This document shows positions 1 to 64,000 of a DNA stretch of 64,000 nt, one piece after another. A program made the position numbers and the translations under genes. Each line of letters starts with the position of its first letter. Positions within the stretch are counted from its first letter, which is position 1. Source of the stretch: Neelides folsomi (lineage: Eukaryota; Arthropoda; Collembola; Neelipleona; Neelidae); NCBI GenBank assembly GCA_034687125.1, contig JAQGBZ010000020.1:124001-188000 (forward strand). The letters are read 5' to 3'. The notes beneath the pieces were generated by a model. It had not been told where the DNA came from. It did no database searches and saw only the letters and a program-made list of their open reading frames with translations.

Positions 1-3000
1 TTAAAATTTTCTCAAATTGATTTATAGTTGATTTTTGCATAGATTTAACGATGTTTAATTTACCTTCGTTTCCCACATGTAACTGATGAAAGCGATAAAT
101 CGAGTGAGGAAAAGCGACGACGTGGAAATGGAAATAGAAAATACGCTTTATAATCCACATGTGTTTTCTCCTCATATAAATGACATGAACAAATGCCCTT
201 TTACGTCAAAGTCCATTTATTTACTTTGCCATGAAACTGAAGACAAATGTCTTGATGTTTTTAACATAAAGAGGTTAAGGAAGAACATGAAAGTTATATC
301 AATATAAAACTAATGTAAAGATCATATTATAAGAGTACATAGTAATGTATGGATGTATGGTATAGCTATAGTCTTTATATTTAAGTATACAGCATGTATT
401 ACTTATATGTAAATATTCAAATTGTATGTTTTTGTAATAAATTTACCATTTGATTGAGTGAGGTTTTAAGTGGATTTGAAAAGGGCGCGGAAAATTTCCA
501 ACTTTGCAAATGTCCCATATTTTTTATCAGGAAGGAGAAGTTTGGGCTTTTAAGGAGATTTACAAGGAGTTTGAGAAGACGAAAACTCAACAAACTTCAT
601 GTTTTTCATCAACTCCAAAATCTCCTTCAAAAATCATTCATTCAAACTTTCGCAAACTTTTACACATTTTTATGCAATTTTTATACAATTTGAATCCATG
701 AATGAAATATCATTTTTAAAATAAAATTCGCACCTTTTGGTTTAACATTCAAACTTCCATTTGCGCACCACTTTCAATTTAAACTTTTTAACTAATTATA
801 TTTCATACATACCATATTTAAATATTTACGTCTAAATTAAATTCCGATTAAAAATATAAGTTTAAATTATATAATTAAAATTTACAAATTTAAATATTAG
901 TACATTACTTAGTATTTTTCCAGTACAAATATAACTTATTATACCAAATAAATAAGTAGATTGAAGATTTCTTTTATTTGATGTGTTTTGTTTTAGGGAT
1001 TGTAAAAGTAAAAGGAAATTAGAAATTCCCCCCTGTTGAGTGTAAAAGAAGGAAATAGATGAAGTTGAATTTGAAAACGACCCTCCCGAACTTCGACCTC
1101 ACGCCGTGTTTTACAGATTAAACACACCTTTAAATGGAAGTTAATTAGTCACGACACATTCAACCTCACCGGGAATCTTTAACAAATGGAACATTTTCCT
1201 TTTCCTAAATTGGCCACTACTTACATTGATCCATATTCCTTATACCTATACTTTTCCTTTCAATACTTTTCATACTTTTCATTTCCTATACTTTTCATAT
1301 TCTTCAAATCCTATACCTTTTATAACTTTTTATTTCTTATACTTTTGTCCGATATATAGATATGTATGTATCTGTATATAAGTACTTTATATTTTTTACT
1401 TTTAGTTTTTCACACATTTAGTTATTTTCTATTTCTTTATAAGAATAATGTTTATAAGAATAATATTTAAAGATCAATATGATTTTTATAATTTCCTATG
1501 TTATATCTTTAAAGTCTGTGAATATCTGTGTGAATAGAATTGGAGTGAATGTATGTTTGAGATAGGGAATATTGTTAATGGAGTTTTGGTGGTGGGGAGA
1601 AAAATGGCGTTCCATTAGAAACCTGGACTTTCCCTTGATTTACGTCCTTCCGGAAATATCCAATATAAATAGCAATATATCTTGGCCATTTGAGGGGCTC
1701 AGGCCGGCGGGAATTTGTGACAAGAAAAATGAGTTACTTCCAACCTTCTTTCCACTCATAAAGAAGCTTTTGATCCCTCACAATTGGAAACACAATTCAA
1801 AAAAATTCTCCTTTTATTTTACGACTTCCAAAATCTTCCCAAAATCCACAATAAATAAAAACATATTTTTACAAATATTTTTTTGCTACAACTTATATGT
1901 GCAACTAAAAAAAACGAAAAATTAGCACACTTATAATTAACACGTTAAAATATCAATAATTATGAAATATAAAATTTATTTATTTGGATTTTTTAATTTT
2001 CATAATTTTGCAAAATTTTGAATATAAAAAAGGTCTTTTTAGATTTTTAAAATTTTGGATGTTTAGATTTTTTGAATTTTGTATTTTTCTCATTATTGAA
2101 TGAATTGAATCTCTTTGGGTGTTTATTGGATGTTTTGTCCCTCCATTTCCATTTCCCTTATTGTGAGCCTGAGGGTTTTCCAAAGGGAGCTCAATGGTTG
2201 GGCGACGTCGTGCTGTGTGAGTTGAAGGGCCCCTTGACTACGCATCGCGTCCCTTTGGCTCCTTCCCTTCATTTATGGAGTCTGAGGGTGAAAAGGACCA
2301 CCGCGGCCCTTGGGCCTAAATTGCGTATAAATCTTGGTGGTAAAGAGGTCTATAGCACCTGCAGCTCCCTTCCCCCATAACTCATAAAGGGACTGGCCCT
2401 TCTCTAATGAAAATTTAAAGAGACATAATTTAGAGAGAATTAAATCTTTTGTACACCTTCACATTTATCTCGCCATTTTCCCCAAAGGCGCGAAGGCTCA
2501 AAAGAAGAGAAATGAGGAACATTAAGGGATTCTAAGGACAATAGAAAATTTATTTCTCATATAAAAGGACAATGATTGGAATTCAATTCCTCACGTTCTT
2601 AAGTTGTTATGGTAAATAACCAAAATGTAAGTTGCTATGGCAAATAACAAAAATGTAACCATGGTGATCAAAGTAAGGTGATCAAACCAAGGCGATCCAA
2701 CCATGGTTAGTGAATGTAAAAAGGCAAAGAATTTGAAAAAATGTAGCGGCAGGTAAACACAACCTTCCCTACCTGTCATTACGATAATTTTATATCTCTA
2801 TCAGAGGTTTCCTTACATGGGAACTTGCTCCGTCTACTCCAAGCATAATTGGCCAAATGGCTTATTATCCAGCAAAACCAACTTACAAAAATTACGCCCT
2901 CATCCACAACACATTACCTTTTTATAACAAATTTACAAATCATGTACCATACACATTTTGTACACAACATATATACATATTTAATACCATACATACATAT

Positions 3001-4429
3001 TGAATAAATATCAATTTCTTAAATAATTCATATAATAAAAATTTTGTTTAGAATCTTTAGAAAAATGGTAGGATCTTATTACAATTTTTAAAATCAAAAT
3101 TTAAATAAATTTAAAAGAAGGCGGGAAACTGTAAAGGCGGGGAATTTAAAAGTGAGTTCAATTTTGATTGTCCTTTTTGTACGGATAATAAATTGAGGTT
3201 CGGATTTCTCCTCCTCGCATTCCCGATCTGATAAGCCTCCTTTTTCCTTGACCCCCTCACTCCCCATAAATTAAAAGGTGGAAGGGAAAGACGAGAACTC
3301 AACATTCACCTAAACCACGTGCAAGACTCTTTCTATTTATCTCGACCATCTTTAAAAAAAACTTCTTGTTCTTAAATACACATTGTTAAATACAAATTGT
3401 GTTACAGTGTTACATTGTTAGATACATTGTTAAATGTATGCAAATTAACTGTAATGCAAGTTGTTTGAAATTTTGATCAGGGATTTAAACTTGAGGAGAC
3501 TTGCGGAGATTGGCGTTTTAAATATCAAGAAAGGAGTTTTGAGGAATGAAACCTGAGTAAGTGGGAAAAGGAGTTTAATATAATTAAAGCAATTATAATT
3601 ATAAGAAAATCCTTCAACTTTCCGCTTTTATCTTCAAGAAAGGAAAACATTCCAAGTGTTGATATTTCGCTCCTTCCTTAATTACCGCAAATCTGATGAG
3701 GGGATCTTAATTAATGGCCATGGTTTAAATTAAACATTTATTAACACTTTCAAAATCTTCTTTTTTCACAATACTTTAAAGTCAAAGATTTAATTTCAAT
3801 TAAATATTAAAATTATAATTTCAATTATTTTTTAATAGTTGACCAGTGTGGAATTTAAGGGCTGTATGGGAATTTAGAAATATAACTGAATGTAGGAATA
3901 TACGGAATGTATGATATAAATATTTGTATTGGAATGTATGTGAAATGTTGATGTTTTGTAAGTGTGTGAATGGAGCAGGTTGATTTTTTCTCCTATTGTG
4001 TTCCAAATAATGGAGGTTCGTTTTTGCTTGAGGAAATAAAAGATGGTTGATTTACGAACCCTGAGAACATTAATATAGGCAATGTAAGATATTCGCATGA
4101 CGGAGCATTGTTGGCACGACAGCCTCCTCGCTGAGACCAATGATTCATTCCCTCCTTTTTAATCCTCCAATGCCCGTTTCGCGCCTCGGACCACTCCGAA
4201 CCGCCAAAGACCCAAGGAGGAAGTCGTAACTCAAAATTCATATACGCTCAAAATAATTGAATCCAGGGAACTCTTAATTAAACTTTTTAAACTCGCCCAG
4301 ACATTCACAACTAAATACTGATACTATTCGCTTCTTATAGTCCAATCATAATTTTAAATCATTTAAAATTTTGTCTATAAAAGGAAATACTTTTAGATGA
4401 ATGTATTGTCATATAGTCAGTTACCTATA

Positions 4430-4499
4430 CAGGGTGTGTCAAAAGTTGCTTTATTTTTATGAGTGTCCATTTAAAAAATGCAACTTTCGAAGCACACTG
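4430..4499. mobile_element. palindromic mariner-type MITE, 70 bp, copy 1
   Basis: The terminal inverted repeats are CAGGGTGTGTCAAAAGTTGC on the left and, read in reverse complement from the right end, CAGTGTGCTTCGAAAGTTGC. TA dinucleotides flank both sides (4428-4429 and 4500-4501), the target duplication of Tc1/mariner elements. The CAGGGTG start is typical of mariner-family ends. The interior is only about 30 bases and cannot encode a transposase, so the element is non-autonomous. The right end (CACACTG) has drifted. Confidence 0.8.
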
Positions 4500-5441
4500 T
4501 ACATACACTATTTATATTTTTGCATGAGACTATAAGATGATATATTTGTAATAACCAGAGGGAATATTCAAAGTAGTTTTAACAAGTTTAATAAATATGA
4601 AATTGTATCTGTGTGTTGATGAATGTGTTTTTTGGTCGGAAATGGAATAAGTTCTCTCATGTAAAATTCATCAAATAAGGACGAAGTAATTTATTGGTCT
4701 CGGTGTATGTAGAGTAAATGAAATTGTGTACTTAAGATATTATCAGGAAATTAATGTATAAATCATCAATCTCGCCCATTCTTGAACTCCTTCCAATCCC
4801 CCCACCTTTTCCCTCCACCACCAAATTAAACACACTAAATATAAAATTAAACTCACCTTTAAGATCCTATATTCATTTATATGCAGGTTCATTTAATACG
4901 GTCTTTATATCATTGATATGAAGACTGTATATGTTCTGTATATTCTGTATGTGTTCTGTATATATCGGATATCCTCAGTGTTGTAGAGATGGGACGTAAG
5001 AGGAGTAGTGAAGGAGGCGGGAATTTTTAAAACCCGCCTCTTTCCAATCCCCTCTCCAATGTGTGCGGAGGGCGAAGGGGTCGGAGGGATTTGATTTATT
5101 CCTCGGCTCCTCAAGTCCTGATTTACGGCCACACAGTGCGCCTTCTTCCAATACATTTTCCAAGATGAGAAAACTCCACCTGTTCCCAAAAAATTTTGCT
5201 TAAAAAAAGTTTCAACTTTTGGGACGGAGGAGCAGAGAAAGGAATTCCGAGCCTTCCTCTTCCGCGACCGTCAGACCCAAAAAGATTTATTTCAACATCC
5301 GACCAACTATTACAACCTACAAAGACCCACCAACTTTCATTAAGATTCGCGACTACAAAAATATACCCATACACAGAAACAGTTTTTTTTAAAACTAAAA
5401 TAAGTATAATCACAACTCACATACGTTTTATATTCTTTGTC

Positions 5442-5515
5442 TATGGCTGTATTTAGTCTTAATATGGCAGTATTTAGTCATATTTGTAGATGGCAGTATT
5501 TAGACTAAAAGACTA
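5442..5515. repeat. GGCAGTATTTAGTC repeats, 3 copies
   Basis: GGCTGTATTTAGTC, GGCAGTATTTAGTC and GGCAGTATTTAGAC occur within 75 bases. The same core in the opposite orientation (TCTAAATACTGC) recurs three times at 9118-9225. Confidence 0.8.
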
Positions 5516-8030
5516 TATACAGAAAATATTAAATATATTTATGTAATATGTATTTTTATATGGAAAGAATTTCTAAATTTGTGTAGTTAAAAGAAATGAA
5601 TCATTTTGTATGTTCCGTGTTTTGTTTGCGTGAGTGTCTGCCGTGGAAAAATGAAGAGCGTGTAGATCGAATTTTAATTGATAATAGAGTCATAAATTGA
5701 GGTGGGATGGGTTACTAATGAAATTATAAATTTAAAATAAAGTGGATGGGTTGGGTGGGTCGGAGAATTCATCCACTAACAATCCTTCTTTATTGGACGG
5801 GTGGAAATCCACTCCGGGGCAAAAACAACACACTTTTCCATTCCACCACATGGAATATGACGAGTATATTAACCATACATTAAACAATACATTAACAATA
5901 TTCCTTCTTTTACATTACGAATATTCCTTGAATGGTTAAGATTCATAGGTTCATAAATTGATATATTCCTTCATGGCTTCGTATTTAAAGGTTCATAGAT
6001 CAATGGAACCTCCATATGATGCGTTGAAATCTCCTGAGCTTCTCCTGGTCAACTTTGTTGGAATAATGAAGGTAATCATGGACTTCTTCTTTGTAAAATT
6101 GTAATGTCTGTGTCTACTCAGATGGATGGCCCCAATGGGTTGATCAGAGAAGAATAAAAACCGGCTTGGAAGATAGGAAAACAATGCAGTAGACAAAATA
6201 CATATAAACCCAGATAGACTGTATAAAACTTCTACTAACATAAAAAATAGTAATGTATATCATATACATAAAATATTTCCAAATATCAAACTTGTGAAAT
6301 GTCCTTATAAGTATACTATATTATGTATGATACTTTATTTATATACGTATTTTGTATGTATTTTTGTATGGTAGTTTTGTAATTTTTATAGCTATTTGTT
6401 TATTGGTTTGGTTTACTTCCTCTCAATTCCTTTTAATGTAATGACGATGGTGATCGGGAAATCGTAAGTCAACATTTCCCCTTCGCATGTTTCAATGTTT
6501 CATAATGGAGATATTTCGATATTTTGTTCCAGTTGTTTCAATTAAGTCTATGGATTTCACGAAAAACGATCCGCCCAAATCTTCCCTGACCACTTTCAAC
6601 AAATTCAACATCCGAAGTGAAATGCGGCCGCTTTAATTTATTTAATAACAAAACCATTCATGTTTTTCCCTTATCATTTTCACGTTCACGGCTTTAACTT
6701 TCGACCATTAACGGCGGCTTCTTTTCTTATAGCTATTTATTTAACTCTAAGAAATGGTTTATTACATTAGATGATAGAAACAAGTATATTGCAAGTTTAT
6801 GATACAACTTGCATAATAAAATACAAATCCAAGATATAAATATTCTAAAATATGGCATATGTACAATATACCACACATACGTACTTATATAAATAATTAC
6901 ATACTTTAATTACACATATTATACATATGTATTGTAGTACATACATATATATCATCAATATTCTAAATACACATATTGCATATTATTTATTATCATGTTA
7001 ATGCATGGTTTTATATAACGAATTCATGTAAAACTAGTAGAGATATGTTTTAGTATTCATTCCGAGTTTTATGCAATTTTAATGCATTGAACTTTTATAA
7101 CTTAAAGATTTTGAGACTATATGTATAAGAGATGTATAAAAATTATAAGATTTAATATGAAAATATAAAGTATAAGAAGCTTGAGATTTTCCGTATAAGA
7201 TATATGCTGGAGTTTTTAAGTACAGCTTAATCCACATCTTGTATATAAGAAATAGGAATTTGGGAATAAGTTTTTTCCAAGGTGGGGAATTTGAGTATAA
7301 GGAGTTTTAGTGAATGGTTATAGGGGCGGCTATGGGGAGAGTCATTTGTAAATTAAGGCCATTAAACCTCCTTTAATGTGCATTTAATGACGAGTAATTG
7401 TTGTACAAGAGATCCGACCCTCTTTCAATCTCTTTAATAAAAGGGAATTCAATACCCGTTGAAATTCAATCCAACTCATCATCATAAACAACTCAAGACT
7501 TACACACAATTCAAAATGACTCAATCAAACTTTTTTTATGCGGAAAGAAATGAAGAAATTTATTCAATCATTTATTCAATCATTTCTTTATTGAATTATT
7601 AATCTTTTAAATCTTTTAAAATCCCCGCTAAAATCCTTTTTAAATCGCGCGCTTTATGATCACTTAAAAATGCTTTTATTACAGGCTTTAAAGCTTATTA
7701 TAATTATACGTCAAAAATTAAGTTTGGTTAAATTGTCAATTGAATTTAAATCATTGAGCTAAAGTTAATCTTTAGCAGTTGAAATTGAATTGGATTGGAT
7801 TGAAATGAATATGAAATTGAATTTGAAATTACATGACCGCCATTAAAAAACCGGATAAATCCCCTTAAATTCAAAATTCATCAAATTCCGTTCAAAATTC
7901 CGTGGAAAGCCATAAAAAGCCGAATTTAAAGATTCTTTCAAATCCCCCATTGAATTTATGAATTATATTTTGATGAAATTCTTCTTATGAGTTTTCTCCA
8001 GAATTGAGAATTGGAAATTTCTCTTGTGGA

Positions 8031-8060
8031 GAATTTGATGAATTTGATGAAATTTGATGA
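8031..8060. repeat. AATTTGATGA short tandem array, 3 copies
   Basis: GAATTTGATG, AATTTGATGA and AATTTGATGA are contiguous. A second array (AATTGTCCCG three times, 8151-8177) lies 90 bases on. Confidence 0.8.
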
Positions 8061-8394
8061 AACGGTCGAGAAAAGATTCCTCAAAGCTGAGTCTGAGAAC
8101 AATGGAATTAATGAATTGTTCAGAATACTCTGAAATGACTCCAAAAGAGGAATTGTCCCGAATTGTCCCGCATTGTCCAAAAGGACGAAGGCAACGATGA
8201 AGAAAACAACGACGATTTCTTTAAGACGAATGTTTTTGTAAATTAATGAAATAATTTTGAATGAATTGTTTTGGTCCTGCGGTTGGTCTTTAAAATGAGA
8301 ATAAGGGTGTGAGTAATGGAGCCGCCATGTCCCAACATCAAAACCTTCCTTTAATGAACAACCCTAACACTAACGGCAAAATAGATCTTGAACA

Positions 8395-8490
8395 TCTCCT
8401 ATACATATCTCATACATTTCCTATATATTTTCCTATACATATTCCACTACATATTCCCATACATTCCCTATACATTTTCTTATACATATC
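8395..8490. repeat. degenerate CCTATACATAT array
   Basis: CCTATACATATCTCATACAT and similar CATTTCC, ATATTCC units repeat about eight times. It is the reverse-complement counterpart of the ATGTATAGG arrays and lies in an A+C-rich arm. Confidence 0.7.
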
Positions 8491-9117
8491 ATAAATACTC
8501 TTCCTACTTAGTTAGATCTCCATCTCCAATACATTGAGTATATTAAGGATGTTAAAAGGAGGATTTAACTGTATTATGTAGATGGATTATACTCTAAGTA
8601 TTTTCTATAGTGAGTTTCTATTCAATTGACTCTTGATTGTGTCGTTGAGTCGTTGTGTGAATATAGGAATTGAGCATTTGTAATGTTGGGAAGGGGAAAG
8701 CGAGTGATTTTGACTGTGGGTTTGGTGAAAGAATAAGTTTTATATATCTTGGGTTCTTCTTGCGTTGTTCATCACTCCGCTGTTTCTGCCTTTGTCTGTG
8801 GAAATAGAAGAAGGCCGAGAGGAGATAAATCTTGGGTTTAACCGAGGATAATTCATGGCCTCCTTCCTATCTGTCTCCATCTCTCCCGCCGATTAATGAA
8901 AACCCGCACCAGCAAACACAAGAAATAATGAGATTTATCTAATTGAATATTCATCACTCTCAAAACTATTATTCATCTTAATAACATTTTTTACCTTAAT
9001 TAAAACAAAGTTCTCTCAACAAGGAACCCAGCAAAAGAAATTCTAAAAAATAAACTAGACCTAAATACACAGAATCTCTAATATACTAAAATGAACCTAA
9101 CTACATGAATACAAAAA

Positions 9118-9229
9118 GTCTAAATACTGCTATATGCAAAGTCTAAATGGATCTAAATACTGCTATAAATCTAAATACATCTAAATGCTGATATATTCAA
9201 ATTCTGAATGGATCTAAATACTGCTAAGT
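9118..9229. repeat. TCTAAATACTGCTA repeats, 3 copies, inverted relative to 5442
   Basis: TCTAAATACTGCTA occurs at 9119, 9152 and 9213, with the last two inside a roughly 60-base repeated context (TGG ATCTAAATACTGCTA). It is the reverse complement of the core in the 5442 array. Confidence 0.78.
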
Positions 9230-9780
9230 CTTCTAATAAAGCAGGTTTAGGATTTAAATATGAATTATTGGAACAAGATTAAGAATTTAATCCAATTAAG
9301 AATTAATCGGATAATGTAGATAAAAAAGTACAAGTGTACTTTACAATTTTATTAGTCTTATTAGTATTATTGTGAGGATTGAACTGAATCAAAAATGAAC
9401 ATGTGTTCAAAGCGTTGAAATCTCCTTTCGTTTAAATACAAATCCAAATTATATTGTAAATGGTCTGTGTTGATAAGTAGGGTGCTTGTGTAGGATAAAT
9501 ACAAAGTTGTTCAAAATGTCAAATCCTCGTTTTGTTATGTTTAAGTTGTGATCGTAAAAAGGAAATTCACAATGTTCTATAAAAGGCCTAATTTCACTCA
9601 CTTTGTCAACACAAACCCCTTTTATGATCACCGAGGTGACATTTTTACCTTATTCGATAAACCCTGCCCTTTTTAAACTCCTAAAAATCCAAAAGACCAA
9701 ATCCGCTCCAATGACTCCATTTTAATAATAATAAAAATGGTCCGATCGCAATATTTATAAGAATACAATGCTAAATTTAT

Positions 9781-9821
9781 TTAGCATAAGGGTTTAATAT
9801 ATTAAGCATAAGGGTTAAAGT
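9781..9821. repeat. 21 bp tandem duplication with GCATAAGGGTT
   Basis: TTAGCATAAGGGTTTAATAT is followed by TTAAGCATAAGGGTTAAAG; the two copies differ by a small gap. Confidence 0.75.
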
Positions 9822-11039
9822 CCTTATGGTAAAAATTGAAGTAAACTGACAAATTGTATTCCGATCCAATTGTGCAAAAAACTTCATCCGGATTTTGACT
9901 AATGGAGGGTTTGAAGTTTAAAGGCTTGGAGTTTAAAGGTTTTGACGCATATGGAGAATTTAGGAAAATTTGAATGTTTTGAATAATGGTCAGGGCGGGT
10001 GATGGGAATTAGGTAAATGAGATCTTTTCACCCTTTCCATTTGGATAGGGTTAAATAGGGTAGGATAGGATAGGGTTATAAGAAGGGAGTTGGAGGGAAT
10101 TGGAGGGAGTTGAAGGGAAAAGAAGGGAGGGTTGGGAATTTAAAGGGTTGGGTCACTTCGGAGGTGGCACAGAGGAATTAAAATCCCACATGGTCCGACC
10201 CATGGAAATGAAATTCCGCTTTTTCCCTACTTTGGTGATTGGGCGAGTTGCGGCGGGGATTTTGGACCAACCCACACCATTTTACACGGAGAGCCAAACC
10301 CACCTAACAACAATCACACATTATCTTTCCATAACCAAAAAATTACACGCCTCGGCAGCCGATTACACACAAAATACGATACATTAATATAATACTCCCT
10401 ATACAACCCATCCATATATATTAAATCAAAACCATATTAAAACCTATTTTAGCAATTGGATATGCAAATTCAATATCCAATTTTGTAGAAATTCTGTATG
10501 TATAATCCATATATAAAATCTATACAGAATATAAAATCCACATAGAGGTTTACTATACATATTATGTATTAAATACATATAATTGTATAATAATTTTGTG
10601 TAAAATCCAACTTGAATTTGTAAAAAAATGAAGGCGTTAAAATGAAAATTAAAATTTGGGTGAGGGGAAAAGTCACGTGGTGTTTTTTCCCACAAGTCCG
10701 CCTTCACCTCTTGTGGACGTGATCGTATTTTGAACAAAACTCTCAACCGGATCAAATCAATTAAAACGAACCGAGAAGTCTCATGACCTCAAATAATTAT
10801 TTCGTTCCTGTCGCCATCCAAATAATACAAAACCGATCATTCTGTCTGTCTTAGATCATCAATTTCATATAAAGATTTAATTCTCTTTTACAATACTTTT
10901 TAATAGACTTTAACTAAATAAATACAGTAGTAAATATACCATATATTTTATTTTGCTTACACGGTATAATTCACTCATTATGTATATTCATAAATTCATA
11001 CATAAAATACATATTGGGCAATCTGTTTATAAATTCATT

Positions 11040-11470
11040 AAATATATCGATGTATTGTTTATGCTGAGTTTATCCAAATGGGTTAAATAATTGTTAAATA
11101 ATTGTTTGGTCTGTATGAAATGGATTTCTCCTATTGATGCAAAGATGCAACAACTTTTATCTTCTGGAGCTGACGAAGGTTGAAGATAAGAAAATCTCTT
11201 TGGGGATTGTTTTGAGTTGAAAGGGGTATGTTGGCTGTGTTGGGATTGGTGAGGGTTGTTGGACTCGGAGGATCCTCCAACTTGGCGGCGGCTCGTCCAT
11301 CTCATAAATAAGGATTCATTTGCGCATGGATGTCTCTACACGGCATTAATGTATTTATGCAAGATACATTAACATCAACATTACCATTAGACACACACTA
11401 ACCATCCATTTCCACCTTCAACACAACAACAATCAACCAACTCACCAAACACAAAATCCATACACAACAA
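11040..11470. other. skew module example with extreme A+C-rich arm
   Basis: 11221-11280 holds 25 G and 7 C; 11401-11460 holds no G and 24 C. The switch lies near 11270-11340. Confidence 0.85.
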
Positions 11471-12879
11471 ATACAAAATTACGATTATGACTAGAAATGA
11501 CACAATTTATTTCTTCATTAACTATTTTATAACTTAATTAATTCAGAGGTAGTCGAGGTAATTAAACTAATGAATTTTTGCTATTTATTTAATTAATAAA
11601 AGATAATTTAAATAAATTCATCGGCATTCTTTTAAAAGTTAAATTTAAAATAGGGAGAAATTGAATAAAACCAAAGAATGATCTTAATGTGTGTTATTAA
11701 GTGTTTGTAATAAGACTATCATTATAATGCAATCTTTATTTTAGCTGTAATTTAATGGTCGTTTTAACTGTGATTAAATGATCGTTTTAAATGTAATTAA
11801 ATGATCGTAGTGAGATAAGGAGAGTAAAGAGAGCAATAAGAGTGATGAGAATATTGTGAGTAATTTGTTGATCGTATTTTGCTGGTTATTGAATGTAAGT
11901 AAAGGGTTGTAGTGAAGATGATTCTTCTGGGCGGAGGGATGAATTTGGGTTTGGGTGATGGAGGGGCCATAAACCATTGGTATAAGGATTGGGGTAGTTC
12001 GGGGGACGATGGGCCGGCGTTTCGGGTGGGGCGCGAGTGTGGGCAAAATCCTATAAGTGCTTATTTCCAGCCACTATCAGCCCTTAACATTAAACAGTCT
12101 TGGGGAATTGACAAAGCTGTTAGGAGCCAATAGCTCACTATTCTCATCCCTGCCAAAGGAACCGGAGCTCCTGCAACCGAACAGGTACAATTCATACAAA
12201 CCATGCTTTCACCCCCAAACCCCGGCCCTTGCATAATAATCCTAATAAAATCATCATCATCATAATCATAAAGGCCTTGCATATTTACAACAATCCCCAA
12301 TTAGATAACTGCAATTAAATAATTGCAATTAAAGATGGAGTTCATAATTAAGGAAGTTTTTCAGCAGTTTCATATGAAAATTTTAAATACTAGAAGGAGT
12401 ACCGATTTGATATTTAAAAGTGAAAGTTTTATTAATTTTAACTTTTATTAAAATTTTATACGGCTTTTATTTTTAATCCAAATTTTATTGTCATTAATTA
12501 AATTTTTAATCAAATAAACCCCGCTCCGATGTTGGGATTTTACCTTTAAAAGAAAAAAGAGTTTTTATAAAAGGAAATAATGAATTTTTCAATTTGAATT
12601 AGTTAGGGTAAACGATCAAAAATTTTGTTTTTAATGTTTTATCATTGAAAATTTTGAAATTGAATTATAGTTGATCTCTAGCTCTATCTGTATCAATTGT
12701 ATACAATTGAGCTTTTACTAACTTTTAACTTTTATTAATTGTGATTCTCATATTGGAGTTATAAAGAGAGATTTAATAGGAAAAATTTGGAGGAAGCGAA
12801 AAGATCAGAAAAATTAATTATTTGGTAAATAAATAATCCAATTGGGTTTTTGACATTGGGGAACTTTTCATATTTTGGT

Positions 12880-13320
12880 CCAAATGGGAGAATTTAAGTA
12901 TTTGTGATCATTTGTGAGTATTTGCGATCATATGTGAGGATTTGTTGTGTATTTGTTGTGTATTTGTGAGTATTTGGGTGTATTGTTCTTATGTTGTGGA
13001 TTGCGGTGGGGGAATTTGTTGGTTGGAGGTGAAGGAAAGTCGGGAGTTGACGTTTATCGTTTGAAGCCTCTGGGTCCTGAGTTATGTTCACATAACACCG
13101 TCACTTTTTCATTTCTTCGCCTTCTCAAATTCACAGAGTGAGGGAACTCCGGAAAATAACGCTAATAGCACGGGACATTTATTGTCAATTCCTCATCTAC
13201 ACCCATCGACTCCTTCCAACACCCAAAACTTCCAAGTTCAAAACAAAATTCGCATTTACATACAAAATCCATTCACAATTTTCACAATATTTTCACCACT
13301 TTAATTCAATTCCAATTTAA
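12880..13320. other. skew module example: G+T-rich arm then A+C-rich arm
   Basis: I counted 61 G and 13 C in 12901-13080, then 3 G and 35 C in 13201-13320. T also dominates A on the left. The left arm repeats TATTTGTGAG / TTTGTTGTG units. No gene explains the asymmetry. Confidence 0.85.
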
Positions 13321-14158
13321 TCATTTAAATCACATTTAAGATTCTCTTTAATCATAAAATCATATTTAAGATTCTAAACCTTTAATTTTAAAATCATAAT
13401 TATTAATTGATTATTATGGTTAAAATTCATTTATTTATGTATTAGATAACATAGATAGCATTTATTTAAATGTGAGTTAAACGGAATCAGACCTACAAGT
13501 ATTTATTTAAAATTGAACGTAAAAGAAAGAAAATCTCAAAATTCCCCAACGGCGTCAAACCGAGAAAGTCGGAGGGGATTTGAGAAAGGATTTGAATGAA
13601 TGCGGATTTGAAGCCTTTTGGTGTCTTTTGGGGTATTTGGAGTATTTTTGAGTGTTTTGAGTATTTGTGAGTATTTGTAAGTGTTGAATGAATTTTTATG
13701 AATGAAAAAGTGTTATAATAGTGGAGGGGTTTTATTGAGTTTCCGTTCCAGGGTTCCTAATAGGGAGTTGAGGTGGGCCAGAAGTGGAAGGACCGCACAT
13801 AAAATAATTTTTTACGGCCCCATAAAACTGATACTTTGCGTAAACGTTGGAAGCTAAGTGCATATTTACAACCCGGCGAGTGCTCAACCTCGGCCACACA
13901 CAACACACACAACCTTACACTCAAAACTTCCTTTAATTATCCAATAAAATAATCGTTAAAAGACCATTAAAACCAGACTTAACTTACAGTCAAATAACAA
14001 ATAACTTTTCTTATCAATTCATTCACTTATCTTCACCAAAACTCTTTTTTTATCTTAAATCTAAAAATTCAATCTTTTACTTTTACAAACTTTTCCTACA
14101 TTTTTATTTAATTTATGTATTTTCCAAATAATTCAATTTTATATAAAATATTCATATA

Positions 14159-14228
14159 CAGGGTGAGCATAAATTTACGCAACATTGTCTATAATTCTAA
14201 AATATTGCGTAAATTAAATCCCATCCTG
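14159..14228. mobile_element. palindromic mariner-type MITE, 70 bp, copy 2
   Basis: The left end CAGGGTGAGCATAAATTTAC continues into GCAA; the right end in reverse complement reads CAGGATGGGATTTAATTTAC, also followed by GCAA. TA duplications flank it at 14157-14158 and 14229-14230. The inner stem TTTACGCAA / TTGCGTAAA is perfectly complementary around a loop of about 20 bases. It has the same length class and ends as the copies at 4430 and 58819 but a different stem, so it derives from a related, not identical, mariner. Confidence 0.82.
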
Positions 14229-14269
14229 TACAGATTTTAATACAAAGTTAAAACTGCATTAATATTTAA

Positions 14270-14720
14270 AGTTTGTGTTTTGAATACAGTCGAGTTTATC
14301 TGAGTTGCGTGAATGTATTTGAGTTTGTCTTAGGGTTTGTTTTTTAAAGATTTCCCAATTTGCGTTGAGTGTTGATAAGGGTGTTTTGAAACGGGCGACC
14401 TGTGGCGAGGTCGTGTAGTGAAAGTGAGGATTAGCGGAAGGTCAGGGCCGGGCGTTGTGGGCTTCTCCAACTCAATGGGGTTATTTTGGGGAAATTAATG
14501 AGAGGGAGTTGACATAAACGTTTGAGTGAAACGACCGTTCTCAGACTCCGGAGGGTTCAAACGGCACAATGGCCGTCTAAATGGTCCATTCCCACTTTAT
14601 ATCGCACCAATATCAAAACTCAGTTTCAACAACCAAAATGAAACTGTTGCTCCTACTCATAAAACCTGTACTTATTTCGCAAAAGTTTACTCCAATTCGC
14701 TATTATTAATTCCTTAATTC
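14270..14720. other. skew module example: G-rich arm then C-rich arm
   Basis: I counted 79 G and 27 C in 14281-14520, then 11 G and 33 C in 14581-14700. The switch is near 14520-14580. It begins about 40 bases after the MITE at 14159-14228, but the two appear unrelated. Confidence 0.8.
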
Positions 14721-17499
14721 GCGAATTCAAATATAAAATTTAAATTACGCAAAAGTTAAATATCTTAATATCTTATTAAATATTAAGCACAAATACAAAT
14801 ATAAGTATTAAATATGTATAGAGTGAGGTTGTAAATATGAGTTTAAATATACTGTATGTAAAAATTCTTATATGAACTTCTCATACCAAGTTAGGTATTT
14901 GATAATATTTCTTATTTACGCATTGTGAGATTTATAACTTTGAGAGGAAGTTCCTTTGGATCTCCAGACGAAGATTTGTTTTGATTAAAAGTCTAATTAA
15001 AAACGTTGAAGTTTGTGGAAGAAGGTGAGAGTTTATCAATCATCACTTCCACCTTCAGAATCTAAAAATCATGTTTGAATCTTCTCGAATTCGCAGAAGA
15101 TCAAACATCCAGATTTCTCCTTTTTTCTCTCAGACGGCGAGGAAAAGCCGAGGAGTTTCAAATAAACTTTTAACTTCATTCCACAACACTTCTATTGATA
15201 AGAATTCTTCTGATACTTAATAATATAACTGCAATGACCTAACTATAATAACCTAACCTAACATAATATAAATAAGTTTATATATAATAATATAAACTTT
15301 GTAAATAACATAAACTTGTATGTAATATGTCTATACAACTATACAGATATATTATATTATATAATACACGGTTTTTGTATTTGATATATTTTATTTAGTT
15401 TGTGTTATGCGTTTTGAATCTTCTTGTCTGTTTGTGGTGGGGATTTGTATCTGAATCTTGATATGAATTGGTTTGGGCAGACCTTGAGTCTCGCCATGCT
15501 TCTCAAACGTGCATTTACATTCTTTTTTATATAAATGAATTTCGTGATGGCGGTCGGCGTTTTCACCCGCGGACAGAAGCCAAAAGCTGAAAATGAACGA
15601 TTCCTTTCACACTTTCAAATCTCACCGCCTTCTTTACAAATTCAAACATTCCAATTTTAAATCAAATCCACCGAGCCAAAATATTTAAATAACAAAGTTA
15701 AATTGGGAATTTTCAATTATTTAATCTAATTGGATTTTTAATGCAGTTTATCTTTAACTGCTTTATAATAAACTTTATAGTAAAAATATCCATATACATA
15801 CAATATAGTACATAATATAAGTACATACAGTTAATGTATTATTTATACTTTGTTTATAAAATTCATAGGGCTCAATAGTGTTTTTATAGTATTACTTAAA
15901 TTATATTTTGGTTAAATGAAAAAAAAGAATAACAAGTTTAATTGAAGATAATGCGATATTTAAATTGGGGGATTATTTTTTGTAATGTTCAGATATTCGT
16001 ACTTGGATATATTTAAGTAGAGATATATTTTGCATGTACCATATACATAAATATTGTATATGATACTTATGGGTATTTTATATTATTAAGTATTTCAGAT
16101 ATGCTTTTTGACACATTTTGTGAATGATGTTTCTCAATTTGTGTTAGGGGTTAAAGAGAGATATCTCCATATTGATGGTTTTTTATTCTTTTTACGACTC
16201 AATTGCTCGATCAAGAAGGGAAGTTTTGTCTGAATGAGAATATTTTCAATTTCTCGCATGGTTGACAGAAAATCATGGAAATTCACCCTTTTTTTCTTTA
16301 TCGGAGCTTCCCCATCCAAAGGGAGGTTTTGTCTGCGAGTTGTGGATTTTTGGATTTTTGTGATTCGTCTTCCAATTTCCTAAGCTCCTTTCTCATAAAT
16401 CCTCCTCCCTGTCTCCCTGAGCCAAAATCAATAGGAGGGACAGATCATTGGGGAGAAAAGGTGAGCAGAAATGAAGCACAAATAAATCTACCAATTCCAA
16501 TTCATCCAATTCCCATACACTTACAACATTACACTTTTCCTCTATATCTCACACGTATTTCCCCAATTTCACTCCTTGAAGGAATCTTGTGTTTTAAGTC
16601 TATCTGTCTTCTATTGAATCTTCTACTTTACTTCTCCTTGAGTCTTCTTCTATTTGAGTCTTTGAGTCTTGTGCTTGAACTCTACTTGAATGTTCCATGT
16701 AAAGAAATAGGAAATGGTGAAGTGAATCGATGAATGTCTCGCTTGAGGAAATCCCTCAATTGAGACTCGCCTTTTTCCCCAATAAATTACAAGCCGTGGG
16801 GTTCTATCAAACGGAGTATAAGGGGAAAGAAATATGGTGACAGTCTTTCCCTCACCAACATCTACTCCATTACTCCCTTATACCATATACATATACAATA
16901 TATATTCACCATAGATTCACAATATAGTATACTCCATATTTATTCTCAATATTTATTCTCTATGTAATATGTGAAATAGCTGAAATATAATAAATATGGC
17001 ACATATTTTATATGGTATTTTATATTATTATATCATTCACTTCATTCTTATTATTTTGAACAATTTCATGGAAAAGTATTAAAGTGCTATGGATAAATAC
17101 GGAGAGTTTCTTTCCATCATTTCACATCCTTTTCGCTCCACTTACAACTTCACTTGGCTGAAGAAAAAGACTGCTATGACTACATTCATCATCCCACGCG
17201 CTATATTTCAGAAAACCCCCATTTTGCATATAAAATATGTTCAAGTGTTAAAATACACTTAAACTTATAGAGCTAATGTTAAGCTTTATAAAATTTCTTA
17301 TACTAAAAATTATGCTCTTATGTATAAACTTATAGCTGTAGACATAAACTTTATAAAATTTTCTTATAAAGCTAATGTTAAACTTTATAAGAATTTTGAT
17401 TCCCCCAAAGGGGCAAAAAGCCGCCGCCGGGTTTTTCCTTTTTTCTCCTCTTTGGGAGGATTTCCTTGGGCGTGTGCTAAAGACCGTGGAAGTGTATTG

Positions 17500-17640
17500 A
17501 ATTATATGAGAATTATATGAAGAATTATATGGAAAAATGAATGGAGAGTGTATGGGGAATGTATGTAAAAAATGTAGAGAGAAAATGTATGGAGAAAATG
17601 TAAGGAGAATGTATGGGAATTATATGGAGAATGTATGGGG
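17500..17640. repeat. degenerate GGAGAATGTATGG array
   Basis: About ten loosely spaced units of GAATTATATGG / GAGAATGTATGG / GAAAATGTATGG. Similar ATGTATGG-rich arrays occur at 42790-42835 and 54400-54490, and in reverse complement (CCTATACAT) at 8395-8490. Confidence 0.7.
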
Positions 17641-19007
17641 GGTAAAAACCGAGGATTTATGATCTTTTGTCATTTTCGCAATATGGCATATGGTTTTTTC
17701 CGACCTCACACTGACTTCATTCCTCATTTGAAATGTGTAGCTTATCTCCACTCAACCGGAGGAGATGAACGTCTTTTACCCTTACAAAGAAAACCGATAA
17801 AATTCATGCTTCATTATTCCCCCACTCCTACAATGGAATTTTTCAATACATAAATTAACAAACTGACCAATTACAACTCAATTTACCAACAGGGTGACAC
17901 ATATAAATTGGTATTCTTATCACTTTAATTTATAAAGACAAATTATAGAGGGAAACTGAAATTTATCAAATAACCGAAGTCTACAGAATTTAACCGAATT
18001 TTCGGTTTTTACAGTTTTTAATTGAATTTTCAGTTTTTGGCAGGATTTAGTTAATTTAAAAAAGAGGGGGAACTTTGAATAAGGGTTTTTGATGAGTAAT
18101 TTTGTATAGGGCTTGGGTTTGTAATTGAGTAGATTGGATTTTTGGTAGGGGATCCGGTGAAGTGTGGAGGGGGAGGGCCATCGGTAAATCTTGGAGTTGA
18201 GACAAATTCTTTTATCTGCCTTACTTTCCCCAACAAAGATAGATTAGCCCATTTTTGCAATTTTCCCTGTCTGGCCCGCCCTCGTAACTCACCCTGAGTT
18301 ACGGGCCCTCCGAATCTCCACGGACTTGAGACGCGGAAATTCAAGAGCTGGTGGAGTTTGGGAAAAAATAGCTTCTTCGCTCCACTCACTCCGAGAAAGT
18401 CCCGGGACCATAACTCTCCCTATATCTATCCTCCTATGACACAAGAAGGCTAAAAAGACTAAATCCCCTCCAAACTACACGGCCAATAGGCGCCAATCCA
18501 ATCACACCAAATCCCTCATCATCACAACCATTCGAATCATCATATGTACAAAAACATCTTCATACGAAATATATACATACTTATATAAATATAACAAATA
18601 TATCATATATACCAAAAATATCAAATATACCAAAAATTTCAAATATATCTGTACTTATACAGAATATAAAAGTATATGAAATTGTTTTGTTATTTCTCCC
18701 AAGTATTTCAATTTCTCAATCTCGGACTTTTCCTATAATTTTCTTTATAAATAATCTTCATATATTTTTCTTAGGTTTTTCTTATATTTTTCTTATAATA
18801 TATTTCCTATATATTTCCGGTATATTAAAGTAAGTATATTTGTGATTCTTTTTCTTGGCTGAATCTGTGAGTGAGTTTGTAAGTTGGAGAAGTGTACACA
18901 AGTTTTCACTCAATCTCAATCCTTTTATTTCCCCCAACTCTTTTAAGCCTTATTTACTAATGGAAACGGCCGGAATGAAACCCACAAGTTTTCATAAAAA
19001 CAACCAA

Positions 19008-19055
19008 ATGAAATCTCCTATGAAATCTCCTATGAAATCTCCTATGAAATCTCCT
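19008..19055. repeat. 12 bp tandem array, 4 copies of ATGAAATCTCCT
   Basis: Four uninterrupted perfect copies of a 12-base unit. The array lies on the A+C-rich side of a skew switch near 18900. The unit resembles the 11-base unit at 41418. Confidence 0.9.
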
Positions 19056-19263
19056 ATATGAAATAACCCATAAAATATCATCCAATTCCTCAAAGTCGTA
19101 AAATAAGAGAAATTCAACAAATCTAACGACCCATCAGAATAAAAATATTAACTTACAACCAAAAAACAACAAAAACTACAAAAAACATAAGAAATTTGAA
19201 TAAGAGAAATCTCAATTATTTCCATTCACTTAATTTAATTCAATCTCAAAATAAAATTAATTT

Positions 19264-19336
19264 ATTAAAAATCTTTTAAATTACTTTTATTAAAAATCTT
19301 TTAAATTACTTTTATTAAAAACCTTTTAAATTATTT
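19264..19336. repeat. 25 bp tandem array, about 3 copies
   Basis: Units start ATTAAAAATCTTTTAAATTA at 19264, 19289 and 19314 with exact 25-base spacing. The third copy has CC in place of TC and is truncated. It sits in a very AT-rich spacer. Confidence 0.85.
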
Positions 19337-20210
19337 ATTAAAAATTAAATTAAATTAAATAATATAATTTATTAATTAGATTTCACCTCTTCCTTGAGGT
19401 TAAATTTTTAAAATGGAAAAAAGATAAATTTAATATTTTAGTCCTTATGATGACTATGATAGCTATAGTTCTTATAGTATAATTTGACTATTACAAAATT
19501 TTATATAAAACTGGTCCTTTGTTGAAAAATTTAAATTTGAATTTGGTGTAAACGGCGTTGGTCGTTGATCATTTTGCCTGAGAGTCATGAACTGAGAGCG
19601 TAGTGAGCGGATCGTATGTTATTTGGCCACATAAATCATCCAAGTCGGGGATATAAATTACATACGCGAAGCTCCTCAAGTATAATTTTCATGTCTCAAT
19701 TCCTTTTTGCATTCTGAGTCACCCTTTTTCTCTCCCCCTATGCGAATCTCTGAGTTCTTACAATTTGGACGCATGTGAAATATTTCTCCCATGTTGTGGA
19801 AAAAGAAGTCTGACAATAAGAAGTCTAAGAACTTAAAGAAGCTCAATTGGATATATAAAATGTATAGGAACAAATGTGTAGCTGGAGTTTTCATTATTCT
19901 TATACGAACTTGCACTTCGACCTCCGTCCCTCGCACTGAGCTCCGTAATTTAAAATGAATGATGGTCTTGGAGAGATAGAGACGTCTAATTCATGACTCA
20001 AATGGAAAGAAATGCGGATGATGAGTTTTGCCGTTCAAAACCTCGCCCAGACTACAATTTGCAACCTCATAACTCAGCCACAAAGGAACATCAATTACAT
20101 AGAACAAACTACCAACAACTTCACAGTTTCATTTAACTCTATTTAAACAACTTTAGAATTAAAAATAACAATTTAATTAAAGTCAGTTAAAATCCTTCAC
20201 AATCTTTAAT

Positions 20211-20305
20211 TTGGTTAGAATTTCTAAGTTGGTTAAAATCCATAAAAATTTCTAACTTGGTTAAAATCGCTAAGTTGGTTAGAATTTCTAAATGAAAGTT
20301 GGTTA
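20211..20305. repeat. degenerate TTGGTTARAATY array, about 5 copies
   Basis: TTGGTTAGAATTTCTAAG-type units recur with spacing of roughly 17-25 bases. Copies vary by substitution and small gaps, so this is an old, eroded array. Confidence 0.75.
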
Positions 20306-21277
20306 GTTAAAGATCGGATTTTAAATGTTATTTTGTGAAAAGGATGTAAAGGGCATTTTGAATGAAATTGTTATTAGAATGTCATATTGAGTTGGATGGA
20401 AAGTTTCCAAGATTTATGATTCTTTGGCTAATGAGCATTCTCTGAGAATTCATTGATTTCTCATTATGAGAATCTTGGAAGGATTTTGGAGCGTCTTTTC
20501 TTTCCCCTTTGAGAAACACAAAAGCGGCAATTTCACATTTACATTTTCTTTATCCAATCCGCTCATAATTATCCATTTCCTTATACAACCAAAACCAAAC
20601 GAGTTAAATCATTCCCACTACACTCAACAAAGAACTAAAATGCGCTAGAAATATAATGACTTAATATAGCAGTAATATTAATACTTTAATTATTAAAGGT
20701 ATTTAAGTTTAATATTATATAACCACAATTACCCTCCACTCCTCCTAGTTAAAATAATTTAATATTAAATTTATAAATTAAAGTTCATTCGGAACTTTAA
20801 ATATAAAAAGCATTTTAAATATATTTTATGTAAATCACTTTAAATATAAAATAATTTAAAATTGAGCTTAAAACAAATTAGATTTGAATTATAATTTGGA
20901 TTTGGATGAGAATAATTAAATAATTATATTTGAATGATAATAAAAGGGCTAATTAAATACCTTTTGTCTGTTGTGAGGTAATTCATCCAATTTCATTACT
21001 TCCATGTGGGTCATTGAAGTTTTGATTGGCCCCTTGGGGGATTTTCCTTCTCTTGGTTGGATTGAAATGAGGGAATTTGCATTGTTGGGAAGGTGTTGGA
21101 TAATAAGTGGATTTTATCTTACGCTCTTTACATTTATTCAAATTCAACTCCTTGGAGAGTTCCAAATCACCCGCTTTCTTCGCCTTCATCAACCCGGGCA
21201 TTTAATTTCATCCGGATCCAAACACAACTCTTACAATTAGTTTATAAATCTCAGTTCCTTCCAATTTCCATTTTTAC

Positions 21278-21453
21278 GAATTTCTCCGAATATCTTCCGA
21301 ATATCTTTCCGATTTATTTCTTCCGATTTATTTTCTTCCGATTTTCTCCGATTTATTCTCCGATTTATTTTCCCCAAATAAATTGAAACTTGGAGATTTA
21401 AGAACCGGAGATTTTAGAACCGGGGGTTTAAGAATCGGAGATTTAAGAACCAG
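21278..21453. repeat. paired arrays: TTCCGATTTATT units then GGAGATTTAAGAACC units
   Basis: About seven pyrimidine-rich CTCCGATTTATT-type units (21278-21375) are followed, after a short gap, by about four purine-rich GGAGATTTAAGAACC-type units (21390-21453). The polarity is C-rich then G-rich, opposite to the usual order in this window. Confidence 0.75.
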
Positions 21454-23881
21454 GTAATAAAAACTGTAGATTTTGACCGAAGGTTTTTTACCGGTGAATT
21501 AAATAACGGGATAAATTGAGTAAGGGAAATTCAAAATGGAGGGCAATTAAGGGAAAAGTCCTTATGGTTGAAAAATGCCGAACACACGGGATTTGAAAAA
21601 CAATTCTTGAGAAGGTTCGGATGTCTCTTAAAGTTGTCATTGGCTGAGAAGGGGAATTTGTAATTTACGATGTCACCTTTAAGCCACCGTCGTGGATTGA
21701 GAGTTAAAAAAGTGAGATGAAGAGATTAAGATTCCATTTGGAGGAGATAAGTCCAAGAGTGGGAAAAACTGAAAGGCTCAAAGGAAGGGAACTTGGGGAA
21801 GGACGCCCAAAAGGGACCCAAAGGCCCTTCAACCTCCCTCACACAAAATCCTACACGAAATCCTACACAGCTGCTATTCATTTTTTAAAACCCCCCAATG
21901 TTGCCGAATAACTCAAAACCCTCATTCTAAAAGTCACATTAAAAAATTAAAATCAACTTTTAAGTCTTTAGCTCTTAAAGACTTAATAAGTTTAAATTCG
22001 ATTTAAACTTTCGCTCCAATTTTGAACATTCTCAGAATTTACTTAAATTTCAATATTTTTGTTAACTTTGTTTAATTCTAAGATTCTCAGATTTTACATA
22101 GGAAGAATATTCGAAGTATATTTAATATATATTTAATATATTATTAAATCTGAATTTTGTATTGATTTTATGTTTGTAATGGTGATGATATTTTTATTCA
22201 TATCTGAAGTGTACGGTGGAGGGTTGCCATTTGATGATGAACGATGGTTGGTGTTTTCTTGGTCCCCTAAAAGGGAATTTTGGCTCTCAGCCATTTCCAT
22301 TTTCTGACATTGATTAATTGAGTACGGAGGGTCGCCATTCCTGATGGATTTTCTCGCATCCAATCTGCTTCCACCCTCCGAGGACGCGACTCCTTTACTA
22401 TCTTTTTTACATTAAGACTATTTTTCCTTCACCATCCAAAGATTCCTAAAAACATCCTCAGGGCTACGTGACGGCCCCAAACTCTCACACATTCCAAAAT
22501 TAATCAATCTCAAAATCCTTTCGATCCGCTAAGATAAAAAATATTAAAATTTTAAAAAACTTCACATCAATATAAAATAGAAAAAGTCATTTAAAAAATT
22601 TAAGAATAATTACATTAAGAATTATTAATATAAGAATTTATTAGGTTTTTTTTCTTGATTGTGGTTAAATAAAATTTAAAATGAAATATAATTAAACTTA
22701 TATAAAAATGAAATTAAATAAAAATGTTTAAATTTTTATATTGGGTGAAATTAAGGTGAAATGTTTATGATGTAAATGAGAAATGGATTTTGAGATTGTG
22801 AGTGTTTAAAGGAAGGTTTAATGTTTGGTTTAATGTTTGGATTGAGTAATGAAATGATCTCATAATTGCCATCCAATGTGTGTTGTGAGAGGGTGACTGA
22901 CGGCCTCGTTGAGTTTCATGGGATTTTAATTGCTTCAATGGCTTTTCCCATACGCCGCTCGAACCTTAAACGTTTAATACACTTGTTCGACAACTAATAC
23001 AACTACTCTTTACATCATTAAAACAAGAAACCTGGGTTCAAAATTAAATAGATTCAAAATTACCCGCTTTGACCTCAAACATTTTACTAATTCTCGCTAT
23101 AACAATTCTCTCTTTAACTTTTAAATCACCATTTTTAATTTCAGGCGGGATTTAAGATTATAAAATAAAAGGAGATATTAAATACTATATTATGCTAAAT
23201 ATTAAATATATAAAATAGGTACATTCGATTTTATATTTAACTTATTTAAGAATAAGAAAAGGAAAAAGAAAGAAATTGCGTAAAATGGGTTTATTTGGGA
23301 TTTATTTGAGTTTTTGTCTTGTTTAGACATTTTGATTATATTTGATTGATGTTTTGAGTTTTGATCTGTTGCATCCTCAATCGGTTGGATAATGATATGA
23401 AGTGTGTACGATGTGTATCAAGCTGGGTTTAGTGGCAGTTGAATCTGTTTTTTGAATCGGCAAGGCGTTCGCCATCCTCCTTAAAGTGTCAGCAATAATC
23501 GTAAAAGTCGAGCGTAATGGGATTTCCTATGAAACTGCATCATTCCTTAACCCAATCTCCCACCAAAACCCCCACTTATCAATTATGCGCCTCAAAACCT
23601 CAATCACATCAAAAACACCTTTAAAAAATTATATTCTATCAATAAAATTCTTCAAAATTCATACTTCTTTTTAAAATAAATTATTAAAACTCCAATAATA
23701 AAACAAATTAAAATTTAAATCCTCGACTTTTTCAATTTTACTAAAAAAAAGTTAATATAAAACCTCAACTCAGTCGTAAAAAATATTATTTTTATTCCGC
23801 CAATGTTTAAAATAATTAAATATTGAATTTACAATTATTCTAATAATTATTATTTAGTTATTTCACTTGTAAGGTAAAGTG

Positions 23882-23906
23882 CAGTTCAGTTCAGTTCAGT
23901 TTAGTT
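23882..23906. repeat. CAGTT pentanucleotide microsatellite
   Basis: Four CAGTT units and one TAGTT unit in direct succession. Confidence 0.85.
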
Positions 23907-24119
23907 AAAGTTATCCGAACAAGAATAAACTTTAAAAGTAAAAGTGAATGAATATCTGAATTTGTAATTAGTCAATAAATCAATGAGATTTGAAGGGTCA
24001 AACCTGAATTTCTCATTAGATAAAAAAACTCCCTGAATGAATCCATTTTGTATAGAAACTCCTATGGAGGAGATTCGTAAAGGAAAAACTCCCCGTGATA
24101 TTTTTAATGGCCTTTTTCT

Positions 24120-24420
24120 AAACTCGGCCCTGGCGTCGGCCTCTGAGCGGGAACGGACGAAACTGCGATGGTATGACCGAGCGGTTGAGGGCGCGATGAA
24201 ACCAAAACTTAAAACTTTCCCAAACTCCCAAACTCCGTTCCTTTATGATGCAACGAAAGATCTGCAGATCTCCCCTTTAACAACCGGAGCTTTTCCAGTG
24301 GAGGGAAAAAGAACCCAACTTCTCCTCCGTTTCTCCCCGCCACTCCACCGATCGTAAAACCGAGAAACTACCCGGGGATTTTCACAACACCCGCGCTTTT
24401 AGTTCACTCGGGAGATGCAA
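24120..24420. promoter_or_regulatory. CpG-richer patch, candidate regulatory or first-exon sequence
   Basis: This stretch is locally richer in G, C and CpG than its flanks (for example TCGGCCCTGGCGTCGGCC, GAGCGGGAACGG and CCACCGATCG). An open frame of 106 codons crosses it but matches no family I know and has no splice-supported continuation. It could be a noncoding Antp exon, promoter or enhancer, or just one of the more GC-rich module cores. Confidence 0.25.
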
Positions 24421-27400
24421 AGTGGAGCTTTCGACTTTGTCTCTTCCTTTTGCTTTTTAGCTCTTTGGGTTCGTTTGGGGTTTTTTTTATTCTACAAGTG
24501 CTTTGGGTTGATGGCTAAACTTTGGTTCATTGTTTATGGTTATGATCTTACTTTTATCGCCACATGCTCAATTCATCGTATCGGCTCAGATTTAAACCTC
24601 CGTTTAAATACATTTTAACTAAATAAGAAATAATTACACTAATTTATCAATTAGATTAAATAGAATTTTATTAATGGTTGCATCAAGGCATTAATAAATT
24701 AATATTTTGAACCTATAGCAAATTAGTATTAAATCAATTAATAAAAGACTTTAAATTATTAAATTAGAACGGTAGTAAATCAAAATAGTTTAAAAGTCAT
24801 TTTAGTAATTTTAATGTTAAATTGCATAATTTTAAAGTTATTAATTGGGAGCAATTATCATTTCCATTAACATTTTGTAAACTAATGGATTTTAATGTAA
24901 TTTTAATTGTTTGGGAGATTTAATTGTCGGTGGGATAAAGGCTTTAATGTTAAGATTTATATAAGAATTAATGGTTTTTATCATTTAATGATCTATGGGC
25001 TTAATGATAGTTTGAGAATGGCGAGATTGTTCTCGTGCTCCTTTTTATGATTTACGGCCGACTTTGTGAGATTGACATTGTCTGGGGTTAATTATAGAGT
25101 CTGAAGATCGGAGACTCCTTGTGAATTGAAGATAGTTCCGGGCGATAAAAAAGGAGGCTTTGACAGACTGGCAGGAACATAAATCTCATTCCTTTATAAT
25201 GAATTAAAAAATGAAGATCACTTTGCGTGTTGGCCACCCCCATCGCCCAATTGACCAACCAAACCTCTTTTATTCAGTTTTATACGCTTTTTTAAAAAAA
25301 ATTTACTTAAAAATCCTTCAGGCAAAATCATGACACAAAGGGACTAAAACATGCGATCAAATAGATTAAACTTAATAAATTAAACTTAATTAAACTTTTT
25401 TTCAAAATTTACAAAATTGAAACTTCATAAAATCACAAATTGTTAATTCAAAAAAATCATAAATTCAAAAAATTGTAAATTGTTAAATCAAAATTTGTTA
25501 ATTGTTAATAAATTCATAAATTAAAATTTTAAAAATACTAAAAACTGGTTTATTAAGATGTGAAATTTGAATTTAGTAATTTTAATTAAGTTTAATAGTA
25601 ATTTTAATTTTAATTAAAGATTAAATGATTGAAAATGTGATTGTGTTGATTTTGTATTGATTTAATGAAGATTCACCTTTGTTCATTTCCCATCCCAATC
25701 ATGTCTTTAAATCATCAATCAATCGAACATTGACAGCGATAAATAAAATTAAAATAATGAATGTTGTTGTTTGAATTGCAGCGATTGGGCGAAGTCTTTG
25801 AAGGAATCAAATGGAATTTTCCCCTTGAAGGATCAGAAAGGAAATCTTCTAAAGGTGGGCCATAAATTGTCTTTTTCCTCATTGCCGACTTCTCTTTTTC
25901 CTTCACCTTTTTTTACTTTTCCCAAGTCCTACAATGAAAAGCAGGTTGACTTTTGTCGGGCCATTTGCAATTTAAATTCATTTGGTTTTAAATATGGCTA
26001 TATCATTTTAACCAATTGGTAATTATACCAAATACAATACATAGAAGCTACCAGTTACGTAATCAACTACTGAATTTATCCTTATAGCTCTCATATCATA
26101 TTCAGCTCATGTAAGAAATATATATGGTACATTTATTCGTATACATATAAGAATATTAATTGTATGGGAGTCGCGCGAGTGTCGCGAGAGGAACAAAAGG
26201 ATGGTCGTAGATGGCTTGGTCTGATAATCTTCAAATTCTCATTTAATTCAACACACCCAACAGAAGGAGGAATTTAAAATCAACACATTCATATCATACA
26301 TATATACCATAATACTTATATATAAAATGCTACATGTTGTATATTAGTCGCAACAGTTCAAATAAGTTATATGTATCTGTATAATATGTAGTTGGTTCAT
26401 TTTGGTATGTAAATTCATATGAAGTTGTCACGCCGTTTGCCAAGTGTTTATGAAAAGAAAATAAAGGGAGTTGAATAAAAGATGATTTTTGTATTCAAAA
26501 TCCACCAAGTCCCAACGTGTTCTAAATGAGTCTCAAATGAAAAGAGTTAAATTATGAACGGAGGGTTTTTCTCAATTTCTCCGTCCGGCGGAACGCGAGG
26601 GAATAAAAAACTCAACATTTATGAAATCATCACTGTAATGATGATGATAATAATAATAATGTTATTTCCATTTAAATGTCTTCTAAACACGCAACCGCTC
26701 AAAACACTCAGACACAACAAAGTTGACCATTTAATTGAATCGTTCCATTGTTTAAATTTTTTAAATGAAACAAAACCAGAAAACCACTCTATTTATTCTC
26801 ATGAAACTTTTCATGAATTTCATGAATTTAGAAAAAATAATATACAACAAAATTAAAGTTTAAATTCCGATTATTAAATTAATTTTATTTAAATGACCAT
26901 TCTGGGTTAATTTATCTTTTCATTGGTTAATTTAAATTTAAATTTAATTTCAATTTGGGAATTTTGTTAATTTAATTTAATGAGGTTAATTTTAATTGAG
27001 GATTAACAGTTCAAGTTGTACGTGGGTCCTTTAAGTTATTTTTGAGTGTGGGCCAAGGTGGGAGATGTTAAGACTTGGTTTTTGGTTCTTCCCTTTGGAG
27101 ATTCCTCATTGTGGGGTGAAAGGTCATAAATCTTGTTTTTCCGCCCAATCATGGAATATGTGCTAGGAAATGACCCCGCGGCTGACCACATAAATCACCA
27201 AGGAAACTCCAAGGGAGCCAAGAAATTGTAATAATGGAAAATATGTATTAGGTAAGAAGGGATTAAAATCCACGGGACCGAAGGGGCCCAAATTGTTAAT
27301 GAAACCAAGATATGTTTTTATCAAAAAGGGCCCTTTGAGCCTTCCCTCCGACAACATCATCAAAATCCTCAGGAACAGAAATTTATTCCCCTGACAACTC

Positions 27401-27621
27401 CTCAACTCGCTTGATTTATGGAAATAACCGCGCCTTCCGATAACTTCAAATTTCCTTACCTTCGCCACCCTTTTTATGAAGAGATCCAATTTAACTTTTT
27501 TCCTTTTTTAACCGCCGGACTTTGAAACTCACAAAACACACAATTTCTGACACCTCAATTAACTCATAATTAACTCACAATAATTATAATTATTATGGTG
27601 ATCTATATATTAATTTTAATT

Positions 27622-27716
27622 AACTGTATTTAACTGGTGCGGATTTAACTGTATTTAACCGGTACGGATTTAATTGTTTTTAACTGGTGCTAATTTAACT
27701 GTATTTAACTTTAATT
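27622..27716. repeat. 25 bp tandem array, 3 to 4 copies
   Basis: Units AACTGTATTTAACTGGTGCG followed by GATTT start at 27622, 27647 and 27672, with a degenerate fourth at 27697. Substitutions are scattered, indicating an ageing duplication. Confidence 0.85.
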
Positions 27717-28303
27717 AACTGTATTTAGAGATTTTAACTAAATTTTGAGATTTTGAATATTTTTTTTACTTGTGCTCGTATTGAAAATCGGAGTTGAACT
27801 GAAGGGAAGTGAAAAATAGTTAAAGTGGAACAAGGTAGTAAAAAAGCTGTTGAATAATAAGTCCAATGGTCAATAAATCTGGAGATGGTAAAAAGAAGCT
27901 GTAAAGAAATAGGGAAGAAGTTGAGGAATAGAAATCCAATGTTGAGGAATGGGGAAAGAAGATGGGAATTTTGGTGTAAAGAAATAGGGAAAGATCGCGG
28001 AGGTAAAAAGTCATAAAATTTTATTCCCCTCCCTTCCTCTTTTTCTCATTAGTGACCCAATTTGAGTTTTTTGAAGTTCAAGTGTAAGGACGGAGGTCCC
28101 GGTTTATAAAGAAAGAGAATGAAAACTTGGCCCATATGGTATGGCCAGTACCTGACAAATACTCATTTTATGACACCCTTAAAAGAACATAAAAAAGATC
28201 CCTTCGTTTTACAAACAATTCCGCACATCTTTTAACATTGGAAAAGACACTGCTTACAGTTAACGGATCTTATAGGATCGATTTGCATCTCATGTTTAAA
28301 ATA

Positions 28304-28350
28304 CGCAAGTTATACAGAAGTTATACGCAGAAGTTATACGCAAGTTATAC
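28304..28350. repeat. about 13 bp array of AAGTTATACGCAG, 4 copies
   Basis: Four AAGTTATAC units follow closely, alternating CAG, GCAG, GC and AATG tails. Confidence 0.8.
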
Positions 28351-29834
28351 AATGTATAATACACATATGTACTATATAAATATACACGTTTAAATATATA
28401 CCTATTGTATATAAAAATTATAAACTTAAAGTTAGTGTTATATGGAGTTACCAAATATGATATATGAGTATGTATACATATTATTATGTATGGTATAGTA
28501 TGGTGTATGGAGAATGTTATTTTGTTGATATAATGATTTTGTTATATTTTTAAGGATGTTCTCAGTATGAGGATTTTGGGTATTAAATTCCAAGAAGGCG
28601 AAATTGTATTTTATGAAAGTCCCATTGGTCCCTCAAGGAATTTCTCGGCCTGGAGTTTGGCGTTTCAATTCCCTTCCTACTTACCAAACCCCACCATATG
28701 AAATCCCTTCCCATTTTAAACGTCCCCATTATTTACCCATAAATTCAACAATCCAACTGAACTTGAATTTAAAGATTTAATCAAACCGTTTAATTCATTT
28801 TTTACGTTTCCTTCCTTCATACATACAAAATCAACAAAAATCTCATTTAAAAAAATTCATTCAAGATTTTAAACACTGAACATTTTTTGAAAGAGCTGAA
28901 ATATCTGTATAACTATTGGAAAAATAATTAAAATGTTTTTTAAAATGGTTGGATTATAAGGTGAGTCAATTTTGTATTGATTTGGGTTTTGTGGTAGATT
29001 TTGTATGGAGGATTTTGAAAACAGCTTGGGAGCGGATTGGGGGAATTAATTGAAGGTTTTCTCCTGTCCGGAAAGAATTATGAGTTGAGAAAAAACCCAA
29101 AGGGTCCAAAGATTCTCTTAAACAATTTATATGAACATTTTACCTTTACCCAATTTAACCCTTTTTAAATGCATCTAATCTTAAAGCTAAGTTTTTAATC
29201 TTAATTACACTTTTACTTAAAGTCAAAATTAAAATTAAATTTAAATCATTTTAAGAAAATATTTCAATTAATTTTATTTAGAAGCCAAGCTGAAATTTTT
29301 TAATTTGTGTAATGTTTAATTATCTTACAATCAGTTCAAATGTTATTTTAACCTTAATTGAATTGTAATTTTAATGTTTAATTAACTTAATTGAATTTTA
29401 GTTTAATTATCTTAATTTAATTATATTTTTAATTGTTGAGGGTGTCCGGGTATTTTGTATTAAGTAAAAGGGTCGTAACTCTTCATTTGGCTGAGTGGAT
29501 GGTTGAATTGAGTAATGTCTCGTTCCATGCAAACTCCGAGAAACTTTTGTTCATTTTTTCTCCCCATCCCCGCCATTCCCATTCTTTATGTGAGCTGTCG
29601 AAAAACAAATCTTAGTCGTGCTGTTTTGGCATGCAAAAACGATCGTTCGTCACTCGCTATTTCCACACCATTTAGCCCGCCAGGCCACTCCCGGAATCAC
29701 CCGCTTCAACCCTCAAAACATACAAAAATCCCCTCGCTCCTTCTCCCGCATCTAAATATCCCCCCTATGATAATCTCAAAACTCCAATCTTAATGTTTAG
29801 ATCAATTCCTATACACATCACTGTATTCATCACT

Positions 29835-29894
29835 ATGTTCATCACTATGATAAATTCCTATGTTCATCACTATGATAAATTCCTATGTTCATCC
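29835..29894. repeat. 25 bp tandem array, 2.4 copies
   Basis: Two perfect copies of a 25-base unit starting ATGTTCATCACTATGATAAA (29835 and 29860) and a partial third (29885). A shorter CATCACTATG-like repeat precedes it from about 29816. Confidence 0.88.
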
Positions 29895-32800
29895 GAAGCC
29901 AAATCCGAAATATGGCGATAACCCCGATATGCACAAATGAGTCAATAAAAGAAAAAGATCATCACTTTAATCAATTTATGATCTTTTTTATTTTATTCGA
30001 AGAGGAGGTATTTTTTCATTTTTGTCAATTCAAAATTTTAAATATTTTATTATAAAAATTCATCTATTTTATTATTTCATCAATTTATGAATTGTAATTT
30101 AGAGCCAAACATATTAAAATGAATTTCTTTTCAAATATTAAATTTACAGATTTCGCATAATCTGCAACTAAAGTTGATTTTAAATTATATTGTATTTAAA
30201 TATGTATTTAATTATAGTTAATAAATGTAAGGTTAAAATGTCATTTGGTTCAATAACAGAGAGGTTTTAAATGTTGATTTTTGTTCTTTGATTGTTCCAA
30301 TTCCCGTTTCCATTTCCTTGTTTGGATCATTCGAGATTTCCTTCTTCCTTCTTGAATGAGTTTCACGAGGTTGTAAATCAAAATGAAGAATCATCATCAT
30401 CTGTCTCTCCTTTGCAAACTCACATTGGAGAAAACTTTCACTTGCGCGTTTCATCACACCAACAGAAATTGAAAAACACGGGTTGAAAATAAAGATCATA
30501 AATTATACAAAACACTAACAAGATCAAATATGGCATTTATGAACAACAATCAAAATGACTAAAACCTTTAATACAAAAATCTATCACTATTGGAATAGAT
30601 TTTGAATTCAAACGGATAAAACTATAATAATTAATTTTCTTTTAATTAGATAGAGATTTAAAATTAATTTAAGTTTCATTTTGGACTGTAATTAAATTAT
30701 AGAATTTTTTAATATTTTGATATTTTAATTACAAAGTGACGTTTTAAGCAATTAAGGTTTTAAATGTAAAAATTCCATCGATTCATTTTATTTTACATTG
30801 ACCGGATTATTATTGGTAATTATATAAATAGTTAATTAAAGTTTAGATTCAACGTGAATAAGAATAAGAATCTTATTATAAGCGTGTATAAGATATCGTA
30901 TAAGAATAATATCATGGTAGAAGAAAAAAAGTTTTAAAAATGGGGGAATGAAAAATTGTTATCAGCAGGGAGATGAAGGGGGCTGAGGTTTTTGGGCCAA
31001 TAGTTAACGAGTTTTTGGATCCTCACGAACCTCCCTCAACTTGCACCCTCAAAAGCCCCCGGTCAACATTCAGTTATTGGTCAGGTGTGTGGCCGTTTAC
31101 GACTCGTCCCAACACACACACAGAAACCTAAACAGGTTGTTGAACATTCAACTCCCAAATAATACAAATTTCAACAAAATCATAAAATCATCATAAACTG
31201 TATTTAAAAGGCTATTAAGCCATTAAACACTTAAAATCATTTTAAATCAAATTTAAATTAAAAACAATAAAACGCTTAAAATTTCCGGCAAAAAACCAAA
31301 CTTTACGAAATTAAACTTTAAATTAATAAAAAGTTTATTTTTTATATGACTTTAATTAATAAAATTTTACCAGTTTACATAAAGTATACGATTTATTTTT
31401 ATTTATTTGAAACAAAGTTATACGAAATCTAATTCAATTTAATCCAAGCTATACGATTTGATTTTTAAAATCAAGATTCTCATTTTAAGAGTAATTTTGT
31501 ATACGATTTTGTATACGATTTTTATATAAAAATTTGTGTTTGGGATCTTGTAAGAATTGTGATAATTGAAGTTGAGTGATAATCAAAGATAAGGGAAGTG
31601 CTAAACTGTTAGAAAAATCTTTAATTGGCGCTTGAACTTTGAAGTTCATTGGTGGTGAAGTGGAAAATCGGCAGAGATTTGCGAGATGAGCGGAAGGAAC
31701 GAAATCCCCGTTCAACTTCACCGCTAATTTCATCAAACAACTCTGAGAACTCAGGTGGGAATTTTGACTCTTTTTAACCTCCATTGATCAACCCAAGAAA
31801 GAAGTTTCACAAATTTCACACTTCGATTAATTCAAACAATTTTAAAAGACGTCATTGGAATTGAAATCATTTAGCGTGAAAAAGAGGTTTACTTTTAAAG
31901 CATTTACATTTCAAGTATTTTAAGTATTTTAATACAAGCTATTTGCTAACTATCAGGTTAAAAATGAAAAAATTGAATTAAAAGATTTAAATTAAAAATT
32001 AAAATCGGATTCTGAATTTAATTGAATGTGAATTTAAATGTAGAGAAATGGTATTTGGTTTATGAAGGGAAATTTGAGAAACGGCATTTTGTATCTCGTG
32101 GCGATACAACGCGTTGTAGGGCGGTTTTGAATTTTAGTGAAGGTTTGGGTGCTAAGGGTTGAGGTTTGAGGTTTGGGTGCCTTAAGGATCTCCGACCTCC
32201 CTCTCGGTTCACTTCACAAGGGTTCTGCTCATCCCTTAGTCTTCAAGTTCCAAACACTCGTTCAAGGTGTCTCTTTACACATCATTACAATTACTTCATT
32301 CGCATTCTGATAATAAAGATGAAAATAATCACAAATGAAAGATTTTTAATAGAAATCAATTTCATCACTTAATGGATTATTATTTACAATTTACAACTAT
32401 TGAGTTTAATGTTACAATTGGATTTCGATTTCGATTCTGATTAAATATAATAATTGAATTATTTAATTATTTAAAAAAAATTATAATTTTAAATTGATTT
32501 TATAAAATATTTCACATATAGTAATTTCACTGTATATATTTTATAAAGTTTTTACACTTCTTATTGTAATTCAAATTCTCGCACAAGTTTTAAATGTTAT
32601 TTGATATTTAATTATTCACATTAACACATCACGATTTTAATAATACTTAAATATATTGGGACAGATAGACAGAGGCCGAATTTTGTAATTTGTAAATATT
32701 AAAGGCTTAAAGAGATTAAGATAATTATTAAGATTATAAGAAAAGAGCTTAAAATGAAAAGGGATCGGAACTATAAGAATTGCATGTTTATGGAATTAAG

Positions 32801-35118
32801 GGAGAAATCTTTTAAAAGTTGTTGGTTTGAATTCTTAGAAAAGAGTGAAGGGAAAATTGAGGATTCAATTTGACTCCAAATTGGCCGACCTTTTAAATCC
32901 GTTATAAAAATGCCCTTGACATTGAAAAACATTTTGAAGTTTTTCCTTATTTGCTTATCTCCAACTGCCCCTTAATTTATTGGCTTTTTCAATTCATTCA
33001 CAATAAGGAATTGTAAAGCTATAAAGATAATAAAGAACTGGTCCAAGTTGATAATAAGGATGAAATCTATCTTACAATATGTAATCTATACTGTACTATA
33101 TAGTAGACGAATACTATCAGTTGTATAAACGTAAATGTATGTGAATGTTATATATCGCTTTTAAATATTTGTCTCATCCCGTAAGTTTATATAGCGAGTC
33201 GAATTGCCATGTTTAAAGAATAAGTCCGAGTTGCATAAGAAATGTTCAGTTACGGTGAATTTGAATGAAAAAGCATAAAACTTGGGAGTTCTTGCACAAA
33301 GTTGAAGGTTGTGAGTTTTTGGGTTCTTTTTACTCACTCCGGGTTTTACGGCCTTAAAAAGGTCGAAGGAGATAAAAGAAGGGACGTCGAGTTCCGTTCA
33401 AAACCAAAGGCAATAAAGCAATAAAACATTCACAGATTCACTCAAAGCTTCCTAACCAGAAATGAGCAAAACTCTTTAAACTCAATAACTTTAAACTCGT
33501 CCAATTCTTAAATATCCATTTTTTTAATTAAAAGTAAAATAAAAGTAAAATTAATTATTTTAATATTTTTAATTTTATTTTCAGTATTATTGTTAGGATA
33601 AATTTAATGTAATGTAATGTAATTAAAGTATCTTTAATAAGATATTTTTTATTACATTTTTCTATTACATTTTTCTACTACATTATTTCTGGTTTAATTT
33701 GTTAAAGCAAGCTATTAAGTTATTATAAATAATTTATTAATAATTTAGGTATAATGACGATAAATCATTGGGAGATGTTGAAAGTTGTTCTTGGTAACAA
33801 TTATAAGTTGGATCTCTCTGTTGGTTCTGGTGAGAATGTTGAGGTGGATTTGAATGGACGCCGCCGTCCATCAACAACAATTCTCTCCTGAAGAAGATTT
33901 ACGGCCTTTCACATTCAACCTCCGCTGGTCGAATGTCCTTTTATACCTCGGCCACATCTCTAACCAATCTCATAGAAATCTTCTCTCCATCTCCTTTTGG
34001 TTCATTAACTCAACTCGCCAACTTTTTATTCCTTCGAGCTACAAAGAAGGAACAAAGTTGAAAATGAGATTATAATGCGAGAAAATACCATAACCCTTAA
34101 ATTTGCATATCCTTTATAATTGATTCAGATGAACATCAAAATGTTCATTAAGAAAAACAAGATAAAATACAAAATTTATTCACAACTGACTTTGAACAAT
34201 TTTAACACAAATCTTCAATACAATTTCCTTCAATACAATTTCAATACAAGATTTAACACAATTTTAATACAAAATTTAACACAATAATTATAAAATAACA
34301 AAATTTATTACATTTATTAAATGTCATTTAAAATGTAAAATTTAATCCATTTTGTTTCAATTTCTGTTTTTTACATTACAGTTTTGTATCATTTTGAATT
34401 CTGTTATAAAGTTGAGGATGAGAATTTTAGTTTTGGAGGTTTTAAGGTTTTGTATTATTTTCATTTTCCATTCCTTTCCCCTTTTGTATCTTTTGGTTGA
34501 AGTTTGGATGAATTGGAGTTGAAGCAGAGGAAGATGAATCTTCTCCCACCTTCCCCTCACGCATGTTTATTACCTAACCAAGTGACGTCAATTTAATCGA
34601 TTCACAAATTTATCACACAAAACTCAATCAACTCCAAACAATTATCAACTTAATCCACATTAGCCAAATATCGAATTTAATACTTAAATATTAATAATTA
34701 TTCAAGGAGACTAAATATTGATAGAATTTAATGAGACTAAATACTGATAAGATTAAAATGAAATTTTATGGTGATGATTTGTGAAACTAAATCTCGTTGT
34801 TATAAAATGTTAAACTAAATGCAGGTCGTATATTTATTAGCGCTGACAATTGAAATGTTTTAACGGCCGGTTTCATGTTTGTGAGTCAAAGTGTGAGTCT
34901 GTGTGTGTTTTGTATTATAGGTGAAAAGAGCGCGGAGGAACTCGTGAGGGAATGAGCCATTAGATATGATGAATGGAAACCATTTTCCTTGCTACATGAT
35001 AAATTCATCCAAGAGACAACTCAAGTTATAAACCTTTTATTTTTTCACTTACTTTTTTTCATCCAAAGTGATGAGGGAAAATTGTCCATTATCTTTATTA
35101 TGACTCAACCCCCCAAAA

Positions 35119-35154
35119 TCAAATTGGATGAAAAAATCAAATTGGACGAAAAAA
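35119..35154. repeat. 18 bp tandem duplication
   Basis: TCAAATTGGATGAAAAAA is repeated with one T to C change (35119-35136, 35137-35154), followed by further TTGGATG-type echoes to about 35190. Confidence 0.85.
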
Positions 35155-35440
35155 TGGAGAATTTGGATGGGAAATGAATTGGATGGAAAATGGGAAGGGA
35201 TGATTTTAAAAAGATGCGCTTTGGGGATTATTGAAATTTATTCCCCTAGTTGAACTAAAATCCCCTTGTTTTGTATATGAAGAAATTCAGAAGAAGAATA
35301 TGCAGAAATTCTTGATATAGGAAGAAGATCATAAAAAATAGAATAATGCAAATAAAGATGACAAATCCTTAATTTTGACTTTCTCTTTTTCAATGTATTT
35401 TTGAATTATTCGAAAAGATTGTTAAAGGAACTTGAATGAA

Positions 35441-35476
35441 TTTTGAAAGGATTTTTGAAAGGATTTTTGAATGGAT
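35441..35476. repeat. 12 bp tandem array, 3 copies of TTTTGAAAGGAT
   Basis: Two perfect copies and one with a single A to T change at 35441, 35453 and 35465, on the G+T-rich arm that switches near 35520. Confidence 0.88.
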
Positions 35477-37604
35477 TTTGAGTCATTGGTATTTTTGTTC
35501 CTTTTTGGGTAGAGTCCGTTTGTCTTCCCACTTCCGCTTGCTATTTCTTTCCGGTTCTGACGGCCGACTTCCGCCGTCTCCTCCCCTCCACTTCCACGAA
35601 CAATGGAAAGTTCCTTTACTCAATTCCAGACATTTTTTTAATACTGTTTTTTACAATAAACTATAAGAACATTATAAAGACTACAACTTGCGATAATATA
35701 CTATTATACCATATATTGCGATATTAATCTTAAAATTCTTATATCTTGCGATTACTCATACTGATATAAAAGTGTCATAAGACAGTTTATTTTTACTTAA
35801 CATTATAATTATACCTGTATATGGAATTCAACTATAAGTCATTTTACTATAACTTACGATATGTCAATAGTACTATAAGTTGGGTGATATAATTATTATA
35901 ATGCATGTATTACTTCGTGGATGAAAAATGTAATGTGAGTAAATCTCCATTAATGTTTTTGTCCAGGGATTTGAAAAAGGTTTTAGGTTTTGAAGTGTAT
36001 TGGATTTTGATTATGTGGAGATTATGAGATTATACGTTTTTCGATGGATCATGAAATATGATTTTGTGATCATCGACAGAATCCATGTTTTGTTATTACG
36101 GAGAGTGTCGGTGTAAATGGAGGGAGATGTTTATTAAAAAGGGCTGTAAGTAAGATGGATGAACCTTTTTTGTTCTTTGGGTGGGTTGGCGGGTGTTTGG
36201 TCGAGGAGATCCGCCAGGTTGGGACAGACAATGGAATTCAAATTGGGAAATTTATGCCCGCCCTGGATCGATAACGAGACATGAATCAACTATCCACAAA
36301 GGGAGACACAAAAATCCCTTTTATAAACATTTTAACTGACATTTTCAGATTGCCTTCGTTTTCACTTTTCTAAATTTTTATATTTAATAATATGCATTTA
36401 ATTTTAGTTAAATACTTAAAAAAAATTAAGTTAGTTGAATAGTTAGGAAGTTGTCAATTACGCGTCTTTTCCATTATCTTTCCCTATTATCTATTTATCT
36501 TCATTTAATTAGGGAGAGTGTGTGAATTATGCCCCTTGGAACAAGCGATGGTGCAAAGATTAAATTTTTCATGTGTGTTCTTTTTTATCTTCAATCACCG
36601 GCTTAAAAGGAATTGTAAATAAGTTAAATATGAAAACCCCAATGGCTATTTAATACAATAAGGAGATAAATGTAATAAAGACCACCATAAGATATATTAA
36701 AATGCATAAGATCAAATGAGAGTAAAAGAAGAGATATACTAAGATCTTTGTAGGAGGTATGAGATATAAAATAAGTACAGATAAAGTATAAGTACATACA
36801 GATAGTTATATATACCAATACAGCTATATTATATATTTTGCTATATGGTAGACTCCTCAGTGTCATACGGTGAAGTTATCATAGATGTATGGTTATATAA
36901 CTTATATGTTATATTATACTATATTATTGTATGTTATATTAGGTATGTGGTGTAGATATATTAGAGCGTTGTTGTAAGAAATTTTTGTATATTGTATAGG
37001 AAAGATGTTTGTGGAGTAATGATAAAAAATGGCGGATTGTCCGTAGGAGTTTTGATGTTGAGTTTTGCAAAAATGTGTAGGTGAAGCGGATCGTGAGGAA
37101 ATAAATCCATCGAGGAGTTGTCCAAATTGACGTGAGAGTGAGAGTCAGAATTTTTTCGGGGTCTGGCGTGGGTTGGAGGAATCCGAATTGTGTTCATGAG
37201 GAGCTGAGCTGTGAGCGAAGCTGCGGGCGAAGCTTCCAGCGAACCAAGGAGGGTCGTAAATCACCTCCCCTGTCAGATTATTCCCGTCCCACCAACTCCG
37301 AGGATACATCCACAAAAGAATAACAAAACCCTCCTTTCTTTATTAACCGGACCAAAACGAGGGTCCTACACTTACTATACCAGAAATATTCTCCCCCCAA
37401 AAAATACCCAACCAAAGGAGATAGCTTTTTACGAATAAACCCTCCCTGAGATCCATTGTCAATACAAAATATACAAAATATAGCTCCTGCTTTTTCAACA
37501 CAGCCAAAAATATTAAGAATATTATTCACTTATTTTATTTATCCTAACTGATCAGTAACAATCAATAATAAATATTGGTTAAGTTAGGTCAGAATGATCA
37601 AGTT

Positions 37605-37622
37605 TGGTTAGGTTAGGTTAGT
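37605..37622. repeat. short interstitial TTAGG repeat
   Basis: TTGGTTAGGTTAGGTTAG matches three units of the arthropod telomere repeat. Similar tracts lie at 46054-46071 (same orientation) and 15249-15264 (opposite orientation, CCTAA). Confidence 0.7.
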
Positions 37623-37747
37623 TAAATTGTTAAAGTACATATAATATTATTGTTAAGAAAAATTATGTGAAGCTAAGAATAAGATAAGTATAGTTAAGTT
37701 GGGTTAAGTATAGTTGAATTATAGGTTCAATTAATTGTTCCAATTTA

Positions 37748-37789
37748 TTCACCTCAGTTAATTCATCTCAGTTAATTCACCTCAATTAA
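37748..37789. repeat. 14 bp tandem array, 3 copies of TTCACCTCAGTTAA
   Basis: Contiguous copies at 37748, 37762 and 37776 with single-base changes. Confidence 0.88.
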
Positions 37790-39480
37790 TTCCATTCTCA
37801 TTATTATTATCACATTATTATTGTCTATTACACCTCGGGAGTCATTTTCATCCAGGGAGCTTTCATTTATCATTCCGTCCTTGGACCGATAAAGAAAACC
37901 CTTTTGTGTCTTTTACACGACTACCTTCCTACACTCAAACTACCATCAGTTTACAACACCCAAACACCTTCGCTCCTCCAATGCATTTACATATAATGTA
38001 GGAGGATCATAAAAGTTGATATAACCAACATTCACTATGACGTAATATAAAAATACATTCTTTTAGAATACCTAAACTATTATATATATTTTCATATACT
38101 ATAAACATAAACCATGTATAGTAATAAACCATGTATTTATTTTATATAGCCAATTATCTACATATTTAATTTAACTACTGTCTACAGCTGTAGGATTGAA
38201 ATAGGTCTATAGAACAGTTTACAGTATAACTACAATCTATAGTATATCATAAGAATGTATATAATAAATATATGTATGGTGAATTGAATTGCTCCTAGTA
38301 CGTATGATAATATTAATAATTAGAGTGAGTGAGAATTGTAGTAATTTGCGAAGTGGCCAGGAAGGTGGTCGGACCATTTTCCTAATTGAAGTCGAGTCAT
38401 TTGGGTAATTCACACGGGCGCCGTGGACTCCCCTTCATCATCCTTAGACCAGAAGGGAACATTGGAGAAGACAGAGGGAATTAAATGGAGTTGGGAAGGA
38501 GAAGAGACGTTGGAATACTTGGGATGAGTTTGGGATGAGTTTGGAGGGAGAATCTTCTTTAGATCTCGTTGGATCGTGAGTGAGGTCACGCTCCCACCCT
38601 TTCCGCTCTTCTACCCGCTTGAAAGTTCTTTGCGGATCTAAAGATCAGTCAAAGATAACAACTTGGGGGCAAAAACACTTTTCGCACCCTTCGGCTCCTT
38701 CACATCCTCAACCAAACAAAGTTTAGGGCTCAAATGGAGATTAATTAAACTTCCAACACGGAGGATAATTCAAATTATCACAATCTTTATTCAATTGGAT
38801 GGAAAATCTTAATCCACTTTTAATTATTCACTACTTAATTTAACATAATGGCAGGATTTATCACTTGGCTGCATTTAGCTTTATTAAACAAATTTTTCTA
38901 TACAGTTTAAAATGCAATATAATGACTTAGATTTAAATACAAGTTATTTAACTTACATTTAAAGTTAATTTTTTGCATAAGTGGAATATTTAACTCTGGT
39001 AGAATTTCCACTTTCGAAATTCTCTAAATATCCCAATTGGTTTTGGTTCTTTTGTGTGTGAATTTTCGCTTTTTAGTGTGTCCATTGATCCATATGGGTT
39101 CTGCCACCTGCGGTTTGAATTGGCCAAGAGGGAACCAGAAAGTGGACATTTTCCTTTTTGCAGGGCGGCGTCCATCGCGCCCCAATTTCTATTCAACTTC
39201 AGACCAAGGGGAAATTGAAGGAAAAAATGTTGCTTGGCCACTTCGCAATTCTTCACCTCATTTACAAAACAAAGAGATCTGAAATATTCAATTTATTTCA
39301 TTAGTACACAAAATCCAATTAATTTATTTTATTTAATTCATTTTATTTCAATCATTCAAGTTATTTAAAAGTTAAATGTTGCATTTCTGCTTTTATTAAC
39401 TAAATATGTAAAATTGTAAATGACCTTAATTGAATTTAAACTTTATTGAATCGACATAAATTGTATTTAATTACATTTAA

Positions 39481-39560
39481 TTCCAATGAATTGTATTTAA
39501 TTCCAATGAGTTGCATTTAATTCCAATAAGTTGCATTTAATTCCAATGAATTACATTTAA
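39481..39560. repeat. 20 bp tandem array, 4 copies
   Basis: Four contiguous 20-base units beginning TTCCAATGAATTGTATTTAA (39481, 39501, 39521, 39541) with one to three substitutions each; a partial unit (TTGTATTTAATTACATTTAA) precedes it. The region is AT-rich with no coding signal. Confidence 0.9.
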
Positions 39561-40896
39561 TTGTATTGATTGAATTTAAACATATTTAATTAAATTCTAA
39601 TTATTCATTTTCTATTAAATTGTATGCAATTAATACATTGAATGTTTTTTTTTATTTTTCCTCCTTTGATTGTAAAGTGAATTGAGAGATTTTGTTCTTT
39701 TTAATGTTGTGTGGATAGGGGCGCCCATTTTTCATGTTTAGGGTTATAGGAATTGATAAATATTGTTTGAGTGTTCGTAAATGTGAGTCAAATGAGCAAT
39801 TGGGTTGAGTTTATGAAGGAATAAAAATTAAAGTTATAGCGCCGTCACGCCCTCCCAAAGGACCAAACGGGTTTTGGGAAAAGTTTTTTTGTTCCCCTCG
39901 AAGGTCTCCGGCGATTCCTCCACAAATCCCCCTCAGAGAAATTTAATAGAGAAATCAAACCTCCTTAATGACAACATTTAAATAATGGCCTTTTTTAAAT
40001 CAACACTCAAAATGTTAATTAACAAAATCAGCTCCTTCATTTACTTTACTTTTTTCTTTCCCTCTCCGTTACGTCTTTTTAATGTCTTTTTAATTCAACT
40101 CATTTTATTACCAACAACTTGTTTTAAAAACTATACATAACATAAATACATATATGCAGTATACTTAATATAAAAAGTATATAGCTACTTACATGTATAA
40201 AGTTAAATGAGTTTAAATCATGTAATATGAACATTTTAAATATGGCGGTTAAATAAGATTTGAATTTTGTCATTAAGGGATTTTAATCATTTTTACTAAA
40301 GGTGTTTTACTAATAGAGTTTTAATTAAATTGGTTTAGAATTTAAATGGTTTAGGACGCTAATTTAATTTTCAATTTGGTTTATTTGGATGGGATTTGAA
40401 AGTGAATTGGAAATGAATTTAAAAGGAAAGTTTTGAATGAATTTGAACGTGAATTTGCATTAATTCCAAAGGGGAATTTTGACTCATTGAAGAGTTCTCA
40501 TTGAAGAGGATTTTAAAAAAGGCGTTTAGGGTTCCATTAGGGAAGCATCGGGTCATTTTGTTTCGGGGAAGGGTTTTTCAATGAAGGCGTCCGGGAGGAG
40601 AGAAAAGAAATAATTAAAACGTTGGATGTTTTTGAGTGTCGGTGGGGAAGTTCGCGGCGGTTCGAGTCCTCATAATACTCAAACCCTCATAAATTTAAAC
40701 CCGGAGAATTTCATTTAAAACCATTTATTTCAATCTTCCCCTTCCACAACTCCCAAGGAGAATATCATCATTAATACACTCAACACCAATTGCCCCAGTT
40801 AAGCCGAACATAATATTTATTTATTTATTTAACTAACTCTTTTTCATAATTTAATTTAAAGAATAAACAATTTTCGGAGCTTTATTTTATATATAA

Positions 40897-40996
40897 AGCT
40901 AAAATCTGATATAAAATATTTAAACCGCCAAAACTAAGATTATTTAAACAGCTAAAATCTGAATATTTAAACCACCAAAATTAAAATTATTTAAAT
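40897..40996. repeat. about 50 bp tandem duplication
   Basis: Both halves read GCTAAAATCTGA, then ATATTTAAACC, CCAAAA and ATTATTTAAA. The first copy (about 40897-40949) has an extra TATAAA relative to the second (about 40950-40996). Confidence 0.75.
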
Positions 40997-41417
40997 ATTG
41001 TTTAAATTAATGAGAAATAATTGACAATTGCTAATTGAAGTATTGAACTAAAGTGGCAATTGAAGTTTTGAATTATTGTGTTTAGGATAGAAATTAATGT
41101 TTTTAAGTTTGGTTTTGTATTTTGTATGATGTGAGGTATTTAATTATAAGGGCCGTGATTCATGAAGGGGGCGGGGAGTAATATCGAATTTAATATAATT
41201 CCGATCCATGGGTTTCCCCTAGGGCTGAATATATTTTCAACTTTGGTCTGATAGATTGGCAGATTTATTGGCCCAGCCAAGGCGACATCGTTCTTCAATT
41301 TATTATGGCGGAGGAGGGAGGAGACAGACACTCCGACACTCCGACCATCTCCTCAGCTCAAACCCAGCTCCTATGAATCTCCTCTTCATCTCTACATCCA
41401 TCCCTATATGATCCTCC

Positions 41418-41461
41418 ATGGATCTCCCATAGATCTCCCATAGATCTCCTATAGATCTCCT
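41418..41461. repeat. 11 bp tandem array, 4 copies of ATAGATCTCCY
   Basis: Four near-perfect 11-base copies (41418, 41429, 41440, 41451), differing only in the third base of copy 1 and in the final C/T. It lies in a C-rich stretch. It shares the ATCTCCT core with the array at 19008. Confidence 0.9.
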
Positions 41462-43089
41462 ATGGTTACGCATCTCTCATCCTCACTCTCCTCCACATCC
41501 TCACATTTGGGAATGTCGAGTCCAATTATCGGGGAGAAGCTCACTCACTTCCCCAGCTCCGCTCACTCAGCTCCCTATAAACAATTTTAATTAAATTCAA
41601 AATCGGTGTTGGGGAGGAACAACGGGGAAAGTGAAGGACTAAATTTCAATCATATTAGACGCGCTTTTTGTCCTTCCCCATTTGCATTTCCCATTAATAT
41701 TCCCCATCGGCCCTACACGCATCATTCTCACATTTAAATCTCTTTCCACTCACAATTTTATAAAAAAGGTTTTAAATAAAATATCAACCTTAATTTAAAT
41801 GCTACATGGTTCTCATTGGTTAAACTTAATTAATTCTTAGAGCTTATTTATTAAATTGTATTAAACAATGTTAAACTGCATTTAACTAAAGTTAAGAAGA
41901 AGTTAAGTTAACATTAACCTGACCTGACCTAAGTTTGCAATAAAAATAAATAGGATATAAATTTCTCAATAAGTGGTAAGATAAAAATTTATATATTTTC
42001 CTAACTGTGGTTATGAAATTGTAAGGAGGTTCTTGAGAAGGGTGTTAAAGGGCGTGGTTGGTTTCCTATTGATCCTCATAGGATTTGTAGGATTGGGAAG
42101 TCTCTGGCTGTCAATTGGAGAAATTGTAAATGTGAGCCATGCATTATGTATTATGAGAAAACGGCTTTAATTCTCCCCCTCTTCATCAGTTCCTTTGTAA
42201 AAAGGGAGAGAGATTGGATTAGGTCCAAGGGAGGGAAATCCAAATCTTCTCCACTTCCCGTCGTCGTGGGAGATTCAAAAGCAACTCAAAGACTCAAACT
42301 CAAAGAGAACTCAAAGGGAAGACCCGAAGACTCTCAAAGTGTGGGAAGGTGGAAATGTCCTTTTGCCAGCTTGAGACTTCAATTCACATTTTTCGGAGCA
42401 CCAGCAGGCGAATGAATAAAAGAACCCTCTTTTTACAACCCACAAAACTAAACAAAATTCCTCACCTTTAAAAACAAATTCATTCTCAAATTTTCCCAAA
42501 TTCTCAAATACAAATTTTAAAACCGGCATTTTTCTAGACGTATTTTTCTTGTGTATATTTACCGTATTTATTTTTTATTGACTTCTGGTCCTATACGAAT
42601 CTAAAATATAAGTACTTAAATAATTAATAATTTAAAATATAATAAAAATATAATTTGGTGCAATTAGCAATTTTCCAAAGTACATTTTTATTTTACATTT
42701 TTGTAATTGATCAATTGAGCTGTATGGGTTTAAATTTATTTTTAATAATAGGTAAATGTGTATTTGAATAAGAGTATGGGAGTTGTATGGAACTTAGATT
42801 TGAATTGTATGGAAGTTGTATGGGAGTTATATGAGCAGAGTTTTTGATTTTTGTATTGATGTATTCAATGGATGATCTCACATTTGCGTAACCTTTTAGG
42901 TCCGGGTTTTTGTAAAAAGAAGGAAGGGGAATTGTTGTGTTAGTCCTTTAGGTCTCTGAGGGGACAGCGGAAAAAAGAGTGAGTAAGCGGATGAGGGAGG
43001 AAATCGGGAGATTGAGGAAAATGGGGGCTTCATACACACACTTTATTTATCCCCGTCCCCTCCTTTGTGCCAACAACCATGCAATGGAT

Positions 43090-43260
43090 ATCAATACAAT
43101 ATCAATGGAATATCATAGGAATATTAGGACTATTATAGGAATATAAGGACCATCAAAAATATCATAGGAATATTAGGAGTATGAGAAGAATATAGGAATT
43201 TTGTATAGATATGATAGGAATAGTGTATAGATATGAATTTTGTATGGACGTGGTATATGT
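43090..43260. repeat. degenerate ATAGGAATATYAGGA array
   Basis: Units such as CATAGGAATATTAGGA, TATAGGAATATAAGGA and GATATGATAGGAATA repeat over about 170 bases. The array leads into the G-rich arm that switches near 43370. Confidence 0.7.
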
Positions 43261-44170
43261 GTGAATAGAGAGGAATTGGGAGGACTGAAAGCTGCTGGAT
43301 GGATTGGATGGATCGAGGGAGGGAGAATCCGGGTGTGTGCTGAGTTTGTCCCTCACTTCGGATTGGGAGAATCCCCGTTGCTCCTTCAGCCCCGTCAAAA
43401 TCATCAATCCACGTCAAGTCTCCATCCATCAACCCCCATTTTAACTCCCCTCACATAAATACCAATAGGGCTAAATATTATCCTTTAAACTCAAAGACTA
43501 GTCCTTGCTACTTACAATTCTAAATACATTTTGTAATTAAACCACTTAACTAAATTCAAATTAAGATCAATTGAAATTAATTTAAATTATTCATGACCTT
43601 TCTCAATAATTTAAAATCATAAATTTTGTATGAGCTTAAATACGACAATATATGTATGAACAATACATATATTTACATGCATAGACATACAATACTCTTA
43701 TTCATAGTACAATATTGTAGTACATATTTTATATTTATGGTTTTTGGAGGTATCTGTATATGTATATGAGTACTTGTATTTAAGGATGTATGGCGTATGG
43801 TATTTATGGATTTATGTACAGTATTAGTATTTATGGTTGTGTTCCAATGTTTAGGTGATTGAGTCATAAGATGTGTGAAGTTTTCGGATTGGGGTCATAA
43901 AATTAGGGGAATTAGACATTTAGTGGAGAAAAGCAGGTCGTTAAAAAGCTGAGTGTAGTTGAGTTGATCAAAAGGAAGAATCATAATGTCCCATTACCAC
44001 CCCGTTACATCGCCCATTTAAAAAGAGATTTATTCTGTCGTGGATTTACAACTTCAACCGCACCTTCACAGTTCCCTTAATGGAAACATTTCTCAATTCA
44101 TGTTAAACTAACAACTTGTACAACACCTTGTACGATGCCGCCGTTGGGTGATTTAAGGAAATTTAAATTT

Positions 44171-44268
44171 GACTAAATCATGCCATGTGACTAAATTGTG
44201 CTATTTTGACTAAATCATGGTATTTTGACTAAATCGTGCGAATTTAACTAAATCACGCTATTTGGTGT
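44171..44268. repeat. 19 bp tandem array, 5 copies of GACTAAATCRTG
   Basis: GACTAAATCATG-type units begin at 44171, 44189, 44208, 44227 and 44246 (the last as AACTAAATCACG), spaced 18-19 bases and linked by a TATTTT-type tail. GACTAAAT also recurs near 5500, 9120 and 34710. Confidence 0.85.
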
Positions 44269-45980
44269 ATTTAGTATAATTTGGAATTTAGAAATAGTTT
44301 GAGAACTATTGAGAATAGTAAACAGTTTAAACAGGGTGGGCGCGTGAGTTTAAATATTCAAGTCTTGGTTGATATTTTATAGTCGTCGATTTAATTTATA
44401 GATCTATTCATTTGTGTATTGACTCTGTCTGTCTGGAAGAACCAACACAAAGTGTGGGGAATATTTATGGGCCCGGGAATATTTCAATTTATCGATTGGG
44501 GAATGAATAGGAATTAGCTGGCCAATATTAATATATTAGGAATCATTGTTCCAAGTTTGATCCCAACAATGGGCGGAATTTAGCAGGGTGGGAAGGGGAA
44601 TATTGAGGAAGTGGGCGGAATTTGATTCAAAGTGAAGAGAGGTAATTGTGAATTTATCGATATAGTTCCCCTTATATCGGCTATTCCGGATTCCATCGAG
44701 GTCTTTGAAGCATTCGGAGTCATAAATTAAAGGAGTGGCGCGGAGAAAGGCCCGACATTTCCGAATTAATTCCGCATCGGAGAGCATTAATCGAAACTCT
44801 CTCGCCTTTATGCTCCCAAACCTAACTCATATGTGGATGAGAAAAAATTGGAAATTGAAACGGGAATGAATTTAAACATTCAAAACACAAAAAATTCTTA
44901 TTTTCCCGCTAAATCCAAAAATTAACAATTCGAAATTATTTTCATTTTTACATTCATTTTCAATTTCTCCATATTGGAATCATATAAATACATAATATAT
45001 AGATTTTGTATAGTACATATCTGTATATCATATATTTGTATATGTACACATATTCAACTTACATCTAATATATGTGAATTCGTTTAGATATTTGGGAATT
45101 TCGGATTTATGAATTATGGTCTGAGATTTGGATTGAAGATATTTTGAATGTGTTTATTAAATATCGTTTCCGATAAGGCCGTGAATCCTTCCATGAGAAA
45201 TTCCTGATGAAACAGACGGCGGACAATTTTGAATGTTCTTAATGTCCTCGTTAATTCTCCACCTGATAAGATTAAATTATAATTACTTTCTATTAATTAA
45301 CACTTAATCTCTCATTCAGTTAACAAACAATCATGCGTATAAAATAACAAACTTCAAAATAATTAATAATACAAGAATGAAGCTTATTTAGCGCATCCTA
45401 TTAAATAAATTTCGTTTAATCTTAATAAGGCTTTTTAAGTATTATTTAAATGGCGTATTTAATTTAAATATTATTGATAACTTTTAAAGAATATTTATTT
45501 CCTATTTGCTTCAATTATTAATTTATTACTTTCTCCTTTATTACATAAACCCTCATTCATTCACCATTTGACTATTAATACAATTTGTAGTACAATTTGA
45601 ATGAAGTTAACGTAGGGCGTATTTACACAAAATGTTACGGTTCATTTTGAATGCATTAAATTTTCCTATTTCGGTCAGGTTAAAAAGAAACTCTGGAAAA
45701 AAGTTGTAAAATGTAAGAAGAATGAAGGGACAAACGCGACGCACAATTTTTCAACTCCCCAACCTTTTCAAGAACGGAAATAAATTTGCCGTTTATTAAT
45801 AAATCCCCGTAGATCTTTCGAATAGTCATGTGGTGGGGAAATTAAGGGAGCTTACAAAAGGGGTGAATCCCCTTACAAATCCCCTTCATTTTTTAACTTT
45901 ACTTAACTACTTTAACTACTTACTTAAACATTTTTAAATTCAAATACTCGATTTGTCCATTTTTGTGAATTTTTAATGTT

Positions 45981-46104
45981 ATTAGAATTGCTAGGTTAAG
46001 TTAGGATAGTATTTTTAAATTTTTATAATTTTTCTGTAGCTTATTAGAATTATTTGGTTAGGTTAGGTTAGAATTTTTAAATTTTTTATATTTTTTCTGT
46101 AGCC
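45981..46104. repeat. 62 bp tandem duplication carrying TTAGG-like units
   Basis: Two adjacent 62-base copies (45981-46042 and 46043-46104) share ATTAGAATT at the start, a GGTTA-rich middle, ATTTTTAAAT, and a TTTCTGTAGC end. They differ at a minority of positions. The middle of copy 2 reads TTGGTTAGGTTAGGTTAG, close to the arthropod telomere repeat TTAGG. Confidence 0.8.
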
Positions 46105-48421
46105 ATAAGGTTCGTTTTTGAAAAAGTTTTAAGAATGTTTGTAGTTATTTGGTTTAGGAATTTTGTGAATAGAGACGTGTGTGGCTTGAATTTGGAGTGA
46201 GGGGAAGGAAGGGAGAATTGAAATAACGCAGAAGTGGAAGCGATAGAACTCATAGCCCTCGACCATCCTTCCAAGTATTTAACGACAAGGAAAGGGAAAA
46301 CCGAGCCCAGTGAGACCGAGGACATCAAACAAACTTTCGCGTCCTTCTCCATGAATCCCTCCCGCCCCCTCCACCCAAATACCCGCCACGGGAAAAAGTG
46401 CTGACATGAAATTCAATCGTTCCTGGATGGACCATGGATAACAAATTTAAGAATTGAACAAATTCTGAAAAAACTTCCCAAACCCCCAACTTCATTAGTC
46501 AAAGTAACCCAAAAGTCCCAACTTCGGATCTGAGAATTCAAATACTCCCAAATTGTAGTTTGTAGACAGTTTTACAACAAAGGGTATTTTAGTGACGTGG
46601 TTGTGCCTTTTTAAAAATTCCTCCTTTTTTAAATTAAAAATTTTGGATTTTAACCCAATTCCGATTTTAATCCAACCGATTTTATTCCGATTTTGATTAA
46701 TTGTAAATTTTGGAAATAATCTTTAATTGAAGTTTAAATTGAAGATTTGAATTTGGTTCCTGTGGATTTTCAATCAATTTGTGGATTGAACTACACGTGT
46801 AATTTGTTATAGTTTTCTTGGCATAAAACGGAGTGTATTTTTACAAACTCGAGGAAGTTCATAAAAATAGACGGAGGTTGCACACACAGGGTTTAAAATC
46901 TGAGGAATAAATCACAATTGTCTCAACATTTGGAATAATCAAAATCTTCTAGTCCCACGGAAAAAGATCATCAATTTGAGTCAAAATAGAAACCAGGAAT
47001 ATTTGTCCGACTAAAGAAAAATATTTTTAACTACAATTTAAATCTACGACTATAAAAACCATTAAAACATAATTTAAAATTTTCAAAAAATTTACAATTT
47101 AGTAGAAGAAATTTAAGAGCAACGTAAATTAACAAAACGACTAGAATTACAAAACAACTAAAAATTACAACTAAAAAATTAGGAAATTTCTCTTAAGGAA
47201 TTTCTTAAAAATTGTTCGAATTTCAAAAACGCCGAGTTCGAATTTCAAGGAACCAAATTCTCATTGTGATATTTTATATTACAAAAAAGGACTACGAAAT
47301 CTTTATGAAAACGGTACGTAAAACTCTCTTCAAACTATTAAGAAAATTCTCAAAAAATCCAAAAATTAAAATTTAATAATTTTATTTAATTGGAATTTTA
47401 ATGTAGTATTTAGTTAAATAGTTTATTTGATTTGTTATGAGTTAAGAAATGGATGGAAATATCTTAAGGATTTTTTCCTTTTCTATTGTATTGTTTGTGA
47501 GGATGTTTTTTGTTTTTGTCTGTTTGAGTCTTTGAGTGGAAATCCATCACCTGCCAGGAAGGAGGATCACGTAATATGGGATAGGGACACCTTTGCAACA
47601 AATCTTCATTTATCAACTTCCTTTTTTTATTCCCATCTGCTCTCCTCATTAACCAACTGCGAGTTTTTAACAAAAAAATGTTCCGTCCCTTACAAATTAA
47701 TTGACCAATCTTATAAACTACTCTGAACGTAAGGGAAATTTTACACAAAGCTCATAGGGGAATTTAGAATCATAAAAATGGAATTTTCTTCTTTGGCGGA
47801 AATGAACAGGAAATTTAAAATTATGAAAATGAGAATAAATAGTGAGCATGTTTTATTTCAAAGGTGGAATTTTGTAGTTGGAATGCGGAATGAGATTTAT
47901 TGAAATCATGGCGTGTTGGAAAAGATCAACAAATAGACGGTTGATAATAAATTGAATTCTTTCTCAGTTTTGGATAATAAAACTTTTAATGTCGGAGATA
48001 AAAACCTCAGTTGTTAAAATGGAAAAGTGTGGGGATGAGAATTCCTCGATAAAACCAATCTTGTTCAATTAATTTATGTGTTGGATAAGAAATCTTTAAT
48101 TCTCCAGAGGTGATAAAACGGAAGATGAAACTTCTAACACCGAAACTCTTAAGATCAAATTCCCCTTTAAATCTTCTCTTTAAATCTTCCAACTTTCTCT
48201 CTATCAAATATCCATTACAAAAACGATGGTCCGATTTAACGCTCATGTTAACACCAATTAAACCATGACCAGTTTTCCATTCTCAAAAACCAAACGATTT
48301 CAATTATTTAAAAAGAGTTAATTTAAAAATTCTAGTCTAAATACAGCGAAATTATACACATCGAAAAATTTCGCATTTTATAGACATTTTTAAAATTGTG
48401 GAAAATTTTAAAAAATATTAC

Positions 48422-48530
48422 GGGGTTTAAATAACTATATTAAATGGGGTTTAAAAGTTACTAAATGGAACTTAAATAAAGTTATTAAATTGAGTTTAAA
48501 TAAATATATTGAACGGAATTTAAGCAAAAG
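48422..48530. repeat. degenerate GGGGTTTAAATAA array, about 5 copies
   Basis: Units of 21-26 bases beginning GGGGTTTAAA, GGAACTTAAA, GAGTTTAAAT and GGAATTTAAG follow one another with ATTAAAT-like tails. Confidence 0.7.
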
Positions 48531-50751
48531 TTTTAGTCTTTTTAGAATTAATATTCTTTGAGTGTTCATTTGTATGAGGGTTGAGATAATTGCATTTTGG
48601 TCCTCTAAAGTTTTTTATGTGAATAAATTGAGATGTTCGTCGCGTCTGTGGAGTGATGTGAGACGTCGGAGGAGTTTTGACATTTAATTTGAGCACGCAG
48701 ACATTCCCTATCTCTTCCCCTTAGAATAAGTTGGATGAAGTTGGGACTTGTGATGTAACAGAGCCGGATTCCTCCTAGAATTAGAGACATGGACCTTGTC
48801 GTGGTGGCAGCTACCAAAAGATCCAATCTCGACCCTTTCCATTTCAACCCAAACATCTCCTTCACATCTAAAACTATCCAATCCAAAACCACACACACAA
48901 ACCCATACATTAAATGTAGAGAAATATTTTATACAGATATGTATAGAAATATATTATACAGAAATATTTTATATACATAGGTATGAAGAAATATTTTATA
49001 CATTGTAGAAATATAATATTTGTATACTTTATATATATTTCATACAACTGTCCAATGTAAAGGGATAAAACATGAAAAAAATTTATATTTTAAAATCCCA
49101 TATTGGTATAAGAGCCGTTTGTGTTTCTTTTCCCCCTTGAGACTTCTTTTGAGATTGAACCGGGCTGACGTGACAGTGACAATGAAAAACTTCTGATTGC
49201 ATTCTTCTCATTAGGAAAATCCTCCCATCGCCCTCCGCCTCCTTTTGTGAGGAGATTTGCATGGGAAAACAATTCCTCATTCCGACTCCTTTTCAATTCT
49301 CCTATTCTTAGACTTTTTTTCTTTTATTAATTAGGTTGAAATCTGAAGGAGAATCTTAATTAAACTCTCGTCATTTTAATAACACAGCTATCCATATAAT
49401 ATGTGAATTCTTAAATCTTCCCTTTTTCATACTTTTAATTCACAATGAGGAAAAAACTATTTGAGATCAAATTAAGATTTATTTCTTTTTGTTCTTTTAT
49501 TAATAAATGTGATTAATTAAATAAATGTAATTAATTAAAGTGAACGAAATTTAAACAATTTGATTATACTATTAACAATTTAGAATTTATTTACTAATAT
49601 TAAAGATTTTAATTATTTTAACTGACATTATCGAAATTGTTTCTCAACTTGAAAAGTTAAAATTTGAGTATTTGATAATATTTCGACATCTAGAGATTTC
49701 GATGTGACCTTAAATAAATAAAGTTAACCTGAAGGCTCTTGAGTGAAAAGAGATAGGAAAAGAGATAGGAAAAAGAGAAGGAGATAAATGGAGGATTTAA
49801 GTTAGGATAAATCGGGTTGGTTGATTGTTGAGGCATTGAGGGAGCATTTTATAGAAGTGGGATTTAAGGGGTCGATTATTATTCGGGGAGTCATTTCTCG
49901 CTTTCCGCCCGCCGGTCGCCCGGCTCAACTCCAAACCTTCCCGAATTCAACTCAATTGCCCACGGAGCCACCTTGGGAATCAGATGAATCGCCTTCCATA
50001 ACTTCCAATTTCCCATCCTTCAAAAACAACCCTCGGTCTCATCCGTAAAACCTAAGCCGGGTAACGAGATGGGAAATCTCGGAGATTAAAATCAAAATCT
50101 CACACAAACTTCAATTCAAAATCAAATACCATTTCTAACCTTTTTTCTCATTTCACAAATTGAACACAAAAATGAAATTTTTTAACAACAACCCAAAATA
50201 ATTCTATTATTTGATCTATTAAAAATTAAAGTTAATTAATTTAATAATTTAATAACTATTAAATACATTGAATGGAATTTACACTTTATGAAGATTCATA
50301 AAATGGCTCATTTTGAAATTTCAGTGCAAGTTTATATTAAAGGTATTTGAGTAAATTGGAGTTAAGTAAATTGGAATTAAGTAAATTAATTGGAATTAAA
50401 AGTAAGTTAATTAAAATCTGTTTTTCTTGTCAAATTCTCGTTCTCGATTTGAAGCCAAAAAGATCCAATTAGCGAAACCTAATTTCATTATTGCTTACTC
50501 AGACTCAGCTTTTTGAACAAATCTAAATCCAATTAATCTCAGATTGAGATTGAAAGAGAAAAAGCAAAGTCAGGAAAATTCCAAAATATTCATTCAAAAC
50601 CCGAGTCCCTTTAAAATAACATTTAATTTTTTAATATTTAAATAATTGATTTAAATTCATTTTAACATTTCCCATTTAATAATCCAAATGTTTTGAAATC
50701 TACAAATTGTTCATTTCCCTTTTGGTCTATAGCTTTAGTGAAATTATGTAT

Positions 50752-50810
50752 CCAATATACAGATATGTATATGCAAATACATACATATGTATCTGTATAT
50801 GATATATTGG
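50752..50810. repeat. imperfect inverted repeat (CCAATAT ... ATATTGG)
   Basis: The left arm starts CCAATATACAGATATGTAT. The right arm, read in reverse complement, starts CCAATATATCATATACAGAT and then continues ACATATG. The arms match apart from a five-base insertion and leave a loop of about ten bases. The AT-rich composition makes chance partial pairing plausible, but the CCAATAT ends and ATACAGAT are specific. Confidence 0.55.
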
Positions 50811-51700
50811 AAAGTATGTATATAAAGATCATGTATCTGTATGTAAAAGTTGAATGTGTTTAATGTTTAATGTACAAGTTTTAATGTTGGTTGAATTAAA
50901 GTTGATTGTAAAATTGAGTGAAGGTGTGGCCGGGGTTTGAAACGAGTTCTTTCCCCTTTCATTTTTCCACGTTGGAGCCAACGTCTCATTTCCTCGTCAC
51001 CGTCACAAAACGCTGGTTGGGAAAATGACGTGAAAATGAGTTTAGGGATTCAAAGGGGATTTTAAGTGGAAGGAGGAAGTGGGAAATGACACGTCCAGAG
51101 TTAAACAAACTCAAAATAATTTTACATCCATTAAATTACCCTTGTTGACTCAAAAAACCTAAAAAGGGCAAAATGCATCACCGGTTTTTAAAATCCCACC
51201 TGCTTTTCATCAAAACAGACAAAGTCAATTGAAGTTTTGTAAATAAAAAACAAATTGTTCAATTAAACTCAAACACACAAATGCGCACATAAAAACACGT
51301 TCTTTGTAACGACAATTTTGGATATACAAAAAATAGCGTCATTTGGATGAAATAACGTCATTAAACCATGTATAAAAAGCGTCATTTGATTAGGATTAAT
51401 AAATTTAGATATTTGAAAATATTTATTTAGTTGGTTATTTATATTTCCGGGTATTTTCGGGCTACTGGTTTTAGGGTATTTTGTGGTGGCGGGTGATTGG
51501 GCCGGGTTTTGTCTTTGAGTGACAGGTTTGGTCCGTGGGATGGAGTTTTTGAAATGGCTGAGCCGAAGGACCCTCCCTCCTTTCTTTGTGTTACAAATAA
51601 CTTCCAATGGCTCCCTCAATTCCCCTACAGCTCCCAAACCCTCGGCGGCCATCAAACACTCAAAGGGCCCTCCTCACTTACAAAATACACGCCCTCGAAA

Positions 51701-51780
51701 TACATCTCAATTAAACTTAAAGTTCTCAATTAAACATTACAGATCTTAATTAAACATTACAGTTCTCAATTATACTCATA
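51701..51780. repeat. 20 bp tandem array, 4 degenerate copies
   Basis: Units at 51701, 51721, 51741 and 51761; the best is AGTTCTCAATTAAACATTAC. The outer copies are more diverged. The array lies on the A+C-rich arm of the switch near 51550. Confidence 0.8.
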
Positions 51781-52728
51781 ATTTAACGAGAAAATAACAA
51801 GATGATCTTTTAGAAAATTTATAAATTAGAAATTGATCTAATAAGTCAAATGGGTTTTATAAAATGATTAAAATTATTGTTATTTATTTCAAATATAAAG
51901 TAGATATTTCTTGGAGAATCGATATATAAAATTGATGATCTTTAAGTTTAATTTATTGACTTTAGAATCTTTGGACCAGAAAGATAAAAAAATAAATTTC
52001 TTATCTAAAGCTCATAAAGTTAAAAATGTAAATTTTGTATAAAGAAGCAGTTAAAATAATTAGAGTTTGGAAACGGTCGAGTTTTTATTTTTTTATAATG
52101 TGAATTTTAGAATGAATTTTATTAATTTTCATGTAAAGTAATAAATAAATAGGTTGAATTTGAAGGAGTTTTAATTATAATGAAATGAATGTGGTTGTGG
52201 TGAGATAATTGAATTATTATGGAATTTAATTTCTGGTGAAGGAAGAGGATTTTGGTAATTGGAGCTTCCTGTTCGCATTTCTTTCTTTCTACCTCAACCG
52301 GTTCCTTCGCACCTCCAACAACAAAACTCCCCCATTACTAATTTAATAACTAACTCCAATGATTTACGAGGGAGGTTTAATTGAGATTACATCAACCCCC
52401 AACCCCGCAATTCTTCAAACTCTCGTTAAATTAACCAGCAATTTTTTTTAACCTCCTTCACTTTTATCTATTTAACTCTTCTTAACTCTATAACTCTCAA
52501 ACTTCATTAAATCATTTATCTTTATCATTATTTTAACTTTATCATTCATCTTTAACTTTATTGTTAACTAAAAATAATTTTATATTAATTGTTATATTAA
52601 TTATTATTAATTTAAATATGATGGGTTTAGTTTGTTTTACGGTAGCATTTAGAATTTTAATTAGCGTTTTGTTTGTTGTGTGTTTATGTGGTTGAATGGT
52701 TTAAGGCTTAAAGGTTTAAGGATTAAAC

Positions 52729-52770
52729 TTAAGGGCATTAAGTTAAGGGCATTAAGTTAAGGGCATTTTA
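52729..52770. repeat. 14 bp tandem array, 3 copies of TTAAGGGCATTAAG
   Basis: Two perfect copies and one with a changed tail (TTTTA) are contiguous at 52729, 52743 and 52757. They lie on the G-rich arm of the skew module switching near 52800. Confidence 0.9.
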
Positions 52771-54399
52771 AGGGCCGTGTGTTTGAAGTGTGGGTTTCCC
52801 TTTTGAACCTTCGAACTCATCGGGTGAGTCGAAGTTTATGAAATCCTCCGTCCCTTCTTTCCCTTCACAGAGTTGATCCAATGCTGGAAAGAGGGCAATT
52901 CAACCTTCATTTTCGGAAGGAACCAAAATCACCCTTCGATCTCAATTCACGAACCTTCACACAAAACTCATCACAAAATCTCATTCAATTTTTCGAATTC
53001 TCACTCATTTACTCTTTAAACTTTATCTTAAAAACGAAACTTACCAATGCAATTAAACGTCGAATTTGAAACTTGGCGCTTGAACTTTTAACTTTATGTC
53101 TCACTGATTATTTAAAATACTTCTTCTTTAATTCTCCCAATAACTTCAGTTAGGAAGAATTAAAACAAACTTTTTAAGAATATTTCTAAAACTTTTAAAA
53201 TTATATTTTAATTACAATTACTTAAATCTTATTAAAGAATTTAATCAAAAATTTAAATATGAATTTAAGAGAACTTTTAATTTCCAATTAAAAATGAATT
53301 TATCGGATTAGTCTTAATTATTTTATCTCAAAATTTATATTTCCTATTAATTGTGTATAAAAATAATTAAAAATTCGAGAATAAAAAGAAATTTTGAACG
53401 TCTTTCTTGTCGTCTTGTTTCTTTTGTACTGAGGAGTTTGGAAGGAAAAATGAAAAAAAGCGATCGTTTATTGCTTCAACGGTTGTTTTACGACTTTGAA
53501 ATTGGCTAGAAAACAAAGTCCTTGTTTTCTTCTCTTTCTATGTCACTAGCCATTCATTTTTATTTTATTGGGGTGGAGGTGAAAAAGTGTTTTGTTTTTT
53601 TTCGCCCGTCCAAAACACCGCCTTGAACTTGGGGAGTAAAAAGGGCCATTAAGAAACAATAAAAGAGCCATAAAAGATAGGTGGGAGATTTAAAACACAC
53701 GGCTCAGCTCCCCTCAACTAACTCCATAATAAACGATGACATAACGACCCTCTTCAAATAATACTTATGCTTAAATTATGAGCCTTAAAACATTTAACAC
53801 TTTAAACATATCCCAAATGCTTATAACCAAACACCTAAGCTTTAAACTCACCCATTGAAGACTTAGCCATTAAAGACATGGATGAGAAAGAAGCAAACAT
53901 GTATAAAAGATATACCCAATTTACTTCTGTTTAATTGTCCTTCCCAATGACCTCTTTCTTCAAAATACTTTTTCCTCCTTGCAAATTACATAACAATAAA
54001 TGGATGAATAAAACAATAAATTGAATAAATTTAGTTAAATGTTTAAATTAGTTAAGTTTGTTTAAATTGTTTAAAGGATGTTTAAAGATTTTTTATAAAG
54101 TTAAAGCGTTTAAATAGTGTTTTTGAAAAAAAGTGTTTGTTAAAGACAAAGGGAATGGTATTTGAATTATTTGGATAAATGGTAAAATGGAAAGAATGCG
54201 GATTTAAAAATCGTTTAGTATTTAAATGAAAGAACGTGACATTTCCGTCGTTTTCCTCCTCTGCATTTATTCTCAAATTCTGGAAAGGGAATTAAGAGGA
54301 TTTCCCTTTGAGAAATCTCAAACTGAAGAATTGTATGGGATATATTAATGTATAAGCGATTTGTGGAAGATGTTCAAGAGATCCATGAGATGTAATAAG

Positions 54400-54490
54400 A
54401 TGTATAGGATAATTTATAAGATGTACGGAGATGTATGGAAATGTATAGGATTTGTATGGAGATGTATGAAAATGTATAGGATGTGTTTTT
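54400..54490. repeat. degenerate GGAGATGTATGGAAATGTAT array
   Basis: AAGATGTATAGGAT, GGAGATGTATGG, AAATGTATAGGAT and GGAGATGTATG units alternate. The array forms part of the G+T-rich arm that switches near 54500. Confidence 0.72.
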
Positions 54491-56710
54491 GAGTGTGCAT
54501 GTGAGGGACAGATGTGAATCCTCCTTGAAAGCCTGTCATTCCCCTCCCATCTCAATCATCTTCATGTGTCGGAGAAACTCGACGCTCCTCAACTCCTTCA
54601 CTCCCAAATTCTAAACTTCCACCAACAAAATGAAAATCACCATAGGCTCTATTTTAACTAAAATGTCAAACTGTCACTCAAGGCTTTAAAACATCGTGGG
54701 CCCCCTAAAACTATTTTACATGTAGCACGATTTAAACATTTATTTAACATTTTTAATTTTAGGATGAAAATCTCATTTTGTCATGAAATGAAGTTTATAG
54801 AATTTTAAAGGAAATGAATTTACAGTTCGTAAATGTTATTTTATTGTTAAATTACAATTTAATGAAAAATGTAATGTCAAAATTATTTTTATTGTTGAAT
54901 TGAAAGGATTGAAATTTTCACTGTGGTATTTGTAAAGTCAATATAAAGTTTGTTCAAATTGGGGGTTTGTTAAAAAAAGGTGAATGTATTTGGATTTGAG
55001 TTCATTGATTGGGTTCAATTGTCCTCGGAATCAATCGACCGCATCTTTCAATACTTTAAATATATTCATTCCACTACAAATACATTCGGTGCATTCGAAA
55101 TACATATATCTGTATTTTTATCTGTACATGCATACATTTCTACATTGCGATACTTTCTATATTGCCCCCATTACAATTATACAATGTAGTCGTACAATGT
55201 ATTGCATTTGTGTAATAGAAAAATTCCAATGCAGAAGCTGAAGTTAAAAAATACGTTTTTTATTCATGTTGAGTTGGGTCGAGAATTGGGCGAATGCTAT
55301 AGATGTAAATGTACATACATTTTATATGTCCTATATGTAATACATAAATACAGATACATAGAGTATTATTTATATTTACAAACCCCTATGATTTCCAACG
55401 TCTATTCATTTTTCATTCATTTTCATTTTCTGGGGTTTGTTTGATTGTGAATGGAATTGAACCATCAAATTCCAGTTGGTTTGTCCAAAGTGAAAAACTC
55501 CCTTTTTTCCACAAAGGGGCTTTGAGTCCCATTGTGAATCCGGAGAGGCAAACGGAGAGAATTGAAGGGATGGAAAACTCAAATGGAAAAATCCATGGAA
55601 AGTCATAGGAAAAATATATGGAAAGTCAAAGGAGAATTTGAAAAGTTGTAATTTGTGTAAGTAAGAAGGAGGGGATTGTTCAAAAGTGGGCCGGTGGACG
55701 TTATGTAATGTCGCTGTGTAATGATCTCCATCCTACTTGGAATTTTGCATGAATGAGGGTCGAATGACAGGATTTGAGGGAAATCCCTCCCTCAAACACC
55801 CGTCGCCCTGTCACCCGATTTTTCTCAACATGTGACGGGCAGGCCGCGGGGATATGCCCATTATATCCTTTATGTTACGGACTTCCCATTGGGCTCAGAA
55901 TTAGTTGGATTTTGTATAACTAATACTTATAATACTTATATGGACTAAAAGACCATTTATGAGTCGGAGGGAATGTCGCCACTCAATGTGAGTGTGTTGT
56001 GATGCGACGTCAGCTCATTTCCTCCTCATTACTTGGACTAAACATGGAGGAGAAACATCCCGGTCACTTGGGAATTAAAACCCGGTTGGTTTTACAGTGT
56101 TTGGGAGGGAAGGATTTAAAAGAATTAGAATTTAAAAGATTTGGAAGGAATTGAAGGAAAGAATTTGAAGGAACTTGTTGAGCTCCTCGGGGGAAAATGG
56201 TAAGGAGATTCATTCGCCCGGCTCTTGACATTTATGAGCTCGGGAAAGAAAAATATTTTGTTTTGCGGGAGGTGAAGCAGGTTGGTCCAGGAATGGGCCC
56301 CTTGGGTCACGTTCACCCAATTCCATAATCCCCAGGATATGCACAACCGCTTCCTCTTCCGCCATACCAAAAGGATTAGAAAAAGACATTCAAAAGACAT
56401 TCAAAACACCCGCTCCTTAATAACATAAACCAGACGTTTCTTTTCACGCTCCTTTTAGACCCATATTTAAAATAGCCGGGAAAAGGAAAAATGAATGTTT
56501 TAACATTTGGGGATTTTTTATTTGTTAATTTGGTTTAATTTAATTTTGGTCAACCTGCTAAAATAAATCACTTAAATAGTTAAATTTTAATTAAATAATT
56601 AGTTATTATTAAATTAACTGTTTAGTCATTTTTTCTGCTTAAATTGGTTAATTAAGATTTAATTGTAATTTAAAAAATTGTTTAATTTTGATTTTTTATT
56701 AATTTTACAG

Positions 56711-56888
56711 ACACTGCTCTAAACCTGAAACTGAAACCAAATGATGACCTAAATTGTTCCGTTGAACTTTGGCAAAATCGAGAAAATTGTGTGAGTGGCT
56801 TTTGTGAATCGGTCAAAGTTTTGTAAAAGTCGCCCTGGATCCGACAACGTTTACGTCTTTGCCCCCCGCCCCTCCTCACCACCACGGG
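56711..56888 (+). other. Antp: Antp 5' untranslated leader segment, candidate exon start
   Basis: The 178 bases before the Antp ATG look like the noncoding part of the coding exon. A T-rich tract ending in TTTTACAG (56703-56710) is a good 3' splice acceptor, which implies at least one upstream noncoding exon, as is normal for Antp in other arthropods. From about 56770 the composition shifts towards higher GC, continuing into the coding region. The segment holds one tiny upstream ORF, and a TGA at 56805 closes the Antp frame. The acceptor is inferred from sequence only; transcription could also begin inside this stretch. Confidence 0.6.
56741..56752 (+). promoter_or_regulatory. minimal upstream ORF (Met-Met-Thr-stop) in the Antp leader
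   Basis: ATG ATG ACC TAA lies 137 bases before the Antp start. These are the only two ATG triplets I find between the acceptor at 56710 and the coding start. A three-codon uORF that ends well before the main ATG could slow or gate ribosome access while still permitting reinitiation. Translational control of Antp leaders is known in Drosophila; a role here is inference and depends on this segment being in the mature mRNA. Confidence 0.4.
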
Positions 56889-57579
56889 ATGACCTCGTAC
56901 TTCTCCAACTCCTACATTCCCGACCTCCGGAACGGCGGGACTCCGGACCATTATTCGTCATGCACAACTCCCGTCAACGGGGCCACGCCGGACCCTTCAT
57001 GCGACCCGCGGAATACGATCCATCACTATGGGAACCACCAAGGTGGGCAGTTGCCCTATCCCCGGTTCCCGCCCTACGATCGGCTTGACATTCGGGCAGT
57101 TGGCCCCAACGGGCCGGGGAATTACTACCAAGGAGGTCAAATCCTCGAGAACCAATATCGCCCGCCCTCGCCGCCCCCTTCGGTCAATCCAGGGGTCATG
57201 GGAGGTCATCTGGGCCAGTCACAGCAGTATTCCTCATGCAAGATGCAACAACAGCAAGTTCAGCCGAACGTCCCGCCCGTTCTCGGCCCGCCGCTCTCGC
57301 CCGACCCGTCGCAGACCCACGTGGTGAACAACCACATTGTGGGGCCGGGGGTCAACGGGAACCATCAGGGGCATATGGGGATGTACGGGAACGGGATGGG
57401 CGGGGGGCCGCCGCACCCGCACCAGCAAGTTCATGTAAATGTTCAGCAACATCAGCAAACTCATCCCGCCGCCCAACATCCCCATCAGGCCCAGAATCCT
57501 CACCAAAGTCCGCAGCAACAGAATAGTCCTGCTGCCGCGCTACCTAGTCCGCTATACCCTTGGATGAGGAGTCAATTCG
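56889..57579 (+). CDS. Antp: Antennapedia Hox protein, main coding exon (N-terminus to YPWM)
   Basis: This exon encodes residues 1-230 and the first base of codon 231 of the Hox transcription factor Antennapedia, a nuclear DNA-binding protein that sets segment identity. What is seen: the N-terminal block MTSYFSNSY (1-9) followed by IPDLRNGG (10-17), the Antp-specific PYPRFPPYDR (56-65), YSSCKMQ (114-120, Drosophila has YASCKLQ), HMGMY (162-166), a His/Gln/Pro-rich low-complexity stretch (about 172-213), and LYPWMRSQF (222-230) containing the hexapeptide that contacts Extradenticle/Pbx cofactors. The ATG at 56889 is chosen because an in-frame TGA lies at 56805-56807, no other in-frame ATG lies between, -3 is G, and MTSYF is the family start. 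A TTG at 56859 in the same frame is not a credible start. The exon ends at a GT donor (57580, GTAAGA) in phase 1. It is roughly 60-70% GC in the lines I counted, far above its surroundings. Ubx, Scr and ftz are excluded by the N-terminal and PYPRFPPYDR blocks. Confidence 0.96.
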
Positions 57580-58818
57580 GTAAGATAATTAATTTATTCT
57601 CAATTAGTTCATCTCAATTAAATTTAGATTCATATCATTATATATACAGTAGGAATGTATACAAATTCACCTTTGTAATATTTGCATAAATGTATGTGGA
57701 TTGGGATATTTTGGCATCATTGTTGTTTGGAGCACTTGTTGAATGAAGAATAATATATGGGAATTGCGGGTCTCGTTCCTGGCTTATGTTCTCACTTCAA
57801 CTTGCCCAAGAGGCCATAAAAGTTGTCGTAATCTTCTATTTTATTAGCCCATTCCAAATGCGCCCAAAAACCCTCAACCAAGTTCAAGGAAAATTCAATT
57901 CATTCCCTTTTTCCTCCACAATTCCTCCTTTATAGAAATTAACTTTTATTTTAACCATTATTTTAAGTATAATTAAAATAATTATATTATCATAATATTA
58001 TTTAAATTGGAGAATTGTTGAATTTAATTGTTTTGAATTAAGCGCCAAATTGTAATTTTTAATTTAATTGAGTTTTGAATTTAGCGAATGTAATTTTTTT
58101 TATTTTCCGTGTCGGAGGTGCTGAATTGTGTAATTGAATTTGATGAGATTTGAAATCGGCGTTTATGGTTTTGTAAAGGGGCCATTTATTTCAATTGGTT
58201 GTATTAAAAGGTAGTGAATAATAATTGGGGTGGATATCTTGTGAATTTATCTCTTTGACTTTCATTGGGGTTGTGAATGGTTTGTAGCAATAACCATAAC
58301 TATAAAACTTCATCCCCCATTTAGACTTCCATTATGTTCTTTCTACATCATTATTATCCCATGATCATTATCCCATTCACCATCAAGCACACGCAGAATA
58401 AGGAGAATATTACATTCATAATCTATACGCATTTCATTACACTTTTACATTTACTCATTTCAATGTTAACATTCGGCCGTTTCGGTCCAACGCGCGTTGG
58501 TTGATAGAACAAACCGATTAGGTCAATTTCCCTTTGTTTACATCTTCATTACAACTATCTTTACGACCCATCCGTTTTTATGACCAAACATTCAAACCTA
58601 CACCAACATTTTTATTTGCATCTATGCCACTGACGCTTCATTTAAATTTTAAAAATATGTTAAATGCATCAAAAAACATTAAATATATTACTAAATTAAT
58701 AATTAATAAAATATCCTAATTTATTATAATTATTAAATGTATTAAATGGCATTTTAATTAATTACAATTTACGTATAATTTAAGTACCTAAAATATAAAA
58801 ATGATTAGATTAAATGTA

Positions 58819-58892
58819 CAGGGTGGGCCTTAAGTTGCTTTATTTTATACTATTGCTTATTTAAAAAAGAAAGAAACTACTGGCCCACCCTG
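58819..58892. mobile_element. palindromic mariner-type MITE, 74 bp, copy 3, in the Antp intron
   Basis: The ends are perfect over the first 11 bases (CAGGGTGGGCC versus GGCCCACCCTG), and the similarity continues inward (TTAAGTTGCTT versus AGTAGTTTCTT in reverse complement). TA duplications lie at 58817-58818 and 58893-58894. It sits inside the Antp intron and is the best preserved terminal pair of the three, suggesting a fairly recent insertion. It has no coding capacity. Confidence 0.85.
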
Positions 58893-61800
58893 TACGAATA
58901 TAATGTAAAATGGAGAATTTTGTTTAAATTGTTGAATTGAGTGGAAAGTTTTATGGCTTTGTTATTTGGAAAAGACAAAGAGCTGAGTTTTTGAATTGAA
59001 GTTGTTTGCGTAATAAATCCCTGGTAGTTTTAGGTGAGTTGTAACTTCACCGACCTTCAGGTTCCAAATGACTCGACCTTCACCCTTACCATTTTAACAT
59101 GACTTAAGATTATAGGATTTGAACATTTTGAACATAGGAGTTAAATACTATAGGAGTTTAAGATAGGAGTTGAGTATATTTCAATAGGAGTTGAACCAAG
59201 GGGTTAAGGTTGAGTTATAATGAGTTTAAATGTTAAAGGAAAGGGTTAAAGAACAAGGGAAGGTGTCCGTCGGTCAAAGTAATAAAATCCCTTTTATTGG
59301 TCCTTCAACCCTTCTCGATTGACTCGTCATTCGACATTTGTCAATCCACGTTTGTTGGTCTCCCAAATCCTTAAGCCATTTGTATATTTCTCAATTGACG
59401 TCTTCTTCACTTTCACTCTCCCAGTCAGAATTTGAAGTGGGAAGAAACAACTTGAGTTTTTCTCTCTTCGCATTTAACATTTAAATTCATTAAATCAAAT
59501 CCTTCAAATATTTAACGTCATATTTCTGTTAATATATATTTTCTGTTCATCTTTTCTGTTCATTTTTTATTTACTATAAACTCCGTTTCTCTGTTTTGTG
59601 TTTTAAAAGTGTTTTGGATAGCTTTGGATATTTTTTGGATATGTTTTGAATCAGATTTGGATTTGTTTTATTAGAAGGATTGGGATTTGTTTTGTGTTTG
59701 GGAGGAGTTTTGTTTTTGTGATTTGTCATCTGGGGAACTTCAGGTTTGATTTTGTGTGATTGGATTGGGAGTTTTGGAGTTTGGATGTTTTCTGGTTTTC
59801 CTCTTTTGTTGACGCGGATCAATCAAGAAGAAGGAAATGTTTCGTGTTGTGGAAACTCTTCAACTCGAGTTTGTGAGTTTGGCCCAAGTTGGGTGATTTA
59901 GTGTGGGAACTGGTGGGGATGTCTGTTGGGGAAGGATCTCAATTTCGATAGGCTGGAAGATCTCCACGTGTTCGGAAACCCATCTTGCATTCTTTTAATC
60001 CGAAATGAAAGTCGGAGGAGTTTCCTCGTGACTTTCCTCCTCAGCGACTTGAGAGGAGGCGGAAACCCAAAAAACCCCTCAAGATGAATTATGAACATTC
60101 TTTTTACACCCACGGATTTATTGCCCCATTTGATCAACAACAATGGAAAAGAAATGATGAATAAGTCAACCGAGATATTTACAATAACATTACTCAATTT
60201 AACACGTCGTGGACATTTTTTTAAAAAATTCATTATTTTAAAATTCAATTTTAAAAGATTCTCAGATTTCTCGTGGTGTTTAATTATAATTAAAATGACA
60301 TTTTTTCTAATTTTTTTTATGGAAAATCATAAGATGAATTTCTACTATAAAACAACCCCAATTAAACGACATTAAAAATGATTATGAAATTGGTGAGTTT
60401 TGGTTAAATAGTGTTTAAATATTTTAATAGTGATTAAATATTTTAATTGATGGTTAAATTTTTAATATGATTAAAGCTGTATTTAGGAATTTTGGATAAT
60501 TTAATGAACCATAGGATTTTGATGATTGGATTAAAAAACAGCTGGTTTGAGCATATGAGCAAACAGAAGATAATTGTGTGTGTAAATTAATTCAATTTGC
60601 GGGATTAGCAAAAGTGTCAACGGAGTTATGAAAGAGAAGTGGAGGAATTTATTGGGAATTATTTAATCCTTGTTTGCTCAGCTTTTTGAATTTATCCCAC
60701 AGGAACCGCCGTCATATAACTTTAATAATCCTTATCAAATAAATATATTACATTTTGTATACCAATGTAAGTAATGTATAGTATATCCAACTTTCAAAAT
60801 CCCCACATTCCAATACAATTAAATATTCGTATTCGCTCTATAAAATAAACGGTAATTTATCACGGGTTCTAAAACATCCAATATTCAAATGGAACAATTT
60901 TGAGTGTTTAGATCTAATGGTGAAGAATTTGCACAAATAATGTCCAAATGGCAAAGTGGTCGTAATTGAAAAGATGAAAATGATAAATGTGAATATTTAT
61001 GTATTGGGGGAAACCAACCAGCCGGTCCATTTTTATTAATTTAATCATTTTATTTTCAACAAACTCATTTAAAGTAGATTCGTTCCATTTCTTGTTTTGC
61101 AATAAAAAATTAAATTTTCTACTACTATACAATTAAATTTCGCTTTTTAAACTATAGGATTTTATTAAATTAGTTCCTTCGACCAAATACAAAAAGGGAT
61201 GAAATAACTAACTGTTTTATTTCGTATTTATCAATTTATGAATTTGATGTGTGTTGAAAAATCTAAAGCAAATAAATTAATACATAGAATAGAAATATGG
61301 TGAAAGAGGAATACTAGTAGACTAAAAGGGTAATAGACTCGTAACATAGTGAGTTTTTTGGTTGTGTTTCTTTTGTTTGGGTCTTTTCATCTTCGTATCT
61401 AATCGTCGTATTATGTCATTTGGAGTGAGTGATAAAAACAAGCGGGTTTCTCTCAGAAAGACACGGAGGAAATGAATAGGAAAATGAATAGAACCAGACG
61501 GGTGTTAATTTATCATTTTGTTTCACCTGGCCCATCTGAGCTTCCTTCTTTGTTCCATTGAAAAATGGTTTATTTGTGTGAGGAGTTTTGGGGGAAAAAT
61601 TTCCCTCCCAGAGATCGCTTTGTCTCTTTCCAAAACCTCCAGCCAGAACAAACCGATAATTAACTTTTATTTGATCAGCTCTCTTTACAAACATTTGGTA
61701 CAATTACAAACCTTTTTATTAAATGAGGAAACGGACATTTTTTCATTTTAGAAACAATGTTTAATTAAACTTTTATTAACATACAAAATTGAACCTAATT

Positions 61801-62693
61801 AAATAATATAGCAACGGAAATGGAAATGGAAACTTGTAGACAAAATGCCGTTTTGTAACTATGGTAACTTTTAGCACCACTGCAACCGATTCCATGGTTA
61901 CTTTTTCAATTAAAATATTTAATGTTTCTTAAAGTTAAGTTAACGCGTTTTAATAAATAAACCAATAAAGCTAATTATAGTTAAATAATTTATAATAAAA
62001 TGGATCTTTATTAAAAAATTGTTTGGAGTTGAATTTGAAAAATGGGATTTTAAATGAAAAATGTGCGAATGAATTAATTTTAGCTTTGGCAATATTTTTA
62101 AATTAGGGAATATTAAGGGAAAGAGCTATTTGATTAATGTGATTTAAGCTAATAAAAAGAATTCATAATTCTTCCACAATTTTCATCTTCTTCTTTCTTC
62201 TTCGTCTTTGGTTTAGAATATAAGAAGTTGAGAAATTTTATAAAGTGTATGGAAGTGTTGTAAATGAGTATTAATGGGAATGTTGGGTGAGTTAATAAAG
62301 ATCTTCCTGAGATGAATAATTGGATGGAGTTTGAAAAGCTTCCACCGACGACGTTCTCATTTACTTTTTCTTTTTCTCCTTGGAGGAACGTCGGAGTGAG
62401 AAAATCCATCCGCACGCTATGGGAGACAAAAAAGGTCTCATGTGATCTTCCCCGAACTCCTTCCCTTTGTTCGGACAGAAAAAAAAGCGACACGAATTTC
62501 CTTATCTGCTCATCTCCAAGGTGGTTGCTAGGGAGATCATAAATCACACCTGTCCTTCCCTCTAACTGATGTGTCCAATTATGAAAGAAACCTCGCTTGA
62601 TTGAAGGTGGAAGCTCAAATTCAATCGCGCCAAATTCGTCCCGCTCTCACTAAAATAATTTTTCTTATCTACCTTATGCTCATCTTTAAATTT

Positions 62694-62765
62694 TAACCAT
62701 AGTTAGCCAGTTAACCATTAACCATAGTTAACCATTAACCTTGGTTAACAAGTTAACCATAGTTT
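62694..62765. repeat. TTAACCATAGTTAACC-rich stretch
   Basis: TTAACCATAGTTAACCATTA-type units recur with both TTAACC and GGTTAA present, so the stretch is both tandem and self-complementary. It lies in the Antp intron. Confidence 0.75.
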
Positions 62766-63936
62766 AAAAATTCTTTAAAGTTGAGTAATAAGAAATAAGT
62801 TTAAGGTATAGACAGTCTATGATTTACTAAATTGTTGCCTGGGTGATGTAAATGAGATTTCTTCAAAGGGAGCTTGAGGGTTTTTGGGTCCGACAAAGCG
62901 GATTTGACGTTGAGGATTCTTTGAGTGTCCGTTGGGTGATTTATGTCTTCAAAGTCCCCTGTCACTCATTCGGTTGGATTTCATTGGTGGGCCTCTCACT
63001 CAAACACTACAAATTCCTTAAGCCTATAATCACAATACCTGATGCTCTTCACTCAAACCCAAAAAACAATTACAATTTAGATTTAAACTACAACCAAAAA
63101 TACAATACAAAAATACAATCTGTAATTACAATTATTCTCTTATTATTATAAGAGATAGATTCAATATATTACATATAAATATATAAGTGTAAATCCGTTC
63201 ATTATTTTTAATTAATTTTAAATTATTAATTTCATTCTAATACTTTAAATACAGATTATATTCAATTATCCACTTTAATTACAAATAATATAATACAAAT
63301 TAACTAATTGTAAATAAACTGATATTATTCTTACTGTCAATAATAACGGCTGGTATTTGTTAATTACATTTTTAATTTTAAATTTCATGGGTTTAGTAGT
63401 AAGACTAAAAGCGCTGATTGTGTTGATTGTTGAGGATTTTGTGGATGAATTTGAAGGGCGCTCCCCTCTGAGCTGTTCATTTTGTGAAGGGATGAAAAAT
63501 GTATTTCGGGTGGACTTTGAGTCTTATAGTTGAAACGAGGTTTCGATCAATCCGTCCCAGCTTGATTCTCCGATTGAATTTCGGTGGCCATTCGTCTCTG
63601 TCACGTCAAAGGCATTCTTCTCCCACTCCCCGATTCCTCCCACATACAATCCATCACTCAACCCATTGTCCCATCAAGCACCCAAAAGAAACGCATTCAA
63701 ACCCCTTAATTACTAGGACTAGAAAAATATATAGACATAGGCGTACAAATACATACTATACAAATCCATACAAACACCATAAGTATATACAGATACTAAA
63801 AAATATACTGTATGTATAGAATATTATTCTATAGGTTCATTTAGTATTTTAAATTTTACTAAGTCTGAGGAGCTTAAAATGAGTTTAATTTAAAATAAAT
63901 GTAATTATATTTAATTTTGAATGTTATTTTAATTAG

Positions 63937-64000
63937 AGAGGAAGCGAGGTCGTCAGACGTACACACGCTATCAGACGCTGGAGTTGGAAAAGGAATTTCA
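63937..64000 (+). CDS. Antp: Antennapedia homeobox exon, partial at the window edge
   Basis: This is the start of the exon carrying the homeodomain. A T-rich tract ends in ATTAG, with the acceptor AG at 63935-63936. Joined in phase 1 to the upstream donor it gives Glu (G|AG) followed by RKRGRQTYTRYQ and TLELEKEF, which are homeodomain residues 1-20 of the Antp class. The final CA begins His21. The N-terminal arm (RKRGRQTY) and the start of helix 1 are intact; helices 2 and 3, the recognition residues and the stop codon lie beyond the window. A second AG two bases later (63937-63938) would shift the frame, so it is unlikely to be used. The sequence alone fits several central Hox genes, but the upstream exon fixes it as Antp. 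Confidence 0.95.

Follow-up and report, generated by a model that had tools for sequence, protein, structure and literature searches.

The contig of Neelides folsomi that carries the Hox complex, from Ubx to labial (JAQGBZ010000020.1, C20), contains keto-to-amino skew modules around G+C-rich cores, and the pattern is confirmed as real and strong. It was studied in a stretch of 64,000 nucleotides (the window, contig positions 124,001 to 188,000) and in nine stretches of the contig, 119 kb with the window included. The order within a module is an A+T-rich spacer, a G+T-rich arm, a G+C-rich core, an A+C-rich arm and again a spacer, with a unit of about 600 bp. Cores occur about once per 500–650 bp; each is G+C-rich, strand-balanced and about 150–200 bp long, and the arms measure about 200–250 bp. 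At the core centre, the base fractions of the 119-kb set pass from G 0.27 and C 0.23 to C 0.26 and G 0.22. The modules of the window are listed below, with individual limits taken from the spacer and core calls.

1..63936, no strand: tiled modules; the calls for the window number 88 cores and 88 spacers
10936..11602, no strand: module with core at 11267 (third example of the original prediction)
11602..12452, no strand: module with core at 12009
12452..13391, no strand: module with core at 13054 (first example of the original prediction)
13391..14100, no strand: module with core at 13842
14100..14785, no strand: module with core at 14441 (second example of the original prediction)
17449, 38434, 45810, 49214 and 59324, no strand: cores of reversed polarity, three of the five nearly flat

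Statistics and polarity of the skew

The modules had been proposed from hand counts of G and C in three blocks, all of which were reproduced within one base: 61 G/13 C at 12901–13080 and 3 G/35 C at 13201–13320; 79 G/28 C (27 C in the earlier count) at 14281–14520 and 11 G/33 C at 14581–14700; 25 G/7 C at 11221–11280 and 0 G/24 C at 11401–11460. Across the 50-bp blocks of the window, the keto skew (G+T−A−C) had a variance of 132, and none of 100 dinucleotide shuffles went above 69.6. The autocorrelation of this skew fell to −0.275 at 300 bp and rose to +0.17 at 650 bp, with an sd of 0.028 and a largest value of 0.093 in the shuffles. Keto skew and G+C content were antisymmetrically correlated, reaching +0.41 at 150 bp, versus at most 0.075 (sd 0.021) in 60 shuffles. 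The G/C component of the skew outweighs the T/A component, and the purine skew of the window hardly oscillates.

The G+T-rich arm was said to come first almost always. With peaks less than 500 bp from a stretch end left out, 143 of the 157 G+C peaks in the 119-kb set are preceded by G+T-rich and followed by A+C-rich DNA, and 14 are reversed; the matching opposite change was found at 154 of 159 A+T troughs and missing at five. The order is kept in 82/87 cores and 85/87 spacers of the window alone, where peaks less than 250 bp from the ends were left out. A four-state HMM, started from guessed arm compositions and uniform transitions, gave expected counts of 230 for the passage from spacer to G-rich arm versus 1 from spacer to A+C-rich arm, and of 228 from A+C-rich arm to spacer versus 0.6 from G-rich arm to spacer. 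The orders are thus unequal and the autocorrelation exceeds that of the shuffles, so neither of the two outcomes named beforehand as contrary to the pattern (equal orders, shuffle-level autocorrelation) was found. The median peak spacing was 637 bp in skewed and 612 bp in weakly skewed DNA; being alike in both, the spacing alone does not amount to periodicity. Pure G/T or A/C runs were too rare to serve as a genome-wide marker and had no order (within 350 bp, four cases of G/T then A/C and three of the opposite).

Extent of the pattern and the Hox complex

Eight homeodomains on the plus strand of the contig were assigned by eye to Ubx, Antp, ftz, Scr, Dfd, zen, pb and lab. Two features of Antp lie in the window.

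56889..57580, + strand: Antp coding exon with the YPWM hexapeptide, ends placed by eye and approximate
63942..64000, + strand: start of the Antp homeodomain exon, which continues past the window (contig 187942–188112)

A Pfam scan of the Antp 5′ exon returned no families. Within the window, the pattern is at its weakest (0.18) in the 5-kb piece containing the YPWM exon, and downstream of this exon the skew persists, as had been claimed (antisymmetry 0.36 at 60001–64000).

The pattern was strong in all nine stretches of the contig sampled between 1 and 385 kb. Past labial, four stretches at 391–433 kb gave a mean antisymmetry of 0.005 (range −0.12 to 0.14). The mean over 17 stretches of other contigs was 0.06 (p 0.0009), and that over eight homeobox flanks was 0.14, five of the eight being weak; one stretch of contig C21 with no homeodomain match was moderately strong (0.24). 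Forkhead and nuclear-receptor positions were also located in the genome.

The skew had been described as pervasive in noncoding DNA, which is correct across the sampled Hox part of the contig, where the units make up most of the DNA between and within the genes, and does not extend to most of the noncoding DNA sampled elsewhere in the genome, where it is weak. The original prediction could not tie the pattern to genes. At the scale of the domain this is overturned: the strong sampled signal stops 3–9 kb after the labial homeodomain exon, and, judging from the sampled stretches, strong skew may be confined to the Hox domain. Since the pattern, where sampled, fades just beyond the last Hox gene, it is possibly a mutational scar left around regulatory sites. 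A broader proposal, possible and on balance doubtful, is that the entire Hox complex has a sequence style of its own, with several hundred polar modules (by extrapolation) over at least 385 kb that stop where the complex stops. Each core would then be recorded as a change of strand skew by a germline process bound to this domain and linked to its chromatin state or its regulatory cores, and the Hox domain and its elements would be readable from the raw sequence of one species.

Possible origin of the skew

The cores look like regulatory elements, with few tandem repeats and an excess of TTTATG/CATAAA. Tandem arrays occupied about 1% of core centres versus about 20% of spacer centres. TTTATG/CATAAA, which we take to be a Caudal/Abd-B-like word, occurs 67 times versus 24.7 expected (2.7-fold) in 164 Hox cores and 41 times versus 40 in 237 other cores; it was picked once these cores had themselves been scanned for words, and under an order-2 expectation CATAAA (44 versus 20.4) is one of several raised hexamers. 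The presumably Pho-like word GCCAT/ATGGC occurs 66 times in the Hox cores versus 42.6 expected (1.55-fold). One of five control words was also raised there (TTAATG/CATTAA, z 3.8, 1.8-fold), TAATTA was in excess in both Hox and other cores, and GAGAG was not raised in Hox cores (0.94-fold). The strength of the skew shows no dependence on the presence of TTTATG in the core (p 0.43) or of GCCAT (p 0.67); motif and skew are therefore untied core by core.

Arm skew climbs with core G+C (rho 0.19, p 0.0003) and has no relation to spacer composition (rho −0.04, p 0.42; 351 half-blocks for both). For whole cores, skew also follows core G+C, both in the 164 Hox cores (rho 0.28, p 0.0003) and in the 237 cores elsewhere (rho 0.19, p 0.003). 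Tandem repeats were rejected as the source of the skew, as antisymmetry stays at 0.32–0.37 when they are masked, in the four of the nine stretches that were tested. CpG decay was set aside, with CpG observed/expected at 0.77–0.95 in all four module compartments of the window. Dispersed repeats or a second haplotype were likewise rejected: positions 11000–15000 of the window match only themselves and one 85-bp stretch at 76%, and the sampled stretch L007:1-4000 matches only itself. No Rfam RNA was matched at the gathering threshold.

The explanation that we favour, plausible if somewhat short of an even prospect, is that the Hox complex is packed with regulatory-element-like cores, each the centre of a strand-asymmetric mutational footprint, with germline breaks as the likeliest source. 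The top strand to the left of a core, and the bottom strand to its right, would lose C and A and gain T and G, and this strand-specific loss would enrich the left arm in G+T and the right arm in A+C over about 200–250 bp each. A+T-rich spacers, full of short tandem duplications, would lie between the footprints. At open cores, DNA breaks in the germ line would time and again expose single strands next to them: 5′-to-3′ resection would leave 3′ single strands with exactly the sidedness of the arms, the exposed strands would mutate, and biased repair may raise the G+C of the core. The Hox complex might show the footprint most strongly through its dense, long-lived cores or through a Polycomb-type chromatin state. 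We infer, accepting this explanation, that the cores are working regulatory elements, that mutation and not selection is the cause, and that breaks are involved.

There is a suggestion that the substitution bias is still acting. In tandem arrays oriented by their 60-bp flanks, C>T exceeds G>A and A>G exceeds T>C (OR 1.81, 0 of 2000 permutations as extreme); the OR was 1.61 with 100-bp flanks (p 0.01), 1.39 with 200-bp flanks (p 0.27) and 1.19 with the array consensus (p 0.32). Orientation by the array's own skew is circular and was discarded in favour of the flanks and consensus.

Human meiotic breaks offer a parallel. Hinch et al. 2023 (PMC7615360) describe C>N and A>N changes on the forward strand of break flanks, with the reverse strand carrying their complements; to the left of the break the forward strand is single-stranded, and the central 100 bp are without asymmetry. 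In our own reading, this asymmetry would be a gain of G+T on the left, matching the sign of the core skew. Human resection extends 1–2 kb to either side, and part of the mutation peaks are found 700–800 bp out (PMC7615360). These distances exceed the arm length found here, which counts against a break footprint. Breaks at a density of more than 100 sites per 100 kb, and most marked in a Hox complex, would to our knowledge have no precedent.

Divergent transcription outward from the cores is unlikely as the source, and it also fits the G/C part of the skew. Cores would be enhancers or promoters firing both ways in germ cells, and a C-biased sense strand would put G on the left and C on the right. 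According to McLean and Tirosh 2011 (PMC3315797), the sense strand is C-biased after the transcription start in invertebrates and fungi, and fungal coding strands are A-biased too; human start sites are described in another report as germline mutation hotspots linked to divergent transcription (PMC12658150). If cores are taken as starts, the strand leading away is C-biased. The putative introns of this genome, a small sample of 28 gaps between open frames and not transcript-defined, are slightly C-biased in the sense strand (GC skew −0.033). However, the same gaps are T-biased (+0.039), which is the wrong sign for a right arm rich in A, and the arms are skewed about ten times as strongly.

Selection is a rather improbable cause. 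The arms would form a regulatory grammar, e.g., nucleosome placement or low-specificity sites placed head-to-head around the core; the core words, and the fact that cores have few tandem repeats, hint at constraint, and a domain-bound distribution fits function. However, the arms contain no specific word beyond composition, except the tandem-repeat-like TGTATGG/TATAGGA, and the 17 arbitrary stretches of other contigs show a weak version of the pattern.

The original prediction had considered divergent transcription outward from the A+T-rich spacers. RNA would start both ways, and the displaced sense strand would become G+T-rich as in mammals. The sign is of the mammalian type and 154/159 spacers have the expected change, but the strength of the skew varies with core G+C and has no relation to spacer composition, tandem repeats are densest in the spacers, and the sampled sense strands are C-biased, not G-biased; spacer starts are less probable again than selection.

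Leading strands are typically G- and T-rich, and the sign therefore fits replication starting in the spacers. Such an origin is very improbable on scale, as units about 0.6 kb apart are much closer together than replicons of any size that we know of, and confinement to one domain would be unexplained.

Decayed long inverted repeats or fold-back elements are largely refuted and hardly credible. Each block is compositionally its own reverse complement, and its arms align very slightly better with each other than with arms of other blocks (22.2 versus 21.4, t 2.75), but of 164 blocks only 2, with 1.6 expected, score above the 99th percentile of pairings with other blocks, and the 25 longest inverted repeats listed mostly join distant places. 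The suggested fold-back of transcripts fared no better as a product of skew: shuffles keeping the local skew fold no better than those destroying it, and folding of the real sequence has a small advantage over either kind (mean z −0.86 and −0.74). As a whole, the original interpretation holds for the pattern, its order and the G+C-rich core with A+T-rich spacer, and fails for inverted repeats and skew-driven fold-back.

If skew reversals do mark regulatory cores, the genome of one species would suffice to map the elements of a Hox complex, with no need for related genomes or chromatin profiles. With the skew seemingly confined to the Hox complex, it could be tested whether the chromatin state of the germ line steers strand-specific mutation over distances below one kilobase. 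Repeat-rich spacers beside nearly repeat-free cores would show a Hox complex that renews its filler DNA and keeps its elements.

Comparison with known systems

Insect Hox regulatory regions, Polycomb response elements among them, place dense elements across the Hox complex. The modules are similarly dense, and TTTATG and GCCAT are raised in their cores, GAGAG not. We know of no polar G+T/A+C flank signature around Hox regulatory elements or Polycomb response elements; among the literature matches listed, with most matches lying beyond them, none described tiled skew in a Hox complex. In mammalian CpG-island promoters and R-loops, the skew jumps up, from C to G, at a G+C-rich centre. The modules share the G+C-rich centre with a change of skew, but the change is opposite, from G to C, in 143/157 cores.

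Like the modules, the transcription-start skew of invertebrates and fungi (PMC3315797) has a C-bias leading away from the centre, with an A-bias as well in fungi. That skew, as described there, is tied to genes, whereas the modules lie between genes and in introns, and the putative introns of this genome disagree with it in their T/A sign.

Smagulova et al., in 2011, are said to have found that nucleotide skew switches polarity at mouse hotspot centres. At human meiotic break hotspots (PMC7615360), in our own reading, the asymmetry flips at a balanced centre as in the modules, with C and A lost on the left strand and G and T on the right. In contrast to meiotic hotspots, the modules, known here from sequence alone, have arms of 200–250 bp, are tiled every 500–650 bp and are strongest in the Hox complex.

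Order and anatomy of the skew modules

Keto skew (G+T−A−C) and G+C content were both taken per 50-bp block. The original prediction was based on base counts made by hand in six stretches, and the recount agrees to within 1 base; its proposed excess over shuffled sequence is also present, the keto variance of the window being about twice that of dinucleotide shuffles. Keto skew is negatively autocorrelated at a lag of 300 bp (−0.275) and positively at 650 bp (+0.17). Order was tested by the antisymmetric part of the correlation between keto skew and G+C content (antisymmetry), a value unchanged by reverse complementation; it was 0.41, against 0.075 as the highest among shuffles. The G+T-first order claimed previously was upheld in nine stretches of contig C20 (119 kb), where G+T lies to the left and A+C to the right at 143 of 157 G+C peaks, and the opposite change occurs at 154 of 159 A+T troughs, both counts excluding peaks less than 500 bp from any stretch end. 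An HMM whose starting transitions carried no order settled on a cycle running one way, completed about 230 times in the 119 kb, or once per about 520 bp.

A module consists of a G+T-rich arm, a G+C-rich core and an A+C-rich arm between A+T-rich spacers. In the average of 157 cores, the rise of G comes first, to 0.26 at −38 bp, followed by that of C, to 0.27 at +62 bp. Over most of the left arm C stays near the spacer level (0.08–0.1), as G does in the right arm; the T/A balance favours T left of the core and A right of it. A GC skew of about 0.4 is reached 110–160 bp from the core centre on either side. The expected skew sign was found in 313 of 351 half-blocks, in which arm skew increased with core G+C (rho 0.19) and showed no relation to spacer composition (rho −0.04).

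Extent of the pattern and the Hox complex

The assembly comprises 75.1 Mb in 840 contigs, the window being C20 124001–188000. C20 carries the following homeodomain matches.

Homeodomain Pfam hits on C20 (start, strand)
97.2 kb, forward strand
187.9 kb, forward strand
238.5 kb, forward strand
253.9 kb, forward strand
299.9 kb, forward strand
339.1 kb, forward strand
360.8 kb, continuing at 361.2 kb, forward strand
382.0 kb, forward strand

We read the eight translations, in order, as Ubx, Antp, ftz, Scr, Dfd, zen/Hox3, pb and lab, which makes these genes a Hox complex in standard order.

Each of the nine C20 stretches sampled between 1 and 385 kb had an antisymmetry of 0.29–0.44, the window itself 0.38; the contig start is already within the pattern. 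Thirteen pieces of the window gave 0.18–0.50, with the minimum in the piece containing the Antp exon. Past lab, values were −0.01 (391–395 kb), 0.14 (405–409 kb), −0.12 (419–423 kb) and 0.01 (428–433 kb); the samples flank 385–391 kb, the strong side ending at 385 and the weak side starting at 391. Seventeen arbitrarily placed 10-kb stretches on other contigs averaged 0.062 (−0.06 to 0.16). Since that mean is significantly non-zero (p 0.0009), the pattern is general in a weak form. With the window set aside, the other eight Hox-domain stretches differed from these seventeen at p 1.9e-6. One C19 stretch gave 0.16. Gene density does not fully explain the contrast: three stretches poor in open frames (L007, L010, L016) stay at 0.02–0.05.

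Among eight 5-kb homeobox flanks, antisymmetry was strong in three (0.22, 0.27, 0.28) and weak in the others (−0.04 to 0.13); the group mean, 0.14, did not differ significantly from the seventeen stretches (p 0.12). At least six homeodomain places lie on both strands within about 83 kb (G000:C35:220791-303305), a possible second homeobox cluster, which is weakly skewed (L030, 0.13; L031, 0.07). Four homeodomain matches lie in G000:C13:278472-282011, three of them within a single 1984-codon open frame that probably codes for a large multi-homeodomain protein, which we take to be of ZFHX type. Modules are moderately strong (0.24) in L029 (G000:C21:200001-205000), whose contig has no homeodomain hit.

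Words and tandem arrays within modules

L029 was excluded from the comparison set for tandem arrays, words and word-versus-skew because it has the pattern; the eight homeobox flanks were excluded too, and are listed separately in the array count. Words were counted in the central 200 bp of cores against local dinucleotide shuffles. TTTATG/CATAAA, which we take to be a Caudal/Abd-B type word, occurred 67 times against 24.7 expected in 164 Hox cores (z 8.5), was near expectation in arms, and was not in excess in 237 cores of 22 other stretches (41 vs 40). The word was selected after a scan of these very Hox cores, in which CATAAA (44 vs 20.4, order-2 expectation) stood among several raised hexamers without heading the list. 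GCCAT/ATGGC, presumably Pho-like, gave 66 vs 42.6 in Hox cores and 84 vs 72 in others; TAATTA was 1.7-fold up in both alike, and GAGAG was in excess in neither. One of five control words, TTAATG/CATTAA, was in excess in Hox cores (z 3.8). Cores with TTTATG were not more strongly skewed than those lacking it (0.288 vs 0.268, p 0.43), which counts against a simple motif story.

Hox stretches had 1.34 short tandem arrays per kb (160 in 119 kb; local shuffles 9), the homeobox flanks 0.17 per kb (7 in 40 kb; shuffles 1) and the comparison stretches elsewhere 0.24 per kb (47 in 192 kb; shuffles 9). The Hox-stretch arrays (window and L019–L026) are decayed, about 5 times denser than elsewhere, and sit mainly in spacers and outer arms with hardly any in cores, covering about 1% of core centres vs about 20% of spacer centres. 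Together with the core words, this scarcity suggests that cores behave like putative constrained elements, and the array-rich spacers like freely duplicating filler. The related minisatellite-like words TGTATGG and TATAGGA, in excess in arms, form separate arrays at window 3869-3919, 42774-43236 and 54388-54484. A short element at 58817-58894, whose ends TACAGGGTGGGC...GCCCACCCTGTA are inverted, may be a small inverted-repeat transposon; its end word recurs at 14157-14168, at 44330 with one mismatch, and at L032:2070-2080 among the matches listed (four, against 0.11 expected).

Origin of the asymmetry

Tandem arrays allow substitutions to be judged roughly. With 158 arrays oriented by 60-bp flank skew, C>T exceeded G>A and A>G exceeded T>C (OR 1.81; 0 of 2000 permutations as extreme). 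The OR was 1.61 with 100-bp flanks (141 arrays, p 0.01), 1.39 with 200-bp flanks (66 arrays, p 0.27) and 1.19 with orientation by own consensus (167 arrays, p 0.32). These ratios suggest, short of proof, that a strand-asymmetric process is still at work. The largest share is given, tentatively, to recurrent single-strand exposure at cores, which would leave asymmetric mutations on either side.

Transcription running outward from cores fits the G/C part of the skew: the sense strand at invertebrate start sites is C-biased (PMC3315797), and 28 putative intron gaps are slightly C-biased (−0.033). However, the same gaps are T-biased (+0.039), and the A/T part needs the opposite sign. The suggestion that transcripts fold back through their skew failed at 87 window cores: 400 bp of real sequence had a slight folding advantage over mononucleotide shuffles (z −0.86 and −0.74), but skew-keeping shuffles fold no better than skew-destroying ones (+0.12), so skew is not what helps folding. 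Decayed inverted repeats, also proposed, are contradicted by left and right arms that are not complementary copies of each other.

All results concern one species, its genome sampled by stretches and read from sequence alone. Strand asymmetry at hotspots and at start sites is already known; among the open-licence papers listed, none described a tiled skew ending near a Hox complex edge. In humans, start sites are hotspots of germline mutation, tied to divergent transcription and to mitotic, not meiotic, breaks (PMC12658150), so breaks and transcription may act jointly. For single-strand exposure at cores, the closest parallel may be human meiotic breaks, whose sidedness in Hinch et al. (PMC7615360) we read as that of the Hox modules, although the asymmetric flanks there span 1–2 kb, longer than the module arms.
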